DNA of 64,000 nt from Acidihalobacter sp. (GTDB lineage: Bacteria; Pseudomonadota; Gammaproteobacteria; DSM-5130; Acidihalobacteraceae), in the NCBI GenBank assembly GCA_027013225.1, contig JALUXU010000058.1:95114-159113 (forward strand). Direction: 5' to 3'. Below, piece by piece: positions 1 through 64,000 of this stretch; the first letter of the stretch is position 1; every line of letters begins with the position of its first letter. The notes below the pieces were generated by a model. It was not told the DNA's origin. It did no database searches and was given only the letters and a program-made list of their open reading frames with translations. The position numbers and the translations under genes are program-made.

Positions 1-1
1 C

Positions 2-565
2 GATGCCGCGGAAATACGGCCCCAGGTGACCTGGGGCACTTCGCCGGAAATGGTGGTGCCCGTGGATATGGCCGTGCCCGATCCGGATGCGGAGCCGGAT
101 CGGGTCAAGGCCGAGAGCATGCGGCGGGCGCTGGAATACATGGGATTGAAGGCGGGCATGCCGATTACCGAGATTGCGATAGATAAAGTGTTCATCGGCT
201 CCTGCACCAATTCGCGTATCGAGGATCTGCGCGCTGCCGCCGCCGTGGTAAAAGGGCGGCATGTGGCCGACAACGTCAAATTGGCGATGGTGGTGCCGGG
301 ATCCGGGCTGGTCAAGCGTCAGGCCGAGGAGGAAGGCTTGGATGAGATTTTCATCGAGGCGGGTTTTGAATGGCGCGAACCCGGGTGTTCGATGTGCCTG
401 GCGATGAATGCCGATCGCCTGGAGCCCGGCGAACGCTGCGCCTCGACCTCGAACCGCAATTTCGAGGGACGCCAGGGGCAGGGCGGGCGCACGCATCTGG
501 TCAGTCCCGCGATGGCTGCGGCTGCCGCCGTGGCCGGCCATTTCGTCGATGTGCGTGAATTTTAA
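2..565 (+). CDS. leuC: 3-isopropylmalate dehydratase large subunit, 3' part only
   Basis: This is the C-terminal part (about 187 codons) of the isopropylmalate isomerase large subunit, an aconitase-family 4Fe-4S enzyme that converts 2-isopropylmalate to 3-isopropylmalate in leucine synthesis. The start lies before the window. The reading frame is open from base 2 ([17 protein letters not shown]), so the ATG at 26 is internal. The three cluster ligands are visible: Cys in [10 protein letters not shown] (codon at 203-205) and the CSMC pair (386-397). The stop at 563-565 is followed directly by the GGAGG of leuD, so the two subunits are made from one message. The family assignment is secure; only the length is unknown. 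Confidence 0.96.
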
Positions 566-578
566 GGAGGCAAGCAGG

Positions 579-1223
579 ATGCGAGCATTCACCACCCTCA
601 CCGGGAAAGTCATCCCGCTGGATCGGGCCAACGTAGATACCGACGCCATCATTCCCAAACAGTACCTGAAATCGATCAAGCGTAGCGGTTTTGGACCCAA
701 CCTGTTCGACGACTGGCGCTATCTCGACCCCGGCGAGCCGGGCATGGACAACAGCCGCCGCCGGCCGAATCCGGATTTTGTACTCAACGACCCACGCTAT
801 GCGGGCGGTAGCATTTTGCTTGCGCGCAAGAATTTCGGTTGCGGCTCCTCGCGCGAACATGCCGTGTGGGCGCTGGACGACTATGGTATCCGCGCGGTGA
901 TCGCGCCAAGTTTCGCCGATATCTTCTTTAACAACAGTTTCAAGAGCGGATTGTTGCCCATCGTGCTCGACGAAACTGAAGTCGATGCACTGTTCGCCGC
1001 TGTGACGGCGACACCCGGATATACGCTGACCATCGATCTGGAAGCGCAGGCCGTGAGCACACCGGAAGGGCGGCGTTTCTATTTCGAGGTCGATCCATTC
1101 CGCAAGCATTGCCTGTTGGAAGGGCTGGATGACATCGGCCTCACTCTGCAGCATGCCGACGAGATTCGCGCCTACGAGGCGAAGCGGCGGCAGGAAGCGC
1201 CGTGGCTGTTCGCCGCCGAATGA
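579..1223 (+). CDS. leuD: 3-isopropylmalate dehydratase small subunit
   Basis: 214 residues, the normal length for the swivel-domain subunit that pairs with LeuC. The N-terminus [20 protein letters not shown] and the [11 protein letters not shown] loop near residues 85-95 are family hallmarks; the loop closes the substrate site of the LeuC cluster. The start is ATG 579, preceded by AAGGAGG with a good spacing and only 13 bases after the leuC stop. The same frame stays open upstream to 408 inside leuC, but that extension is a shadow of leuC. It belongs to the leuCDB-asd run; a 136-base gap separates it from leuB. Confidence 0.96.
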
Positions 1224-1359
1224 ACCCCGCTGTCCACGATCCGGTGGGCCTTGCCGCATGGATGCCGGTTACGATCGCGGCCGCGATATTCCGGGTCTGG
1301 CGTACCGCGCTGCAGACAATATAGAGCATCTTTATGATCAATAACGAGTTGAGACAACT

Positions 1360-2436
1360 ATGACCCATAAAATTTTGGTTCTACCGGGTGACGGTATTGG
1401 CCCTGAGATCATCGCCGAGGCGGTGAAGGTCATCGATGTGCTGAAGTCCAGGCACGGGCTGGATGTGGAACTCGACGAGGCGGCTATCGGCGGCGCGGGC
1501 TACGATGCGGCGGGCCATCCGCTGCCCGAGGAAACCCTCGCCAAGGCCCGGCAGGTCGATGCCGTGCTGCTCGGTGCAGTTGGCGGGCCTCAGTACGACG
1601 CTTTGGAGCGCGCGTTGCGGCCGGAGCGGGGGCTGCTGGGCATCCGCAAGGAACTCGGCCTGTTTGCCAACCTGCGCCCCGCGCTGCTCTACCCTGAATT
1701 GGCGGATGCCTCGACGCTGAAACGCGAGGTGGTCGAAGGTTTGGACATCATGATCGTGCGAGAGCTGACCGGCGGAATCTACTTTGGTGAACCGCGTGGC
1801 ATATGTACGCTGGAAAACGGTGAACGCGAAGGCTTCAACACGCTCGTTTACAGTGAACACGAGATCGAGCGTATCGCCCGAGTGGCGTACGAAACGGCGA
1901 TGAAGCGCGGCAAGCGGCTATGCTCTGTGGACAAGGCCAATGTACTGGAAGTGTCCGAACTGTGGAGAGAGGTCCTCATCCGCGTGGGTCGGGAGTACCC
2001 CGAAGTCGAGCTTGACCACATGTATGTCGACAATGCAGCCATGCAACTGGTACGGGCGCCCAAGCAATTCGACGTGATCGTCACCACGAATATGTTCGGC
2101 GACATTCTCTCCGATGCCGCCGCCATGCTGACCGGATCCATCGGCATGCTGCCCTCGGCGTCGCTCAACGAGAAAGGACAGGGCATGTATGAACCCATCC
2201 ACGGCTCGGCACCCGATATCGCCGGCCAGGGTATGGCCAATCCCTTGGCAACGATTCTGTCCGTAGCGATGCTATTGCGCCATTCCCTCGGGAATGCCGA
2301 GTTGGCCGAGCGGGTGGAGAAGGCGGTGGGAGCGGTATTGCGCCAGGGCCTGCGCACCGCCGATCTCGCCAAGCCTGGCGAGTCCGCGGTCGGCACGGCA
2401 GCGATGGGCGATGCCGTGGTCGCGGCGCTGGGATGA
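1360..2436 (+). CDS. leuB: 3-isopropylmalate dehydrogenase
   Basis: 358 residues, full length for the NAD-dependent beta-decarboxylating dehydrogenase that converts 3-isopropylmalate to 2-oxoisocaproate, the third leucine-specific step. Visible family features are the N-terminal [13 protein letters not shown], the arginine-rich substrate segment near residues 85-110 ([14 protein letters not shown]), the metal-binding [12 protein letters not shown] and the nucleotide-binding [12 protein letters not shown]. The start is ATG 1360 behind a weak GAG-containing site. It ends with TGA overlapping an ATG at 2433, but the next gene most likely starts at 2448. The order leuC-leuD-leuB-asd is common in gamma- and betaproteobacteria. 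Confidence 0.97.
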
Positions 2437-2447
2437 GGGGGCGGGCG

Positions 2448-3560
2448 ATGCAACGGGTTGGTTTGGTGGGTTGGCGTGGAATGGTCGGATCGGTGCTGAT
2501 GCAGCGGATGCGCGAGGAGAACGATTTCGCGCTGATCGAACCCCATTTCTTCAGTACTTCCAATGCGGGAGGGCGTGCCCCCGACTTCGGCGGCGGAGGC
2601 ACGCTCGCTGATGCCCGGGATATAGACAGTCTAAAGCAGATGAACATCATCATCAGCTGTCAAGGAGGCGACTATACCACCGATATCTATCCTCGATTGC
2701 GTACCGCCGGCTGGAAAGGCCACTGGATAGACGCGGCTTCGACGCTGCGTATGGAAAAGGACGCCGTGATTGTTCTCGATCCGGTGAACCGCGATGTCAT
2801 TGATGCCCGTCTGGCCAGCGGCGGCCGTGCCTGGATCGGGGGCAATTGCACGGTCAGCCTGATGTTGATGGGGCTCGGCGGCTTGTTCCGTGCCGGCCTG
2901 GTCGAATGGATGAGCGTTATGACCTATCAGGCGGCCAGCGGTGCCGGTGCCCGCCACATGCGCGAATTGCTTCGACAAATGGGGAAATTGCATGAGAGCG
3001 CGGCTTCCGAGCTGGATGATCCGGCCGCTTCGATTCTCGAGATCGATGCAAAGGTCAGCGCCCAGATGCGCTCTCATGAGTTCCCTCAGGAGTATTTCGG
3101 AGCACCGCTGGCCGGAAGTTTGATTCCGTGGATAGACAAGGCCATGGAAAACGGCCAGAGCAGGGAAGAATGGAAGGCGCAGGCCGAAACCAACAAAATC
3201 CTGGGGCACGAATCCGAGCCGGTGCCCATAGATGGAATGTGCGTGCGTATCGGCAGCATGCGCTGCCATTCCCAGGCGCTGACCATCAAACTCAAGCGGG
3301 ACATGCCGATCGATGAGGTCGAAGATCTGATTCGAAATGCCAATGAATGGGTGCGAGTGGTCCCCAATGAGCGCGAGGCCAGCATCAGGGAGCTTACCCC
3401 CGCCGCCGTCAGTGGTCGCCTGGAAATTCCGGTGGGCCGCTTGCGCAAGCTCAACATGGGGAGTGAATTTGTCGGTGCTTTTACATGCGGCGATCAGCTG
3501 TTATGGGGAGCGGCCGAACCCTTGCGGCGCATGCTCAGGATTTTGCTCGAACAGGGCTGA
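2448..3560 (+). CDS. asd: aspartate-semialdehyde dehydrogenase
   Basis: 370 residues, close to the Gram-negative Asd length. It reduces beta-aspartyl phosphate to aspartate semialdehyde, the branch point to lysine, diaminopimelate, threonine and methionine. The N-terminus [20 protein letters not shown] is the NADP-binding fold, the nucleophile is Cys134 in GGNCTVSLM, and the active-site histidine lies in [16 protein letters not shown] place the start at ATG 2448, because that matches the family N-terminus, rather than at ATG 2433, which overlaps the leuB stop and would add five unusual residues. It is the last gene of the leucine run; a hairpin follows at 3623. Confidence 0.95.
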
Positions 3561-3622
3561 AGTGAAGAGAGTGGCGTCTGTTGCAGGGTGCCTTGTTTGT
3601 CTCACATACAGAGCGTGCCAGT

Positions 3623-3642
3623 ATCTCGGCAGGTGCCGAGAT
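3623..3642. terminator. perfect hairpin between convergent asd and PLD-like gene
   Basis: ATCTCGGCA and TGCCGAGAT form a 9-bp perfect inverted repeat around two bases. It lies in the 107-base gap between two converging genes, where a bidirectional terminator is expected. No T-run follows on either strand, so intrinsic termination is only a possibility. Confidence 0.4.
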
Positions 3643-3667
3643 GAGGATGACTGCATACCGCCGGGTT

Positions 3668-4618
3668 TCATTTTTGCATGGGTCGGGAGGTTTTCCAGTC
3701 ACGATCGAACTGTTGGCGCAGCATCTTCACAGCACGACCGCGGAGGATGATTCCCACTTCCCGGTTGTGGTGCAGACTGACCCAGCTGATGTTCTGTGAG
3801 CCGATGAAGGCGAGACGGTTGCCAACGAGCATCTTTGCGTGCGGATAGGGCTTGTTCATAAATCGCACCTGGACGCCATGGTGTATCAATGGAGCCAGAT
3901 TCCCACGGTCATAGGCGCTCAAGTCGGCGGGTACGATGATTCGCGCCAATTTTCCCTTGCGTTCGAATACATAGTTTATGCGTGGGATATAGCCGAATTC
4001 CATGCTTTGCATGTCGATGGGCCCCGGTTGTTCGATGACTTCGATCAGCGCTTTTTCGCCTCCGGGTGAAATCACCAGGTTCGGGACGCTGCGCGCTACG
4101 GCTCCTGCATGGCGGCGGTTCCAGTCAGCCTGAAAGACTTTAGCCAGAACACGGGCGACGGTGGGATTGTGGCTGATCCATAAATAATCCCGATTTTTAT
4201 GGAATCCGGCATATGTGAAATTCGCTGTGCTAATCAAGGCGGGCCCTTTGCCGTTGTCATCGACAATGTACTTGGCGTGGTCTTGGGCGAAGCGATGGGT
4301 GAAACGGGGAGGCGCCCAGCGCAATTGGGCGCCAGCGGCGGCCAGAAGCTGATATTCCCTGACCACCCGCATGTAAGGCACTCCTTGAGGGAGGCTTTCG
4401 GCGATGACCTGTACGTTTACGCCCCTGCGGGCATCGCTGCGGATGGCATTGATAATGGCGCGGTCATCTATCAGCCAGGCGTTGATTTCGACGCTGTGAC
4501 GGGCTTGCTGGATAACTTTTACGACCGGCTCGACGCCGGCGTTGGGTTCGATGTAGAGCATGCGGATCCTCTCAACAGCATGGGCGCCCTGCGAAACGCA
4601 TCCTGAAGTGGAAATCAT
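3668..4618 (-). CDS. phospholipase D-like (HKD) family protein
   Basis: 316 residues with two phospholipase D half-sites, the arrangement seen in cardiolipin synthase-like and nuclease-like members that form a phosphohistidine intermediate. The first motif is intact (His114, Lys116, Asp121, then STANFT). The second is His260, Lys262 with Asn267 where Asp is usual, followed by GSQNIS. No membrane helix or clear signal peptide precedes the domain; the frame is closed by TGA just upstream of ATG 4618, so the gene cannot extend further. The substrate cannot be read from the sequence: lipid and nucleic-acid phosphodiester roles are both possible. The gene stands alone, downstream of an AAA+ gene and separated from it by a hairpin. 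Confidence 0.8.
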   Translation of the reverse strand: MISTSGCVSQGAHAVERIRMLYIEPNAGVEPVVKVIQQARHSVEINAWLIDDRAIINAIRSDARRGVNVQVIAESLPQGVPYMRVVREYQLLAAAGAQLRWAPPRFTHRFAQDHAKYIVDDNGKGPALISTANFTYAGFHKNRDYLWISHNPTVARVLAKVFQADWNRRHAGAVARSVPNLVISPGGEKALIEVIEQPGPIDMQSMEFGYIPRINYVFERKGKLARIIVPADLSAYDRGNLAPLIHHGVQVRFMNKPYPHAKMLVGNRLAFIGSQNISWVSLHHNREVGIILRGRAVKMLRQQFDRDWKTSRPMQK

Positions 4619-4620
4619 GT

Positions 4621-4658
4621 AAGCTCAGGAAAACTAAAAGATGAGTTTTTCTGAGCTT
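4621..4658. terminator. 15-bp hairpin after the AAA+ gene
   Basis: AAGCTCAG is paired with CTGAGCTT and inside it AAAACT with AGTTTT, giving a long stem with one mismatched pair and an 8-base loop. It sits between the stop of the AAA+ gene (4661) and the start of the PLD-like gene (4618) on the same strand. No U-tract follows it, so it could be a terminator or attenuator, or an mRNA-stabilising stem. Confidence 0.45.
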
Positions 4659-4660
4659 TG

Positions 4661-5527
4661 TCAGTTTCCCGCGAATGATTCATAACTGGCTTTCCCCGCC
4701 CAATCACGCGCGAATTGAACCGCCACCCGACCGCTGCGTGAGCCGCGTTCCAGAGCAAAGCGCAGCGCCTCAGCGCGTACGCCATCCGCATCGGGATACA
4801 GATTCAAGCGGCGCAGAGTGTCGAATACGACTGCCAGGTATTCTTCCTGACCGAAAGGGTGAAACGCCAGCCATAAGCCGAACCGCTCGGATAGCGATAT
4901 CTTCTCCTCGGTGGCTTCGCCTGGATGGATCTCGCCGTCGATGGCGCGAGCTTCTTGATTGTCGCGCTGGTATTCGGGCAGCAGATGGCGTCTGTTTGAG
5001 GTGGCATAGATCAGCACGTTCTCGGGGGTGGCGGCCACGGAACCGTCGAGGGCGGCCTTGAGCGCCTTGTAGCTGGCATCGTCCGCTTCGAAGGAGAGGT
5101 CGTCGGTGAAAAGGATAAAACGTTCGGGGCGTTCGTACAGCGGCTCGACGATGTCCGGCAGATCGATAAGATCGCGGCGTTCCACCTCGATCAGGCGCAG
5201 TCTCTGGTCAGCGAACTCCTGCAGCATCGCCCGGATTAGCGAGGATTTGCCGGTGCCGCGCGCCCCCCATAACAGGGCGTTGTTCGCGGGCAGGCCGCGC
5301 ACGAACTGAGCGGTGTTGCGTGCCAGGCGCTGTTTTTGTCGCTCGATTCCGAGCAGGGCCTCCGCCTCGAGGAGGTGGGGATGATTGATGGCTTGAAGGT
5401 AGCCGGGACGGCGCCAGCGATAGGCGAGCGCGCTCCAATCGGGCTCTGTGTGCCGCGGCGGCAGCAATGGCTCGAGACGGTCGAGCAGGGTATCGAGACG
5501 GTTGAATAGACGGTCGATATCGGTCAT
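4661..5527 (-). CDS. DUF815-type AAA+ ATP-binding protein
   Basis: 288 residues. The Walker A loop GARGTGKSS lies at residues 88-96 and an acidic Walker B-like strand FILFTDDLSFE near 137-147. A sensor-like YATSNRRHLLP and an arginine-rich C-terminal helix follow. This order matches the DUF815 family of AAA+ proteins, whose biological role is not established. The N-terminal 60 residues are predicted helical and lead into the ATPase core. The start ATG 5527 lies 20 bases after the ettA stop on the same strand, so the two may be cotranscribed. No partner gene points to a specific client. Confidence 0.82.
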   Translation of the reverse strand: MTDIDRLFNRLDTLLDRLEPLLPPRHTEPDWSALAYRWRRPGYLQAINHPHLLEAEALLGIERQKQRLARNTAQFVRGLPANNALLWGARGTGKSSLIRAMLQEFADQRLRLIEVERRDLIDLPDIVEPLYERPERFILFTDDLSFEADDASYKALKAALDGSVAATPENVLIYATSNRRHLLPEYQRDNQEARAIDGEIHPGEATEEKISLSERFGLWLAFHPFGQEEYLAVVFDTLRRLNLYPDADGVRAEALRFALERGSRSGRVAVQFARDWAGKASYESFAGN

Positions 5528-5546
5528 GGCGAGGTTGGGCTTTGGT

Positions 5547-7214
<1,668 letters not shown>

Positions 7215-7245
7215 TGAATTTCGATGCTGGTAGGATGGTATGCAT

Positions 7246-7274
7246 ATTATCGCGGTTCGGAAGGCGGCTTGCAA
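7246..7274 (-). promoter_or_regulatory. probable sigma70 promoter of ettA
   Basis: On the minus strand TTGCAA (7269-7274), 17 bases, then GATAAT (7246-7251), 32 bases before ATG 7214. TTGCAA is its own reverse complement and also serves as the -35 of the divergent promoter. Confidence 0.55.
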
Positions 7275-7296
7275 AGAAGCGGTCTTGCGCTAAGAT
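7269..7296 (+). promoter_or_regulatory. probable sigma70 promoter of the HDOD-GGDEF gene
   Basis: TTGCAA (7269-7274), 16 bases, then TAAGAT (7291-7296), about 50 bases before ATG 7349. The -35 box is shared with the ettA promoter on the other strand. Confidence 0.5.
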
Positions 7297-7348
7297 AATC
7301 CAAGAGCAGATTGGCCCCAAAGACGAGGCGGCAGGTAATTACTAAAAG

Positions 7349-8869
7349 ATGAATGAAAATACGTCCGCAGAATTAGATCAGATGTTGAAGCGCGCCGCCG
7401 CCAAGCTGCCCACTTTGCCAGCGGTTGCCACCCGAGTTCTGGAGCTCGGCGAAGACCCGTATGCGGGGTCGTGTGAGCTCGCAAGCACCATTGCGCCCGA
7501 CCCGGCCTTGAGCGCACGCCTTCTCAAGGCGGCCAATTCGCCGCTCTATGCCCAGAGGCGCGCTGTGGACAACTTGCGTCAGGCGATCAGCCTGCTGGGT
7601 TTCAACACAGCCATCACCTTGGCCTTGAGTTTTTCCCTCCAGCCGTCCGACAATGGTGGATGCGTGGACAAACGCGCCTACTGGCACCGATCCCTCACCG
7701 CCGCCATCAGCGCGCGAGCGCTGGCCGAACTATCGAACGCCGGAGACTCCGGCCGTTTTTTTCTTGCCGCTCTCTTGCAGGACATCGGTATGCTGGTATT
7801 GGAACAGACCGATCCAGAAGAGTATGCCCGTTTGCTCGACGCAGCGACCAGTCACGGTGAGCTGGCGCGGTTGGAAATAGATGCTTTCGGCTTCGATCAT
7901 GCTCATCTGGGCGCCCGTCTTCTGGAGCAATGGAACCTACCTCACCCCATCTGTCAGGCTGTCGAAACCAGCCATCATTTTTGTTTGGGCAAAGAAGAGT
8001 CGCCGCAGTCGCTGCTGGAAGGCTGTGTGGCGCTTTCAGCGCCTCTCGCCGATTATTGGCTCGGCCGGCGCTCCGGAGAAGAAGAGGCGCTTTTGGAGTT
8101 TGCACATTGGGCGCATCAAAATCTGCATATCGATGCGCGTGGATTCGATGCTGTCATGAACAGGATCGCTGCACTGTTGCCTGAATATGCCCGCTTGTTC
8201 GAGGTCGATTTGCCCGATGCACAAGAAGCAGCGCGATTACTGGCCGAAGCGCGCGATCTTCTCATGTTGCGCAATCTCAAGGCCCTGCAGGAAGCGCGTG
8301 AATTCAAGGCGCGCAACGAATTTCTCGAGGCCAATAACCGCGAGCTGCAACGCCAATCCAAAACCGATCCCCTGACCGGCTTGTATAACCGCCGTCATTT
8401 GATGGAAGAAGCGCAATCCGAGTTTCAAGCGGCTCAAAAGGAAGGCTGGCCGTTGACGGTGGCTTTTTTGGATATTGACTATTTCAAGCGCGTCAACGAT
8501 ACCTACGGTCATGAGGCTGGTGATGTCATTCTGCGGGAACTCGCCCTGCTTCTTAACCAACAGTTGCGCTACAGCGATGTGATGGCCCGCTATGGTGGTG
8601 AGGAATTCGTGGTGTTGCTGCTAGGCACGCGGGAGGTGGAAGCCTACGGCCTGATGGAGCGCTTGCGGAAAGCGGTCGAGGCTTCGGTCTTTTCCTATGG
8701 TGACCAAGAGATCAAGGTCACGATTTCCAGTGGCCTTGCCAGCATGCTCGACGGAGCGGAAGATCATTTTGACACGGTCGAGGCGCTGCTGCGCGCTGCC
8801 GACCGCGCTCTGTATGTGGCCAAGCGCGAAGGCCGCAATCGCACCGTGATCTACGGCAAGTCGAACTAA
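7349..8869 (+). CDS. HDOD domain plus GGDEF diguanylate cyclase
   Basis: 506 residues. The N-terminal half (about 15-220) is an HDOD domain (LPTLPAVATRVLEL, then the PALSARLLKAANS region). A helical linker (about 290-335) leads to a GGDEF domain beginning DPLTGLYNRRHL. The catalytic signature GGEEF is at 416-420, and an inhibitory RxxD site (RYSD, 407-410) sits exactly five residues before it. The enzyme should therefore make c-di-GMP and be feedback-inhibited. No membrane segment is seen, so it is cytoplasmic with HDOD as the likely sensor or partner module. It is transcribed away from ettA and converges on the old yellow enzyme gene. The input signal is unknown. Confidence 0.92.
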   Translation: MNENTSAELDQMLKRAAAKLPTLPAVATRVLELGEDPYAGSCELASTIAPDPALSARLLKAANSPLYAQRRAVDNLRQAISLLGFNTAITLALSFSLQPSDNGGCVDKRAYWHRSLTAAISARALAELSNAGDSGRFFLAALLQDIGMLVLEQTDPEEYARLLDAATSHGELARLEIDAFGFDHAHLGARLLEQWNLPHPICQAVETSHHFCLGKEESPQSLLEGCVALSAPLADYWLGRRSGEEEALLEFAHWAHQNLHIDARGFDAVMNRIAALLPEYARLFEVDLPDAQEAARLLAEARDLLMLRNLKALQEAREFKARNEFLEANNRELQRQSKTDPLTGLYNRRHLMEEAQSEFQAAQKEGWPLTVAFLDIDYFKRVNDTYGHEAGDVILRELALLLNQQLRYSDVMARYGGEEFVVLLLGTREVEAYGLMERLRKAVEASVFSYGDQEIKVTISSGLASMLDGAEDHFDTVEALLRAADRALYVAKREGRNRTVIYGKSN

Positions 8870-8880
8870 GGCCAATGTTT

Positions 8881-8912
8881 CATCCCGAGGACACGATGAT
8901 CGTGCCGGGATG
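8881..8912. terminator. composite hairpin between convergent genes
   Basis: CATCCCG pairs with CGGGATG, enclosing a second dyad CACGATGATCGTG. It lies in the 94-base gap between the converging GGDEF and old yellow enzyme genes. A long T-run is absent, so bidirectional termination is probable but not proven. Confidence 0.5.
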
Positions 8913-8963
8913 GGTTCTCTCGAGTCGCTGCTAGAGACGGGAGGCGATATCTCTTGAGGGTTC

Positions 8964-10034
8964 CTAGATTTTGGCGCGCTCGTATTGGTGGGGCCACTCG
9001 ATTTCCGTCCCCAGGGCGTGGGCGGCATGCAGAGGCCAATACGGGTTTCGCAACAGTTCTCGCCCGAGGAACACCGCATCGGCCTGTTCTGCCACCAGAG
9101 TTTGTTCTGCCTGGGCCGGAGTAGTGATCAGACCCACCGCCGCAGTGGGAATTTCGGATCGCTCGCGGACCGCCTCGGCAAAAGGGACCTGAAAGCCGGG
9201 GGCGGCGGGGATTTTGGCATCGGGCGTTAACCCGCCGCTGGAACAATCGATGAGATCGATGCCCAGCGCTTTGAGACGTTCTGCGAAAAGGATGGACTGC
9301 GGAAGATCCCAGCCGCCGTCCACCCAGTCCGTGGCCGAGATGCGCACGAACACCGGCCACTCCTTGGGCCAGATTTCGCGCACCGCGTGGGCGACCTGCA
9401 AGGGCAGGCGCATCCGGTTTTCCAGGCTTCCGCCCCAGCGATCCTGCCGTTGGTTGGAAAGCGGAGAAAGGAAACTGTGCAGCAAATAGCCATGGGCGGC
9501 GTGAATTTCCACTACCTCGAAACCAGCGCTTAAAGCGCGTCTTGCCGCTTCGACAAACTGTTGGATGACCGTTTCTACCCCCTCTTCGTCCAGTACGGCG
9601 GGTATGGGGTGAGATGGGGAAAAACGCACTGGACTGGGCCCCATCGGCGTCCATCCGCCTTTATCCGTACCGATAGTCCCGCCTCCCTCCCATGGGGGCG
9701 TGGTCGATGCCTTGCGTCCGGCGTGGGCCAGCTGAATGGCCGGCGCGGCGCCCTGGGCGCGAATGAATGCGGCGATAGGCGCAAGAGCCTCGGCTTGGGC
9801 ATCGTTCCAGAGACCGAGATCGGCGGGGCTGATGCGTCCTTCAGGGCTGACGGCAGTCGCTTCACTCATCACCAGACCCGCGCCGCCCACGGCGCGGCTG
9901 CCGAGATGGACGAGATGCCAGTCGCTGGCCATGCCTTCCGGACTGCTGTATTGGCACATGGGGGAGACGAATACGCGATTGGGAAATGTCAGATCGCGAA
10001 GACGCAAAGGGGAGAATAATTTGCTGGCGTGCAT
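8964..10034 (-). CDS. NADH:flavin oxidoreductase, old yellow enzyme family
   Basis: 356 residues, an FMN-dependent ene-reductase of the YqjM-like group. Such enzymes reduce the double bond of electrophilic enals, enones, nitro compounds and quinones with NAD(P)H. Family features are [25 protein letters not shown] at the N-terminus (with the YqjM-type Cys), QLAHAGRKA, the substrate-binding [15 protein letters not shown] and the FMN phosphate region [13 protein letters not shown] choose ATG 10034 because TGGAG lies six bases before it; ATG 10046 has no room for a binding site. It ends the TetR-led operon, as nemA follows nemR in E. coli, which suggests detoxification of reactive electrophiles. 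Confidence 0.92.
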
Positions 10035-10062
10035 CGGTGGCTCCATTCTCCGCTGGCAGCGG

Positions 10063-10410
10063 TTAGAAACTCATCAGCTGATAACCCCGCTCGACCGCAC
10101 TGACGAGATCGGCGCCGATGGCCTGCATCTGAATTTCCGTGCGCTTGAGCGTTTCTTCTTCGCCTAGTCCACGGGCATTGTAGATACACGCCAAAACGGC
10201 GATGCCGCTGGTCAGCAGCTCTTGGAGCAAGGGGCCAAGATTGGGATCGTTCTCGATCTGGCCAGGGACGCGCACGCCGGGTCCGAAGAAGAAAAAGCGG
10301 ATGTCTTTCAGGCGGTTCTGCTGTTTGGCCACGAGCGCAAAGCGCATGGACATTTCCACCTTTACCGGATCTTTCATGTCTGACAGCAGTACGATAGCAA
10401 GTTTTGCCAT
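10063..10410 (-). CDS. DsrE/DsrF-like family protein
   Basis: 115 residues of the small alpha/beta DsrE fold found in sulfur-relay and persulfide-binding proteins. The core reads [15 protein letters not shown], then [12 protein letters not shown] and a single cysteine in [15 protein letters not shown]. It is a stand-alone member: no DsrF, DsrH or TusE partner is nearby. It lies four bases downstream of the dienelactone hydrolase and 28 before the old yellow enzyme, so it is inside the TetR-controlled unit. A thiol or electrophile-linked role fits the neighbours but is inference. Confidence 0.8.
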
Positions 10411-10414
10411 GGGC

Positions 10415-11143
10415 TCAGTCTCCTAAGTATTGAGCGAAAAAGTCCAGGGTTCTATGCCAGCCCTGGCTGACGGCATCAGGGTCATAGGAGGGGCGGTCGT
10501 CGCAGAAAAACCCATGTCCAGCCCCGGGATAAAGATCCAGAGAATAGCGTTTGTTCGCTCTGCCGAGCGTCTCGACGATACGCGCATGTTCATCCGGTGC
10601 GATCGATGGGTCGGCGCTCCCGTACTGCAATAGAAGAGGGGCTTTCATTTCAGGCACCCGATCGAGAAGAGGCTTGCGACCCAGTCTGTCTTGTTGTGGT
10701 GCGATGCCTCCGCCATAGAATGCTACTACAGCGCGCAGGCGTTGGTTATGCTCGGCGTTGGCCATGAAGGCATAGCGGCCATCCATGCAAAAACCGAGAA
10801 CCGCCGGCAAACCGGAAACATGCGGATCGTTTTCCAGGTAGTCAAGAGTTGCTTCTGCCTCACGCATCACCTGGGTATCGTCTAGGGTTTTGAGATGCTC
10901 GATGGCGTGTTGTTGATCGGAATAGGGGTGGACGTGGCCGTGATAAATGTTGGGCACAATGGCGGCGAAACCCGCTTCGGCCAGGCGTTCTGCCAGGCGT
11001 CTGAAATGCGCGTTGACTCCATACGCCTCGATGAAAACCATCACTGCGAAATGCGGTTTGTCATCTCCCGGATGGGCAAACCACGCATTCTAGTCAGGAG
11101 TCACTGAGATCCAGTCCTTTTGTACAGAGCTGTTGGTCGTCAT
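10415..11143 (-). pseudogene. dienelactone hydrolase family gene interrupted by an in-frame TAG
   Basis: The alpha/beta-hydrolase frame runs from ATG 11143 to 10415 but meets TAG at 11092-11090, after 17 codons. Downstream the same frame continues NAWFAHPGDDKPHFAV, which is the expected family N-terminus, so the stop is a nonsense change and not a false start. Without it the protein would have about 242 residues. The catalytic triad region is present: the Cys of GFCMDGR (family usually GxCxGG, so one Gly is Asp here), Asp in YGSADPSIAP and His in PGAGHGFF. A shorter product from GTG 11044 (209 residues) would lack the first strand, and no ribosome site is seen before it. It lies between tetR and dsrE-like genes. 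Confidence 0.75.
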
Positions 11144-11163
11144 GGCGCGAGTCCTCAAGGTAT

Positions 11164-11176
11164 AAACAGACTGGTT
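11164..11176. promoter_or_regulatory. candidate TetR operator
   Basis: AAACAGACTGGTT is a 13-base dyad around one central base, with five of six pairs matching. It lies just downstream of the -10 box of the dienelactone hydrolase operon promoter, where a bound repressor would block transcription. The TetR-family gene immediately upstream is the obvious candidate ligand-responsive regulator. Confidence 0.45.
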
Positions 11177-11180
11177 GGAA

Positions 11181-11208
11181 TGTATATCGATCGGAAAAAC
11201 ATTGTCAA
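11181..11208 (-). promoter_or_regulatory. sigma70 promoter of the hydrolase-dsrE-old yellow enzyme operon
   Basis: On the minus strand a perfect TTGACA (11203-11208), 16 bases, then TATACA (11181-11186), 38 bases before ATG 11143. It gives the three downstream genes their own promoter apart from tetR. Confidence 0.65.
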
Positions 11209-11253
11209 TAAGCCCGGAGCTTGTGTTTGGCCAATACTGTAATCTCAGCATTG

Positions 11254-11868
11254 TCAGTTGACGCGCAAGGCCTGCAGATAATCCTTGACGCCGTCCAGAC
11301 AGCCACGGTAGTCCTCGATGCTGCGTTGATTCTTGCTCAAGCCAGTGCAGCCCTCGATCGCGGAGACGAGAAACAAAGCCGTACGGGCGCAATCGATCTC
11401 GGGTCTGATTTCTCCCTTGGTTTGAGCGCGGGCGAGGGCGGTTTCCATCGATTTTCTCCATCTTTTGATCAGGTTCGCGAGCGAATGGCGAAACGCCTCA
11501 TCCAATGGACTCATTTCCTGTATGAGATTGTTCAGGTCGCAACCCAGGCGAATCGATTCGGCATCGGCATCGGCCTGCTTGCGGGCAATGATTTGCAGCA
11601 GCGCATCCACAGGCTTGGCCGCATGTTCCAAAGGCTCGATCCATTCGCGCCTCAAACGTTCACCGATGACCTCTTCGACCACCGCAATCCCCAGCGCCTT
11701 CTTGGCGCTGAAGTGATGATACAAGGCGCCCTTACTGAGGCCGGTCTCGCTAAGGATGCGCTCCAGGCTGGCGCCTTGAAAGCCATGCAAATAAATCTCA
11801 CGGTGAGCAGCCTCCAGCAAGCGCTGGCGTGTCAGCTCAGGGTGGCGAATTTGTCGGGTAGCTTGCAT
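11254..11868 (-). CDS. TetR/AcrR family transcriptional regulator
   Basis: 204 residues. Residues 10-60 form the TetR helix-turn-helix (ELTRQRLLEAA, then LERILSETGLSKGALYHHF), followed by a helical ligand and dimer domain with a Cys-containing segment IRLGCDLNNLIQE. I start at ATG 11868; a TTG one codon upstream is less likely. No Shine-Dalgarno sequence precedes the ATG, and the best promoter would start transcription almost at the ATG. It heads an operon with dienelactone hydrolase, DsrE-like protein and an ene-reductase, which resembles NemR control of NemA. By analogy it probably represses the operon until an electrophile is sensed. A MITE is inserted about 55 bases upstream. Confidence 0.9.
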   Translation of the reverse strand: MQATRQIRHPELTRQRLLEAAHREIYLHGFQGASLERILSETGLSKGALYHHFSAKKALGIAVVEEVIGERLRREWIEPLEHAAKPVDALLQIIARKQADADAESIRLGCDLNNLIQEMSPLDEAFRHSLANLIKRWRKSMETALARAQTKGEIRPEIDCARTALFLVSAIEGCTGLSKNQRSIEDYRGCLDGVKDYLQALRVN

Positions 11869-11875
11869 CAACGAG

Positions 11876-11903
11876 AGTGTAAATTATTTTTCTATGGATT
11901 GAA
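11876..11903 (-). promoter_or_regulatory. possible promoter of tetR giving a leaderless mRNA
   Basis: On the minus strand TTCAAT (11898-11903), 16 bases, TACACT (11876-11881). The transcription start would fall within one or two bases of ATG 11868, and no ribosome site is visible. A CTAT-N7-ATAG dyad overlaps the -35 box and could be an autoregulatory site. Confidence 0.35.
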
Positions 11904-11922
11904 TAGATTTAATCACAAGCCG

Positions 11923-12086
11923 CAGGACCACGTCATCTAACCGTGGCGGGGCGGGCGGTCTGCCCGGAAAAACGCCGTGAATACATCCCTGTAGGCTCGA
12001 CGGCGGCCTCCTTGCCGCCTGTGTTTTCCGAGCAGACGCTCGCTCCACTTTTCAACGGCTTACGAATTTAAGATGGCAGGGCCCTG
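11923..12086. mobile_element. MITE copy 1 (164 bp)
   Basis: A 164-base non-coding element with inverted ends (left CAGGACCACGTCATCTAA; the right end is more diverged here) and a long internal palindrome that includes GGCGGCCTCCTTGCCGCC. It is flanked by a perfect 10-base direct repeat TCACAAGCCG (11913-11922 and 12087-12096). It has no open frame of its own and is nearly identical to copies at 21899 and 61083. It occupies most of the 425-base gap between tetR and the phosphohexomutase homologue; the rest holds the tetR promoter and a weak TTGGCG-N17-TAGACT box before 12294. Confidence 0.85.
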
Positions 12087-12293
12087 TCACAAGCCGGATT
12101 GCCAGTCATCTGGCTTCAATGCTTCATCTTGCGGACGCGATGGTCGTGCCAAGCTGAGCACTCCAAAGAAGTGGCGACTGGTCGGAAGAAAAACTCTGAC
12201 CTGTAACCTGAGTTGCTGCAGGACATTGGCGGGTGGATACACTGCCATTAGACTAACACCAACGGCGGAAGCCACGATGAAGGAGATACGCGA

Positions 12294-13418
12294 ATGAACA
12301 CGCACGCCAACCGCGAGACATTGATGGCCCTAGTGAATGGGTATACGATCCGAGGGCAGACTGACAAATCTTTCGATTGCCCTCAGGCGATGATGCTGGC
12401 CCGCGCCTTCGGTGATTTTCTGGCGCCCGGAGACGGCACGTTGGCCATCGGCCATGACATGCGCGCCTCTTCCGCCCCGCTGGCCGAAGCGGTCAGCCTG
12501 GGTTTGCGCTCGGGCGGCCATCATGTCACCCACATCGGCTCCTGTACCACGCCGGCGTTGGAGTGGTACATCGACGAGGAAGAACTCGATGGTGGTATTA
12601 TGATTACCGCTGGCTGTCTGGCGGCCGAATACAACGGCCTGCGCTTTTACGGTCCGCGCGCCGATCCGGTCCGACCCGAACAGGTGGTCGAGGTGGGATG
12701 GATACAGAAACTGGATGCCTTGTTTCAAGCACCCTGCAATTCCACCTTGCGCTACGATCGTCCCTTACCTCACTATGCCGCATGGCTGCGCCAGCCATTG
12801 CGCGAAGTGAATGGGCAAGTAAAGCTCGCCATAGATGCCGCAAATGGCGGTGTGGCGGTCGAACTGGAAGAAGTGCTTGCTCATTTTCCCAACATGCTGG
12901 TGGAACGCATCGGTTTCTCCCCTGATCCTTCTCTTTCCCGTCGCCCTCTCGATCCTTTGTCGCCGCAGGCGCAGACCGAAACCAGCCAACGAGTCAAGGC
13001 GCGCGGATGCGCTCTGGGGGCGGTGCTGGATGTGGACGGCGACCGCCTGGCGGTCATCGACGAGCGCGGTCAGCCGGCCGATCCCTATGCAATCGGCATC
13101 TTGTTGGCGGAAGAACGGGCAAAGAGCCGAACGAAACTGCAGGTGCTGCATGCCGAATCGGCACCGGCCTTCGTCGATGCCGCCCTTCACCGGCTTGGGG
13201 TGAAGGCGGAAAAGGCGCCGGGGACGGCATTAAGTTTGTGGCACCGGATTCACGACGTCGGCGCGGTGCTGTATTTCGATGATCGTGGCCACTACAGTTA
13301 CAGCGACTTTCCCGGCAGCGCCAACGCCCTGTTGGCTTTGTTCCGCTTGATCAAGAGTCTGTCCAAAGTGGGCCAGCCTTTGTCCGAACGCGTGGCCGCA
13401 GTGCAACAGGCCGATTGA
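12294..13418 (+). CDS. phosphohexomutase homologue without catalytic serine and without domain 4
   Basis: 374 residues, homologous to phosphomannomutase/phosphoglucomutase domains 1-3. The family phosphoserine loop (TASHxP..YNG) reads TAGCLAAEYNG: position 107 is Gly, where the intact paralogue at 46019-47398 has Ser107. The metal loop is kept (Asp246, Asp248, Asp250, Arg251 in DVDGDR). The sugar-binding GEMSGH segment has become DDRGHY. The protein ends right after domain 3, about 80 residues short of normal, so the phosphate-binding domain 4 is missing. Mutase activity by the usual mechanism is not expected. A second gene with the same losses lies at 26933-28085. Start: ATG 12294 with AAGGAG eight bases upstream. 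Confidence 0.85.
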   Translation: MNTHANRETLMALVNGYTIRGQTDKSFDCPQAMMLARAFGDFLAPGDGTLAIGHDMRASSAPLAEAVSLGLRSGGHHVTHIGSCTTPALEWYIDEEELDGGIMITAGCLAAEYNGLRFYGPRADPVRPEQVVEVGWIQKLDALFQAPCNSTLRYDRPLPHYAAWLRQPLREVNGQVKLAIDAANGGVAVELEEVLAHFPNMLVERIGFSPDPSLSRRPLDPLSPQAQTETSQRVKARGCALGAVLDVDGDRLAVIDERGQPADPYAIGILLAEERAKSRTKLQVLHAESAPAFVDAALHRLGVKAEKAPGTALSLWHRIHDVGAVLYFDDRGHYSYSDFPGSANALLALFRLIKSLSKVGQPLSERVAAVQQAD

Positions 13419-13420
13419 GC

Positions 13421-13987
13421 ATGCCGCGCTCGGGGCCATTTGAACGTCACGCTGTACGTTACGACAACTGGTTCGATCGCCATGCGGCCGCTTATCAGGC
13501 GGAATTGCTGGCCTGCCGCGCCTTGTTGCCCTGGGTGGGCCTGGGGCTTTCCATCGGCGTGGGCACGGGGCGGTTCGCCGCGCCTTTGGGCGTGGCCATC
13601 GGTCTTGACCCGGCGCGTGCCGTACTGGCCTATGCACAGCGCCGCGGTGTCTTGGTGGTTCAAGGCATCGCTGAGTCATTGCCTTTCGCCGATCATTGTT
13701 TCGATTATGCGCTGAGCGTCACCACCTTGTGTTTCGTCGATGATGTCGATGCCATGCTGCGGGAGGCGCGGCGCGTACTCAGGCCCGAAGGCGTGCTCGT
13801 GCTTGGCTTCATCGATCGCGACAGCGCGCTGGGGCAACACTATCTCGCCCACCAGCAGGAAAACGTGTTCTATCGCCAGGCGACTTTTTTCTCCGCAAGG
13901 GATGTCAAACATCGCCTGCGCGTGAATGGGTTTACCCCTCTTGACTGGATGCAAACCCTGTTTGCCCCCCCTGGAAAGTATCAATAA
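13421..13987 (+). CDS. class I SAM-dependent methyltransferase with C-terminal frameshift
   Basis: 188 residues as it stands. It has the Rossmann methyltransferase core: glycine-rich SIGVGTGRFAAPLGVAIGLD (about 45-65), the adenine-binding GIAESLPFAD and the post-motif VLRPEGVLVLGFIDRD. After a run of seven C (13965-13971) the frame ends at TAA 13985. With six C it would read on as LESINKIEPARRGYGQGAF to TGA 14076-14078, a C-terminus typical of the family, giving about 218 residues. So a one-base insertion has removed the last strand, unless the run is a sequencing error or a slippery site. Start ATG 13421 lies two bases after the stop of the serine-less mutase gene. The substrate is unknown. 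Confidence 0.82.
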   Translation: MPRSGPFERHAVRYDNWFDRHAAAYQAELLACRALLPWVGLGLSIGVGTGRFAAPLGVAIGLDPARAVLAYAQRRGVLVVQGIAESLPFADHCFDYALSVTTLCFVDDVDAMLREARRVLRPEGVLVLGFIDRDSALGQHYLAHQQENVFYRQATFFSARDVKHRLRVNGFTPLDWMQTLFAPPGKYQ

Positions 13988-14097
13988 GATCGAGCCAGCC
14001 CGTCGCGGCTATGGCCAAGGCGCTTTCGTCGTTGTCAGGGCGCTGTTGCAAAAGAAGCCGTATCGCTCCTCGGCATGAGCTTCGTGACAGGCGGCGC

Positions 14098-15102
14098 TCA
14101 CGGCGGTGAGAGCCGGTTTTCGCTCTCCCTTCCGGCGAGAAAAGCCGCCGCGTTGTGTACGGTGGTCTCGGCGATGGTCTGCAAGGCTTCACGGGTGAAG
14201 TAGGCCTGATGCGCGGTCACCAAGACGTTGGGGAAGGTGAGCAGGCGCTCGAACACATCATCCGGAATCACTTCGTCCGACAGGTTGCGGAAATACAGAT
14301 CACCCTCTTCTTCATACACATCCAGCGCCACGCCGCCGAGATGGCGCGCCTTGAGCGCATCGATGAGCGCCCTGGCATCCACCAGCGCGCCGCGCGAGGT
14401 GTTGATGAGCATGGCCCCGTCCTTCATTTGCGACAGCGCTGCCGCGTCGATCAAATGCCGGGTATCCGGAGTCAGCGGCGCATGCAGGCTGAGGATGTCC
14501 GTCTCGACCAGCAAGTTCGGCAGGGCGACGTATTCCACACCGAGCGTTTCGAGTTCGGGGTTCCTGACGGGGTCGAAAGCCAGCAGGCGGCAGCCGAAGC
14601 CGTGCAGTATTTTCGCCAGAACCGAGCCGATCTTGCCGGTGCCGACGATGCCCACCGTCTTGCCGTGCATGTCGAAGCCGAGCAGGCCGTCGAGCAGGAA
14701 ATTGCCTTCGCGCACCCGGTGCCAGGCGCGGTGAATCTTGCGGTTGAGAGACAGCATCAGGCCGACGGCGAATTCGGCTACCGAATGAGGCGAGTAACGG
14801 GTGACGCGCATCACCGTGAGGCCGAGTCTCGTCGCGGTCGCGAGATCGACGTTGTTGTAGCCGGTGCAGCGCAGCAGGACGAGCTTCACTCCGGCGCCAG
14901 CGAGGGCCTCCAGCGTGGGCCGCGCCAGATCGTCGTTGACGAAGGCGCACACGGCCTCATGGCCCTTGGCCAGCACGGCGGTGGCCGGGTTGAGCGGCGC
15001 TTCGCAGAACTGCCAGTCCACGGCAGGCGCTTGCTTCGCCTTGGCGGCGGCCTCGAGGAATTCGCGGTCGTAGGGGCGGGTGCTGTAGACGAGTATATTC
15101 AT
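14098..15102 (-). CDS. ldhA: D-lactate dehydrogenase, 2-hydroxyacid dehydrogenase family
   Basis: 334 residues, the usual length of NAD-dependent D-lactate dehydrogenase, which reduces pyruvate to D-lactate and re-oxidises NADH during fermentation. The Rossmann motif GIVGTGKIGSVLA, the catalytic Arg in NTSRGALVD, the Glu in the EEEGDLYF region and the His in TAHQAYFTREAL are in the D-LDH arrangement; the last two distinguish it from phosphoglycerate dehydrogenases. Start ATG 15102 has GGAG eight bases upstream and overlaps the stop of the PfkB-family kinase gene by four bases, so the two are translationally coupled. It supplies the lactate branch of the carbon cluster. Confidence 0.9.
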   Translation of the reverse strand: MNILVYSTRPYDREFLEAAAKAKQAPAVDWQFCEAPLNPATAVLAKGHEAVCAFVNDDLARPTLEALAGAGVKLVLLRCTGYNNVDLATATRLGLTVMRVTRYSPHSVAEFAVGLMLSLNRKIHRAWHRVREGNFLLDGLLGFDMHGKTVGIVGTGKIGSVLAKILHGFGCRLLAFDPVRNPELETLGVEYVALPNLLVETDILSLHAPLTPDTRHLIDAAALSQMKDGAMLINTSRGALVDARALIDALKARHLGGVALDVYEEEGDLYFRNLSDEVIPDDVFERLLTFPNVLVTAHQAYFTREALQTIAETTVHNAAAFLAGRESENRLSPP

Positions 15103-16073
15103 GGTTGGCTCTCCAGACAGGTTTCGTCGCGGCTCACTTCAATTTCCCGAAGCAAGGATTGCATTTGATTGTAGCCGAACAATTGCGTACCGGGCTGGGC
15201 GGCGGTGCCGCTGCCGCAGGCCAGCCCCAGGCGCAACGCCTCGGCAGGGCTCTCGCCGCGGGCCAGGGCGGCGACGATGCCCGCCAGCATGGAATCGCCC
15301 GCGCCCACGGTTGACTTGACTTCGACCTTGGGTGCGGCTGCGTGGTAGCTGTGCTTGTCGTCCACCAACAGCGCCCCTTCGCCGCCCATGGACACGCACA
15401 CATAGTCGATGCCGCGCGCCTGCAATTCGCACGCGGCGCGGCGCACGTCCTCAAATTCGGGCAGTGGGTGGCCCACGAGTTGCTCCAATTCATAGCGATT
15501 GGGCTTGATCAGAAAGGGGTGGGCGTCGATGGCATGGGCCAGCATGGGGCCGGGCGCGTCGATCACCGGATGCGCGGCCTGCAAACGCAGTTCGCGCGCG
15601 ACATCGGCATAGAAGTCCTGGCCGACACCCGGACAGAGCGATCCGGTCAGCACGGCATAGCCGCTGCCGGCAAGTCCGAGCACTTCGTCCACCAGATCCT
15701 GCAAGGCCAGCTTGCTGAGCGGCGGGCCGATGCCGCTGATCTCGAACTGGGCGCGCGGCTCCTGTTGCTGCAAGGTGACATTGATGCGCGTCTCGCCCTC
15801 GATACGCTGGCAATGCGGATGATCCAGCTCGTGGGCCACCAGCCGCTCCAGCAATTCGCCGATTTCGCCGGCGACTACGCAGCAGGCATGGGCCGGCACA
15901 TGCAGGCGTTTGAGTGCGCGCGCGACATTGATGCCATTGCCGCCGGGGTCGTAACGGGTGGCGGTGGCATGGACTTTCTGATCCTCGATAAGATGTGGGA
16001 TATCATAGCTCACATCCACGCACGGGTTGAGCGTCAGGGTCACGATGGGTGGGAGAGATGGGGATGTCGTCAT
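15099..16073 (-). CDS. PfkB-family hexose-phosphate kinase (1-phosphofructokinase-like)
   Basis: 324 residues of the ribokinase/PfkB fold, in the 1-phosphofructokinase and minor 6-phosphofructokinase subgroup. Visible features are TLTLNPCVDVSYD at the N-terminus, the substrate loop PGGNGINVARAL, IKPNRYELEQLVG and the catalytic GAGDSMLAG with its base Asp. No other phosphofructokinase is in the window, so this one most likely feeds fructose 1,6-bisphosphate to the aldolase at 31876; 6-phosphofructokinase, 1-phosphofructokinase or tagatose-6-phosphate activity cannot be separated by sequence alone. It is the first gene of a two-gene unit with ldhA. Confidence 0.85.
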   Translation of the reverse strand: MTTSPSLPPIVTLTLNPCVDVSYDIPHLIEDQKVHATATRYDPGGNGINVARALKRLHVPAHACCVVAGEIGELLERLVAHELDHPHCQRIEGETRINVTLQQQEPRAQFEISGIGPPLSKLALQDLVDEVLGLAGSGYAVLTGSLCPGVGQDFYADVARELRLQAAHPVIDAPGPMLAHAIDAHPFLIKPNRYELEQLVGHPLPEFEDVRRAACELQARGIDYVCVSMGGEGALLVDDKHSYHAAAPKVEVKSTVGAGDSMLAGIVAALARGESPAEALRLGLACGSGTAAQPGTQLFGYNQMQSLLREIEVSRDETCLESQP

Positions 16074-16109
16074 GGCTGTTATCTCTAGGTTGAAAGCGCA
16101 TGTGGAAAA

Positions 16110-16138
16110 TTGTGAGCAGAAGCGATTCGGAATAGACT
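16110..16138 (+). promoter_or_regulatory. possible sigma70 promoter of the DsrE-family gene
   Basis: TTGTGA (16110-16115), 17 bases, TAGACT (16133-16138). It lies in the 177-base divergent gap between the PfkB-type kinase and the DsrE-family gene. The match is moderate. Confidence 0.35.
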
Positions 16139-16250
16139 ACTAATAGCCCATGGCCTATACACGGCCCATTTCCATGCTGCTGCCCGCCGTATTTGGGCTA
16201 TATCGGCAAGCAGGGCGGCGGCACTGTAAACACTTGGAAGGAGTCCGATC

Positions 16251-16625
16251 ATGTCAGAACAAGCCCCTGATCTCGTCATCATTCTCATTACCGGAAAGGA
16301 AAATCCCAAGCGCCTGCCGTCGGCGTTCTTTCTGGCCTCCACCGCCGCTGCCATGGAGCAGGACGTGGTGATGTATTTCACCGGACCCGCCACCGAGCTG
16401 CTCAAGGCCGGTGAGGCGGAAAAGATCTTTCCTCTCGAAGGCGGAAAGAACGTCAAGCAGTTCATGGAACTCGCCCTGGAAAACGGCGTGCGCATGATCG
16501 GCTGCCAGCAGTCACTGGATCTCAACGGCATGAGCAAGGACGATCTTGGCATGGATTTGCCCCTGCTCAACCCGAGCAATGCGCTGCCGACATTGGGCGC
16601 GGCGGGCAAGGTGCTCACCTGGTAA
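16251..16625 (+). CDS. DsrE family protein
   Basis: 124 residues of the DsrE/DsrF-like fold. It begins with a hydrophobic strand (DLVIILITGKENPKRLPSAF), followed by VVMYFTGPATELLKAG and a cysteine in MIGCQQSLDLNGM, the position of the sulfur-carrying cysteine in related proteins. It differs from the DsrE-like protein at 10063. It is monocistronic: its own promoter region lies upstream and a strong terminator follows directly. It is the only plus-strand gene between the methyltransferase and the chloride channel. A role in sulfur or redox transfer is likely from the family but not shown. Confidence 0.85.
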   Translation: MSEQAPDLVIILITGKENPKRLPSAFFLASTAAAMEQDVVMYFTGPATELLKAGEAEKIFPLEGGKNVKQFMELALENGVRMIGCQQSLDLNGMSKDDLGMDLPLLNPSNALPTLGAAGKVLTW

Positions 16626-16643
16626 CAAGGTCATTACTCATGG

Positions 16644-16678
16644 CGCGGCGCACCCCATGCGTGCGCCGCGTTGTTTTT
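16644..16678 (+). terminator. rho-independent terminator after the DsrE-family gene
   Basis: CGCGGCGCAC and GTGCGCCGCG form a perfect 10-bp GC stem with a 7-base loop, followed by TTGTTTTT. It starts 19 bases after the stop at 16625 and its tail touches the stop codon of the converging glgX. Confidence 0.88.
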
Positions 16679-18771
16679 CAATGCTCATCCGCGGCGAGCA
16701 GGATCGCGCTGCTGCGACCTTCGCAGCGATAGTTGCCCTTCACCTCGCGAGGCACTGTGGCAGCATCGATCACGGCTGCAGAGGGTTCTTCAAAAGTATC
16801 GACAAGCACGCTCCAGCGGCGGGCGCCCTCTCCGGGAAGCGCGAAATCCACTCGTTCGCACCCGGCATTGAACAGTAGGCACAGATCACCGGTGGAGGCC
16901 AAGATATAAACGCCCAGGCGGCGGGCGGTAGGCTCATTCCATTCAGGCTGTTCGCCATCGGGAGCGAAGAAGCGTATGTCTTGCTCGCTGTACCAGGCAT
17001 CCCGCGACAGCACGGGATGCGCCCGTCGCAGAGCGATAAGCGCCTTGACGAAGCGGTGTAGTTCCCGGTTTTTTTCCAATAATGACCAGTCGTACCAGCT
17101 GATTTCATTGTCCTGGCACCACGCATTGTTGTTGCCCTGTTGGGTGCGGCGGAATTCATCGCCGCCTAGCATCATGGGCACACCGCGCGAGACCAGCAGG
17201 GTCACGAAGAAATTTTTTATCTGCCTGAGACGCAATGCATCCAGGTCTGGATCGTCGCTGGGGCCTTCCACGCCATAATTGTCGCTGTAGTTGGCATTCT
17301 CGCCATCCTGGTTGTTTTCACCATTGGCTTCGTTGTGCTTGTGCGCATAACTGACCAGATCGTTGAGGGTGAAACCATCGTGGCAGGTGACGAAATTGAT
17401 GCTCGACGACGGGCTCTTTCCCGTTGGGCGGTACAGATCCGAGCTGCCGCAAAGGCGGGTGGCGAAGTCACCCATCAGGCCGTCGTCGCCGCGCCAGAAA
17501 CGGCGTATATCGTCGCGAAAGCGGCCGTTCCATTCGGCCCAGCGGGTATTGGAAAAGCGCCCCACCTGATAGGCGCCCGCGGCGTCCCAGGCCTCGGCGA
17601 TTAGTTTGGTGCCGCGCAGCACCGGATCGGCGGCAATGCGTGCTGGCAGGGGCGCATCCTCGGGCAAGGTGCCTTCCTGACTGCGCGCCAGTACCGAGGC
17701 CAGATCGAAGCGGAATCCGTCCACCCGCAGCTCGCACACCCAATGCCGCAGCGCTTCGATGATGAAGTCCTGCACGGCAGGATGGCTGGCGTTGATGCTG
17801 TTGCCAGTGCCGGAAAAATTGCGATAGTGTTCGCGCTCGGGCTCGAGCAGGTAGTACACGGTGTTGTCCAGCCCACGCAGGTGCAAGGTGGGGCCAGACT
17901 CATCGCTTTCTGCGCTGTGATTGAATACCACGTCGAGAATGATCTCGATGCCGTGGCCGTGAGCCGCCTCCACCAGTTCCCGGAAAGCCTCTATGGGGTC
18001 ATCGTCGCAGGCATAGTTCGCCTTGGGCGCGAACCAGGCGACGGGGTCGTAGCCCCAATAGTTGCGCAGATGCTCGCCGGTTTCGGGATGGCGCACCTGC
18101 GTGCCCCATTCATTGAACTCGAACACGGGCAGCAGCTCGATCGCGGTCACTCCCAGGTCGGCCAGGTAGGGCAGCTTTTCGATCACGCCGCGGTAGGTGC
18201 CAGGATGGTCCACCCCGGAGGAAGGATGAATGGTCAGGCCGCGCACATGGGTTTCGTAGATTACCGTTTCGTTCCAGGGTCGGCGGGGAAACGGCGCCAC
18301 TTTCCTTGGCGTGCGACGGGCGGCGACTATGGATTTGGCCATTTGCCCAGCATCGTCCCTGGAGTCCGGGCGTCCTGTGTCCCGCCCTTCGGCATCCACT
18401 TCATAACCGTGGGCGGGTTCGAAATCCCAACGCGGCGGCGAAACCACCCAGCGGGCGCAGGGATCAAGCAGCAGTTTGTGGCGATTGAAACGCAACCCCT
18501 CTTCAGGGCGGTAGGGACCGTCGGCGCGAAAACCGTAAAGTTGCCCCGCCTTAAGGCCTGGAATCCAGATATGCCAAACGTCGCCGGTGCGATGCTGGGC
18601 GGGATCGAGTTCGTATGCCTTGCTTGGGTGAGCGTCCTCGACATGGTCATAGAGCTCCACCCACATACGCTCGGCGTGTCGGCTGTAAACGGCGAAGTTG
18701 ACGCCGGTTTCTTCCACCTGTGCACCGAGTGGATAAGGGAAGCCGGCGTGTGGTGTGTCAGTGTTGTTCAT
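16678..18771 (-). CDS. glgX: glycogen debranching enzyme
   Basis: 697 residues, GH13 isoamylase type, in the usual GlgX/TreX size range. It hydrolyses alpha-1,6 branches left by glycogen phosphorylase. An N-terminal CBM48-like domain (GAQVEETGVNFAVYSRHAE) precedes the barrel. Catalytic motifs are DVVFNHSAE, the nucleophile in DGFRFDLASVL, the acid in IAEAWDAAG and FVTCHDGFTLNDLV. I start at ATG 18771, which overlaps the DUF202 stop as ATGA. The frame stays open 107 codons further upstream, but that stretch is the DUF202 gene in another frame. It works with glgP at 32790 to mobilise glycogen. Confidence 0.95.
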   Translation of the reverse strand: MNNTDTPHAGFPYPLGAQVEETGVNFAVYSRHAERMWVELYDHVEDAHPSKAYELDPAQHRTGDVWHIWIPGLKAGQLYGFRADGPYRPEEGLRFNRHKLLLDPCARWVVSPPRWDFEPAHGYEVDAEGRDTGRPDSRDDAGQMAKSIVAARRTPRKVAPFPRRPWNETVIYETHVRGLTIHPSSGVDHPGTYRGVIEKLPYLADLGVTAIELLPVFEFNEWGTQVRHPETGEHLRNYWGYDPVAWFAPKANYACDDDPIEAFRELVEAAHGHGIEIILDVVFNHSAESDESGPTLHLRGLDNTVYYLLEPEREHYRNFSGTGNSINASHPAVQDFIIEALRHWVCELRVDGFRFDLASVLARSQEGTLPEDAPLPARIAADPVLRGTKLIAEAWDAAGAYQVGRFSNTRWAEWNGRFRDDIRRFWRGDDGLMGDFATRLCGSSDLYRPTGKSPSSSINFVTCHDGFTLNDLVSYAHKHNEANGENNQDGENANYSDNYGVEGPSDDPDLDALRLRQIKNFFVTLLVSRGVPMMLGGDEFRRTQQGNNNAWCQDNEISWYDWSLLEKNRELHRFVKALIALRRAHPVLSRDAWYSEQDIRFFAPDGEQPEWNEPTARRLGVYILASTGDLCLLFNAGCERVDFALPGEGARRWSVLVDTFEEPSAAVIDAATVPREVKGNYRCEGRSSAILLAADEH

Positions 18772-19142
18772 ATCAATATCTCTCGCACGATATAGGCGAC
18801 TAGAAACAGGCCCATGAGGGCGACCGCGCCACCCAGGGCGAGGTTGAGCCAGGTGCCGCTGTAGATCAAATGATCCTCGCTGTCGATCAGGCGGCGGTTG
18901 CGGATGAAGTTCCAGGTGGACAGGGCCACCAGGATCAGGCCGGTGAGTATCATCACCAGGCCGGCGCCTTCGGCACGCAAGCCGGGGGATTTGATGTGCA
19001 CCGAGGTGGCGAGACTGATGTAGCGCAGGAAAAGATCGAATTTTTCGATCACGAAACCGAACGCCATCAGCGCGATGGCGGTACGTATCCACGCGAGATA
19101 GGTTCGCTCGTTGGCGGCGTGGTCACGGAAATTTTCGATCAT
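18768..19142 (-). CDS. DUF202 (YidH-like) inner-membrane protein
   Basis: 124 residues with the family start MIENFRDHAANERTYLAWIR and three hydrophobic helices (about 22-42, 62-80 and 98-120). The DUF202 family is widespread; its function is not known. It is packed between the universal stress protein and glgX with four-base overlaps on both sides, so it is part of the 21804-16678 operon. No ligand or partner is visible beyond this context. Confidence 0.88.
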   Translation of the reverse strand: MIENFRDHAANERTYLAWIRTAIALMAFGFVIEKFDLFLRYISLATSVHIKSPGLRAEGAGLVMILTGLILVALSTWNFIRNRRLIDSEDHLIYSGTWLNLALGGAVALMGLFLVAYIVREILI

Positions 19143-19624
19143 TCGCGGGGTTCATCGTCAGCAGCAGGAGCGGCGGCGGGTATGGCCAACAAGGGCAGAG
19201 TCAGGCCGTGGAGCAGAGATTCGGTGGTACTTCCGGAGAGCCAGCGTGACAAGCCGTGGTGCCCATGCGTGCCGAGCACCAGCAGGTCAGCACCCCAGCG
19301 CATCGCTGCCTCCCGGATGTGTTGGGCCACTTGGCCATCCGGCGCTTCGATGAGTTCGTACTCCGGCTCAAGACCGGCTTTTTTGGTCAGATTGACTGCT
19401 TCGTCCAGCACATGCTCGGCGCCGCTCTTCAGGTTGGCGTCCAGGGTTTGGGGATCGATCCAGCCGAGTTCGGCGCCGCCAAAGGCTTCGCTGGCTTCGT
19501 CGACCACAGTGATGATTTTGAGGGCCGCGCTTTGATCCAGCGCAAGGTCGATAGCCGCGCGCAGGCCGGCGTGCGCGGCCAGACTGTCGTCGATGGGAAC
19601 GAGGATGCGTTGGTAAATGCTCAT
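19139..19624 (-). CDS. universal stress protein, UspA family
   Basis: 161 residues. The UspA fold starts YQRILVPIDDSLAAHAGL and ends with the nucleotide-binding signature GTHGHHGLSRWLSGSTTES, in which the G-x2-G-x9-G-S/T spacing is intact, so it should bind ATP. The cytoplasmic C-terminus is Ala/Pro/acid rich. It lies 24 bases after the TauE/SafE-family permease and overlaps the DUF202 gene. Universal stress proteins commonly accompany energy-limitation genes; a second one lies at 54575. Confidence 0.93.
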   Translation of the reverse strand: MSIYQRILVPIDDSLAAHAGLRAAIDLALDQSAALKIITVVDEASEAFGGAELGWIDPQTLDANLKSGAEHVLDEAVNLTKKAGLEPEYELIEAPDGQVAQHIREAAMRWGADLLVLGTHGHHGLSRWLSGSTTESLLHGLTLPLLAIPAAAPAADDEPRE

Positions 19625-19648
19625 ATGTGTGTCCTTCCTGTCATTCGC

Positions 19649-20434
19649 TCATGGATAGGTGCCGTGTGGACGGTGGTCCACGTCGTGATGCAGGGGGCGG
19701 CCCGCAATCTCATGCAGGCCCAGCAAGAACAGCAGCGCGGCGAAGATCCAGCGCAGCATTTTCTCCGGCATGTGTACCGCGAGCAGACCACCGATCACAG
19801 TGCCGATGATGATGCCAATCGCCAGCCAGGGCAAGGCCCGCCACCGCACCGTGCCTTCCCGCCAGTCTTCGGCCACCCCGCTGGCGATCGCCGGCAGGCG
19901 GGAGACCAGAGAGGATCCCTGCGCCAGTTGTTGTGGCATGTTCATCCCCATCACGAACAAGGGTGCCAGCACCGGTCCGCCGCTGATGCCAACTACGCCG
20001 GCGATGATTCCCGCCACTATACCCACAAGAATCAGCCAGGGAACCGGCCAAGCCGAGGCAAAACCGGCATGTGCCGAATGTTTGAAGATCAGCGCGGCAG
20101 CGCCCAGCAGCACGATGACGCCGAAAAACCGCCGTAAGCTGAGCTGCGGCCAGCCGGCGCTCAAGCGCGCCGCGATAGGCGCGCAGATCATCGCGGGAAT
20201 GCCCGTCCACAGCACGGTATCCCAGTTTACGCTGCCATGCAGTCCATAGGTAAGCGCACCGGTAATGGCGGTGAAAAACGCCGCCGCCATGGCGGTGCCG
20301 CGCGCTTCGAGCTGGCTCATGCCCACCCATTCGGTGAGCAGCGGGATCAAGAGCGTGCCGCCGCCCAGGCTGGCCAGCCCGCCGCCGAAACCGGTGATCA
20401 ATCCGCTCACCAGGAGCCGCGGCGCGCGTTTCAC
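19649..20434 (-). CDS. TauE/SafE (TSUP) family permease
   Basis: 261 residues, about eight hydrophobic helices, with the duplicated TSUP motif: GFGGGLASLGGGTLLIPLL near the N-terminus and GVVGISGGPVLAPLFVMG in the second half. Members export sulfite, sulfoacetate or other small organic anions across the inner membrane; which one applies here is not visible. The start is GTG 20434, whose GTGA overlaps the stop of the upstream nuclease gene, so translation is coupled. The C-terminal tail is histidine-rich (LHHDVDHRPHG), which might bind metal. Confidence 0.88.
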   Translation of the reverse strand: MKRAPRLLVSGLITGFGGGLASLGGGTLLIPLLTEWVGMSQLEARGTAMAAAFFTAITGALTYGLHGSVNWDTVLWTGIPAMICAPIAARLSAGWPQLSLRRFFGVIVLLGAAALIFKHSAHAGFASAWPVPWLILVGIVAGIIAGVVGISGGPVLAPLFVMGMNMPQQLAQGSSLVSRLPAIASGVAEDWREGTVRWRALPWLAIGIIIGTVIGGLLAVHMPEKMLRWIFAALLFLLGLHEIAGRPLHHDVDHRPHGTYP

Positions 20435-21804
20435 AGGGTGATTTCCGCATCTTTTTCCGGCATGCTCACTTCGGTGTCATGCAGGTGTTGGGCGAAGCTG
20501 CGCATGGCCTTTTCCTCGCCATGCACGAGAATGGTCTTCGCCGGCGAAAGGGCCTGATGCCAGGCGAGCAGTTCATTGCGATCGGCATGGGCGGAAAAGC
20601 CGTTGATGGTATAGAGACGGGCGCGCACGGGAATTTGGTCACCGAACAGTTTCACCGTCTTCGCGCCGTCGATGATAATCCGCGCCAGCGTGCCGGGGGC
20701 CGCATAACCCACGAAAATTACACTGGAATCATTGCGCCACAGATTATGCCGCAGGTGATGGCGCACCCGTCCGCCGGTACACATGCCGGAGCCCGCCATG
20801 ATCACCGCGCCTCCGGCGAGCTGGTTGAGGGCGATGGAATCCGCAGTTTGGCGAGTGAACTTCAAGCCGGGGAGAGCGAATGGATCCTTGCCGCCATCGA
20901 ACAGGGCGAGAGTCTCGGCGTCGTAACATTCGGGATGATGGCGAAAGATTTCTGTGGCCGAGATCGCCATGGGAGAATCGAGGAACACCGGCAGGTGCCG
21001 GGGCAAGATCTTTTTTTCCACGCCTTCGCGCAGGTAAAAAAGAATTTCCTGGGCGCGTTCCAGCGCGAAGGTGGGGATGATGACATTGCCGCCGCGTTCA
21101 AGAGTGTCGTTGACGGCGCCATAGAGTTCATCTATTGAGGGCCCCAATGGTTTATGAAGGCGATCGCCATAGGTGGTTTCCATTACCACCGCATCGGCGC
21201 GCGGCGGGATCTGAGGATCGCGCAGAATGGGGCGCCCGCTGTTGCCCAGGTCTCCCGAGAAGATCACTGAAGCGCCATCTTTTTCTTCGATGCGGATGCT
21301 GGCCGAGCCGAGGATGTGGCCGGCGTCATGGAAAGTGGCCGTAAGGCCCGGAGAAAGTTCCAGGGTTTTGCCATATTCCGCACTGCGACCAAAATAGTCC
21401 ATCGCATTGAGGGCGTCCAGAGTAGTATACAGCGGTTCGCGCGGCGTCTTGCCATGACGTAGGGCGTGGCGCAAGTGACGTTCGTTTTCCTCTTCCTGTA
21501 GGTGCGCGGAATCCAGCATGACCACGCGGGCTAGTTCGCGGGTGGCTGAGGTGGTGATGATTTCCCCACTGAAGTCGCGTTTGACCAGAAGCGGAATACG
21601 GCCACAATGGTCGAGGTGGGCGTGAGTCAAAAGCAGGATATCGATGGTCTTGGGATCAAAACCGAAGTCTTCGCTATTTTCTTCGTCGAGTTCGCGGCCG
21701 CCCTGATACATGCCGCAGTCGATGAGAATGCGTTTGCCTGCGGCTTCGAGAAGGTGGCAAGAACCGGTTACATTGCGGTCGGCGCCGTGGAAGGAAATTT
21801 TCAT
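20431..21804 (-). CDS. metallo-beta-lactamase/beta-CASP ribonuclease-like protein
   Basis: 457 residues. The zinc motifs are complete: HAHLDHCG near residue 62, DAGHILGSAS, FSGDLGNSGRP, and the C-terminal GFSAHADR of the RMMBL segment, with a beta-CASP insert between them. This is the CPSF73/YSH1-like bacterial group, which processes RNA as endo- or exonuclease. Start ATG 21804 follows an AAGGAG site. It leads an operon with a TSUP permease, universal stress protein, DUF202 and glgX. The MITE at 21899 ends 94 bases upstream. An RNA nuclease in a glycogen operon could reflect post-transcriptional control under stress, but this is inference. Confidence 0.93.
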   Translation of the reverse strand: MKISFHGADRNVTGSCHLLEAAGKRILIDCGMYQGGRELDEENSEDFGFDPKTIDILLLTHAHLDHCGRIPLLVKRDFSGEIITTSATRELARVVMLDSAHLQEEENERHLRHALRHGKTPREPLYTTLDALNAMDYFGRSAEYGKTLELSPGLTATFHDAGHILGSASIRIEEKDGASVIFSGDLGNSGRPILRDPQIPPRADAVVMETTYGDRLHKPLGPSIDELYGAVNDTLERGGNVIIPTFALERAQEILFYLREGVEKKILPRHLPVFLDSPMAISATEIFRHHPECYDAETLALFDGGKDPFALPGLKFTRQTADSIALNQLAGGAVIMAGSGMCTGGRVRHHLRHNLWRNDSSVIFVGYAAPGTLARIIIDGAKTVKLFGDQIPVRARLYTINGFSAHADRNELLAWHQALSPAKTILVHGEEKAMRSFAQHLHDTEVSMPEKDAEITL

Positions 21805-21898
21805 GGTCGTTCTCCTTTTGCAGTTGTGTTGTTTTCAAGGAAGCTTCATTTCTTCAAACCACGCGTGCCGGAAAGTCAACGTCAGCCCTTGAGGTAAC

Positions 21899-22060
21899 CA
21901 GAACCACGCCATCTAACTGTGGCGGAGCGGGTGTCTGCCCGGAAAAACGCAGTGAATACATCCCTGTAGGCTCGACGGCGGCCTCCTTGCCGCCGACGTT
22001 TTCCGAGCAGACGCCCGCTCTGCTTTTCAACGGCTTAGGAATTAAGATGACAGGGCCCTG
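21899..22060. mobile_element. MITE copy 2 (162 bp), inserted in the end of a hydrolase gene
   Basis: Same element as at 11923 and 61083, with ends CAGAACCACGCCATCTAA and CAGGGCCCTG. A perfect 10-base direct repeat TTGAGGTAAC flanks it (21889-21898 and 22061-22070). Its right end now encodes the last residues and the stop codon of the alpha/beta hydrolase on the minus strand. The 237-base gap before the ribonuclease gene is otherwise its upstream region. Confidence 0.88.
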
Positions 22061-22665
22061 TTGAGGTAACCCAGAATGGTTTGCACCAGTCTGGAACCCA
22101 AGTCAGGATCGTTGAAATAGGCATGAGCATGTAAGGCCGAGGCTTGTACCCGCACGTCCACGGGAAAGGGCAGTTTCTTGACGATTGCGGCGCAGGCGGC
22201 GGTATAATCTTCCTGTTCGCCATACCACAGCAGGGCGTCGCGGGCCTTGTCTTTCAGGCAATCATAGCCGCTCGGCGGCTCCCAGGCCGGTGATAGCAGC
22301 ACCAGATGAGCGATGGGGCGTTCGAGCAGACACAGGCCGGTGAGCAGGGTCGGGCCGGCCATGCTGGCACCAAGCGCCGAGACCCGTTCACAGCGGCCTT
22401 GCGCGTATGCGAGAACGGCGGCCGCGTCGATGGCGTATTGATCCGCGCCCGCCGATCCTGCGGTGGAACGACCATATCCCCTGAAATTGGGCGCATAGAC
22501 GGAAAAGCCTGCGCCAAGCAGATCATCCACGAAGCCGTCCCACACATTTTTGTCGAAGCGTTTGCCATGAAACAGGCAAACGGCATGTGGCCCGCCATGG
22601 AAGACATCGGTTTCGATCCGGCCACCGTCGGCGGTGTCGATGAATATCGTGGCGGCTTCGTTCAT
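22042..22665 (-). CDS. alpha/beta hydrolase, C-terminus rewritten by a MITE
   Basis: 207 residues of the serine alpha/beta-hydrolase fold. The oxyanion region is CLFHGKRFDKNVW, the nucleophile elbow is GASMAG near residue 100, and the catalytic His is likely in SALHAHAYF. The last residues, NRALSS and stop, are encoded by the end of the MITE. Removing the element and one copy of the target duplication restores GYLKG and TGA, so the insertion changed only the last two residues and added a few. The protein is therefore probably still functional. Its start overlaps the LOG-family gene stop by four bases; the substrate is unknown. Confidence 0.85.
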   Translation of the reverse strand: MNEAATIFIDTADGGRIETDVFHGGPHAVCLFHGKRFDKNVWDGFVDDLLGAGFSVYAPNFRGYGRSTAGSAGADQYAIDAAAVLAYAQGRCERVSALGASMAGPTLLTGLCLLERPIAHLVLLSPAWEPPSGYDCLKDKARDALLWYGEQEDYTAACAAIVKKLPFPVDVRVQASALHAHAYFNDPDLGSRLVQTILGYLNRALSS

Positions 22666-23612
22666 CGGCTTGCTCCTTTTTCTTTCGCGAGTGGCGTTCC
22701 GTTGCGCTCATGCCACAAGAGGATGCCTTCCCAGGCTTCTTGCGCGGTTTCTGCGTACCAGAACAGATCGCAGTCTTCCTCGTCTATACTCCCGGCCTCG
22801 GCGAGGAAATCTGCGTCGAACACGCCGCGCCAGTACGCCTCGCCGATTAGCACCACCGGAATGGGTGCCGTCTTGCGGGTCTGGATGAGGGTGAGCGCGC
22901 CGAACAACTCATCCAGGGTGCCGAATCCCCCCGGCAAGGCAACAAGCCCTACAGCGCGTTTCATGAAATGCAGCTTGCGCATGGCGAAGTAGTGGAACTG
23001 CATGCATAGCCCGGGGGTGAGATAGGGATTGGGATACTGCTCGCGCGGCAGTTTGATGTTCAGGCCGATGGTGGGAGCGCCCGCATCGAAAGCGCCGCGA
23101 TTGGCCGCTTCCATGGCGCCCGGGCCGCCGCCGGTCATCAGCGCCAGGCCGGGAATATTAGCGTCGCCGACGAGACGGCCGAATTCGCGGCCGACCTCGT
23201 AATAACGCGACAGTTCCATGCGCCTTTCGGCCAGGCGCAGGGCCTTGAGCCGAAGCGGGTCGCCGGGATGGTCGGCGGCATCGCGCTTCGCCGCTTCCAG
23301 CTCGCGCCGCGCGGTGTCCGGCTCGCGCAGGCGGGTGCTGCCGAATACCACGATGGTGCGTTCTATGCCGGCCTGAGCGAGGAGGGTTTCGGCCTTGAAG
23401 TAGTCGAGCTGCAGGCGCACGCCACGGGTTTCGTCGCGGTGCAAAAACTCTACGTCGCGATCAGCCACTTCGTAGCTGGGATGTTGCATGATCGCGGCCA
23501 GGCGCGCTTCGACCTCGCTTTCCTCCGCTGCCGGCTTGGGATGCTCCCAGGGCAGGGGTTGGTGCCGCCGCAGGGGATGCGGCGGCTGAGGGACTTTGGG
23601 TGTGCGGCTCAT
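22662..23612 (-). CDS. LOG-family (TIGR00730-like) nucleotide hydrolase
   Basis: 316 residues. It carries the LOG signatures MTGGGPGAMEAANRGA and PGGFGTLDELF, the nucleotide-binding and catalytic loops of nucleoside 5'-monophosphate phosphoribohydrolases once misnamed lysine decarboxylases. It is longer than plant-type LOG proteins because of about 110 extra N-terminal residues, which are charged and helical. The likely reaction is release of a base from a nucleoside monophosphate, although the nucleotide used here cannot be read. The ATG overlaps the ppsA stop as ATGA, which ties it to the PEP synthase operon. Confidence 0.88.
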   Translation of the reverse strand: MSRTPKVPQPPHPLRRHQPLPWEHPKPAAEESEVEARLAAIMQHPSYEVADRDVEFLHRDETRGVRLQLDYFKAETLLAQAGIERTIVVFGSTRLREPDTARRELEAAKRDAADHPGDPLRLKALRLAERRMELSRYYEVGREFGRLVGDANIPGLALMTGGGPGAMEAANRGAFDAGAPTIGLNIKLPREQYPNPYLTPGLCMQFHYFAMRKLHFMKRAVGLVALPGGFGTLDELFGALTLIQTRKTAPIPVVLIGEAYWRGVFDADFLAEAGSIDEEDCDLFWYAETAQEAWEGILLWHERNGTPLAKEKGASR

Positions 23613-26026
23613 GCGCTATGCCCCTTGCCGCGCGGCGCTCGGCCCAGACGTTTCTCTACTTCAAGCACATGCTGGGTGGTGGCGATCACCGTATCGGGAT
23701 TGAGACTCATCGAATCGATGCCGAGCTCGACCAGATATTCGGCCATTTCCGGGTAATCCGATGGCGCCTGTCCGCACAGGCCGGAATGGATGTGATTGCG
23801 TTTGCAGCCCTCCACCGCCAGCCGGATCATTTCCTTCACGCCATCGTCACGCTCGTCGTAGTCGAAGGCGACGATTTCACTGTCGCGGTCCACGCCCAGG
23901 GTGAGCTGGGTGAGGTCGTTTGAGCCGATGGAGAAACCGTCGAAGCGCTTGGCGAACTCATCGATGAGGATGACGTTGTTCGGAATCTCGCACATGGCAT
24001 AGACCTTGAGGTCATTCTTGCCGCGTTCAAGACCGAATTCGGCCATCTTGGCGAGCACGTCATCGGCCTCTCTGACGCGGCGCACAAAGGGAAGCATGAG
24101 AATGACGTTGGACAGTCCCATTTCCTCGCGTACCCGTTTCATCGCCAGGCACTCCAGACGGAAGCCTTCGGCATACGCGGGATGGGCGTAGCGGGATGCG
24201 CCGCGGAAGCCGATCATCGGATTGTCTTCCTGGGGCTCGAAATCGGTGCCGCCGACCAGGCTGGCGTATTCGTTGGACTTGAAGTCGGACATGCGCACCA
24301 CCACGGGCTTGGGCCAGAAGGCGGCGGCGATGGTGCCTATACCTTCTGAAAGGCGCTGCACGAAGAAGGACTCGCCGTCCTCATAGCCGCAAAGGATCTG
24401 GTCGATGATTTTTCGGGCCTTGGCATCGCTGACCTTGTCGGGATGCAGCAATGCCAGTGGATGTGCCTTGATGTATTCATTGATGATGAACTCCATGCGC
24501 GCCAGGCCGATACCGTCATTGGGCAGAAAGGAGGTTTTGAAGGCCATTTCCGGATTTCCCAGATTGATCATCACTTCGGTGGCCGGCCTCGGCAGGTTCT
24601 CCACGTCTGTCTTCTCCACATGGAAAGGCACTTCGCCGCGATACACCTTGCCGGTGTCGCCTTCGGCGCAGGACACGGTGACTTTCTCGCCGCTGGGAAC
24701 CGTAGTGGTGGCGTCGTCGGCGCCCACTACGGCCGGTATGCCCAGCTCGCGGGCGATGATGGCGGCGTGGCAGGTGCGTCCACCGCGGTTGGTGACGATG
24801 GCCGAGGCGATTTTCATCACCGGCTCCCAGTCGGGCGTAGTGGTGTCGGCGACCAGCACCTCGCCGGCTTTGAACTCGGGCAGGTGGGCGACATCGGGGA
24901 TGACATGCGCCGTGCCGGCAGCGATCTTTTCGCCCACAGAGCGGCCGGTGGCGAGCACTTCGCCGCTGCCGTCCAGCACATAGCGTTCGAGTTGTGTGGG
25001 CCGACGTTGCGAGGCCACCGTCTCCGGGCGGGCCTGCACGATGTAGATCTTGCCGTCCACACCGTCCTTGGCCCATTCCATGTCCATGGGGCGGCCGTAG
25101 TGATTTTCGATCTTGATCGCGTAATCGGCCAGCTCCAGCACGTCGGCGTCGCTGATGCAGAAACGGATGCGGTCTTTTTCTGGGGTGGGAATATTGCGCG
25201 TGGTATGCCGCGTCTCGCCCTCGACGTAAACCATCTTGATGGCTTTTTCGCCGAGCGCGCGGCGCAGCACCGCGCGGTGACCGGCGGTGAAAGTGGGTTT
25301 GTGCACATAGAATTCATCGGGATCGACGGCACCCTGGACCACATTCTCTCCGAGGCCGTAGGAAGCGGTGATGAACACCACGTCGCGAAAGCCCGATTCG
25401 GTGTCCAGTGAGAACATCACGCCGGAGGCGGCCAGATCGGAGCGCACCATCTTCATGATACCCACCGACAGCGCCACCTTGAAGTGATCGAAACCCTGAT
25501 CGACGCGGTAGTGGATGGCACGGTCGGTGAACAGGCTGGCGAAGTCGCGGCGCACGGCGTCGAGCAGGCTCTCATCGCCCTTGATGTTGAGATAGGTGTC
25601 CTGCTGGCCGGCAAAACTGGCCGTCGGCAGGTCTTCGGCGGTGGCCGAGCTGCGCACCGCCAGACTCACATCCTCGCCGTATTCTTCCTGCAGCTTGCGG
25701 TAGCCCGCAATGATTTCGGCGGCCAGATCTTCCGGCAGGCCGGCGCCATAGACGATTTCCCGCGCCTGTTTGCCGCGGCGGGCGAGATCCTTGACGTCAT
25801 TGGGATCGAGGTCATCCAGGGCGGCATGCAGGGCGTCCCAGGCGCCGGCCGCATCCATCATGTAGCGGTAGGCGTCGGCGGTGATGGCGAAGCCGTGCGG
25901 AATGCGTACGCCCTGTTCGGTCAGTTTGCGGTACATCTCTCCCAGCGAGGCGTTCTTGCCGCCCACCAGCGGCACGTCCTCGATGCCCAGATCTTCGAAA
26001 AAACGGATGTATTTGAAGTCACTCAT
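23609..26026 (-). CDS. ppsA: phosphoenolpyruvate synthase
   Basis: 805 residues, full length. It converts pyruvate, ATP and water to PEP, AMP and phosphate. Domains in order: the ATP-grasp PEP/pyruvate-binding domain (VPLVGGKNASLGEM at the start), the phosphohistidine domain (GGRTCHAAIIARELGIPAV) and the TIM-barrel PEP domain ending GLCGQAPSDYP. I start at ATG 26026 (MSDFKYIRFFEDLG), which has GAGGAG upstream; the frame stays open 35 codons further into the preceding gene. It provides the gluconeogenic counterpart to pyruvate kinase at 51668, so the cluster can run in both directions. Confidence 0.96.
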   Translation of the reverse strand: MSDFKYIRFFEDLGIEDVPLVGGKNASLGEMYRKLTEQGVRIPHGFAITADAYRYMMDAAGAWDALHAALDDLDPNDVKDLARRGKQAREIVYGAGLPEDLAAEIIAGYRKLQEEYGEDVSLAVRSSATAEDLPTASFAGQQDTYLNIKGDESLLDAVRRDFASLFTDRAIHYRVDQGFDHFKVALSVGIMKMVRSDLAASGVMFSLDTESGFRDVVFITASYGLGENVVQGAVDPDEFYVHKPTFTAGHRAVLRRALGEKAIKMVYVEGETRHTTRNIPTPEKDRIRFCISDADVLELADYAIKIENHYGRPMDMEWAKDGVDGKIYIVQARPETVASQRRPTQLERYVLDGSGEVLATGRSVGEKIAAGTAHVIPDVAHLPEFKAGEVLVADTTTPDWEPVMKIASAIVTNRGGRTCHAAIIARELGIPAVVGADDATTTVPSGEKVTVSCAEGDTGKVYRGEVPFHVEKTDVENLPRPATEVMINLGNPEMAFKTSFLPNDGIGLARMEFIINEYIKAHPLALLHPDKVSDAKARKIIDQILCGYEDGESFFVQRLSEGIGTIAAAFWPKPVVVRMSDFKSNEYASLVGGTDFEPQEDNPMIGFRGASRYAHPAYAEGFRLECLAMKRVREEMGLSNVILMLPFVRRVREADDVLAKMAEFGLERGKNDLKVYAMCEIPNNVILIDEFAKRFDGFSIGSNDLTQLTLGVDRDSEIVAFDYDERDDGVKEMIRLAVEGCKRNHIHSGLCGQAPSDYPEMAEYLVELGIDSMSLNPDTVIATTQHVLEVEKRLGRAPRGKGHSA

Positions 26027-26936
26027 GGCGATTCTCCTCTGTGATGTGGCGTAATAATGACTGCCGGGCGCCGAGCGCCTGCCAGGTATCCCAAAGCGTG
26101 GCCAGCGCGCCATGACGCGCGCCGAAACCACCCGATGGGTGTTGCAACAAGCTGATTTGCGCGGCGATGGCCGCCGGATGGCGCAGCGGCAGGCTCAGAA
26201 CTTCGGCGGTGATCAGTCCGCCATTCAAGGCGGTGGCGGAGGTTGCGGCCGCTGACGGCGCCAGCCGCAGACCCAATTGTGGGTCTTCACACTGTCGCCA
26301 CCACTGCGCAATCCGCTCGTGGTCTATGCGCAAATCAGCCAGTCGCGCGAGCCGCAAAGCGATGCCGGTGGTTTCGAGATCGGGACCGGGACGGGCCCAC
26401 ACGCCTTCAGGCATGGCGGCCGCGTCGAGCCGTTGTTGCAGCGCGGGTCGCGCTTCTTCAAGCAATTCCGGCGCATGTAGGCGACACAGGCGGGCCAGGC
26501 GCAAGCCGTCCACGAGCGTGCCGCCCCAGTGGCGACTGTCCGCTGCCTGCGGCTTCCTGGTCATGCGTTTTAGTAAGCGGTCGAGCCAGCGGCGTGGATC
26601 GCGCCGGGGAACGTGCCTAAGCAGGCGCAAGCCCTCGCAGGCGGCCCAGCCAATGGTTAGGGTGGGCCATCCGCCATCGTCGGATTGAAGATTCAGCAGC
26701 CAGTTGACATGCCGCTGGGAATCGGGAGGAGAAACATCGAGCAGGCGCAGAGCCGCAAGGGCGGCAAAGGTATCCGGCGCGCTCGGTTCATCCACGCCCC
26801 ATTCGGGCGTGCGATAGAAGGAAAACCCCCCTTGTGCGCATGCCCGGCCAAGGATGTAATCGCGTGCGCGTTCGAAATCGATGGCAAGCGGCAGGGAAAA
26901 CTCGGTCTGGCTCATGGGCAGGAAGCGAATATTCAT
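26019..26936 (-). CDS. prenyltransferase/squalene-cyclase repeat-like protein
   Basis: 305 residues, largely alpha-helical, with QW-type repeats of the alpha/alpha toroid: LNLQSDDGGWPTLTIGW (about residue 90) and LLQHPSGGFGARHGALATLW near the C-terminus, preceded by GGFSFYRTPEWGVDEPSAPD. The acidic DxDD motif of squalene and hopene cyclases is not present, nor an obvious zinc site of protein prenyltransferases. Its catalytic role is therefore uncertain. The ATG overlaps the stop of the phosphohexomutase homologue, and its end overlaps the ppsA start by eight bases. Its place between these two sugar and PEP genes is unexpected for a terpenoid-type fold. Confidence 0.65.
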   Translation of the reverse strand: MNIRFLPMSQTEFSLPLAIDFERARDYILGRACAQGGFSFYRTPEWGVDEPSAPDTFAALAALRLLDVSPPDSQRHVNWLLNLQSDDGGWPTLTIGWAACEGLRLLRHVPRRDPRRWLDRLLKRMTRKPQAADSRHWGGTLVDGLRLARLCRLHAPELLEEARPALQQRLDAAAMPEGVWARPGPDLETTGIALRLARLADLRIDHERIAQWWRQCEDPQLGLRLAPSAAATSATALNGGLITAEVLSLPLRHPAAIAAQISLLQHPSGGFGARHGALATLWDTWQALGARQSLLRHITEENRHE

Positions 26937-28085
26937 TGCAGCGTCTCCTTGGTATAGCGGTCCTTGGCTGGCCATGCGTCAGCGATCAAGGAAGACAAGG
27001 GTGTTTGCTGGCGCGTCAACTGGCTGAGAAGCTTCATCAGCGCCAGCAGGCCATCCGCGTTGCCCGGGGAATCGCTGAAGCCATAATGTCCACGGCTGTC
27101 GAAGTAGAGAGCCGGCGCGCCTGGGTGCAGGTCTTTCCAGACGCCACACCGATCAGTGGTCAAGGTTCGCGCCTCGATGCCCTTGCGGTGCAGGAAATCG
27201 TCTATGTCGGCAGGCGCCGCCTGTGCGTCGTGGATCACGCGAAGATCGGCGTGTTCCCTGGACAAAATGTCGGCCAGAAACATGCCCAGGGCATAGGGGT
27301 CTATGGCGCGGCCTCTTTCGTCGAGCACGGCGAGGCGGTCGCCGTCCATGTCGAGTACGGCCCCCAGCTCGCCGCCGTGGGCGATGACGCAGTTGTAGAC
27401 ATCGCCCTGTGCCTTGGGAGCGAGCGGATCGGGGTCGCGCCGCGACAGCAGCGGGTCGGGGTTAAAGCCGATGCGCCACAGGCGCAGTTGCTGGAAATGC
27501 GCGCTGACTGCCTCGATCACGGCGCCTGCCATGCCGTTGCCGGCATCGAGACAGAGTTTGCACGGACGGGAAAGATGCAGGTGCTGGCGCAGCCAGGCGG
27601 CATAGTCGTTCAAGGTGTCGTCATAACGCAGCACCGGGTTGCAGGGTTTGCTTAACAATTCGTCCAGCTGCTGGAGGCGAACGGATGCGATCACCTCGGC
27701 GGCGGGCAACGGCTGGCCGCTGCGCCGATAAAACCGCAGGCCGTTATAGGGCGCAAGCGCGCTTCCTCCGGTAATCATGAGGCCACCGTCCAGGCCTTCA
27801 TTGGCAATGTACCACTCCAGCTCCGGGGTGGTGCAGGCACCGATATGGATCACGTGGTGTCCGCCCGAGCGCAAGCCCAGGCTGGCCGCCTCGGCCAGCG
27901 AGGGAGAGCTTTCTCGGACATCGTGGCCGATGCAGAATTCGCCGTCTCCGGCCTTAACGAGATCCCCAAAGGCGCGCGCCAGCACGATGGATGGCCTGGC
28001 GGCAACGCAGGGCTTCGCCGACACGGCCACGGACAATGTGGCCCTGAATCAGGGATGTCAGTGACAGCGGGCCCGCATACCTCAT
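26933..28085 (-). pseudogene. second serine-less phosphohexomutase homologue, frameshifted by a 4-base duplication
   Basis: Homologous over its whole length to the protein at 12294-13418. From ATG 28085 (GAGGAG seven bases upstream) the frame reads LTSLIQGHIVRG and ends in RCRQAI, then a tandem CATC CATC (plus strand 27986-27993) shifts the frame. Removing one CATC joins QAI directly to VLARAFGDLVKAGD, matching QAMMLARAFGDFLAPGD of the paralogue. Downstream, the phosphoserine loop reads TGGSALAPYNG (Gly at the Ser position), the DMDGDR metal loop is kept and domain 4 is missing. A shorter product from GTG 28036 is possible but would lack the first strand. The 3' end is coupled to the prenyltransferase-like gene. 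Confidence 0.8.
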
Positions 28086-28153
28086 GATTCATCTCCTCTT
28101 GCCTCCCATTTTTTACGCATGTGCCTGGTCCGGACGTTGATCGAGAGGCGGCC

Positions 28154-30805
28154 TTAACGGCCACCTCTCGAACCCGGACGCAGATAACCGAGGGCCCGGT
28201 GCAACAGACCTTTCGCGGCGGCTTCTTCCTGATGCACGCGCATCACCGCCGGTTGTAACGAAGCGTTCACCGTGCGCAGGAAGCGGCTTTGATGTACGGC
28301 CTTGCTGTCCATCAAGCGGTGCATGCCGAGCTTGCCGAAGTCGGCGCAGATCATCCAGATGAGGTTGTATGCCCACACCAGGCCGATCACTTCCCATGGA
28401 ATGGCGGGCATCAGCCAGCCGAAGCCGGCCATGGCCACGCCCACCAGCTGGGTGCCGAGGATCGCCATCCACAGCGGCTTGGCAGGATAGGGCGGGCGCC
28501 AGAACGGGCCGCGCACGCGGGTCAGGAACAGCATCAGATGGCCTCCGGCGATGAGCTGGAGGAACATCACTGTTTGCGCTTGATCAACAGGCAGCTGGTA
28601 CCAGAAGCGGGCCAGCAGGTAGAGCACGAAGGTGCCGCCGAAGGCGAAAAAGCCCATCACGGAAGAAACGCCGAGCACGCGGCCCATTTCCCAGTGCACC
28701 GGATTTTTTTGGAGCTCGGTGTTGTCCCAGGCGATGGTCATGATGGGAATGTCATCCAGCAGTGACAGCAGCACCACCATAATCGCGGTCAGTGGATAAT
28801 TATTGAAGATGAGCATGGTGACGACGACGAAAAACAGGATGTCCAGCGTCATGGCGATGCGGTACACGGTGTAGCTCATCATTCGCTCGAAGATGCGGCG
28901 TGCTTCTTCCACCGCGCGGACGATGACGCCAAGGCCGGGCGCAGTGAGGATCAGAGACGCCGCCGCGCGGGCGGCGTCGGTGGCGCCGGAGACCGCGATG
29001 CCGACATCGGCCTGTTTGAGGGCGGGCGCGTCGTTCACGCCGTCGCCGGTCATGGCCACCAGATGGCCTTTTTCCTGCAACGCCTTGACGATGGCGTATT
29101 TGTGTTCCGGAAACACCTGGGCGAAGCCGTCGGCCTTTTCGATGCGCTCGGCGGCGTCGGAGGCCAGATGCCCTTCCTTGGCCGCCTGGCCGATCAGCTC
29201 GTCGGCGGGCTGGATGTTCTTTCCAAGCCCCAGTTGTCCGGCGATTTCGCGCGCGATGGCGACGTTGTCTCCGGTTACCATTTTCACCTTGATGCCGTGC
29301 GCCATGGCCTCGGCGATGGTCTGGCGTGAATCTTCGCGCGGTGGATCAAACAGCGGCAGGATGCCGAGGAAGGTCCAGGTCTTGCCGTCGTCGTCGGAGC
29401 GGGCCACGCCCAGGGTGCGGTAGCCGCGGGCGGCGGCGTCTTCCACCACTTTCTCGGCCTTGGCTTTTTCATCGCCGGAAAGCCCGGCCATGTCCATAAT
29501 CACCTGCGGCGCGCCCTTGGTGACGCGGAAGGTTTTGCCGTCGGCCGTCTTGATGGTGGCTTCGGTGCGTTTGGAAACGGGGTCGAAAGGCACGAACTTG
29601 ACTTGCTCAAAACCGGCAAGTTGCTGTTCGCGGTTTTGCAGGCCGTTCAGCACGGCGGTGTCGATGGCGTCGGCGTCCTCTTCCTTGGAAGCCAGAGAAG
29701 CGGCGAGGATGACTTCCTGCGCATCCTTGGCATTGAACACGGCCGTTTCGCCCAGGGTGAGCTTGTTCTGGGTCAGGGTGCCGGTCTTGTCGGAGCACAG
29801 GATGTCCACGCCGGCCATTTCCTCGATGGAGGTCAGCTTGGAGACGATGGCCTTCATTTTCGATAGCGCCAGCGCGCCCAGCGCCATAGTCACCGACAGC
29901 ACCGCCGGCATCGCCACCGGGATGGAGGCGACCACCACCACCAGTACGAAGGCTAACAGCTCGAGGAAAGTCAGGCCGCGGCTGAGCTCGACCACGATCA
30001 GGATGATCGACAGCACGATGGCCAGAAAGATCAGAAAGTTACCGATGGAAATCACCGCTTTCTGGAAATGCGACACTGGCGCGGCGTGTTCCACCAGGCT
30101 GGCGGTGCGGCCGAAGAAGGTGTTGCCGCCCGTGGCATAGACTACGGCCACCATCTCGCCCTGTTTGGCGATGGTGCCCGAATAGGCGACATCACCGACT
30201 TTCTTGCTCACCGGCAGCGATTCGCCGGTGAGCGCCGATTGGTCCACCGAGAGGTAATCGCCTTCGATCAGCTTGACGTCGGCGGGCAGAATGTCGCCCA
30301 GCCGCACGCGGATGACATCGCCGGGAACCAGCTGCGCGGCGTCGATTTCCTGCCACTGGCCGTCACGCAGCACGCGCGCCTTGAGCGCGAGTTGCTGCTT
30401 GAGCGCCTTGAGTGCATCCTGAGCGCCTTTTTCTTCCCAAAAGCCGATGCCGCCGTTGATCACCAGCATGGCGAAGATGACGCCGAAGCTCTTCCAGTCA
30501 CTGTTCACTGCCGAGAGGATGGCAGCGATCTCGATCATCCACGGAATGGGCCCCCAGAAATAGGAAAGCAGTTTGCGCCACAGGGGGACTTCTTCTTCTT
30601 CCAGAGCATTTGGTCCGTACTTGGACAGGCGCTGGGCGGCCTCGCTGGCACTGAGGCCCTGGGAACTGCTTTGCAGTTTTTTGAAGGTCTCATCGACCGG
30701 CAATTTTTCGAACGGATCGATGCTGCCGCCTGTTTGTGCAGGTGATTTAGCCGTTTGATCCGCAGACTTTAGCGGAGCGGGGGTTGGAGTATCGGTTTGT
30801 GCCAT
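28154..30805 (-). CDS. plasma-membrane proton-efflux P-type ATPase (P3A)
   Basis: 883 residues. Motifs in order: the cation-ATPase N-terminal domain (ALEEEEVPLWRKLLSYFWG), actuator loop DQSALTGESLPVSK, membrane motif VASIPVAMPAVLSVTMALGA, phosphorylation site CSDKTGTLTQNKL and hinge MTGDGVNDAPALKQADVGIA. About ten membrane helices are seen. This is the proton-exporting P3A group. It would build a proton gradient at the cost of ATP, useful for pH homeostasis. Start ATG 30805 has GAGGAG upstream; an ATG seven codons earlier overlaps ppk2. It is 10 bases after ppk2, so a polyphosphate-ATP link is plausible. Confidence 0.94.
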   Translation of the reverse strand: MAQTDTPTPAPLKSADQTAKSPAQTGGSIDPFEKLPVDETFKKLQSSSQGLSASEAAQRLSKYGPNALEEEEVPLWRKLLSYFWGPIPWMIEIAAILSAVNSDWKSFGVIFAMLVINGGIGFWEEKGAQDALKALKQQLALKARVLRDGQWQEIDAAQLVPGDVIRVRLGDILPADVKLIEGDYLSVDQSALTGESLPVSKKVGDVAYSGTIAKQGEMVAVVYATGGNTFFGRTASLVEHAAPVSHFQKAVISIGNFLIFLAIVLSIILIVVELSRGLTFLELLAFVLVVVVASIPVAMPAVLSVTMALGALALSKMKAIVSKLTSIEEMAGVDILCSDKTGTLTQNKLTLGETAVFNAKDAQEVILAASLASKEEDADAIDTAVLNGLQNREQQLAGFEQVKFVPFDPVSKRTEATIKTADGKTFRVTKGAPQVIMDMAGLSGDEKAKAEKVVEDAAARGYRTLGVARSDDDGKTWTFLGILPLFDPPREDSRQTIAEAMAHGIKVKMVTGDNVAIAREIAGQLGLGKNIQPADELIGQAAKEGHLASDAAERIEKADGFAQVFPEHKYAIVKALQEKGHLVAMTGDGVNDAPALKQADVGIAVSGATDAARAAASLILTAPGLGVIVRAVEEARRIFERMMSYTVYRIAMTLDILFFVVVTMLIFNNYPLTAIMVVLLSLLDDIPIMTIAWDNTELQKNPVHWEMGRVLGVSSVMGFFAFGGTFVLYLLARFWYQLPVDQAQTVMFLQLIAGGHLMLFLTRVRGPFWRPPYPAKPLWMAILGTQLVGVAMAGFGWLMPAIPWEVIGLVWAYNLIWMICADFGKLGMHRLMDSKAVHQSRFLRTVNASLQPAVMRVHQEEAAAKGLLHRALGYLRPGSRGGR

Positions 30806-30815
30806 GACATTCTCC

Positions 30816-31613
30816 TCAGGGTGCAATCATGCCGTTGTCGAGATAGGTTTCATCATAAAAGAACACCAGCGACGGATCGGGCTGGGCGAGTTCTTCGTCC
30901 TTGTCCGCATAATCGAGTCGGGCAAGCAGATCCTTGATGACGTTCAGCCGGGTCAGCTTCTTGTCGTTGGCGCGCACCACGCTCCAGGGCGCGAGCACCG
31001 TATGGGTGCGGGCGAACATGGCGTTACGCGCCTGGCTGTAGTCTTCCCAGTGTTTTTGCGCCGCCGCGTCCACCGGGCTCATCTTCCACTGTTTGAGCGG
31101 GTCCTTGCGGCGTGCTTCGAGGCGTTTTTTCTGCTCGTGCTTGCTGATGTCCAGGTAATACTTGAACAGAGTGATACCGTCCTTGATCAACATGGCTTCG
31201 AAGTCCGGCACGGTCTGCATGAAGGCTTCGTATTCTTCATCGCTGCAAAAGCCCATTACTCTTTCCACGCCGGCGCGGTTGTACCAGCTGCGGTTGAACA
31301 GCACCAGCTCCTCGGCGGTGGGTAGATGCGGCACATAGCGCTGGAAATACCAGCTATGGCGGTCGCGGTCGGTGGGTTTGCCCAGCGCTACCACGCGCGT
31401 CTCGCGGGGCGAGAGGTGTTCGGTGATGCGCTTGATGGTGCCGTCCTTGCCGCCACTGTCGCGGCCCTCGAAGATCACTACAATGCGCCGGCCCTTCTTG
31501 ATGATGTGCTTTTGCAGTTTGACCAGTTCGATTTGCAGAGCGCGCAGTTCGCGTTTGTATTTTTCTTTCGGCGGCGATTCAGGGTAGGGGGCGGAGTGCT
31601 TTGACTGGATCAT
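30816..31613 (-). CDS. ppk2: polyphosphate kinase 2
   Basis: 265 residues, single-domain PPK2. The P-loop variant VVIFEGRDSGGKDGTIKRI and the lid and Walker B region LFNRSWYNRAGVERVMGF are intact, followed by FKYYLDISKHEQKKRLEARR. These enzymes transfer phosphate between polyphosphate and nucleotides, in this subgroup usually making ATP from ADP or the reverse. The start ATG 31613 has AAGGAG upstream. It heads a run that continues through the proton ATPase and, after 68 bases, the phosphohexomutase homologue, prenyltransferase-like, ppsA, LOG and hydrolase genes. The 262-base gap upstream holds a weak TTGATA-like box but no gene. Confidence 0.94.
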   Translation of the reverse strand: MIQSKHSAPYPESPPKEKYKRELRALQIELVKLQKHIIKKGRRIVVIFEGRDSGGKDGTIKRITEHLSPRETRVVALGKPTDRDRHSWYFQRYVPHLPTAEELVLFNRSWYNRAGVERVMGFCSDEEYEAFMQTVPDFEAMLIKDGITLFKYYLDISKHEQKKRLEARRKDPLKQWKMSPVDAAAQKHWEDYSQARNAMFARTHTVLAPWSVVRANDKKLTRLNVIKDLLARLDYADKDEELAQPDPSLVFFYDETYLDNGMIAP

Positions 31614-31875
31614 GGATTCCGGTCTCCTTGCATTGAGCGGGCAGGTGAATGCGCCCAGTATGAAAGCTTACTCTTTATTGGCGCCTTTAGTGGGCATATC
31701 AAAGAAAACAGGTCCATGGCGATTCCTCAAAAACCCTCGGCTTCAGCGGATCGGGGCGAGGCCGAGGCGCGCCGCGCAAGACAGCGGACATTCTCGCAAA
31801 GAGGATAACGAATATCCGCCGCCCTTGCTGTCACGGAGGTTACACCTCTCTCGATTGGCGATTTCCGGGAATTTT

Positions 31876-32775
31876 TCATTTGCCTCGATAGATCGCAAGC
31901 GCGGTTTCAAGATCGGCATCGTCGAAATCCAGGGCGCTGATAGCGTTACACAGGCGCACGGCTTCTTCCAACGGGCGCTGATGGATATTGCGGCCGGTGG
32001 CGCTGCCTGCAGTACCGCCTACGTGGAGTTGGGCGTGCAGGTTGCGTAAAAATTCCTCGGGCGATGCTTCCCGTCCACCGGCGCAGACCACGCCTGTGCG
32101 GCCCGCGGCGCGCACGGCTTCACGTAAAGCCGCCGACCCGTCCGCAGGTTGGTTGACTTTGGCGAAATCTGCACCTAGGCAGGCGACAATACCGCATGCG
32201 CCGGCGATCAGATGCGCGTCTTTTTCATTCTTGACGTGCTGGCCGCGCGGATAGGCCCAGATCACGGCGAGCAGACCATGTTGGTGCGCTTCGAACGCCA
32301 GGCGGGCGGCCTCGGTGAACATTTCATGCTCGAAGGCGCTGCCGGGATAAATGGTGTAGCCCACGCCCAGAATATTCAGGCCGGCCGTCTTGCGCAGCCG
32401 CAGCACTTGTTCGAGGCTATGCCATTGGCGGCTGAGCGGATCCTTGTCGGCGGTGGGAATGAGGTGAGTCTTGGCGTTCATCTTGACCAGGTAGGGCGTT
32501 TGCGGGTAGTCCGGCGCATAACGGCTGATCAGGCCCATCTGGGTGGCGAACACGCCGATGCGTGCTTTCGAGGCGATACGGAACAGATGCTCTGGGTCAC
32601 TGTCTTCTTCGGCCACCTCCGGGCCGATGAAATCGTCGTTGAGGTGCTCGACTTTCTGGTCGCCGGCCATGAGCATGAGCCGGCCACTGCCTTCGGTGGC
32701 GCGGTCCAGGTTGGCGAGATAGCGACTGCGTTCATCGGGGGGCACATCGGCGGGTATCGAAAATGTGTGTCTCAT
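31876..32775 (-). CDS. class I fructose-bisphosphate aldolase-like protein (DhnA/FbaB type)
   Basis: 299 residues of the archaeal-type class I aldolase fold (DeoC/FbaB/LacD group). MAGDQKVEHLNDDF near residue 40, VIWAYPRGQHVKN and the Schiff-base lysine segment GADFAKVNQPADGS are visible, followed by the phosphate-binding VCAGGREAS and GGTAGSATGRNIHQR. It would split fructose 1,6-bisphosphate without a metal. Start ATG 32775 has AAGGAG eight bases upstream. It is the last gene of the long unit that begins at gpmA (43993) and lies 14 bases after glgP. The fold also includes other aldolases, so the substrate is probable, not certain. Confidence 0.82.
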   Translation of the reverse strand: MRHTFSIPADVPPDERSRYLANLDRATEGSGRLMLMAGDQKVEHLNDDFIGPEVAEEDSDPEHLFRIASKARIGVFATQMGLISRYAPDYPQTPYLVKMNAKTHLIPTADKDPLSRQWHSLEQVLRLRKTAGLNILGVGYTIYPGSAFEHEMFTEAARLAFEAHQHGLLAVIWAYPRGQHVKNEKDAHLIAGACGIVACLGADFAKVNQPADGSAALREAVRAAGRTGVVCAGGREASPEEFLRNLHAQLHVGGTAGSATGRNIHQRPLEEAVRLCNAISALDFDDADLETALAIYRGK

Positions 32776-32789
32776 GGGTATTTCTCCTT

Positions 32790-35324
32790 TCATGATTGGG
32801 GCCAGAGAATGGGATTTGCTTCAAGAGGCACGTTTGCCTGGGGGTGGCTGGGAACGACACGGACGGTGTAATGCGATGGTGGCCTCGAGGTGGTCACGTG
32901 GCTGCAGTAAAGAAAGCCGTTGACGGCACCGGGCAGCGCATGGCCGCGCGCCAGCGGATGGCGTTCGAAAGCAGCCTCCGGGGTGGCCGGATCGGCATAG
33001 AGTTCCACCGCCACGTCATCGGGCGGCAATTCGTCCAGATAGATCTGCACCTCAATGTCGAAGCCGTTCTCGGCGGGCATGTCGCGGCGCGCGCCAATAC
33101 GCAGGGCTGGCCAATGCGCCCGCAGGCGTCCGGCCCACATTTCCAGTTCCTTCGCCTTGGCGGCGTCGTCGGCCAGGCGGGCGCGCAGGTTGCGGGCGGC
33201 AGGCAGATAAAAATTCTGCATGTATTCGCGCAGCATTCGATTGGTGGAATAGGCCGGCGTGAGTTTGGCCATGCTGGCGCGCACGCGCGCCAGCCAACGA
33301 ACCGGAATGCCGCGGGCGTCGCGTTCGTAGAATTCGGGTATCACTTCGCTTTCGAGCAAATGATAGAGCTGATCCGCCTCGGTGGCGTCCCATGCGGGAT
33401 CGTTGCCGTGTTCGCGGCCGTCACCCAGGGCCCAGCCTACTTCCGGCGCATAGGCTTCGGCCCACCAGCCGTCGAGTTCTGACAGGTTCAGGCCGCCGTT
33501 GACAAGCACCTTCATGCCGCTGGTGCCGCTGGCTTCCCAGGGGCGGCGCGGCGTGTTGATCCACAGGTCCACACCCTGCACCAGCTCGGCCGCCACGGCC
33601 ATGTCGTAATCCTCGATAAAAACCACGCGGCCGGGAGGTACGTCGGGGCGGGCGATGAACTGCGCCCATTCGCGCAGCATTTCCTGGCCTTCCTGGTCGC
33701 GGGGGTGGGCCTTGCCGGCGAGAAAAAGCTGTACCGGGCGTTGCCTATCGGAAAGCAGGCGGATCAGTCGCTCCGGTTGCTTTAGTAACAAATTGGGGCG
33801 CTTGTAGCCAGTGAATCGCCGCGCGAACCCCAGGGTAAGCGCGTTGGGATCGAACAAGCGGTTGAAAGCCGCGGTCGTGTGCGGGTCTTCGCCGCGCATG
33901 GCGCCTTGATACAGGCGGTGTTGACGCACGGCCCCCAGCAAACGTTGCCGCTGACGGGCGCGAAAGCTCCAGAGCGCCTCGTCGCCGACCGCGGAAATGC
34001 ACGCTTCAATGTGTTTCAGTTCGTCATCCCAGCGCGCCTGACCGCACGCCTTAGTCCACAATGAATCTGCTTCCGCCGAATCCCAGCTCGGTGTGTGCAC
34101 CCCGTTGGTGACATGGCCCACAGGCACTTCCGCCAGCGGCCAGCGGGGAAACAGGGATGAGAACAGGCGCCGCGAGACGGCGCCGTGCAGGCGCGAAACG
34201 CCGTTGACCGCACCGCTGCCACGCAGCGCCAGCCAAGCCATGTTGAACGCTTCATCGCTTTGTCGTGTGTCGGCGCGTCCCAGGGCGAGCAGGGTTTCAA
34301 AATCCACCCCCCAGGCTTGGGCGTAAGGGCCGAGATATTGCCGTATGAGCGCGGGCGAAAAGCGGTCGAAGGCGGCGGCCACGGGGGTGTGAGTGGTGAA
34401 CAGGTTGGCGGCGCGGGTGGCGCGCAGGGCGGTAGGAAAATCCACGTTTTTCTCGCGCATGAGGGACGCCGCCCGCGCCAGCACCACGAAGGCGGCATGG
34501 CCTTCGTTGAGATGGCATACGCTGTCTCCCATGTCCAGCGCTTCGAGCAGCCGCCAGCCGCCGATGCCGAGCACGATTTCCTGCTGCAGGCGGGTTTCAT
34601 CGTCGCCGCCGTAGAGGGTGGCGGTAATTCCCCGGTCGCGCGGATGGTTGCTCAAGCCGTTGGCATCGAGCAGCAGCAGGCGCACTCGCGCCACGGTGGC
34701 TTCCCAGCAGCGCAGGCGCAGTGAGCGTCCCGGCAGTTCTATGTTTACATGCAGCCAGTCGCCGCCGGAGTCGCGTAGCGGAAGCACTGGCAGCATGGCC
34801 GGGTTATTGTAGGGATAGTAGGCGATCTGATTGCCCTTGGAGTCCATCGCCTGATGGAAGTAGCCCTGCTGGTACAACAGGCCGATGCCGACCATGGGGA
34901 TGCCAAGATCGCTGGCCGTCTTGAGCACGTCGCCGGCGAGGATGCCCAGGCCGCCCGAATAGATCGGCAAGGCTTCGGATAGTCCGAATTCCATGCTGAA
35001 ATAGGCCACGCGTTTGAGATCCGCCCGCCCACTCTGTCCGTCGCACCAGGTCGTTTGCGTCAAAACGGCTTCGCGGTGTTGCAATTGCTTTTCGAGTTCG
35101 CGCAAGAATTCGGCATCCTTGGCCAGAGCTTCAAGGCGCTTATTGGAAACCGATTCCAGAATCAGCCAGGGATTGCCGGTGCGGTCCCAGAGTTCTGGAT
35201 CGACTTTGCTCCAAAGGGCGTCGGAGACATGGTTCCAGCTCCAGCGTAAATCGAGCGCGAGATCGGCCAGACCCTGGAGTTCGGCCGGCAGATCACGGCT
35301 GTAGTAATGATGCATGTGAGACAT
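32790..35324 (-). CDS. glgP: alpha-glucan (glycogen) phosphorylase
   Basis: 844 residues of the GT35 family, in the TIGR02094-like branch common in archaea and autotrophs and distinct from E. coli GlgP. The start region LADLALDLRWSWNH, the substrate loop YFSMEFGLSEALPIYSGGLG and the PLP-lysine segment EASGTSGMKVLVNGG are present, with LDGWWAEAY following. It releases glucose 1-phosphate from glycogen with inorganic phosphate. The start ATG 35324 is preceded by GGAG eight bases away. It sits 20 bases after the phosphotransacetylase-type gene in the same transcript and works with glgX. Confidence 0.95.
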   Translation of the reverse strand: MSHMHHYYSRDLPAELQGLADLALDLRWSWNHVSDALWSKVDPELWDRTGNPWLILESVSNKRLEALAKDAEFLRELEKQLQHREAVLTQTTWCDGQSGRADLKRVAYFSMEFGLSEALPIYSGGLGILAGDVLKTASDLGIPMVGIGLLYQQGYFHQAMDSKGNQIAYYPYNNPAMLPVLPLRDSGGDWLHVNIELPGRSLRLRCWEATVARVRLLLLDANGLSNHPRDRGITATLYGGDDETRLQQEIVLGIGGWRLLEALDMGDSVCHLNEGHAAFVVLARAASLMREKNVDFPTALRATRAANLFTTHTPVAAAFDRFSPALIRQYLGPYAQAWGVDFETLLALGRADTRQSDEAFNMAWLALRGSGAVNGVSRLHGAVSRRLFSSLFPRWPLAEVPVGHVTNGVHTPSWDSAEADSLWTKACGQARWDDELKHIEACISAVGDEALWSFRARQRQRLLGAVRQHRLYQGAMRGEDPHTTAAFNRLFDPNALTLGFARRFTGYKRPNLLLKQPERLIRLLSDRQRPVQLFLAGKAHPRDQEGQEMLREWAQFIARPDVPPGRVVFIEDYDMAVAAELVQGVDLWINTPRRPWEASGTSGMKVLVNGGLNLSELDGWWAEAYAPEVGWALGDGREHGNDPAWDATEADQLYHLLESEVIPEFYERDARGIPVRWLARVRASMAKLTPAYSTNRMLREYMQNFYLPAARNLRARLADDAAKAKELEMWAGRLRAHWPALRIGARRDMPAENGFDIEVQIYLDELPPDDVAVELYADPATPEAAFERHPLARGHALPGAVNGFLYCSHVTTSRPPSHYTVRVVPSHPQANVPLEANPILWPQS

Positions 35325-35344
35325 GAGTATTTCTCCGGTTGATT

Positions 35345-36274
35345 TTATGTGTCGCCGCGCTGTGCTTGCCGGCGCAGGTCCTCACGGTGATGGACGACAC
35401 GCGCCAAGGCCAGCGAGGCCAATCTGGCGGCTTTGGGGTCGGCTCGCGAGGTGAGTACCACCGGCACGCTGGCTCCGAGAACGATGCCGGCGAAACGCGC
35501 GCCGGCAAGGTATTCCAGATCCTTGTAGAGGATGTTGCCGGAGACCAGATCCGGCATCAGCAGAATGTCCACGTCGCCGGAGACGGGGCTGCAGATGCCC
35601 TTGATTTTCGCGGACTCGGCGGAAATCGCATTGTCGAAAGCCAGCGGACCGTCGACGATGGCGTTTTTGATCTGTCCGCGCTCTGCCATTTTTGCAAGGC
35701 AAGCAGCGTCCACGGTGGAAGCGATGGCGGGATTGATTACTTCGATGGCCGACAGCGCCGCGGCCTTAGGGCATTCGATGCCGAGTAGTTGCGCCATCTG
35801 TATGGCGTTGATCAGGATTTGCTGCTTGGCGGTCAGATCTGGCGTGATGTTGATGGCCGCGTCGGTGATGAACAGCGGTTTTTGATAGGTGTTTATTTCG
35901 GCGATGAAAACGTGGGAAACGCGCGTGGCCCGGCGCAATTCCTTGAGAATGGGATGCAAAAATTCAGCGGTGTGCAGGTGGCCTTTCATCAGCAGCTTGA
36001 CTCGGCCTTCCTTGACCGCCTGCACCCCCGCCTCGGCCGCGGCGTCGGGTGTGGCCGCTTCGATCAGGGGGTAGCTGCTGCCGAGTTTCTCCTGTAATGG
36101 CAATATTTGTTCCTTGCGGCCGATCAGCACAGGTGCGATCAGCCCTTCAAGCGCCGCCTGGTGAGCCGCCTCGATCACATGCCGTTCTCCGGCGTCAACT
36201 ACGGCGGTGGGCGCGGCAGGCAGGGATTTGGCTTCGGCAATGAGGTCGTCCAGATGCAGAATACGGTCAAACAT
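35345..36274 (-). CDS. phosphate acetyl/butyryltransferase family protein
   Basis: 309 residues of the PTA_PTB fold (short form, no regulatory N-terminal domain). Features are LIAPVLIGRKEQI, LLMKGHLHTAEFL, the ITDAAINITPDL strand and the C-terminal LLMPDLVSGNILYKDLEYLAGA with GIVLGASVPVVLTSRAD. It transfers an acyl group from CoA to phosphate. Sequence alone does not separate acetyl from butyryl specificity, but coupling to ackA (its start overlaps the ackA end by eight bases) and to pyruvate dehydrogenase genes favours acetyl phosphate formation. Confidence 0.9.
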   Translation of the reverse strand: MFDRILHLDDLIAEAKSLPAAPTAVVDAGERHVIEAAHQAALEGLIAPVLIGRKEQILPLQEKLGSSYPLIEAATPDAAAEAGVQAVKEGRVKLLMKGHLHTAEFLHPILKELRRATRVSHVFIAEINTYQKPLFITDAAINITPDLTAKQQILINAIQMAQLLGIECPKAAALSAIEVINPAIASTVDAACLAKMAERGQIKNAIVDGPLAFDNAISAESAKIKGICSPVSGDVDILLMPDLVSGNILYKDLEYLAGARFAGIVLGASVPVVLTSRADPKAARLASLALARVVHHREDLRRQAQRGDT

Positions 36275-37412
36275 GTGTTTCCTCCATTAACTCATAGACA
36301 TGGCGGGCAATCATGGCGTCTTCCTCGGTGTGCAGGACATGTACCGGGCAACGGGACGCGGGCACACTGATGGTCTCGGCGTGCGCCGCGTTGAGTGCCG
36401 GGTCGAGTTCTAGCCCTAAGTATTCCAGCCCGCGGCACACGGCCCAGCGCACCGGCGCGGCGTGTTCGCCGATGCCGCCGGTGAATACCAGTCGATCCAG
36501 GCCGCCGAGAGCGGCGGCATAGGCGCCGATGGTTTTGCGGACCTGATAGGCGAACACGGCGACGGCAAGGCGTGCGCCTTCGGAATGGCTTTGCAGTAGC
36601 AAAGCCATGTCGGAGGTTTCACCGGACAGGCCGAGCAGACCGGCTTCGCGGTTGATGGCGCGGTCGAGGGCGTCGGGGTCCAGCCCTTGCTGGCGCAGCA
36701 GATGCAGCAGTACGCCCGGATCCAGGTCGCCGCTGCGCGTGCCCATGGGAATGCCACCGGTGGGAGTCATGCCCATGCTGGTGTCGATGGAGCGGCCGTC
36801 GCGCACGGCGGCCAGGCTGGCGCCATTGCCCAGATGCGCAATCACCACCCGCCCGCGAGCCTTCTCACCCAGCCGGCGCACGATGTACTCGTAGGACAGA
36901 CCATGAAAACCGTAACGGCGAATGCCGCGTTCTCGCCAGCGGCGTGCCAGCGGCAGCGTGCGCGCGACCTCGGGCAGCCCGGCATGGAAGGCGGTGTCGA
37001 AGCAAACGACTTGCGGCATGTCGGGCCAGTGTTCGGCAACCGCGCGGATGCCGGCCAGCGCCGGGGGATTGTGCAGCGGCGCGAGCGGGGTGAGCGCTTC
37101 CAGCCGGGTTATCAGTTCCGGGGTGATCCGCTCGGGACGCGTATGGTCGCCACCGTGGACCACGCGATGGCCGACGGCATCCACGCGCGTCGGCGCCAGC
37201 GCGGCCAGCACCGCTTTCAGTGCGGCGCGGTGATCCGGCAAGGGCTGCGCCGTGACCTGGCCGCCTATCTCGACAACCGCCTCGGGCAGGCCGATTTTCA
37301 GCGCCGCGCCGCGCGCCAGACACTGTTCGCTGCCGCGATCGACGCGATATACGGCCAGTTTGAGAGACGACGAGCCCATGTTGACGCACAAGCAATGGAA
37401 ATCCCGTTTCAT
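36267..37412 (-). CDS. ackA: acetate kinase
   Basis: 381 residues of the ASKHA acetate/propionate kinase family. The phosphate loop VNMGSSSLKLAVY, the VGHRVVHGGD strand, FDTAFHAGLPE, RRYGFHGLSYEYI, AHLGNGASLAAVRDG and VFTGGIGEHAAPVRW are all present. It makes ATP and acetate from acetyl phosphate. It overlaps the upstream transporter by four bases and the downstream acyltransferase by eight, an unusually tight arrangement that indicates coupled synthesis. It completes a pyruvate to acetate branch that yields ATP by substrate-level phosphorylation. Confidence 0.95.
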   Translation of the reverse strand: MKRDFHCLCVNMGSSSLKLAVYRVDRGSEQCLARGAALKIGLPEAVVEIGGQVTAQPLPDHRAALKAVLAALAPTRVDAVGHRVVHGGDHTRPERITPELITRLEALTPLAPLHNPPALAGIRAVAEHWPDMPQVVCFDTAFHAGLPEVARTLPLARRWRERGIRRYGFHGLSYEYIVRRLGEKARGRVVIAHLGNGASLAAVRDGRSIDTSMGMTPTGGIPMGTRSGDLDPGVLLHLLRQQGLDPDALDRAINREAGLLGLSGETSDMALLLQSHSEGARLAVAVFAYQVRKTIGAYAAALGGLDRLVFTGGIGEHAAPVRWAVCRGLEYLGLELDPALNAAHAETISVPASRCPVHVLHTEEDAMIARHVYELMEETHV

Positions 37413-38911
37413 GGCAATGCCTCGCTTTGTGCTTGTTCCAGCGTGCGTTCATGCATGCGGATGCGGAAAGCCCAGGTGCTGGCCAGGCCGGCCAGGCTGA
37501 TGCCGGCCATCATCAGCAGCACCGTGCCCACGCCGGCCTCGGCCTTGATCGCGGGCAGCGCGAACACGCCCAAAGTGGCGCCCGCCTTGGCGGTGGCGGC
37601 GGCGAAACCGGCGCCGGTGGCGCGTAACTGGGTGGGGAAAAGTTCCGCCGGCAGGATGTAGGTGGTGCTGTTCGGTCCGGCGTTCATGCTCAGATTGAAC
37701 AGGATGAAACCGAGGAATACGAGCGGGATGTGCGCCCCGGCGCCGCCGGTCAGTACGGTGGCGAGATAGAGGATGCCCATGCCTATCGACATGCCGAGAA
37801 AACCCATCATCTGCATTGGAATACGGCCGAAACGCGGCACCGCCCACAGGCCGAGCAGAAAGCCGAGAAGCAGAAACAGATCGATGAATCCGCTGCCGCC
37901 GGCCAGCGATTGGACATGGGCTATCGAATCGCCGGAATCGCCCGTGAAATGCAGAGAAGCCAGCAAAATGGCGGTGAACATGCCGACGCCGTAGGTGGCG
38001 ATGTCCATCAAAAACCAGGGCACTGTGCTCAGCAAGGTGCGGCGCAGATAGGCGGGGCTGAACAGGAGCAAATAGCCCATGCGGCGCGCCTGCCTGCCTA
38101 CCTTGGCGACATGGTGGATGGTATTGCCCAGTCGAGCGGCCATCTCTTCCAGCAAGCGGCGATCCAGGGGCACGAAACGTTCGAGCATATGCGCCGCTTC
38201 GCGATTTCTGCCGTGTGCCATCAGCCATCGGGGGCTCTCCGGCAAGTGCATTCTGGCGACCAGGAACAGGCCCGCCAGTACCGCTTCACTGGTGAAAAGC
38301 AGCCGCCAGGCATCCATCGAAACATCGAGGTGCAACAAGCCGATGGCAATGACGGCCGCCAGCAGCATGCCCACCGATTGGGCGGCGATGGTCGCCACCA
38401 TCAGGCGACCGCGTGCGCGGTGCGGCATACATTCCGCCACGTAGCTGCTGCTCACGGGAAAGTCCATACCTATGGCGATGCCGACCGTGGCTTGCAGGAT
38501 GATCAACATCCAGGGGTCCCAGGCGATGGACGACAGGCCGGCGGCGCAAGCGAGCAGGGCCATGTCGAGCAGGAACACGGGTTTGCGACCGAAACGGTCC
38601 GCTAGCCGACCGCCTGCGGACGCGCCGAGGATCGCCCCCGCCACCAGCGCCGCGCCCAACAAGCCGGTTTCGAAAGGCGACAAGTGCATGCTCTGGATCA
38701 GCAGTGGCATCGCCAGCCCCAGCATAAACACGGATAGGCCGTCGGACAGCGTGCCACCTGTTGACAACAGCCATGCCAGCAGATGCGGGAGGCGCAGCGG
38801 CGCATGGTCCAGCATTTCTATGAGAGCGGCATGATCGGGATGAACCGCAGGATTGCCGCCATCCCGAGCTGGCAAGCTCTTCTCGTCTGCGGCAAAGACT
38901 GTAGCTGTCAC
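37409..38911 (-). CDS. MFS transporter, sugar-porter-like
   Basis: 500 residues with about twelve hydrophobic helices. The MFS signature between helices 2 and 3 is GGRLADRFGRKPVF and the RxxPESPRWL segment after helix 6 (ARMHLPESPRWLMAHG) places it near the sugar and aromatic-acid porters. I start at GTG 38911, whose GTGA overlaps the gap stop; the frame is open 22 codons further into gap, which I reject. A later ATG (MLDHAPLRLPHLL) is the alternative. It lies between gap and ackA. Export of an end product or uptake of a sugar are both possible. Confidence 0.82.
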   Translation of the reverse strand: MTATVFAADEKSLPARDGGNPAVHPDHAALIEMLDHAPLRLPHLLAWLLSTGGTLSDGLSVFMLGLAMPLLIQSMHLSPFETGLLGAALVAGAILGASAGGRLADRFGRKPVFLLDMALLACAAGLSSIAWDPWMLIILQATVGIAIGMDFPVSSSYVAECMPHRARGRLMVATIAAQSVGMLLAAVIAIGLLHLDVSMDAWRLLFTSEAVLAGLFLVARMHLPESPRWLMAHGRNREAAHMLERFVPLDRRLLEEMAARLGNTIHHVAKVGRQARRMGYLLLFSPAYLRRTLLSTVPWFLMDIATYGVGMFTAILLASLHFTGDSGDSIAHVQSLAGGSGFIDLFLLLGFLLGLWAVPRFGRIPMQMMGFLGMSIGMGILYLATVLTGGAGAHIPLVFLGFILFNLSMNAGPNSTTYILPAELFPTQLRATGAGFAAATAKAGATLGVFALPAIKAEAGVGTVLLMMAGISLAGLASTWAFRIRMHERTLEQAQSEALP

Positions 38912-39912
38912 ACAGGAAGCCTCAGCGCCGCATCGAGCAGACGGCGCGAATAGCCGAACTCGTTGTCGTACCAGCACTGCACCTTGACCATACGGTCGGC
39001 CACTACGCGCGTAGATTGGGCGTGCACGATGCTCGAGCGCGTATCGCTGATGATGTCGCTGGAAACCAGATCATCCTCGCTGTAACCCAGAATGCCAGCC
39101 AGCGGACCGGATGCGGCGGCTTCCTTGAAAGCGGCATTGACTGCTTCCACCGTCACCGGCGTTTTCAGAACGGCGCTGACGTCGGTGATTGCACCGTCGA
39201 TTACCGGCGCGCGAATGGCCAGGGCGCGCAGCCTGCCTTCGAGTTCAGTCAAAACCTGAGTGGTGGCAATATCGGATCCAGTGCTGGTGGGAATCAGATT
39301 GACCGCTGCGGCGCGCCCGCGGATCTTCTTTTTGGACGGCCGGTCAACCGTGCTTTGCGTGGCGGTGTAGGCATGTACGGTGGTCACCAGCGCCGATTCT
39401 ACGCCGAAACGGTCGAGTAGCACTTTCATCGGTGGCACCAGTGAATTGGTAGTGCAGGAAGCGTTCGATATTACCTGATGACGCTCTGGATCGAAGGCCT
39501 CCTCGTTGACGCCGACGATGACTGTGAGATCGGCGTCCTTGGATGGGGCGCTGATGATCACGCGGCGTGCTCCGGCCTTCAAGTGCGCGGCGGCAGCATC
39601 GCGGGCGGTGAAGCGACCGGTGCATTCGAGCACCACATCCACGCCTAGGTCTTTCCATGGCAGGCTGGCCGGATCCGTGTTGGCCGTGACCTTGATTTCT
39701 CGGCCCCCGAGTTTCAGGGTGTCTGGGGTGGCTTCGACTGGGAAGGGCGCGCGCCCATGCGCCGAGTCGTAACGAATCAGATAGGCCAAATCCTCGGTCG
39801 GCACCAGATCGTTGGCGGCGACGATTTCGACCGCTTCAGGCGATTCATTCATGTAGTGGCGGAGAACAAGGCGGCCGATACGGCCGAGTCCGTTGATGGC
39901 GATGCGTTTCAT
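38908..39912 (-). CDS. gap: glyceraldehyde-3-phosphate dehydrogenase, type I
   Basis: 334 residues, full length. It oxidises glyceraldehyde 3-phosphate to 1,3-bisphosphoglycerate with NAD(P). The N-terminus MKRIAINGLGRIGRLVLRHY, the catalytic Cys153 in SNASCTTNSLVP and the C-terminal WYDNEFGYSRRLLD are canonical. Residue 35 after the second strand is Asn-Asp (VAAND), compatible with NAD use. Start ATG 39912 follows GGAGG by five bases, 30 bases after the E2 gene. No pgk accompanies it here, so the next step must be encoded elsewhere. Confidence 0.96.
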   Translation of the reverse strand: MKRIAINGLGRIGRLVLRHYMNESPEAVEIVAANDLVPTEDLAYLIRYDSAHGRAPFPVEATPDTLKLGGREIKVTANTDPASLPWKDLGVDVVLECTGRFTARDAAAAHLKAGARRVIISAPSKDADLTVIVGVNEEAFDPERHQVISNASCTTNSLVPPMKVLLDRFGVESALVTTVHAYTATQSTVDRPSKKKIRGRAAAVNLIPTSTGSDIATTQVLTELEGRLRALAIRAPVIDGAITDVSAVLKTPVTVEAVNAAFKEAAASGPLAGILGYSEDDLVSSDIISDTRSSIVHAQSTRVVADRMVKVQCWYDNEFGYSRRLLDAALRLPV

Positions 39913-39942
39913 GTTGACCTCCGGACAGGCTGTTTACAGGGG

Positions 39943-41211
39943 TTATTGCGTCAGCGCCTCGACGGCGCCGAGGTGTTCTTTCAAGGTGGTGAGGAAGCGG
40001 GCGGCATCGGCTCCGGCGACCACTCGATGGTCGCAACTTAGCGTCATGCGGGTCAGCCCGTCGGACCCGGTGGCGGAGACGGCGAGAATTGCGGCCGCGC
40101 CCAGCGGCACGATGGCGTCGAACTGTTCGACGATGGGAAAGGTGCCGAGATTGGACAGGTAGAAGGTCGCGCCACTGTAATCTTCGGGTTTGAGACGGCG
40201 TTTTTCGAGTTTGCCCTTGAGTTCGCGCCAATCCTCGTGCAATTCATCGATGGAACGCAGGGCATTGCGAAGCACGGGTGTGATCAGGCCGTCGGGCGTG
40301 TCCACGGCGACGGCCACGTCGATGCGCTCGCGCCGCGCCAGCCCGCCGGGCGTCCAGCAGGCGTTGAAGTCGGGATGCTCATGCACGCTCAGGGCGCAGG
40401 CGCGTGTCAGCAGCAGGGTGAGCGATTGCTTGTTGGCGTGGGCCGCCTCCTGCAAGGGTTTCAGATCCACCGCGATGGTGACGTGAAAGGTGGGGGTGTG
40501 CACGGTGCGCTGCATGTTTTCGGCCATCGCCGCTTTCACCGCGCCGGGACGTTCTATGCGATGGATGGGGCCGAGTTCCAGATGCGGCATTTGCGGACCG
40601 ATGGCGGCGGCGAGGACTTGCGATGCGCGAATGCGTCCGTCAGGGCCGGGTTTGAGCTGTGCCAGATCGATGCCCAGCTCGGCGGCCAGGCCGCGGGCGA
40701 ATGGGGTGGCGCCGCCGTCGGCGTGGGCGCGTGTGGCGATTGCAGCGCTGACTACGGCACTCGTCTCGCTGGCCTCGGCGGGGCGGGTCGTTTGGTCGGA
40801 CTCAGAGGGTGTCGAGGGTGGCGTCACAGGTGGCGATGAAGAAGCAGGTGGCGGCGCGGCGGTGGTATCACTTTGGGTGGCGGCCGGCTCGGGCTCGACT
40901 GCAGGTGGCGTTTCTGCCTGGCTCGCAGGGGTGTCGGAAGGTGCAGACGGACTGCTTGCGGCCTGCGGCGGCTGGTCTGCGATCCAGGCGATGGTCGATT
41001 TGACCGGAATGTCGGTGTCGGTAGGCGCGAGCGGGCCGACCAGGTAACCGTCGGCGAAGGCTTCCACGTCCATCAGGGCTTTATCCGATTCGACCTCGGC
41101 GATGGGCTCTCCGGCCTTCACCGGTTCGCCCGGCTGCTTGAGCCAGCGGGCGATGCGCCCGGTCTTCATGGTATCGGAGAGTACGGGCATGGTCACGGGT
41201 TGTTTGTTCAT
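39943..41211 (-). CDS. pdhC: pyruvate dehydrogenase E2, dihydrolipoamide acetyltransferase
   Basis: 422 residues. One lipoyl domain (Lys44 in ESDKALMDVE), a Pro/Ala/Thr/Ser-rich linker (about 85-160), a peripheral-subunit-binding domain (ATPFARGLAAELGIDLAQL) and the acyltransferase domain. The C-terminal catalytic motif reads CDHRVVAGADAARFL; the family usually has DHRxxDG, so the catalytic Asp position is Ala here. It transfers acetyl groups from E1 to CoA. It is 12 bases after E1 beta in the order E1a-E1b-E2. The E3 gene lies upstream at 44513. Confidence 0.94.
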   Translation of the reverse strand: MNKQPVTMPVLSDTMKTGRIARWLKQPGEPVKAGEPIAEVESDKALMDVEAFADGYLVGPLAPTDTDIPVKSTIAWIADQPPQAASSPSAPSDTPASQAETPPAVEPEPAATQSDTTAAPPPASSSPPVTPPSTPSESDQTTRPAEASETSAVVSAAIATRAHADGGATPFARGLAAELGIDLAQLKPGPDGRIRASQVLAAAIGPQMPHLELGPIHRIERPGAVKAAMAENMQRTVHTPTFHVTIAVDLKPLQEAAHANKQSLTLLLTRACALSVHEHPDFNACWTPGGLARRERIDVAVAVDTPDGLITPVLRNALRSIDELHEDWRELKGKLEKRRLKPEDYSGATFYLSNLGTFPIVEQFDAIVPLGAAAILAVSATGSDGLTRMTLSCDHRVVAGADAARFLTTLKEHLGAVEALTQ

Positions 41212-41223
41212 GTTCCTGATACC

Positions 41224-42207
41224 TCAGCTGTTTTCGTTGATCAGGGCGCGGGCGGCAGCGGCGATGTCCGCAGGCTGCGGGATGATGTCCTGCTCCAGGC
41301 GCTTGTTGTAGGGGTTGGGTAGATCGAGCGCGGCCACGCGCATGGGGGCGGCGCGCAGGCTGGCGAAGCAACGCTCGGCGAGGGTGGCGGCGATTTCCGC
41401 GCCCGCACCCGCGAAGCGGCTGTCTTCCTCGGCGATGAGCAACAGGCCGGTTTTTTCCACCGAGGCGGCGCAGGTGTCCCAGTCGATGGGGCGCAGGCCG
41501 CGCAGGTCGATCACTTCGGCCTCAATGCCTTCGGCGGCAAGCTGCCCGGCGGCGGCCAGCGCCTGGTTGGCCATGCGCGAGTAACTGATCACGGTCAGAT
41601 CGCTGCCTTCGCGCCGCACCATGGCGCGGTGCGGCGGTGGCGCCTCAATGGTTTCGTCCACCGGCCCCTGGTCAAAATTGAGCAGTTCGTGTTCGAGTAC
41701 GATCACGCAGTCGTCGGAGCGTATCGCTTGCCGCAGCTGCCAGTAGGCGTCCTGCGGCGTGGCGGGGGTGACGATGCGCAGGCCGGCCACGTTCATCAGG
41801 GTGTGTTCCAGGCGTTGCGAATGCTGCGCGCCAAGCTGGTGGGCGGTGCCGCCCGGCATGCGGATGGTCAGCGGCATGGCGAACTGGCCGCCGGACATGA
41901 ACGGGATCTTGGCGGCCATGTCGATGATGGCGTCCAGCGCCAGCAGGGCGAAGTTGACGGTCATGATCTCGACCACCGGCCGCATGCCGGCCATCGCTGC
42001 GCCCACACCGAGGCCGGTGAAACTGTTCTCCGAAATCGGCGTGTCCAGCACGCGGCGTTCGCCATACTTGGCGTACAGCCCTTCGGTGACGCGATAGGTG
42101 CCTCCGTACAGGCCGACATCCTCGCCGAGGATGAACACCGAGTCATCGGCGGCCATTTCGGCGTCCAGGGCGCGGTTGAGCGCCTGCCAGTAAGTCAGGG
42201 TTTGCAT
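41224..42207 (-). CDS. pdhB: pyruvate dehydrogenase E1 beta subunit
   Basis: 327 residues, the transketolase-like beta subunit of heterotetrameric 2-oxoacid dehydrogenases. It starts LTYWQALNRALDAEMAADDSVFILGEDVGLYGG and has the EIMTVNFALLALDAIID strand and the conserved VLEHELLNF and C-terminal LPNPYNKRLEQDIIP. It contributes to the ThDP site with E1 alpha. The alpha/beta type differs from the single-chain AceE of E. coli. It lies 10 bases after E1 alpha and 12 before E2. Acetoin or branched-chain dehydrogenase are relatives; the glycolytic neighbours favour pyruvate. Confidence 0.94.
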   Translation of the reverse strand: MQTLTYWQALNRALDAEMAADDSVFILGEDVGLYGGTYRVTEGLYAKYGERRVLDTPISENSFTGLGVGAAMAGMRPVVEIMTVNFALLALDAIIDMAAKIPFMSGGQFAMPLTIRMPGGTAHQLGAQHSQRLEHTLMNVAGLRIVTPATPQDAYWQLRQAIRSDDCVIVLEHELLNFDQGPVDETIEAPPPHRAMVRREGSDLTVISYSRMANQALAAAGQLAAEGIEAEVIDLRGLRPIDWDTCAASVEKTGLLLIAEEDSRFAGAGAEIAATLAERCFASLRAAPMRVAALDLPNPYNKRLEQDIIPQPADIAAAARALINENS

Positions 42208-42217
42208 GCTGCCCTCC

Positions 42218-43270
42218 TCAGATCAGGGTTTCGTGGATGAGCCCGGCGGTGAGGTAGCCCTTGGCTTCGTCCAGCGTGGGTTCGGGAGAAGCCAGGGCGA
42301 AGGCGATGGCGTCTTCGATTTCCGCGCGGATTTCGGCTTCCAGCTTTTCCAAGCCGTGGGTGTCCAGATGGCCGTTTTCGATGGCACGGTGGCCGATGTC
42401 TTCGGTGGTGTCGATTCCGGCGGCCTTGAGGGTGTCTGCATCGGGATAGTGCATGGGCAGATCGCGCAGCTCGGCGGCGATCGGGTCGTCCGCCTCCCAG
42501 GCCTTGAGTTCCGGTTGCGGCCGGTAGCTGCCGGGATCAGACATGGAATGGCCGCGGTAGCGGTAGGTTTCAAATTCCAGCAAGGCCGGGCCCAGGCCGG
42601 CGCGTACCCGCTTGAGCGCATCGAGCGTGTGGGTATGGACTTGCTCGGCGTCCATGCCGGTCACCCGTTCGGCCGGAATATTGTAGGCGCAGGCGCGCTT
42701 GTAGACCTCGGTCACCGCAGAGTGCCGGTGGATCTCGGTGCCGATCTGGTAGTGGTTGTTCTCGCACACGAACAGCACCGGCAGTTTCCACAACGCGGCC
42801 ATGTTGAGCGATTCGTGAAAGTTGCCCTGATTGACCGCGCCATCGCCGAAAAAGCAGATCACCGCTTCGGGCAGGCCGCGCATCATCACGGCATAGGCCG
42901 CGCCGATGGCCACCGGATAGGTCTCGCCGACAATGGCGTAGCCACCGAGAAAGCGGTGCGCGGCATCGAACAGGTGCATGGAGCCGCCCATGCCGCGGGA
43001 ACAGCCGTCGCGCTTGCCGAACAGTTCCGCGGCGATGGCGCGCATCGACATGCCGCGCACCAGCGCGTGGACGTGCTCGCGGTAGGTGCTGACGATGTAA
43101 TCACCGGGCTCTGCGGCATGCAGCACGCCCACCGCTACCGCTTCTTCGCCCGGGTAGAGGTGCAAAAAACCGCCGATGTTACCGCGCGTATATTCTTGCG
43201 CGAAGCGTTCTTCCATGCGCCGCGCGCGCAGCATGTCGCGCAGAAAGCGGATGTGTAGTTCACGATCCAT
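42218..43270 (-). CDS. pdhA: pyruvate dehydrogenase E1 alpha subunit
   Basis: 350 residues. The ThDP-binding motif GDGAVNQGNFHESLNMAALW (about 155-175) and the substrate-channel RGMGGSMHLFD-like segment (SRGMGGSMHLFDAAHRFLGG) are intact, followed by ETYRYRGHSMSDPGSYR, the regulated loop region. It decarboxylates pyruvate and acetylates the lipoyl group of E2. The start ATG 43270 is 12 bases after gpmA. With E1 beta, E2 and the E3 gene upstream it gives a complete complex. Confidence 0.95.
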   Translation of the reverse strand: MDRELHIRFLRDMLRARRMEERFAQEYTRGNIGGFLHLYPGEEAVAVGVLHAAEPGDYIVSTYREHVHALVRGMSMRAIAAELFGKRDGCSRGMGGSMHLFDAAHRFLGGYAIVGETYPVAIGAAYAVMMRGLPEAVICFFGDGAVNQGNFHESLNMAALWKLPVLFVCENNHYQIGTEIHRHSAVTEVYKRACAYNIPAERVTGMDAEQVHTHTLDALKRVRAGLGPALLEFETYRYRGHSMSDPGSYRPQPELKAWEADDPIAAELRDLPMHYPDADTLKAAGIDTTEDIGHRAIENGHLDTHGLEKLEAEIRAEIEDAIAFALASPEPTLDEAKGYLTAGLIHETLI

Positions 43271-43282
43271 GGCAAATCTCCT

Positions 43283-43993
43283 TCAGGTGGTTTTCTCCAT
43301 TGCGTCCGCCGCCTTGAGAATCTGCTTGCCACTCAGTTTCAGATCGGCGTCGAAGTCGTAGATATGCGGCGCGCCGGTGGCAAGCTCGTATTTGAGGATC
43401 TGCTCGGGGGTCATGCCTTCCAGGTGCATGATCATCGAGCGCAGGGAGTTGCCGTGCGCTACCACCAGCACGGTCTTGCCTTCGCGCAGCAGAGGCTCGA
43501 TGTGGGTGTGGTGATAGGGCAGGGTGCGTTCGGCGGTCATCTTCAGGCTTTCGCCGCCGGGCGGCGGCACGTCGTAGCTGCGCCGCCAGATGTGCACCTG
43601 TTCAGCGCCGAAGCGCTCGGCGGCGGCGGCCTTGTTCAGCCCTTGCAGATCGCCGTAATAGCGTTCGTTGAGTGCCTCGGAGACGCGAATCTCCAGTTCG
43701 GCGGCGTCGTGTTCGTCGGGCTGGTAGTGGCCGTACCAGTCGCTGCCGGTTTCGTGCAGGCATTTGTAGTGCGTGGTATGGGCGTTGGCCTTGAGCACTT
43801 CATACAGCGTGTGCTGGGCGCGGATCAGCGTGGAGGTGAAGGCGGCGTCGAAGGCGTAGTCGCGAAGCAGCTTGCCGCAGGCGATGGCTTCGGCGATGCC
43901 GCGCTCGCTGAGCGAGACGTCCACCCATCCGGTGAAACGATTCTGCAGGTTCCAGGAAGATTCGCCGTGTCTGAGTAATACCAGTCGTGCCAT
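43283..43993 (-). CDS. gpmA: 2,3-bisphosphoglycerate-dependent phosphoglycerate mutase
   Basis: 236 residues. The [16 protein letters not shown] motif with the phosphorylated His near residue 10, the [24 protein letters not shown] segment and the second catalytic His in [17 protein letters not shown] are canonical. It interconverts 3- and 2-phosphoglycerate. It is the first gene of the longest probable transcript (gpmA, pdhA, pdhB, pdhC, gap, MFS, ackA, acyltransferase, glgP, aldolase; about 12 kb). A 167-base gap with a large hairpin lies upstream, where I see a CATAAT -10-like box but no good -35, so an activator may be needed. Confidence 0.95.
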
Positions 43994-44119
43994 GTTCAGA
44001 TCCTTTTTGTTTGGGTTGAAGGGCCATTATGCCTTCTAATCGGATATCTTGAGTCTGTCGGGTCCGGAGGATCGTGGCAACGCGCAGATTCCCCCCGTAT
44101 CCGGCAGGCTGCCGACCCG

Positions 44120-44150
44120 AATGTTTCATCACGCTCCCCGATAAAACATT
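44120..44150. terminator. 11-bp hairpin between the AhpD-like gene and gpmA
   Basis: AATGTTTCATC and GATAAAACATT pair with a single wobble around a 9-base loop. It begins 11 bases downstream of the AhpD-like stop codon on the minus strand and precedes the gpmA leader. No U-tract is present, so it may be an attenuator, a factor-dependent terminator or an mRNA-end stabiliser. Confidence 0.45.
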
Positions 44151-44160
44151 TGGGCGGGCA

Positions 44161-44496
44161 TCATTTCACGAACTCATCCACGGCGCGCGTCAGGGGCGTC
44201 AGATACATCAATGCCGGCCCGCCGTGCATGAGCACGGCCATGAAGCCGGCGCTCATGATCTCGTCTTTGGTGGCGCCGGCCTCGGCCGAGTGGCGCACGT
44301 GCAGGGCGATGCACCATTCGCATTGCGCCGCCACCGCCAAGGCGACGTTAATCAGTTCCTTGGTGCGCCTGTCAAGCGCCGGTCCGCCTTCGGCTTTGTT
44401 CATGAAATTGAGAAAGGCCTTGGTTTCGGATGGATAATCTTTTTGCAGGCGGCTCATCAGGGCATTGATTTCGTCGAGCTTGTCTTGCATGTGCAT
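44161..44496 (-). CDS. AhpD-like carboxymuconolactone decarboxylase family protein
   Basis: 111 residues of the AhpD-like all-helical fold. The redox motif is present as Cys59-Glu-Trp-Cys62 with His66 (QCEWCIALHVRHSAEAGA), the arrangement of AhpD-type peroxidase partners, so a thiol-disulfide activity is more likely than lactone decarboxylation. Start ATG 44496 with GGAG seven bases upstream. It lies 16 bases after the E3 gene and before the pdh genes. In mycobacteria AhpD is reduced through lipoylated E2 and Lpd, so its place here may be functional. Confidence 0.87.
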   Translation of the reverse strand: MHMQDKLDEINALMSRLQKDYPSETKAFLNFMNKAEGGPALDRRTKELINVALAVAAQCEWCIALHVRHSAEAGATKDEIMSAGFMAVLMHGGPALMYLTPLTRAVDEFVK

Positions 44497-44512
44497 GGTC
44501 GTTCTCCGGTGT

Positions 44513-45904
44513 TTAGAACAGTCTGCGCGCGGCCTTGGAAATGCCTTCGCTGGCCATGGGATGCTGGTCGCAGAAGGCGGCCAGGTCGCGTGCGGTGAGG
44601 TGACGCGACACGGCCAGGCCGATTTCGCCCACCAGCTGGGCCGCGTCCATGCCGATAACCCAGCCGCCGAGCAGGCGCAGGCGGCCGGGCTCGAAGAACA
44701 GGCGGATCTCGCCTTGCGTTTCGTCGAAGATCTGGGCGCGGGAGTCTTCAGAGAATTCGTAGGACGCCTCGACCGCCTCTACGCCGCGCGTCTTCAGTGC
44801 GGCACGGGTCTGACCGACATACGCGGCTGCAGGCAAGGTGAAAATGGTAGTCGGCACGGCACTGAAGTCGAAGTAATCCAGCGGCTGGCCACCGCCGAGG
44901 ATGTTGCGCGCGGCCACCAGCGACTGACCGACGGCGGCGTGGAACAAGGGCACGCGCCCGTTGACGTCGCCGCAGGCGTAAATGTTCGCCACATTGGTAC
45001 GCAATGTTTCATCCACCACGATGCGGCCGCGTTTAGTTGCCATGCCCAGCGCGTCGATGCCATCGGGCAGCACCGGATGCCGGCCGGCGGCCATCAGCAC
45101 CGCGTCGGCAAGGACGGTTTCGGTTTTTTCTCCGAGAACATAGCGCACAGCGAATCCGCCGTCAGCCGTTTTCTCTATGGCCTCTACGCGGGCGCCGGTG
45201 ACCCGGCGGATGGCCGGATCGAGCAAAGGCTCAAGGCCGGCGACGAAATCGGGGTCCATGCCCGGCAGCACCTGGTTCATCATTTCCAACACCGTGACCT
45301 CGCTGCCGAAGGCGCGCAGGAAGGTAGCGGTCTCCAGGCCGATGTAGCCGCCGCCGATCACCACCATACGGCGCGGCAGCCTCTTGACTTCGGGATTCAG
45401 GGCGAAGAGGTCATGCGATGTAATGCACAGTTCGGCCCCGGGAACCGGCGGCACGAATACGTCCGAGCCGGTGGCGATAATGACGTGTTTTGCCCGATAG
45501 GTTTCCTCGCCATGGTCGGATTCGACCACGATGGTATTCGCATCCTTGAACCGGCCTCGCCCTTTGATCAGGGTCAGACGATCGGCCAGGGCTTCCAGTT
45601 CGCCCGCATGCTGGGTGTAGCGGGTGCGCTGCACGCGGTCCTTGTGCGCCATGACCGCAGCAAAATCAACAGAGACTTCGCCCTTCAATCCAAAGCGTTC
45701 GAAGCGTCGCGTGGTGCGGTACAGCTCGGCCATCTCACGCACCGCCTTGGAAGGCACGCAGCCTTCGGCCAGGCAGTTGCCGCTCATGACGCCCTTGGGA
45801 TCGACCATGGCAACAGTGAGACCGGCACGGGCGAGGCGGAAGGCGGCGGGGTAGGCGCCGCCTCCGGCTCCGAGGGTGATCACATCGACCTGTTTTGTTG
45901 GCAT
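44513..45904 (-). CDS. lpdA: dihydrolipoyl dehydrogenase (E3)
   Basis: 463 residues, a two-dinucleotide-binding-domain flavoprotein. The FAD motif LGAGGGAYPAAFRLARAG, the redox disulfide Cys44-Cys49 (GNCLAEGCVPSKA), the NAD motif VVIGGGYIGLETATFLRAFG, YACGDVNGRVPLFHAA and the C-terminal HPMASE with the base His are visible. There is no lipoyl domain. It reoxidises dihydrolipoamide of E2. The disulfide spacing and the HPxxSE end separate it from mercuric and glutathione reductases, though it is a divergent member. It lies 16 bases before the AhpD-like gene. Confidence 0.9.
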   Translation of the reverse strand: MPTKQVDVITLGAGGGAYPAAFRLARAGLTVAMVDPKGVMSGNCLAEGCVPSKAVREMAELYRTTRRFERFGLKGEVSVDFAAVMAHKDRVQRTRYTQHAGELEALADRLTLIKGRGRFKDANTIVVESDHGEETYRAKHVIIATGSDVFVPPVPGAELCITSHDLFALNPEVKRLPRRMVVIGGGYIGLETATFLRAFGSEVTVLEMMNQVLPGMDPDFVAGLEPLLDPAIRRVTGARVEAIEKTADGGFAVRYVLGEKTETVLADAVLMAAGRHPVLPDGIDALGMATKRGRIVVDETLRTNVANIYACGDVNGRVPLFHAAVGQSLVAARNILGGGQPLDYFDFSAVPTTIFTLPAAAYVGQTRAALKTRGVEAVEASYEFSEDSRAQIFDETQGEIRLFFEPGRLRLLGGWVIGMDAAQLVGEIGLAVSRHLTARDLAAFCDQHPMASEGISKAARRLF

Positions 45905-46018
45905 TTTCGCACTCCTTTCGATCAGTAGCGGGTTGTTAGCGGTGTTTGCACTATGCCATCGGTAATTGACGATTTTGTTGCCGACTTTGCAGAAGTGTGT
46001 CGGCGCGCACAGTTTGCC

Positions 46019-47398
46019 CTATTCAGCGCGAAGCGGGTCAGAGCCGATCAATGCCAGCAATTGCGCCTTGCGTAGTTCGAGGGTGGCCTCATCGTTGGCC
46101 TCGATCACCAGCCGCACCACCGGCTCCGTGTGAGAAGGCCGCAAATTGAACCACCAGTCCGGATAATGAACGCTCAGACCATCCAGCGTGGATTGTTCAC
46201 CGTCGGCGAAGCTTTTTTTCAAGCTGTCGATCACGGCGGCCGCGTCCTCCACTCCCAGGTTGATCTCGCCGGAACGCGCATACCGGGCCAGAGGCGAGAT
46301 CAGTTCGCTCAAGGGCGCGCTTTTGGCGTGCAGAAGGGCTACCGCGGTCAGCAAGGCGTGAATGCCGCTGTCGATGTAGCCGGCGTCGGCGAAATAGTAA
46401 TGCCCGGACATTTCACCGGCGAACACGGCTTTGTGCTCGCGCATCGCCTGCTTGATGAACGAATGGCCTACGCGGGTTTGCACCGGATTTCCGCCCAGTT
46501 CGTGGATGCGCTCGGGCACAGCGCGGCTGGCCCGCAGGTCATAGAGTATGGTGGCACCCGGATTGAGAGCGAGAAAGTGCTCGGCCAGCACCGCAATCAT
46601 CAGATCGGCTGGCGCGCGTCGGCCATGTTCGTCTATGAATCCGGCGCGATCGGCATCTCCGTCGAGCGCCACGCCGAGATTGGCCTTTGCGCTGATCACG
46701 CGTTGTTGCAACTCGCGGGTGTTTTGTTCTTCGGCGGGATTGGGCACGTGATGCGGAAAATGGCCGTCCGGCTCGAAATACATGGAAATGAGATCGGCTT
46801 GGGGCATCCGTTCGAAGACCTGCGGTGTGTCCAGTCCGCCCATGCCATTGCCCGCATCCACCACGCACTTCACGCGGGCGTCTGCCGGAATGAAGGGACG
46901 CAGACGTTCGATATAACGTTCCAGAAAGGCTTCGGCGAGCCGGGCCGCGGCCGCACCGACCGGCAACGGAGGGGTTTTCGCATACAGCGCCTCGACTTCC
47001 GGCAGGCCGTCGGCACCGCTCAGCGGGATCGCCTGTTGGCGGCACAGCTTGATGCCGTTGTAACACGCCGGCAGATGCGAGGCGGTGATCATCGCGCCGC
47101 CGTCGAATTGGCCGTCTATGAGAGCGGTATACAGCATCGGCGTGGTGCACAGGCCGATATCGATCACCTCGGCGCCGGCCTGGCAGGCACCGTCGCGAAA
47201 GGCGCTGGCGAGCACCGGCGAGGAGCCGCGCATGTCATGACCGATGACGATCCGTAGCGGATGGGTGGCATTGTGCAACAAAGAGGAATGCGAGGGCAGA
47301 TATCTGGCGAAGGCATGGCCGATGCGGCGCGCTTTCGGCGCGTCTATTTCATCCGGATAGACGCCGCGGATATCGTAAGCCTTGAAAATGGAATCCAT
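46019..47398 (-). CDS. phosphomannomutase/phosphoglucomutase, intact
   Basis: 459 residues, the full four-domain alpha-D-phosphohexomutase. The catalytic Ser107 is in MITASHLPACYNG, the metal loop is ALDGDADRAGFID, the sugar loop GEMSGHYYF and the domain 4 phosphate site RPSHTEPVVRLVIEAND. The N-terminus FKAYDIRGVYPDEID is the ManB/AlgC type. It should convert glucose 1-phosphate from glgP to glucose 6-phosphate, and mannose phosphates as well. It is the active counterpart of the two serine-less homologues in this window. It lies 114 bases upstream of the E3 gene. Confidence 0.95.
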   Translation of the reverse strand: MDSIFKAYDIRGVYPDEIDAPKARRIGHAFARYLPSHSSLLHNATHPLRIVIGHDMRGSSPVLASAFRDGACQAGAEVIDIGLCTTPMLYTALIDGQFDGGAMITASHLPACYNGIKLCRQQAIPLSGADGLPEVEALYAKTPPLPVGAAAARLAEAFLERYIERLRPFIPADARVKCVVDAGNGMGGLDTPQVFERMPQADLISMYFEPDGHFPHHVPNPAEEQNTRELQQRVISAKANLGVALDGDADRAGFIDEHGRRAPADLMIAVLAEHFLALNPGATILYDLRASRAVPERIHELGGNPVQTRVGHSFIKQAMREHKAVFAGEMSGHYYFADAGYIDSGIHALLTAVALLHAKSAPLSELISPLARYARSGEINLGVEDAAAVIDSLKKSFADGEQSTLDGLSVHYPDWWFNLRPSHTEPVVRLVIEANDEATLELRKAQLLALIGSDPLRAE

Positions 47399-47546
47399 TA
47401 GCCTCTTCTTGAGATAATGTAAAAATATAGACCTTAAAGTCCGTAGAAAGTTCCCGCGCGTTGAGAACCTTCGTTTGAAGGCCGGGCGCGACGGCTTTTG
47501 ATGCGGCTATGTTGGAGCAGTTTCGCCCAGAAGTATGTATCAAGAG

Positions 47547-48284
47547 TTACTTTGGACGGTTGGTGGGGGTATGGATATGAAAGCGACGCTCGGCCTTTTG
47601 CAGAAGGCGTTCCAGATCGGCAATGCGCAGCACACCATTGCCGGCATGCAGGATCCCCTCGCGCCGGAAACGACCGATCAGACGGGTGATGACCACCCGC
47701 GTGCTGCCGATGAGGCGGGCGATATCGCCGTGTGAAAGTCCTTGCAGGCGGGGAGGGGCGCCGTCGACGGTGGGTTCGTTTTCGAGATGAAGCAAGAGCA
47801 GGTGGGCGAGGCGGGTGGTGGTGTCATGCAGGGCAAGATCCTCGTTGAATTCCGCTAGCTCGCGCAGCCTTCGGGCAGCGCAGCGCATCGCTGCCTGGCG
47901 CATGGGCGGATAGTCGTTCAGCCATTGCCGCCACAGAGTCAGGGGGGCATGGACTGCCTCAACCTCATCCAGGGATTCAGCCAGGACCTCATGCGGCTGG
48001 CCATCGAGCAGGGTGACGAGATTGTGGCCTTCGCCGGGCCCGAGCAAAAACAGGGAGACGGAGCGCCCATTCTGCGGATGTTGCGCTTCGACGCTGACTC
48101 GGCCCGAGGCAATCAGAAAAAAACGTTTTTTGGTTTCCGAAACATCCATGACGAGACTATGCTCTGCCCAGGAGATCGGCTTGAGATGCGGCAGGATGAT
48201 TTCCGCAAGCACATCTTTAGGCAGGTCTTTGGTGAGCGGAGCCTCTTTGAGTTTTTCGAGAAGATTGTTGCGATAGCTGTTCAT
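47547..48284 (-). CDS. Crp/Fnr family transcriptional regulator
   Basis: 245 residues. An N-terminal cyclic-nucleotide-binding-like beta roll (FFLIASGRVSVEAQHPQNGRSV) is followed by a long dimer helix and a C-terminal winged helix-turn-helix (LSHGDIARLIGSTRVVITRLIGRFRREGIL). The Fnr four-cysteine iron-sulfur set is absent, so it is not a classical Fnr; the effector could be a nucleotide, haem or redox signal. I start at ATG 48284 (MNSYRNNLLEKL); the frame stays open 96 codons upstream through the divergent promoter. It is divergent from the chloride channel gene and adjoins the carbon cluster, so it is the best candidate for its regulator. Confidence 0.9.
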   Translation of the reverse strand: MNSYRNNLLEKLKEAPLTKDLPKDVLAEIILPHLKPISWAEHSLVMDVSETKKRFFLIASGRVSVEAQHPQNGRSVSLFLLGPGEGHNLVTLLDGQPHEVLAESLDEVEAVHAPLTLWRQWLNDYPPMRQAAMRCAARRLRELAEFNEDLALHDTTTRLAHLLLLHLENEPTVDGAPPRLQGLSHGDIARLIGSTRVVITRLIGRFRREGILHAGNGVLRIADLERLLQKAERRFHIHTPTNRPK

Positions 48285-48393
48285 GTCTTTGCCCTGGGTA
48301 GGTGAAGTAGCCCGGCCGATGAGTGTAACGCTGTGTCCGCACAAGCGTCGGTGCGAATTGGATTGGCGCCCCGATGACGCGTCCAGATAGTTT

Positions 48394-48407
48394 ACAATAC
48401 AATTTGT
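48394..48407. promoter_or_regulatory. candidate operator in the crp/fnr-chloride channel divergent region
   Basis: ACAATACAATTTGT has ACAA and TTGT half-sites separated by six bases. It lies in the 154-base gap between the divergent regulator and channel genes, a usual place for an autoregulatory site. It is not an Fnr or Crp consensus. Confidence 0.3.
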
Positions 48408-48438
48408 GATTTTGAGGCTTGCAGAGAGGGATTCCAAG

Positions 48439-50286
48439 ATGCGCAACGATAAAAAACCGTCTCCTGAAGAGCAACGGGCCACTTCGGGGCAGAACGATCG
48501 AAGCGCATCGCTCGGCCATTTTTTTTCCGTCAACCCTTTGACGCATTTCATGGTCATCGTGTTCGTCGGCATCGTCGCCGGTCTGGGCGCGGTGGCATTC
48601 CGAAAGCTGATCGCCTTTTTTCATAATCTGTTTTTCTTCGGGCAGTTTTCTTTCGTCTATGACTACCTAGAGCACACTTCCGCGAGTCCGTGGGGCGCAT
48701 GGATTATCCTCGCGCCGGTAATCGGCGGACTGGGCGTGGCCTGGCTGGTACAGAATTTCGCGCCCGAGGCCAAGGGTCACGGCGTGCCGGAAGTCATGGA
48801 TTCTATCTATTACCAAAAAGGCCTGATGCGTCCGCAAGTGGTTCTGATCAAGGCGCTGGCCTCGGCGCTCAACATCGGCACCGGCGGCTCGGTGGGGCGC
48901 GAAGGGCCGATCATCCAGATGGGTGCGGCTTTCGCCGCCAACCTGTCGCGCTGGCTGCGGTTGGATCCCTGGCAACGCTACGCTTTGATCGCGGCTGGAG
49001 CAGGAGGGGGCATTGCCGCCACCTTCAATACGCCGGCGGGAGGCATGCTGTTCGCCGTCGAGCTGATGATGGTGGAAATCAGCGCCCGTACTCTGGTGCC
49101 GGTAATGATGGCTACAGGGATTGCCACTTATGTCAGCCGTATTTTTTTGGGCGATCATCCCTCATTCATTATTCCGCCCTTAATGATTTCGGAAACGACC
49201 CAGACTTCTCCCGGCGCTTTTGCGTCTTATTTGTTTCTGGGCGTGTTCACCGGCCTTGTGGCTTTGTTATTCATGCGCTCGATCTACTGGTTCGAGGATC
49301 GCTTCGAGGCGATACCGGGGAATTACTACACGCGCCATGCCCTGGGCATGTTATTGGTCGGCATCACGATCTATCTCATGCTGCACTTCACCGGGCGCTA
49401 TTACGTGGAAGGCGTGGGCTATGCCACGGTGCAGCAAGTGCTAACTCAGCAAGGGGGGCTGGCGATCGGTCTTTTGTTGATTCTGGCCGCCTTGAAGATC
49501 CTCGTCACTTCGCTGACCCTGGGCTCGGGCGGCTCGGGCGGCATTTTTTCGCCTTCGCTCTTCATCGGCGCGACTTTTGGGGCGGCCTTCGCGCTTATTG
49601 CCCATGTGATCTATCCTCCCCTCGATCTGAATATCACCACGGCTGCGGCGCTGGGTATGGCGGCCATGGTAGGGGCCGGCACCGGCGCGGCCATGACCGG
49701 CGCGGTGATGATCTTTGAGATGACTGGTGATTACCGCGTCATCATTCCATTGATCGTGGTGGTGTCGGTCGCCTACGCCACTCGCCGGCTGATCACCTCC
49801 GATACGATCTACACTCTCAAACTGCTTCGCCGCGGGCACGACATTCCAGAAAGCCGGCAGAGCAATCTTTATCTGAGCCTGCCGGCCAGCGACGTGGTGC
49901 GCACCGATTTCCTGCGCGTGCCGGCCGACGCTCCCTGGCCGCCGCCGGGGCTATCCCACTTTCCTATGGGCGGCATGCCGCATCTGTTGCTGGAAGATGC
50001 GCATGGCCGCATCGTCGGGGTGGTGCCGGCGGCCCGGGTGGCGGCCAACTGGAAGCGGGCGGGTGCCAGCCTGCGCACGCTGGCGCTGAGCGATTGGCAA
50101 TGCGCCGCGCCCGACACGCCCATCGTGGATCTGCTGCATCGGGTGCGCCGCGACGAAGTGGTCGTGTTCATCCTAGGGGAGTGCACATCAGACGGCGTTG
50201 GCCGGGTCGAGGGTGTGCTGCACTGGCCTATGCTGGTTCAGGCCGCCGGCTTGCCCTCGCGCGAATCCCTGTCAAGCGGGAGCTAG
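48439..50286 (+). CDS. voltage-gated chloride channel / ClC antiporter with C-terminal domain
   Basis: 615 residues. The ClC pore motifs are recognisable: GHGVPEVMDSIYY (GSGIP position), GSVGREGPIIQMGA (GREGP) and GSGGSGGIFSPSLFIGA (GxFxP). About ten helices span residues 30-420. The last 170 residues are soluble and resemble a CBS-type regulatory region. ClC proteins exchange chloride for protons or conduct chloride, and often help acid resistance, which would fit the proton ATPase of the cluster. Start ATG 48439 has an AGGGA site; an ATG 11 codons earlier lacks one. It is divergent from the Crp/Fnr gene. Confidence 0.92.
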   Translation: MRNDKKPSPEEQRATSGQNDRSASLGHFFSVNPLTHFMVIVFVGIVAGLGAVAFRKLIAFFHNLFFFGQFSFVYDYLEHTSASPWGAWIILAPVIGGLGVAWLVQNFAPEAKGHGVPEVMDSIYYQKGLMRPQVVLIKALASALNIGTGGSVGREGPIIQMGAAFAANLSRWLRLDPWQRYALIAAGAGGGIAATFNTPAGGMLFAVELMMVEISARTLVPVMMATGIATYVSRIFLGDHPSFIIPPLMISETTQTSPGAFASYLFLGVFTGLVALLFMRSIYWFEDRFEAIPGNYYTRHALGMLLVGITIYLMLHFTGRYYVEGVGYATVQQVLTQQGGLAIGLLLILAALKILVTSLTLGSGGSGGIFSPSLFIGATFGAAFALIAHVIYPPLDLNITTAAALGMAAMVGAGTGAAMTGAVMIFEMTGDYRVIIPLIVVVSVAYATRRLITSDTIYTLKLLRRGHDIPESRQSNLYLSLPASDVVRTDFLRVPADAPWPPPGLSHFPMGGMPHLLLEDAHGRIVGVVPAARVAANWKRAGASLRTLALSDWQCAAPDTPIVDLLHRVRRDEVVVFILGECTSDGVGRVEGVLHWPMLVQAAGLPSRESLSSGS

Positions 50287-50367
50287 CAACGCGGGCAAGC
50301 TGATCCGGCGGTACCGGGCCTGTCTTCAGCCCGTATGAATATCAGGCGGTCTTGCTGCTGAGCGGAC

Positions 50368-51663
50368 TCAGAACCGCACCGGCCGCACGTAGGCGTGCTT
50401 GCCGGCGAAACGGGCGGCAATGCCGAGTTCCTCTTCGATGCGCATAAGCTGGTTGTATTTTTCCACGCGCTCGCCGCGTGCCGGCGCACCAGTTTTGAGA
50501 TGTCCGGTATCCAGCGCCACGGTCAGGTCGGCGATAAAGCTGTCCACGGTCTCCCCGGAGCGATGCGAGACGAAGGCGCCCCAGCCGTGGTGCATGGCAA
50601 GCCGGGCGGCGGCAATGGTTTCTGTGAGCGTGCCGATCTGATTGAGCTTGATCAGCACGGCGTTGGCGATGTCTTGCTCGATGCCTTTGGCGATGATGGC
50701 CGGATTGGTGCAGAACACGTCGTCACCGACCAGCTCGATGGTGTCGCCAAGGGCGTGATTGAGACGTTTCCAGCCTTCCCAGTCATCCTGGGCCATGCCG
50801 TCTTCAAGCAGCGCGAGGGGGTAGGTATCGACCAGGCGTTCGTAGTATTCGACCATTTCGCCGGCTTCGAGTTTGCGGTTCTCGGTGCGCAGGTGATAGC
50901 GTCCTTCTTCGAAGAATTCGCTGGAGGCGGGGTCCATGGCGATACCTACGTCCGTGCCGGCGCGCAGACCGGCCTTGGCGATGGCCTGGACAATCAACTC
51001 CAGCGGTTCTTCGTTGGATTGGACGTGCGGGGCGAAGCCGCCTTCGTCGCCGACGCCGACCGATAGACCCTTCTGTTCCAGCAGAGCCTGCAGCGCGTGG
51101 TAAACCTCCGCCCCCCACTCGACGGCTTCGCGCAGGCTGCCGGCACCGTAGGGGGCGATCATGAATTCCTGGAAGTCCGCACCCTGCCAGTGCGCGTGAA
51201 CGCCACCATTGAGAATGTTCATGTGCGGTACCGGCAGGCGCGTGGCGCCGGGGCCACCCAGATAGCGGTAGAGGGGCAGGTCGGAAGCGGACGCCGCAGC
51301 GCGGGCCACCGCCAAGGATACGCCGAGGATGGCGTTGGCGCCCAGCTTGCCTTTGTTCTCGGTGCCGTCCATGGAGATCATGGTTTCATCGATGGCGGCC
51401 TGGTCGCGGGCATCGATGGTCAGCAGGTCGGGCGCTATGACGTCGTTGACGTGGGCAACGGCCTTGAGCACGCCCTTGCCGCCGAAGCGCTTGCTGTCGC
51501 CGTCGCGCAATTCCACCGCTTCGCGTTCGCCGGTGGAAGCGCCGGAGGGCACGGCGGCGCGCGATGTGACGCCGCAAGCGAGGGTGCATTCGACCTCCAC
51601 GGTCGGGTTGCCGCGTGAATCCAGGATTTCGCGGGCGTTCAATGCGGTGATGCGTGTATCCAT
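50368..51663 (-). CDS. eno: enolase
   Basis: 431 residues, full length. It converts 2-phosphoglycerate to PEP. ALNAREILDSRGNPTVEVE at the N-terminus, PSGASTGEREAVELRDGD, GDEGGFAPHVQSNEEPLEL, LLEDGMAQDDWEGW and SHRSGETVDSFIADLTVAL are canonical, including the metal and catalytic residues. It lies four bases after the pyruvate kinase stop on the same strand, so the last two glycolytic steps are cotranscribed. The 81-base gap to the converging channel gene holds only a weak hairpin. Confidence 0.96.
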   Translation of the reverse strand: MDTRITALNAREILDSRGNPTVEVECTLACGVTSRAAVPSGASTGEREAVELRDGDSKRFGGKGVLKAVAHVNDVIAPDLLTIDARDQAAIDETMISMDGTENKGKLGANAILGVSLAVARAAASASDLPLYRYLGGPGATRLPVPHMNILNGGVHAHWQGADFQEFMIAPYGAGSLREAVEWGAEVYHALQALLEQKGLSVGVGDEGGFAPHVQSNEEPLELIVQAIAKAGLRAGTDVGIAMDPASSEFFEEGRYHLRTENRKLEAGEMVEYYERLVDTYPLALLEDGMAQDDWEGWKRLNHALGDTIELVGDDVFCTNPAIIAKGIEQDIANAVLIKLNQIGTLTETIAAARLAMHHGWGAFVSHRSGETVDSFIADLTVALDTGHLKTGAPARGERVEKYNQLMRIEEELGIAARFAGKHAYVRPVRF

Positions 51664-51667
51664 GGGT

Positions 51668-53137
51668 CTATTCTCCTGTAGGTAAATGAGTTTGGTTCAG
51701 GCTTTTTTCCACGCCAGGCAGTATCTCCACCCGATTGGTAGTGCCAGGGTGGCCGCGCGAAGGCCCCTGAGTAAAAATCAGCGGCCCGCCATACAGCTTG
51801 TGCGTTTTCATCCAGTCGAGAGCGATTTCTTGCCAGTCGCGCTCATCCTCGCCTATGAACACGGGGTATACGCCATAGCTTAACAGCAGACGTTGGCAGG
51901 TGCTGCGATGGCGAGACAATGCAATCGTCCATGCCGGCAAATGAAAGCGGGCGATGCGGCGGCTCGTCGCGCCCGTCTCGGTGGGTGTGAAGACGTAGGG
52001 GGCGCGCAGACGTTCCGCGGCGGTGACGACATTGAGTGAAACCACCTCCTCGATACGTTGATGAATATCGGCGTTTGCGTGCAAAGATTCCATCGGGGGC
52101 GGCTCGGAGCGGGCGGTTTCGGCCTGACGGGCGATGCGGCCGAGCATTTGAACTGCCTGCACCGGATACGCGCCGATGGCCGATTCTTCCGACAGCATGA
52201 CCGCATCCGTGCCGTCGAGCACGGCATTGGCCACGTCCGTGGCTTCGGCGCGGGTCGGCCGACTGTGGTCGACCATCGATTCCAGCATCTGGGTGGCGGT
52301 GATGACGGGTTTGTGCAGTCGATTGGCTTTGCGGATCAGGCGTTTTTGCACCAAAGCAATGGTTTCTATCGGCGTCTCCACGCCGAGATCTCCGCGTGCG
52401 ACCATGCAGCCATCGGCAACTGCCAGAATTTCGTCCACATGATCCAGTGCGTCGGCACGTTCGATTTTGGCGATCAAATAGGGGGCGGCACCCAGCGCTT
52501 CGGTTTCGCGGCGAACGCGCTCGATGTCGTCGGCGTTCTCCACGAAGCTGATGCTGACCATGTCCACCTCCTGTTCGCAGGCGAAGGCAAGCAGGGCTTG
52601 ATCGCGGTCGGTGAAGGCCGGCAGGCGGATGTGCAGGTGGGGGATGTTCAAACCCTTGTGCGAGCGCAGTTCGCCGCCCACCGTGACCCGGCAGCGGACT
52701 TCAGTATCGGTGGTCTCGAGCACCTTGAGCTGGATGAAGCCGTCGTTGAGGAAAATCGATTCGCCGGTGCGCACGGCGCGTGGCAGCTCTGCAAATTCAG
52801 GCACGGAGATGCGTTCTGCATTGCCGGCAGCGTCCTCCGTCGTCAAGGTAAGAAGATGCCCGTGATGAAGGCGCAAGGGGTCGGGTGCGATCCTGCCAAT
52901 GCGCAGCTTGGGGCCGGGCAGATCGGCGAGAATCGCCACAGAGAGGCCGGTTTGCTGTGTGGCTTCACGCAATCGCCGGATGGTGGCGGCATGGCTGTCG
53001 GGTTCGCCATGCGCCAGATTGAGACGAGCCACGTTCATGCCCGCTCGGAGCATGCGCGCGAGAATGGCCACATCATCCGAGGCGGGGCCGATGGTGCATA
53101 CGATTTTAGTCTTGTGTGAGGGAAATATGCGGCTCAT
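51668..53137 (-). CDS. pyk: pyruvate kinase
   Basis: 489 residues, full length. HKTKIVCTIGPASDD at the N-terminus, MNVARLNLAHGEPDSH, the metal-binding IAKIERADALDHVDEIL, GCMVARGDLGVETP and VITATQMLESMVDHSRPTRAE are canonical. It makes pyruvate and ATP from PEP. I start at ATG 53137, which overlaps the stop of the flavoprotein gene as ATGA; the frame is open seven codons further. It forms a three-gene unit: flavoprotein, pyk, eno. With ppsA at 23609 the window has both directions of the PEP-pyruvate step. Confidence 0.96.
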   Translation of the reverse strand: MSRIFPSHKTKIVCTIGPASDDVAILARMLRAGMNVARLNLAHGEPDSHAATIRRLREATQQTGLSVAILADLPGPKLRIGRIAPDPLRLHHGHLLTLTTEDAAGNAERISVPEFAELPRAVRTGESIFLNDGFIQLKVLETTDTEVRCRVTVGGELRSHKGLNIPHLHIRLPAFTDRDQALLAFACEQEVDMVSISFVENADDIERVRRETEALGAAPYLIAKIERADALDHVDEILAVADGCMVARGDLGVETPIETIALVQKRLIRKANRLHKPVITATQMLESMVDHSRPTRAEATDVANAVLDGTDAVMLSEESAIGAYPVQAVQMLGRIARQAETARSEPPPMESLHANADIHQRIEEVVSLNVVTAAERLRAPYVFTPTETGATSRRIARFHLPAWTIALSRHRSTCQRLLLSYGVYPVFIGEDERDWQEIALDWMKTHKLYGGPLIFTQGPSRGHPGTTNRVEILPGVEKSLNQTHLPTGE

Positions 53138-54525
53138 GACTTGCTTCCCTGCATGCAATGGGCGCGCTTTTGCAAGGCGTCACCGCAGGCGGCCACGATA
53201 GGATGAACCGGCGCGGTCAGGCGCGGTTGGCTGCCGAACTGGAAACTGGCCAGATCGGCGGCTGTGGCGTGCAGCTGAATGGCCACGCCGATGATATTGA
53301 CCAGCTCGCCGGTGGTCGGTCCGCCGATGACCTGGCCGCCGAGCAGGCGCTCGGTGGTGGCGTCGAAAATCAGGCGGCAGAAGACTTCATGCGTGTCCGG
53401 CATGCTGGCCGGATGATGGTCGGGCAGTCGGGAAGAGCCGGTGAAGACTTCGAAGCCAATGGCGAGCGCGGTTTCTTCCGTCAGGCCGGCCACGCCGAAG
53501 GCGAGGTTGCCGACCTGGCTGGCATACACGGCGATGGAGCCGGCATTGGCGCGCGGCAGGCGCAGGGCGTAGAGGTTCATGCCGGCGATACGGCCTTCGG
53601 CGGCCGCTTGGGAGGCGAGCAGGGCATGGCTGGCGCGGCGGGTGAAGTAGTCCTGTTTGTGGGCGCAGTCACCGACCGCGAACACGTCCAGATGTTCCCG
53701 GCAGCGCTGGAATCCATCCACCCAGATGCCACCGGAGCGGGACATGGTCAGGCCGGTGGTTTCGGCCAGTTTAGTGTTCGGTCGGGCGCCGATGGCGAGC
53801 AGTACGGCATCGGTTTCTATGGCATTCCCGTCGCCCAGCCGCACCCGCCCGGCCCGGGTACCCCCCTCTGCAGGTTCTATGGCCGTTACGGTGACGCCGG
53901 TGTGCAGGTGGACGCCTTCGTTGCGCAGTTGCTCTTCGACCCGCGTGCAGGCATCGGTATCGAAAGAAGCAGCCAATAGATGAGGACGTAGTTCGACAAT
54001 GTGGACTTCTATGCCGCGCTTTAGCAATTCATCGGCGAATTCGACGCCGATGAATCCACCGCCGATGACGACCAGGCGCTTCACCCCCGGTAACGTTTCG
54101 GTGAGCAACTGATCGAGGTAGTCGTAGTCCTTGACAACAGTGAATACGCCGTCGAGTTCCCGGCCCGGAATGGGAGGGACGAAAGGCACCGACCCGGTGG
54201 CGAACACCAGCCGTTCCCAGGCGAGGATGCGTCCTGATTCCAGCGTAGCCGTGTGCGCCTTGAGATCAAGGGCGCCGACGTGGTCGATGATCAGATTTCC
54301 GCCGGCCGCCAGAAAGGGGGCGCGGCCAGCCAGATCCTCGTCGGTGCCGCCGAGAGTGCCGAAAATGTAGGGGATGCCGCAGGGCACCACAGCCTCTTCT
54401 TCCGGGCGCACCACGGTGATGCGTTTGCCCGGCCAGAATTGCGCGGCTGTGATGCCGGTCATCATGCCGGCCGGCCCGCCGCCAATGATGAGCACGTCGG
54501 TTTGTTCGTGGGATGTATCGGTCAT
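53134..54525 (-). CDS. FAD/NAD(P)-dependent oxidoreductase, NADH oxidase/CoA-disulfide reductase-like
   Basis: 463 residues. The FAD motif is VLIIGGGPAGMMTGITAA, the NAD motif VVIGGGFIGVEFADELLKRG, and a third FAD segment DVFAVGDCAHKQDYF is present. A single Cys in VVPCGIPYIFG is at the redox position of NADH oxidases and CoA-disulfide reductases, which use one cysteine sulfenate or CoA mixed disulfide. It probably regenerates NAD or reduces a small disulfide. Start ATG 54525 has AAGGA upstream. It is coupled to pyruvate kinase, which suits NAD recycling during glycolysis. Confidence 0.85.
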   Translation of the reverse strand: MTDTSHEQTDVLIIGGGPAGMMTGITAAQFWPGKRITVVRPEEEAVVPCGIPYIFGTLGGTDEDLAGRAPFLAAGGNLIIDHVGALDLKAHTATLESGRILAWERLVFATGSVPFVPPIPGRELDGVFTVVKDYDYLDQLLTETLPGVKRLVVIGGGFIGVEFADELLKRGIEVHIVELRPHLLAASFDTDACTRVEEQLRNEGVHLHTGVTVTAIEPAEGGTRAGRVRLGDGNAIETDAVLLAIGARPNTKLAETTGLTMSRSGGIWVDGFQRCREHLDVFAVGDCAHKQDYFTRRASHALLASQAAAEGRIAGMNLYALRLPRANAGSIAVYASQVGNLAFGVAGLTEETALAIGFEVFTGSSRLPDHHPASMPDTHEVFCRLIFDATTERLLGGQVIGGPTTGELVNIIGVAIQLHATAADLASFQFGSQPRLTAPVHPIVAACGDALQKRAHCMQGSKS

Positions 54526-54574
54526 CACATTTTCCTTTTAAGTTGAAAGTATTTCGAAGGGGAACAAGAAATCA

Positions 54575-55042
54575 TCACTCGGTTTCGTTCTTGCAGGGCA
54601 AGATCAGGATGGGCAGGCGCAGGTTTTCAAGCAGACGTTCGGTAATGCTTTCATGCAAAAGGAGTGACAAACCCTGATAGCCGTGGCTGGCAAGGATGAT
54701 GAGATCGGCACGCCAGCGTTTGGCTGCGCTGAGCAGGGGGTTGTCGATAGATCCATCGGCGGAAATGAGCAGTTCCGTTTCGGTTCGAATTCCCCTATCC
54801 CTCAAGCGGGCCGCCGCCTCGGTGAGTGTTTCGCGCGCGCTGGCCACCAACGTCTCATCGATGAGTTCGGGCGCGATCGCGGCCAATTCACTACCCAGAT
54901 AGTCGGCGGCGTCCACATCGACCACGGTGACGAGTTTCACGCAGGCCGCCTGATCTCTGGCGAGCGCCGCGATGGTATCGAACCGCGAGCGTGTGCAGCC
55001 GTCCTCATCCAGCGGTATCAGCAAGCGGTGATATATCGTCAT
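54575..55042 (-). CDS. universal stress protein, UspA family
   Basis: 155 residues. It starts YHRLLIPLDEDGCTRSRF and has the ATP-binding segment LASHGYQGLSLLLHESITERLLENL; the first Gly-x2-Gly is present but the later glycine of the signature is Leu/His rich, so nucleotide binding is less sure than in the protein at 19139. It is 49 bases before the flavoprotein gene on the same strand and may share its transcript. It is the second universal stress protein linked to the carbon cluster. Confidence 0.88.
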   Translation of the reverse strand: MTIYHRLLIPLDEDGCTRSRFDTIAALARDQAACVKLVTVVDVDAADYLGSELAAIAPELIDETLVASARETLTEAAARLRDRGIRTETELLISADGSIDNPLLSAAKRWRADLIILASHGYQGLSLLLHESITERLLENLRLPILILPCKNETE

Positions 55043-55141
55043 GTTCGAAGAAGGGGTTCACGCTATCGGGCGTTGTGTAACCCTCTCAACTTATGTCGCC
55101 CAGGAGCAAGCGCATCCCGCAGGTGAGGGCATTAGCCATGC

Positions 55142-55600
55142 TCAGCCTTTGAGTATGGCGTCTATCTCGGCCTCTGCCTGCACCCAGAACTCCATGCTTC
55201 GAGCGGGATCGAAACCATTTTTCTCGGCGATGAAATAGGCGGCTTCTGCGACCATGGCATAGCGCTGTTCATCAGAAACGACTGGATTGGCTTTTTTTGC
55301 ACGCTTTGTCGTGGTGCCGGTTTTAGCCTTGGCGGTCGATTTTGGTGCGGCTTTAGCGGGTGATTTCTTTGCGGGTGATTTCGTGGGGGTGGCTTTTTTG
55401 CTCACCGGTTTGGATTTGCTCGCTGCGGTATTTGTTTTTGTGGATGCGGCCGGCTTCGCTTGAGCTTTGGAAGCGGCGGCCGTTATGGGTTTAGACTTGA
55501 CCGACGCGGGTTTGGCTGTCGCCGCGCTCGTCCTTGGTTTGGGTTTGCTGGCGGAAGGCGTTCCTGCGCTCTTTTCGCCAAGTTTGGTTTTTTCAGTCAT
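55142..55600 (-). CDS. Lys/Ala-rich histone H1-like protein with DUF2934 domain
   Basis: 152 residues. The first 115 are low-complexity Lys, Ala, Ser, Thr and Pro with repeated SKPK, AAASK and KSPAKK units like bacterial histone H1 tails. The last 40 form a DUF2934 domain (YAMVAEAAYFIAEKNGFDP, ending WVQAEAEIDAILKG). Basic tails of this kind bind DNA or other polyanions, so a nucleoid or polyphosphate-linked role is possible but unproven. I start at ATG 55600, seven bases after AGGAG; the frame is open 35 codons further through the leader. A promoter and tandem 12-base repeats lie upstream. Confidence 0.8.
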   Translation of the reverse strand: MTEKTKLGEKSAGTPSASKPKPRTSAATAKPASVKSKPITAAASKAQAKPAASTKTNTAASKSKPVSKKATPTKSPAKKSPAKAAPKSTAKAKTGTTTKRAKKANPVVSDEQRYAMVAEAAYFIAEKNGFDPARSMEFWVQAEAEIDAILKG

Positions 55601-55686
55601 CTTCGATCTCCTAACGAGGTGTGGAAAGTCCGGACTAGATGGGAGCGGGCCGGCCGCATTCAACAGGATTCGACCAGGATAACGGC

Positions 55687-55710
55687 AGTACATGCAATAG
55701 AACATGCAAT
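55687..55710. repeat. two tandem 12-base repeats in the DUF2934 leader
   Basis: AGTACATGCAAT and AGAACATGCAAT lie head to tail with one difference. They fall in the 150-base untranslated leader between the probable promoter and ATG 55600, so they could bind a regulator in DNA or RNA. Confidence 0.6.
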
Positions 55711-55754
55711 CGTCATGCCCTTGATTTTTGCAATGGATAATCGAGCTGTTGTGA

Positions 55755-55784
55755 TATATAACCCACCTTGAAAGGGCTTTGCAA
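55755..55784 (-). promoter_or_regulatory. probable promoter of the DUF2934 gene
   Basis: On the minus strand TTGCAA (55779-55784), 17 or 18 bases, then TTATAT or TATATA (55755-55761). It lies in the gap after the aminotransferase stop and implies a leader of about 150 bases. Confidence 0.5.
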
Positions 55785-55802
55785 GAACCCGGGTGTCAGC
55801 GT

Positions 55803-56987
55803 TTATGAATCTTGGGCGTAGCGTTTTTGAGCGGCGGCCAGAGCCACGCCACGTTCCAGGGCGACTCCTTGCCTGCCCAGGATGTGTTCCAGCGCCGATA
55901 GCAGTATATAGACATTGCGCTGGTTGCTCGCATGCCCCATCAGACCGATGCGCCATATCTTGCCGGCCAGCGGTCCCAGACCGGCCCCTATTTCTATGCC
56001 GTAATCGTTGAGTAAAGCGGCGCGCACCGCCGCTTCATCGACGCCTTCGGGCACGCGCACCGCATTGAGTTGAGGCAAGCGGTGCGCGGGTTCGACGAGA
56101 AAACGCAAACCCATGGCTTCAAGGCCGTCGCGCAGGGCGGTGTGATTGCGGCGATGCCGCGCCCAGGCATGCTCTATGCCTTCTTCCTCGAGGATCACCA
56201 ATGCTTCGTGCAAGCCATAGAGGGCATTGATTGGTGCGGTGTGGTGATAACTGCGCTTGGCGCCCTGGCCCCAATAGGCCATGACCAGGTTAAGGTCGAG
56301 GAACCAGCTTTGTACCTTGTGCCGGCGCTTGCGAATTCGTTCTGCGGCCGCTTCACTGAAGCTCACCGGCGCGAGGCCAGGCGTGCAGGACAGGCATTTC
56401 TGGCTTCCTGCATAGATGGCGTCGATTTTCCAGTCATCCGTTTCCACTGGCGTACCGCCCAGTGCCGTGACGGCATCCACGATGGCGAGACAATCGTGTT
56501 TGTGAGCAATCTCCACCAAGGCGCGCGTGTCCGATTCCACTCCTGTGGAGGTTTCAGACTGTACGAAGGCCACGGTTCTGGCCTCGGGATGGGCCTTGAG
56601 AGTGTCTTCCAGTTTGTTTGGATCAACCGGTTGTCCCCACTCGTCCTTGACTATCACCGCGGTGGCCCCGCAGCGCTCGACATTCTCCTGCATGCGCAGG
56701 CCGAATACGCCGTTTTGACAGACGATGACGCTATCGCCCGGTTCGACCAGATTGACAAAAGCGGTTTCCATGCCAGCCGAACCCGGGGCGGAAACGGGCA
56801 GGGTCAATTCGTTGCGGGTGCGAAAAGCGTATTGCAGCAAGCACTTGAGTTCGTCCATCATGGCGACGAAAACGGGGTCGAGATGGCCGATAGTCGGCCG
56901 ACCCATGGCTTCGAGGACGCGCGGGCTGACGTCGGATGGGCCAGGGCCAAGCAAGATGCGTTGGGGTGGATGGAAACTCTGGGTCAT
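55803..56987 (-). CDS. class V aminotransferase, alanine-glyoxylate/serine-glyoxylate type
   Basis: 394 residues, PLP fold type I. LLGPGPSDVSPRVLEAMGRPTIGHLDP is the family start, APGSAGMETAFVNLVEPGD the cofactor phosphate region, VDAVTALGGTPVETDDW holds the PLP-ring Asp and AGSQKCLSCTPGLAPVSFS the Schiff-base Lys. These enzymes transfer the amino group of serine or alanine to glyoxylate, as in photorespiratory glycolate recovery, which many autotrophs need. No glyoxylate pathway partner is nearby, so the natural donor is not settled. It is a single gene with a 310-base region upstream. Confidence 0.9.
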   Translation of the reverse strand: MTQSFHPPQRILLGPGPSDVSPRVLEAMGRPTIGHLDPVFVAMMDELKCLLQYAFRTRNELTLPVSAPGSAGMETAFVNLVEPGDSVIVCQNGVFGLRMQENVERCGATAVIVKDEWGQPVDPNKLEDTLKAHPEARTVAFVQSETSTGVESDTRALVEIAHKHDCLAIVDAVTALGGTPVETDDWKIDAIYAGSQKCLSCTPGLAPVSFSEAAAERIRKRRHKVQSWFLDLNLVMAYWGQGAKRSYHHTAPINALYGLHEALVILEEEGIEHAWARHRRNHTALRDGLEAMGLRFLVEPAHRLPQLNAVRVPEGVDEAAVRAALLNDYGIEIGAGLGPLAGKIWRIGLMGHASNQRNVYILLSALEHILGRQGVALERGVALAAAQKRYAQDS

Positions 56988-60047
<3,060 letters not shown>

Positions 60048-60065
60048 AGAACCCAAGGGAGCGCG

Positions 60066-60395
60066 TTATTCCTCTAGTGGCGTTTCTATTTGTGCTTCCC
60101 AATAGATGATGTGAGAGGGCGGCACCATGGCCCGCAGGGCGGGCATGATGCCCTCGATCTTTTCAGGGGTGTCCACGACTTCCAATACCAGCGGCAAATG
60201 GACATTCAGTCGCAGTAGATCGTCCGCTTCTACCAGTCCGTGCTCGCCGAAACCGGCAATGCCCCTGAAAAGGGTTGCGCCGCGCACGCGATGTTTTTCA
60301 TGCAAGAGTGAGAACAGTTCTTGCATGAGGTTGCGATGATCGCGGGCTTTTTCGCCTTCCTTGAAATAGATACGCACAACTTTGACTGTGTCCAT
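60066..60395 (-). CDS. DUF190 domain-containing protein
   Basis: 109 residues, a PII-like alpha/beta fold: VKVVRIYFKEGEKARDHR, VRGATLFRGIAGFGEHGLV and LPLVLEVVDTPEKIEGIMPAL are family landmarks. DUF190 genes often lie next to fluC, and here the start is three bases after the fluC stop. A regulatory or accessory role for the fluoride channel is likely but its mechanism is unknown. It is the second gene of the riboswitch-led unit. Confidence 0.9.
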   Translation of the reverse strand: MDTVKVVRIYFKEGEKARDHRNLMQELFSLLHEKHRVRGATLFRGIAGFGEHGLVEADDLLRLNVHLPLVLEVVDTPEKIEGIMPALRAMVPPSHIIYWEAQIETPLEE

Positions 60396-60398
60396 GGT

Positions 60399-60782
60399 TC
60401 AGACTCCGATATTGCGGGAAAGGTAAGCGCCCAGCAGGGCGGCGGTCACGGAAAAGATGACTGAACCGAAAATATACAGCAAGGCGCGTATTGTCTCTCC
60501 ATTTTCGAACAAGGTGAGGGTTTCCAGGGAAAAGGTGGAAAACGTGGTGTAGGCGCCCAGCCCGCCGGTCAGGATCCCGGCGCGCAACTCGGGCGAAAGC
60601 GTGAGTCGGTCGAGGGTGAAAAAGAATAGAAAACCCATCAAGAATGACCCGAATACATTGACCGATAACGTGGCCCAGGGAAAATCGCGTCCCAGCCAGG
60701 CTTGCACAAGCAAGGATTGGCCGTAACGCGCCCACGCGCCCAGCGCGGCGAAAAAAGCGATCGATATCAAGGTCAAAATCAT
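60399..60782 (-). CDS. crcB: fluoride ion channel
   Basis: 127 residues with four membrane helices. The Fluc signatures GAWARYGQSLLV near the N-terminus, NVFGSFLMGFLFF and GGLGAYTTFSTFSLE are present. It forms a dual-topology dimer that lets fluoride leave the cell. The start ATG 60782 has GGAGG five bases upstream. A fluoride riboswitch lies in its leader, which confirms the role. It is cotranscribed with the DUF190 gene. Confidence 0.96.
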   Translation of the reverse strand: MILTLISIAFFAALGAWARYGQSLLVQAWLGRDFPWATLSVNVFGSFLMGFLFFFTLDRLTLSPELRAGILTGGLGAYTTFSTFSLETLTLFENGETIRALLYIFGSVIFSVTAALLGAYLSRNIGV

Positions 60783-60940
60783 GGTGCCTCCAGGAATATA
60801 GAGCCGACAGAAGACGTGCGCGGCGCAGATTCAAACGCCGGATTTGCATTCGCATCTGAATCAGTGTGGCTGGATCGGATCTTTATGATCGATGAGAAAT
60901 AGATCATTTTGCGGCTTTGATGGTCTCCATACGGAATCGT

Positions 60941-60954
60941 CCCGGTCATCCGGG
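60941..60954 (-). promoter_or_regulatory. small hairpin after the fluoride aptamer
   Basis: CCCGG-TCAT-CCGGG sits directly at the 3' edge of the aptamer and is a candidate part of the expression platform. No U-tract follows, so translational or rho-dependent control is possible. Confidence 0.4.
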
Positions 60955-61003
60955 GCAGGAGTCATCAGCCGCAATGCGGCGGTTCGGGGCGAACTCCATC
61001 GCC
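60954..61003 (-). promoter_or_regulatory. fluoride riboswitch (crcB motif)
   Basis: The minus-strand RNA begins GGCGATGGAGTTCGCC, has a short GC stem (CCGC-CATT-GCGG) and ends CTGATGACTCCTGCC, which is the crcB-motif consensus in sequence and order. It lies about 170 bases before the fluC start, in its leader, so fluoride should switch on fluC and the DUF190 gene. Confidence 0.93.
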
Positions 61004-61044
61004 GTTCATGGGGTTTTATATCAGGCGCATGCTGAAGAGCGCCA

Positions 61045-61073
61045 TTTTTATCGAAATGGAGAACGCAAGTCAA
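61045..61073 (-). promoter_or_regulatory. probable promoter of the fluC-DUF190 unit
   Basis: On the minus strand TTGACT (61068-61073), 17 bases, TAAAAA (61045-61050), about 40 bases before the aptamer. The last base of the -35 coincides with the target duplication of a MITE, whose body begins ten bases further upstream. Confidence 0.5.
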
Positions 61074-61082
61074 CTCTCTCAA

Positions 61083-61244
61083 CAGGACCACGTCATCTAA
61101 CCGTGGCGGAGCGGGTGTCTGCCCGGAAAAACGCAGTGAATACATCCCTGTAGGCTCGACGGCGGCCTCCTTGCCGCCGACGTTTTGCGAGCAAACGCCC
61201 GCTCCGCTTTTCAATGGCTTACGAATTTAGATGACAGGGTCCTG
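61083..61244. mobile_element. MITE copy 3 (162 bp)
   Basis: The best preserved copy. The ends CAGGACCACGTCATCTAA and CAGGACCCTGTCATCTAA (inward) match at 16 of 18 positions. A perfect 10-base direct repeat ACTCTCTCAA flanks it (61073-61082 and 61245-61254). Inside, GCGGAGCGGG and CCCGCTCCGC, then CGGAAAA and complementary TTTTGCG, fold the element into one long hairpin. The 60783-61415 gap holds this element, the promoter and riboswitch; 61255-61415 shows nothing I can name. Confidence 0.9.
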
Positions 61245-61415
61245 ACTCTCTCAAGCAATGAGAGAATTTTCATTTCAGCATGCGATGAACTTCCGCCTGG
61301 ACGGGGTTTTGACATGACATCCGTTCCTAGCAAGCTCTCAGCCGTTATTTTTTTGTCTTCGTGCCAAAGTCACCGCTCAGCTTGTACTGGAGATCCTTCA
61401 GATGGCGAAAACCTG

Positions 61416-61781
61416 TCATCGTTCAGATTCCCTGCCGTTTGCTTCGGCATCGGCATAACCGAATTCTCCCAGCCACTTTCCGCCGATATTATCCAGTTTA
61501 AACCAGCGTGGAAGGAAGGCCTCGATGCGCTTGACAGGAAAGGTTTCAAGATCGGGTACAGGCTGATCTGAAATCAGACAGGTTTTCGTGGCGACTGCGC
61601 GAAATGCGACTTGCAAGTGAGGATTTCCGGTCTCCATGAAGACGGTATCCGGCGGGAATTTTTCTACAAACAAGACCCGTTTTCGGATCATGCAGCTGAA
61701 CAAAAGCTCGAGCACGATGTGCAAAGGCAGCGATTGCTTTTCCAGCGCGTTTTTCGCCTTGTTTGTCAAAATCAATTTCAT
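61416..61781 (-). CDS. small protein of unknown function
   Basis: 121 residues, not recognised. It begins MKLILTNKAKNALEKQSLPL, followed by a hydrophobic strand with a cysteine (VLELLFSCMIRKRVLFVE); the C-terminal part is basic and aromatic (AFLPRWFKLDNIGGKWLGEFG). The start ATG 61781 has a strong GGAGG seven bases upstream and lies only three bases after the lysR remnant stop, so the frame is probably a real gene cotranscribed with that regulator. No membrane segment or signal peptide is clear. Its promoter may have been lost or replaced when the IS entered lysR. Confidence 0.6.
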   Translation of the reverse strand: MKLILTNKAKNALEKQSLPLHIVLELLFSCMIRKRVLFVEKFPPDTVFMETGNPHLQVAFRAVATKTCLISDQPVPDLETFPVKRIEAFLPRWFKLDNIGGKWLGEFGYADAEANGRESER

Positions 61782-61784
61782 GCT

Positions 61785-62238
61785 TTATCCTCCTGCCCGA
61801 AATCGTTCGCTCCAGAAATCGATAAAAGTCCTGACCTTTGCGGAAAGGTGTTTTCTATTTGAATAAATGGCGTAAAGCGTAGCTTTGAAGCGTAATTGCT
61901 GAGGGAGGATTGCTTCCAGGCGTCCGGCTTTCAGATCGGCGTCGATCATGCCCATACCGGCAATGGCAGCCAAATAGAGCAGGGTTTCATTATCACTGCC
62001 AAGTACAGGACGCCGCCTCACTTTAGGACTCTGTTCATGCGGGCTTTCGTGCATCGGCAGGCTGCCATCCCAATTAATGCTGTTGTAGTGCAGCAAGGCG
62101 TGGCTTTCCAGTTCATCAATCCGCGCCGGAGAGCCGTTTCGCTCTAGATAAGCGGGGGAAGCTACCAGCAAAAAGACCGCTTCGCTAGGCGGGCGGGCGA
62201 TAAGACCTGGCGCAAGCTCATCGTTCGCGGCGGCCCTT
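61785..62238 (-). pseudogene. LysR-type regulator, C-terminal half, truncated by an IS
   Basis: About 150 codons of the LysR effector-binding domain remain: LAPGLIARPPSEAVFLLVASPAYLERNGSPARIDELESH and, near the end, RFKATLYAIYSNRKHLSAKVRTFIDF, both typical, quoted here as landmarks. The DNA-binding half is missing because the IS1380-family element begins at 62239. The frame runs on without a stop into the IS to an ATG at 62297, so a fused 170-residue product (MPHSPRFTTPGIRHDAICG, then LysR) could be made, but it could not bind DNA. The missing N-terminal half is not found on the far side of the IS. Confidence 0.82.
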
Positions 62239-63879
62239 AGCCCGCATATTGCATCATGCCTTATTCCAGGCGTGGTGAATCGGGGTGAATGAGGCATAGT
62301 GCCGTTGGCGAGTGCTCGATGGCCCAGGAAGCTGCCTGGACGCGTGCTGTTTCACTGAATTCTGGTGCTGTTTTGACGTGGTGAGACCGATTTTTCGGGC
62401 AACGGGCAAGCACTGAGCCTGCGCGAGGTATGCGCATCCCATTCCGCCATGAAGAAGAGGGGATCAGCGAGGTCGCTATCCTGGGGCGAGCCTTGAGGCT
62501 GCAAGGAAGAACAGCGCCTTGTCCGGGCAGGCGCTCGAGAGCAGGAAGCGGATCCGCCGGGTATTGCGCACAATGACGGCCCCGATTTTGAGCAGTCTCA
62601 AGCGCAAGGTGCCCACATAGGATTGTTCCAGTTCGGTTCCGGCCAGTGCCAGGCGTCGTATGGCCTCCAGCAGGGTATAGGCCAGGCTCGAGAGCAGCCG
62701 CCGGAACTGGTTGGGCCACCAGCGATGGCAACTGGTCCGGTCAGCGAAGAGGTCCAGTTGCTGCTCCTTGATCCGGTTCTCCATTTCGCCGCGGGCGCAA
62801 TAAAGGGTGTCATAGAGCGCCCGGGGATCCCCTTCCAGATTGGTGACAATATAGCGTGGGTTGATGCCCTGCTCCGTATGCTCGATCTTGGCAATCACCC
62901 GGCGCTCGCGATTCCAACTGCCAGCGGCATAGGGGAACTCGGTGAACCATCGCACCTTCTCTTTGGAGGCCGCATATTGCTCTTGTGCCTGGCGCTGAAG
63001 CGCCGCGGTCTGCGCATTGAGCCGCTTGTTCTTGGCCAGCCCGACGATGTAGCCCACGTCATGACGTTCGCACCAGGACACCAGGCGCCAGCGGCAAAAC
63101 CCCGAATCGCCCCGAAAGACGATCCTGACCTTCGGCCACGCCCGCCGGAGCCGACTGACCAGCAGCGCCAGTATCGCCCACGCATGCCGGGCCGCATCGA
63201 TCTTGCTGGGACGCAGGTAGCTGACCAACAGCTGGTCCCCACAGAACACGTACAAGGGCAGAAAACAGTAATGATCGTAGTAGCCGTGGAAGAACCGCCC
63301 CTCCTGCTTCCCATGCACCGCATCGTCCGTGGCATCGAAATCCAGGATCAACTCCTCGGGCGGCGTATCAAACGAGGCAATGAAGCGCTCCAGCATCACC
63401 TCGTGAATCCGCCAGGCCACCTCCCGGTCCGCCCGGTTCTCCCAGCGGCACAGCGTGGCACTGCTCGCCAGCGGCTCGATCCGATCCACCGCCGTTTGCA
63501 CCGCCAAATCATGCCGCAGCGCATCGTGATCGTTCAGATCCTCATACCCCAACGCCAGCGCATACACCCGCTGGCGCAGCAGATCCTCACTGTCGTGCAG
63601 GCACCGGCGTGGGTCGCGCGGATCCTTCAAAACCCGGGCTACCGCCTCGCACAGCCCCAGCCGCCGGTCCGCCTCCCGAAGCAGCAGCACACCACCGTTG
63701 GAAGTGATGTCTCCGCCTCGAAAATCGGCCTCCACAACCCGGCGTTTGCAGACTGGAAAAGCAAAGGATTCTTGGGTACATTCTGTCACAGGCAAAACCT
63801 CGTTCGATAACGGTCTAAGCAACTGTATTTTATCGAACTATCGGGGTTTTGCCTTTCTTTTTGGTGCAATATGCGGGCT
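62239..63879 (-). mobile_element. IS1380-family insertion sequence
   Basis: About 1641 bases bounded by inverted repeats: AGCCCGCATATTGCA at 62239-62253 and its complement TGCAATATGCGGGCT at 63865-63879. It carries one transposase gene. The bases next to the ends (CCTT on the left, GATA on the right) are not a direct repeat, so the usual short target duplication is absent and one flank has probably been deleted or recombined. Confidence 0.85.
62476..63789 (-). CDS. IS1380 family transposase
   Basis: 437 residues, a complete DDE transposase of the IS1380 family. The start VTECTQESFAFPVCKRRVVEAD and GGDITSNGGVLLLREADRRLGL are family hallmarks, as are LILDFDATDDAVHGKQEGRF (first catalytic Asp), RIVFRGDSGFCRWRLVSWCE (second Asp) and ARGEMENRIKEQQLDLFADR (catalytic Glu region); I quote them as landmarks. 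I start at GTG 63789, with GAGG eight bases upstream; a TTG 11 codons earlier is less likely. No frameshift or internal stop is seen, so the element may be active. Confidence 0.93.
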   Translation of the reverse strand: MTECTQESFAFPVCKRRVVEADFRGGDITSNGGVLLLREADRRLGLCEAVARVLKDPRDPRRCLHDSEDLLRQRVYALALGYEDLNDHDALRHDLAVQTAVDRIEPLASSATLCRWENRADREVAWRIHEVMLERFIASFDTPPEELILDFDATDDAVHGKQEGRFFHGYYDHYCFLPLYVFCGDQLLVSYLRPSKIDAARHAWAILALLVSRLRRAWPKVRIVFRGDSGFCRWRLVSWCERHDVGYIVGLAKNKRLNAQTAALQRQAQEQYAASKEKVRWFTEFPYAAGSWNRERRVIAKIEHTEQGINPRYIVTNLEGDPRALYDTLYCARGEMENRIKEQQLDLFADRTSCHRWWPNQFRRLLSSLAYTLLEAIRRLALAGTELEQSYVGTLRLRLLKIGAVIVRNTRRIRFLLSSACPDKALFFLAASRLAPG

Positions 63880-64000
63880 GATATGTTTTGACCTGTCAAG
63901 GCTTGCACGGACTTCACATGTTGCACCTCCCGATGACAGGCCCCTTGGGTCAGGACAGGATCCGGCAGACTGCGACGGTGGATCATGCTGATATTCGTGG
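63880..64000. other. region right of the IS, no gene seen
   Basis: 121 bases to the end of the window. No frame resembles the missing LysR DNA-binding half or any family I know. A GATGACAGG word near 63934 recalls the MITE end but the rest does not match. Confidence 0.4.

Follow-up and report, generated by a model that had tools for sequence, protein, structure and literature searches.

Smaller and differently composed versions of the locus described here exist, for example, on a plasmid of Methylophaga thalassica; hence, the statement of a first-pass annotation that no described locus holds all these parts is too strong. In Nitrosomonas marina (L110) and on the M. thalassica plasmid (L283), the α-glucan phosphorylase GlgP is 51–55% identical to that of the window—meaning the whole 64,000-nucleotide stretch of DNA analyzed—and is adjoined by the acetate kinase AckA. 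The plasmid additionally carries co-oriented genes for PPK2, a class I aldolase, isoamylase, and pgm. Acidithiobacillus clusters include that of A. ferruginosus (L064), with E2–ackA–mfs–ptb–pfkB–fadox–fba–pyk–glgP on one strand and 50–66% identity to the window, and record p2 of AMEEHan, with ptb–pfkB–fba–pyk–eno–(lpd-like)–glgP, some matches being in broken pieces; misassembly of chromosomal fragments may explain the AMEEHan records p2 and p7. These clusters are shorter than the window, and GAPDH, the proton ATPase, PPK2, GlgX, and PpsA have no match in the stretches examined. Other comparable sets are known from expression. According to the accessible part of PMC6515984, Bradyrhizobium diazoefficiens at 0.5% O2 induces universal stress protein (Usp) genes, a 1-PFK-family kinase, PEP synthase, phosphoketolase, and an MBL-fold hydrolase; herein PEP synthase, the kinase, and phosphoketolase are marked as outside the direct FixK2 regulon. 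The accessible part of PMC8044303 lists a pfkB cluster, Usp, and ctpF as hypoxia-induced in Mycobacterium tuberculosis, the pfkB cluster being DosR-independent in one row.

The locus of the window (positions 14098–54525, approximately 40 kb), whose bacterium is probably closely related to Acidihalobacter, constitutes a second sugar-burning enzyme set that leads from glycogen breakdown to the predicted production of acetate and lactate. All enzymes named in the first-pass annotation are present, each being backed by NCBIfam, Pfam, or PDB matches. Genes are on the minus strand unless stated otherwise, and NCBIfam models given without comment are matched over their cut-off. Glycogen is addressed by the clade A GlgP (32790–35324; TIGR02094, class search) and by the debranching enzyme GlgX (16678–18771; TIGR02100, ORF residues 117–771), whose ORF opens at 19092 with an inner Met giving the likely start 18771. 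These are joined by a 459-residue phosphomannomutase/phosphoglucomutase (46019–47398; NF007088 below cut-off), a short phosphohexomutase-like protein (26933–28036; Pfam PGM_PMM I/II), and a PfkB-family phosphofructokinase of the 1-PFK/6-PFK-2 type (15099–16073; PDB 2abq, 3cqd). PfkB scores 290.9 bits against the general hexose-kinase model TIGR03168 (cut-off 216.4) and 280.3 bits against the 1-PFK model, just short of its cut-off of 292; it is the sole match at E ≤ 1e-10 in each of five family genomes. The further sugar route is represented by a class I (DhnA-type) fructose-bisphosphate aldolase (31876–32793; NF005321, PDB 4moz), a type I GAPDH (38908–39912; TIGR01534), the phosphoglycerate mutase GpmA (43283–43993; TIGR01258), enolase (50368–51663; TIGR01060), and pyruvate kinase (51668–53158; TIGR01064). 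Pyruvate dehydrogenase (PDH) is encoded by E1-alpha (42218–43270; TIGR03182 at 395.1 bits, cut-off 393.85; PDB 1ni4), E1-beta (41224–42207; NF006667), an E2-like acyltransferase (39943–41211; TIGR01349 below cut-off), and the dihydrolipoyl dehydrogenase Lpd (44513–45904; NF004943). The end products are covered by a Ptb/Pta-family phosphotransacylase (35345–36274; NF006045, PDB 7vg9), AckA (36267–37412; TIGR00016, sole match in its own genome), and an LdhA-type fermentative D-lactate dehydrogenase (14098–15102), which falls below all NCBIfam cut-offs and has the fermentative D-lactate dehydrogenases 5z20 (403.7 bits) and 4cuj (362.8 bits) as its best solved relatives. The substrate specificities of PfkB, E2, Ptb, and phosphohexomutase are putative.

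In addition, the locus contains the phosphoenolpyruvate synthase PpsA (23609–26131; TIGR01418; inner Met, likely start 26026), the polyphosphate kinase PPK2 (30816–31613; TIGR03707), a proton-efflux P-type ATPase (28154–30826; TIGR01647 at 985 bits, cut-off 615.5), two universal stress proteins (19139–19624, a UspE match below cut-off, and 54575–55042, Pfam Usp), and a Crp/Fnr-family regulator (47547–48572; Pfam HTH_Crp_2, weak cNMP_binding; inner Met, likely start 48284). An α/β hydrolase (22042–22665; Pfam) and an ORF with a weak prenyltransferase-toroid match (26019–26975; Pfam E 1e-7), which was not seen in the nearest relative G001, lie between them. Several genes were absent from the earlier list: a TauE/SafE family membrane protein (19649–20434; Pfam), a β-CASP metallo-β-lactamase-fold RNase (20431–21804; PDB TTHA0252 2dkf, with the Cas14/aCPSF1 NCBIfam models below cut-off), a LOG-like (Lysine_decarbox/SLOG) protein (22662–23612; Pfam, 80% identical in G001), and a sugar-porter-like MFS transporter (37409–38977; all NCBIfam matches below cut-off), as well as a DUF202 small protein (18768–19142; Pfam), a CMD-family protein (44161–44496; Pfam), and a flavoprotein resembling CoA-disulfide reductase/NADH oxidase (53134–54528; NCBIfam below cut-off, PDB 8a56).

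Nearly all genes share the minus strand, as had been claimed, although the run is interrupted on the plus strand by a ClC chloride channel/antiporter (48406–50286; Pfam, 71% identical in G001) and a DsrE/DsrF-like protein (16251–16625; Pfam). A 177-residue minus-strand ORF at 16085–16618 is taken as an antisense artefact because the DsrE frame overlaid on it is 89% identical in G001; the plus-strand ORF 44074–44598 was likewise dismissed. The tight packing with many overlaps of 4–8 bases is borne out by a count of 31 neighboring pairs, made after shifting three gene starts: the overlap is 4 bases in seven pairs, 8 bases in one, and 11–70 bases in four. Two further pairs overlap briefly only with the shifted starts: ppsA and the ORF at 26019 by 8 bases, and glgX and the DUF202 gene by 7 bases in that count or by 4 with glgX starting at 18771. 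Among the scanned ORFs of the locus, Pgi, Tpi, and Pgk have no match, which leaves the steps from glycogen to acetate incomplete there, nor does any glycogen-making gene; phosphoketolase (XFP) has no match among the scanned ORFs of the window.

The locus is a second, parallel enzyme set beside other glycolytic copies of the same genome. Its gap and pyk are paralogues of copies in a tkt–gap–pgk–pyk–fba cluster (C5), with 42% and 38% identity, respectively, and its eno of a copy on C29 (57%). PDH and aldolase are doubled by enzymes of other types, an aceE-type PDH and the class II aldolase encoded by the fba of C5. Pgk sits in the C5 cluster outside the locus, and the genome also has two PF00365 phosphofructokinases, two RuBisCO genes, and three PF08323 glycogen/starch-synthase-family genes. 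No cofactor difference was seen between the two GAPDH copies: both carry the same Asp, which we take to favor NAD, and therefore no such difference backs a division of labor.

Comparison with sister genomes shows that the parts are common to the family, and the single 40-kb locus is not. Fourteen genes of the middle block are collinear in G001 with all frames open. Of the single-locus program, the coherent route formed by the parts is supported, but the locus as one unit is not: in G001 and in G003, the parts are spread over at least three places. G003 has ppk2–crp–eno–pyk–fba–fadox–ptb–ackA–mfs on one strand at 54–82% identity, and G001 retains remnants of gap, ppsA (C-terminal), casp, and ldhA. 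Acetate kinase has no match in G002, and the module enolase is absent from G002 and G004. Between the window's genome and G003, the module gap is 82% and the other gap 83% identical; this equal divergence fits vertical descent in the family. Supposed glgX remnants in sisters proved, in the case of G001, to be the neighboring DUF202 gene read in another frame.

Beyond the family, clade A GlgP is present in many phyla, also on some plasmids, and was used to survey neighborhoods for a kit of 28 entries (27 window genes plus phosphoketolase; matches at ≥40% identity and ≥40% coverage). Clade A matches at ≥50% identity numbered 45; the four from G000–G003 were excluded and 33 of the remaining 41 counted, leaving out G197, G182, G325, G252, a second match of G245, G237, G362, and G017. 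At least two kit genes occur in 14 of these 33 neighborhoods and in none of 20 around clade B glgP, hand-picked among the matches listed; without phosphoketolase, which has a match in 11 of the 33 loci, the counts are 9/33 versus 0/20 (p 0.0097). Stretches reach at least 35 kb in 13/33 clade A and 19/20 clade B loci, and at this length the counts are 9/13 versus 0/19. Clade A has 59 kit matches in 925 kb, 51 of them on the strand of glgP, and clade B has two in 785 kb. Chance clustering is rejected on this comparison of 33 with 20 loci. If no identity limit is set, the difference disappears for at least one kit gene (26/33 versus 13/20, p 0.34) mostly because of distant glgX-like matches at clade B; it stays for at least two (18 versus 3, p 0.008). 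No kit gene is found in 14 of the 33 clade A loci, some on short contigs, nor in 60 kb around the uncounted clade A glgP of G017, and a Cupriavidus plasmid neighborhood holds glgP and a weak ldhA match only. The window has 27 of the 28 entries, the kit being defined from it, and the 33 other loci have at most 11. Clade A GlgP can serve as a marker for finding similar islands in other bacteria.

On gene content, the locus is judged, with slightly better than even confidence, to be a second glycolysis of isozymes that would convert stored glycogen to acetate and lactate with gain of ATP, apart from the other set of a RuBisCO-bearing genome. Herein, GlgP and GlgX would release stored glycogen, and the phosphohexomutase, PfkB, and class I aldolase would carry the sugar onward, with flux presumably directed outward from glycogen. 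Pgk would come from the C5 cluster, and Pgi and Tpi would have to be supplied from outside the locus. GAPDH, GpmA, enolase, and pyruvate kinase would follow, then likely E1-alpha/beta pyruvate dehydrogenase to acetyl-CoA, from which Ptb/AckA would likely make acetate along with ATP; LdhA is predicted to dispose of NADH. Polyphosphate may serve PPK2 as an ATP source, and ATP may be spent on pH control by the proton ATPase. Thanks to the paralogues, sugar could be broken down at a time when the other set works for CO2 fixation. The set is probably an exchangeable kit, predicted to be induced when respiration fails and then to convert glycogen to acetate and lactate for ATP. Several points count against this explanation: PpsA with pyruvate kinase would make a futile cycle unless they are regulated apart or PpsA is reversed; acetate and lactate are weak acids, which would leak back into the cell if the organism is an acidophile; and there are the clade A loci devoid of kit genes, the lack of an AckA match in G002, and the negative dyad search described below.

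Counted from the likely start, the Crp-like regulator has 245 residues and one cysteine, and for this reason FNR-type Fe–S oxygen sensing would be unlikely if that start is correct; five further cysteines lie in the ORF ahead of it, in a part outside the G001 match. A search for exact dyads with 5-base arms in 14 upstream stretches gave no operator shared by the operons. Loose CRP-like consensus matches are at chance level (19 versus 17.4 expected), three being within the listed upstream stretches (31829, 45996, and 55750); loose FNR-like matches number 29 versus 16.6 in shuffles, none of them inside those stretches.

Two Usp genes, PfkB, PpsA, PPK2, the P-type ATPase, and the Crp-like regulator could instead form a low-oxygen or dormancy stress set, clustered by happenstance, in which all of these but the regulator, together with the RNase, would promote survival and acetate flux is incidental. 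Like-named genes are hypoxia-induced in B. diazoefficiens and M. tuberculosis, but lower glycolysis, PDH, and Ptb/AckA exceed the genes named in the accessible parts of PMC6515984 and PMC8044303, and the dyad search gave no shared binding site, so this explanation is unlikely. Aerobic or mixotrophic sugar use, in which sugar from outside would enter by the MFS porter and respiration would receive acetyl-CoA from the isozymes, is improbable: the porter gene lies within the run and is kept in G001 and G003, but its matches stay under all curated cut-offs, the substrates of GlgP and GlgX are internal glucan, and Ptb–AckA–LdhA is fermentative by family.

We likewise give little credence to acetate scavenging or detoxification, in which Ptb/AckA would work toward acetyl-CoA and PpsA upward, so that organic acids are handled and glycogen is refilled. 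Ptb, AckA, and PpsA are reversible enzymes, PpsA is encoded in the locus, and one Acidithiobacillus plasmid record has an acetate–CoA ligase in the vicinity of glgP; however, GlgP, GlgX, PfkB, Pyk, PDH, and LdhA belong to catabolic families, and glycogen-making genes are missing from the scanned locus ORFs. That mobile catabolic genes merely piled up is very improbable. The composition is mosaic, a transposase sits at the contig end, and the sisters split the parts differently, with remnants in G001, but the collinear blocks, the same-strand overlaps, and the recurrence around one GlgP clade with clade B as control argue against it.

If the favored role of a second glycolysis is true, the cell could likely survive on its sugar reserve once the usual energy source is lost. 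In distant microbes, parts of the set again lie next to clade A GlgP. More tentatively, and with less than even confidence, the set can be seen as a transferable "battery" of cassettes by which CO2 fixers would gain a whole second glycolysis for burning glycogen without an electron acceptor; its blocks would recombine between phyla, with the window as the fullest assembly here. How a lithoautotroph survives without an electron acceptor and how it runs glycolysis without undoing CO2 fixation are difficult questions to address experimentally if one enzyme set has to do everything. Here the extra isozymes are clustered, complete in one genome and scattered or decayed in relatives, which opens both questions to expression and deletion tests.

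No description of this gene set was found in the open-access literature covered, and the accessible parts of PMC9062700 (including its ClcA section), PMC6396713, PMC7760498, and PMC11212195 give no account of it. As far as their accessible descriptions go, the M. tuberculosis and B. diazoefficiens hypoxia sets share Usp, a PfkB-type kinase, PEP synthase, and a cation ATPase with the window by name only, and they are defined by expression, whereas the window is known from gene content. In phosphoketolase–AckA–GlgP cassettes, phosphoketolase would lead to acetyl-phosphate; the window has their trait of a clade A GlgP and AckA on the same strand but carries PfkB, PDH, and Ptb instead. Cyanobacteria have glycolytic and Calvin GAPDH pairs, that is, two copies with one among CO2-fixation genes, as in the genome of the window. 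Unlike these pairs, this genome doubles GAPDH, enolase, pyruvate kinase, aldolase, and PDH, and the extra copies are clustered.

The gene families of the window (C58:95114–159113 of G000, the Acidihalobacter sp. genome of 73 contigs rated 99.97% complete) were assigned by NCBIfam, Pfam, and PDB matches, which back every family named in the first-pass annotation. Its right limit coincides with the contig end, near which a Group 1 DDE transposase gene (62476–63822) adjoins a LysR substrate-binding fragment (61785–62297). The minus-strand run spans usp2 (55042) to ldhA (14098) and is interrupted by two plus-strand genes, one for a ClC protein (48406–50286, between crp and eno) and one DsrE-like. 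Since the ClC homologue of the family relative G001 (71%) sits between ppk2 and fba, this gene has moved within the locus. Between tetR and ldhA, the plus strand (12294–13987) carries a methyltransferase gene and a phosphohexomutase-like gene for which Pfam shows just domains I and II. None of the window ORFs scanned encodes Pgk, Pgi, or Tpi. FNR-like boxes with up to two mismatches number 29 versus 16.6 expected, above all 100 shuffles; those seen lie within genes or at the start of serS.

The module is a second enzyme set beside the other copies in G000. These include an enolase on C29 (57% identity to the module copy), a GAPDH on C5 (42%) with a pyruvate kinase nearby (38%), an aceE-type PDH on C9, two PF00365 phosphofructokinases, and a distant phosphorylase match on C47 (26%). 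The C5 cluster has the order tkt-gap-pgk-pyk-fba class II, and the genome contains two RuBisCO genes.

By textbook stoichiometry, each glucosyl unit would cost one ATP at PfkB and yield two ATP at every one of the Pgk, Pyk, and AckA steps. The calculated balance would hence be five ATP and four NADH toward acetate, or three ATP with NADH balanced toward lactate. Weak-acid back-leak at low pH speaks against a large acetate release. PPK2 could supply extra ATP out of polyphosphate, and the proton ATPase could use ATP for pH. The flavoprotein might reoxidize NADH, given its similarity to CoA-disulfide reductases and NADH oxidases and the aligned CG-P-Y stretch that it retains. With PpsA (23609–26131) and pyruvate kinase (51668–53158) encoded at the same locus, ATP would be wasted in a futile cycle unless the two are separately regulated.

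The first-pass annotation had proposed a single-locus program, and conservation of its gene order outside G000 holds in part: a long run in window order recurs in G001, but the parts are split over at least three places each in G001 and G003. The first G001 locus reads log-pgm2-pma-ppk2-fba-glgP-ptb-mfs-E2-E1b-E1a-gpmA-lpd-crp, with 51–85% identity and every frame open. Remnants of ppsA (85 C-terminal codons, between log and pgm2) and gap (18 N-terminal and 19 C-terminal codons, between mfs and E2) occupy the places of these genes in the window. The second locus contains casp (shortened by a large internal loss that keeps the frame), tauE, usp, DUF202, DsrE, pfkB, and an ldhA remnant of 66 codons, followed by tetR-dlh-o115-oye, which is the order of the window's left part without glgX; a third place holds a module-type enolase (90% identity). 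In casp and gap the middles are gone and both ends kept (L279, 6001–6321; L154 and L033–L036 joined, 62538–62638), whereas ppsA and ldhA persist as C-terminal pieces only.

G003 carries ppk2-crp-eno-pyk-fba-fadox-ptb-ackA-mfs, gap-lpd, and pgm2-pfkB-glgP at three separate places. In G002 and G004, tetR-glgP-pfkB-pgm2-pyk-fadox-usp adjoins oye-dlh genes, and a further clade A glgP in G004 lacks other kit genes nearby. AckA matches outside G000 are at 65% (G003), 48% (G004), and 44% (G001), with none in G002. Divergence between G000 and G003 is alike for the module gap (82%) and the other gap (83%). Among these five genomes, the parts are joined in G000 only. This distribution fits, among other histories, an ancestral presence of the module parts in the family, with scattering or erosion in the relatives. 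The genome with the fullest module is also the smaller one (2.27 Mb versus 3.4–3.6 Mb in the four relatives). G000 is probably related to acidophilic iron and sulfur oxidizers. PPK2 is present in G003 and, at 78% identity, in G001; a report on four Acidihalobacter strains gives it from DSM 14175 alone (PMC7760498).

Across the class, 132 of 369 genomes contain a GlgP-type phosphorylase at E ≤ 1e-150. By identity to the query, the matches listed separate into clade A (51–72%) and clade B (38–45%). For 33 copies of clade A and 20 of clade B, the surrounding DNA (at most 40 kb) was screened for 28 kit entries, comprising 27 window genes and a phosphoketolase from L110. At least one kit gene accompanies 19/33 clade A versus 2/20 clade B copies (Fisher p 6e-4), and at least two accompany 14/33 versus 0/20 (p 4e-4); without phosphoketolase the counts are 17/33 versus 2/20 (p 0.003) and 9/33 versus 0/20 (p 0.0097), all p-values being approximate because the genomes are related. 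With no identity limit, the clades do not differ at one or more kit genes (26/33 versus 13/20, p 0.34) but still do at two or more (18/33 versus 3/20, approximate p 0.008). The richest clade A loci are in G159 (11 kit genes), G084 (9), G282 (6), G269 (5), and G066 (4).

Kit parts also occur in Acidithiobacillus ferruginosus (L064), a Chromatiales MAG (L061), and a Desulfobulbaceae MAG (L059; GAPDH 73% identity). In 80 named loci of 591 confirmed, many of them short and part of the matches distant, ackA was matched in 13, the P-type ATPase in 10, and glgX in 7 at E ≤ 1e-8. On a quickly built tree, 86 GlgP sequences require 30 phylum-label changes (minimum 11, shuffled mean 40.5), so that the labels are clustered yet far from clean; paralogues and binning errors may contribute. 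At E ≤ 1e-100, GlgP family members are present on fifteen plasmid records, and on five of these the identity is at least 46%. On a Hymenobacter psoromatis plasmid (L285, 1149–25144), a clade A glgP and a phosphoglucomutase gene directly follow F0F1 ATP synthase genes (in the order beta, epsilon, ..., A, C, alpha, gamma), with hydrogenase maturation genes near.

Searches of one open literature library gave no paper on the combined gene set. A Methylophaga thalassica plasmid (L283, 7843–28900) resembles the module: in one direction it carries ppk2, a P-type ATPase gene with a heavy-metal annotation, class I aldolase, isoamylase, pgm, pgi, tkt, glgP, ackA, phosphoketolase, a histidine phosphatase, and a partial match to gap. 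In published hypoxia-induced gene sets, Usp, a PfkB-type kinase, PEP synthase, and a cation ATPase are shared by name with the module. Several of these name-matched genes are listed there as not belonging to the direct FixK2 regulon, and the pfkB cluster is called DosR-independent in one table row.
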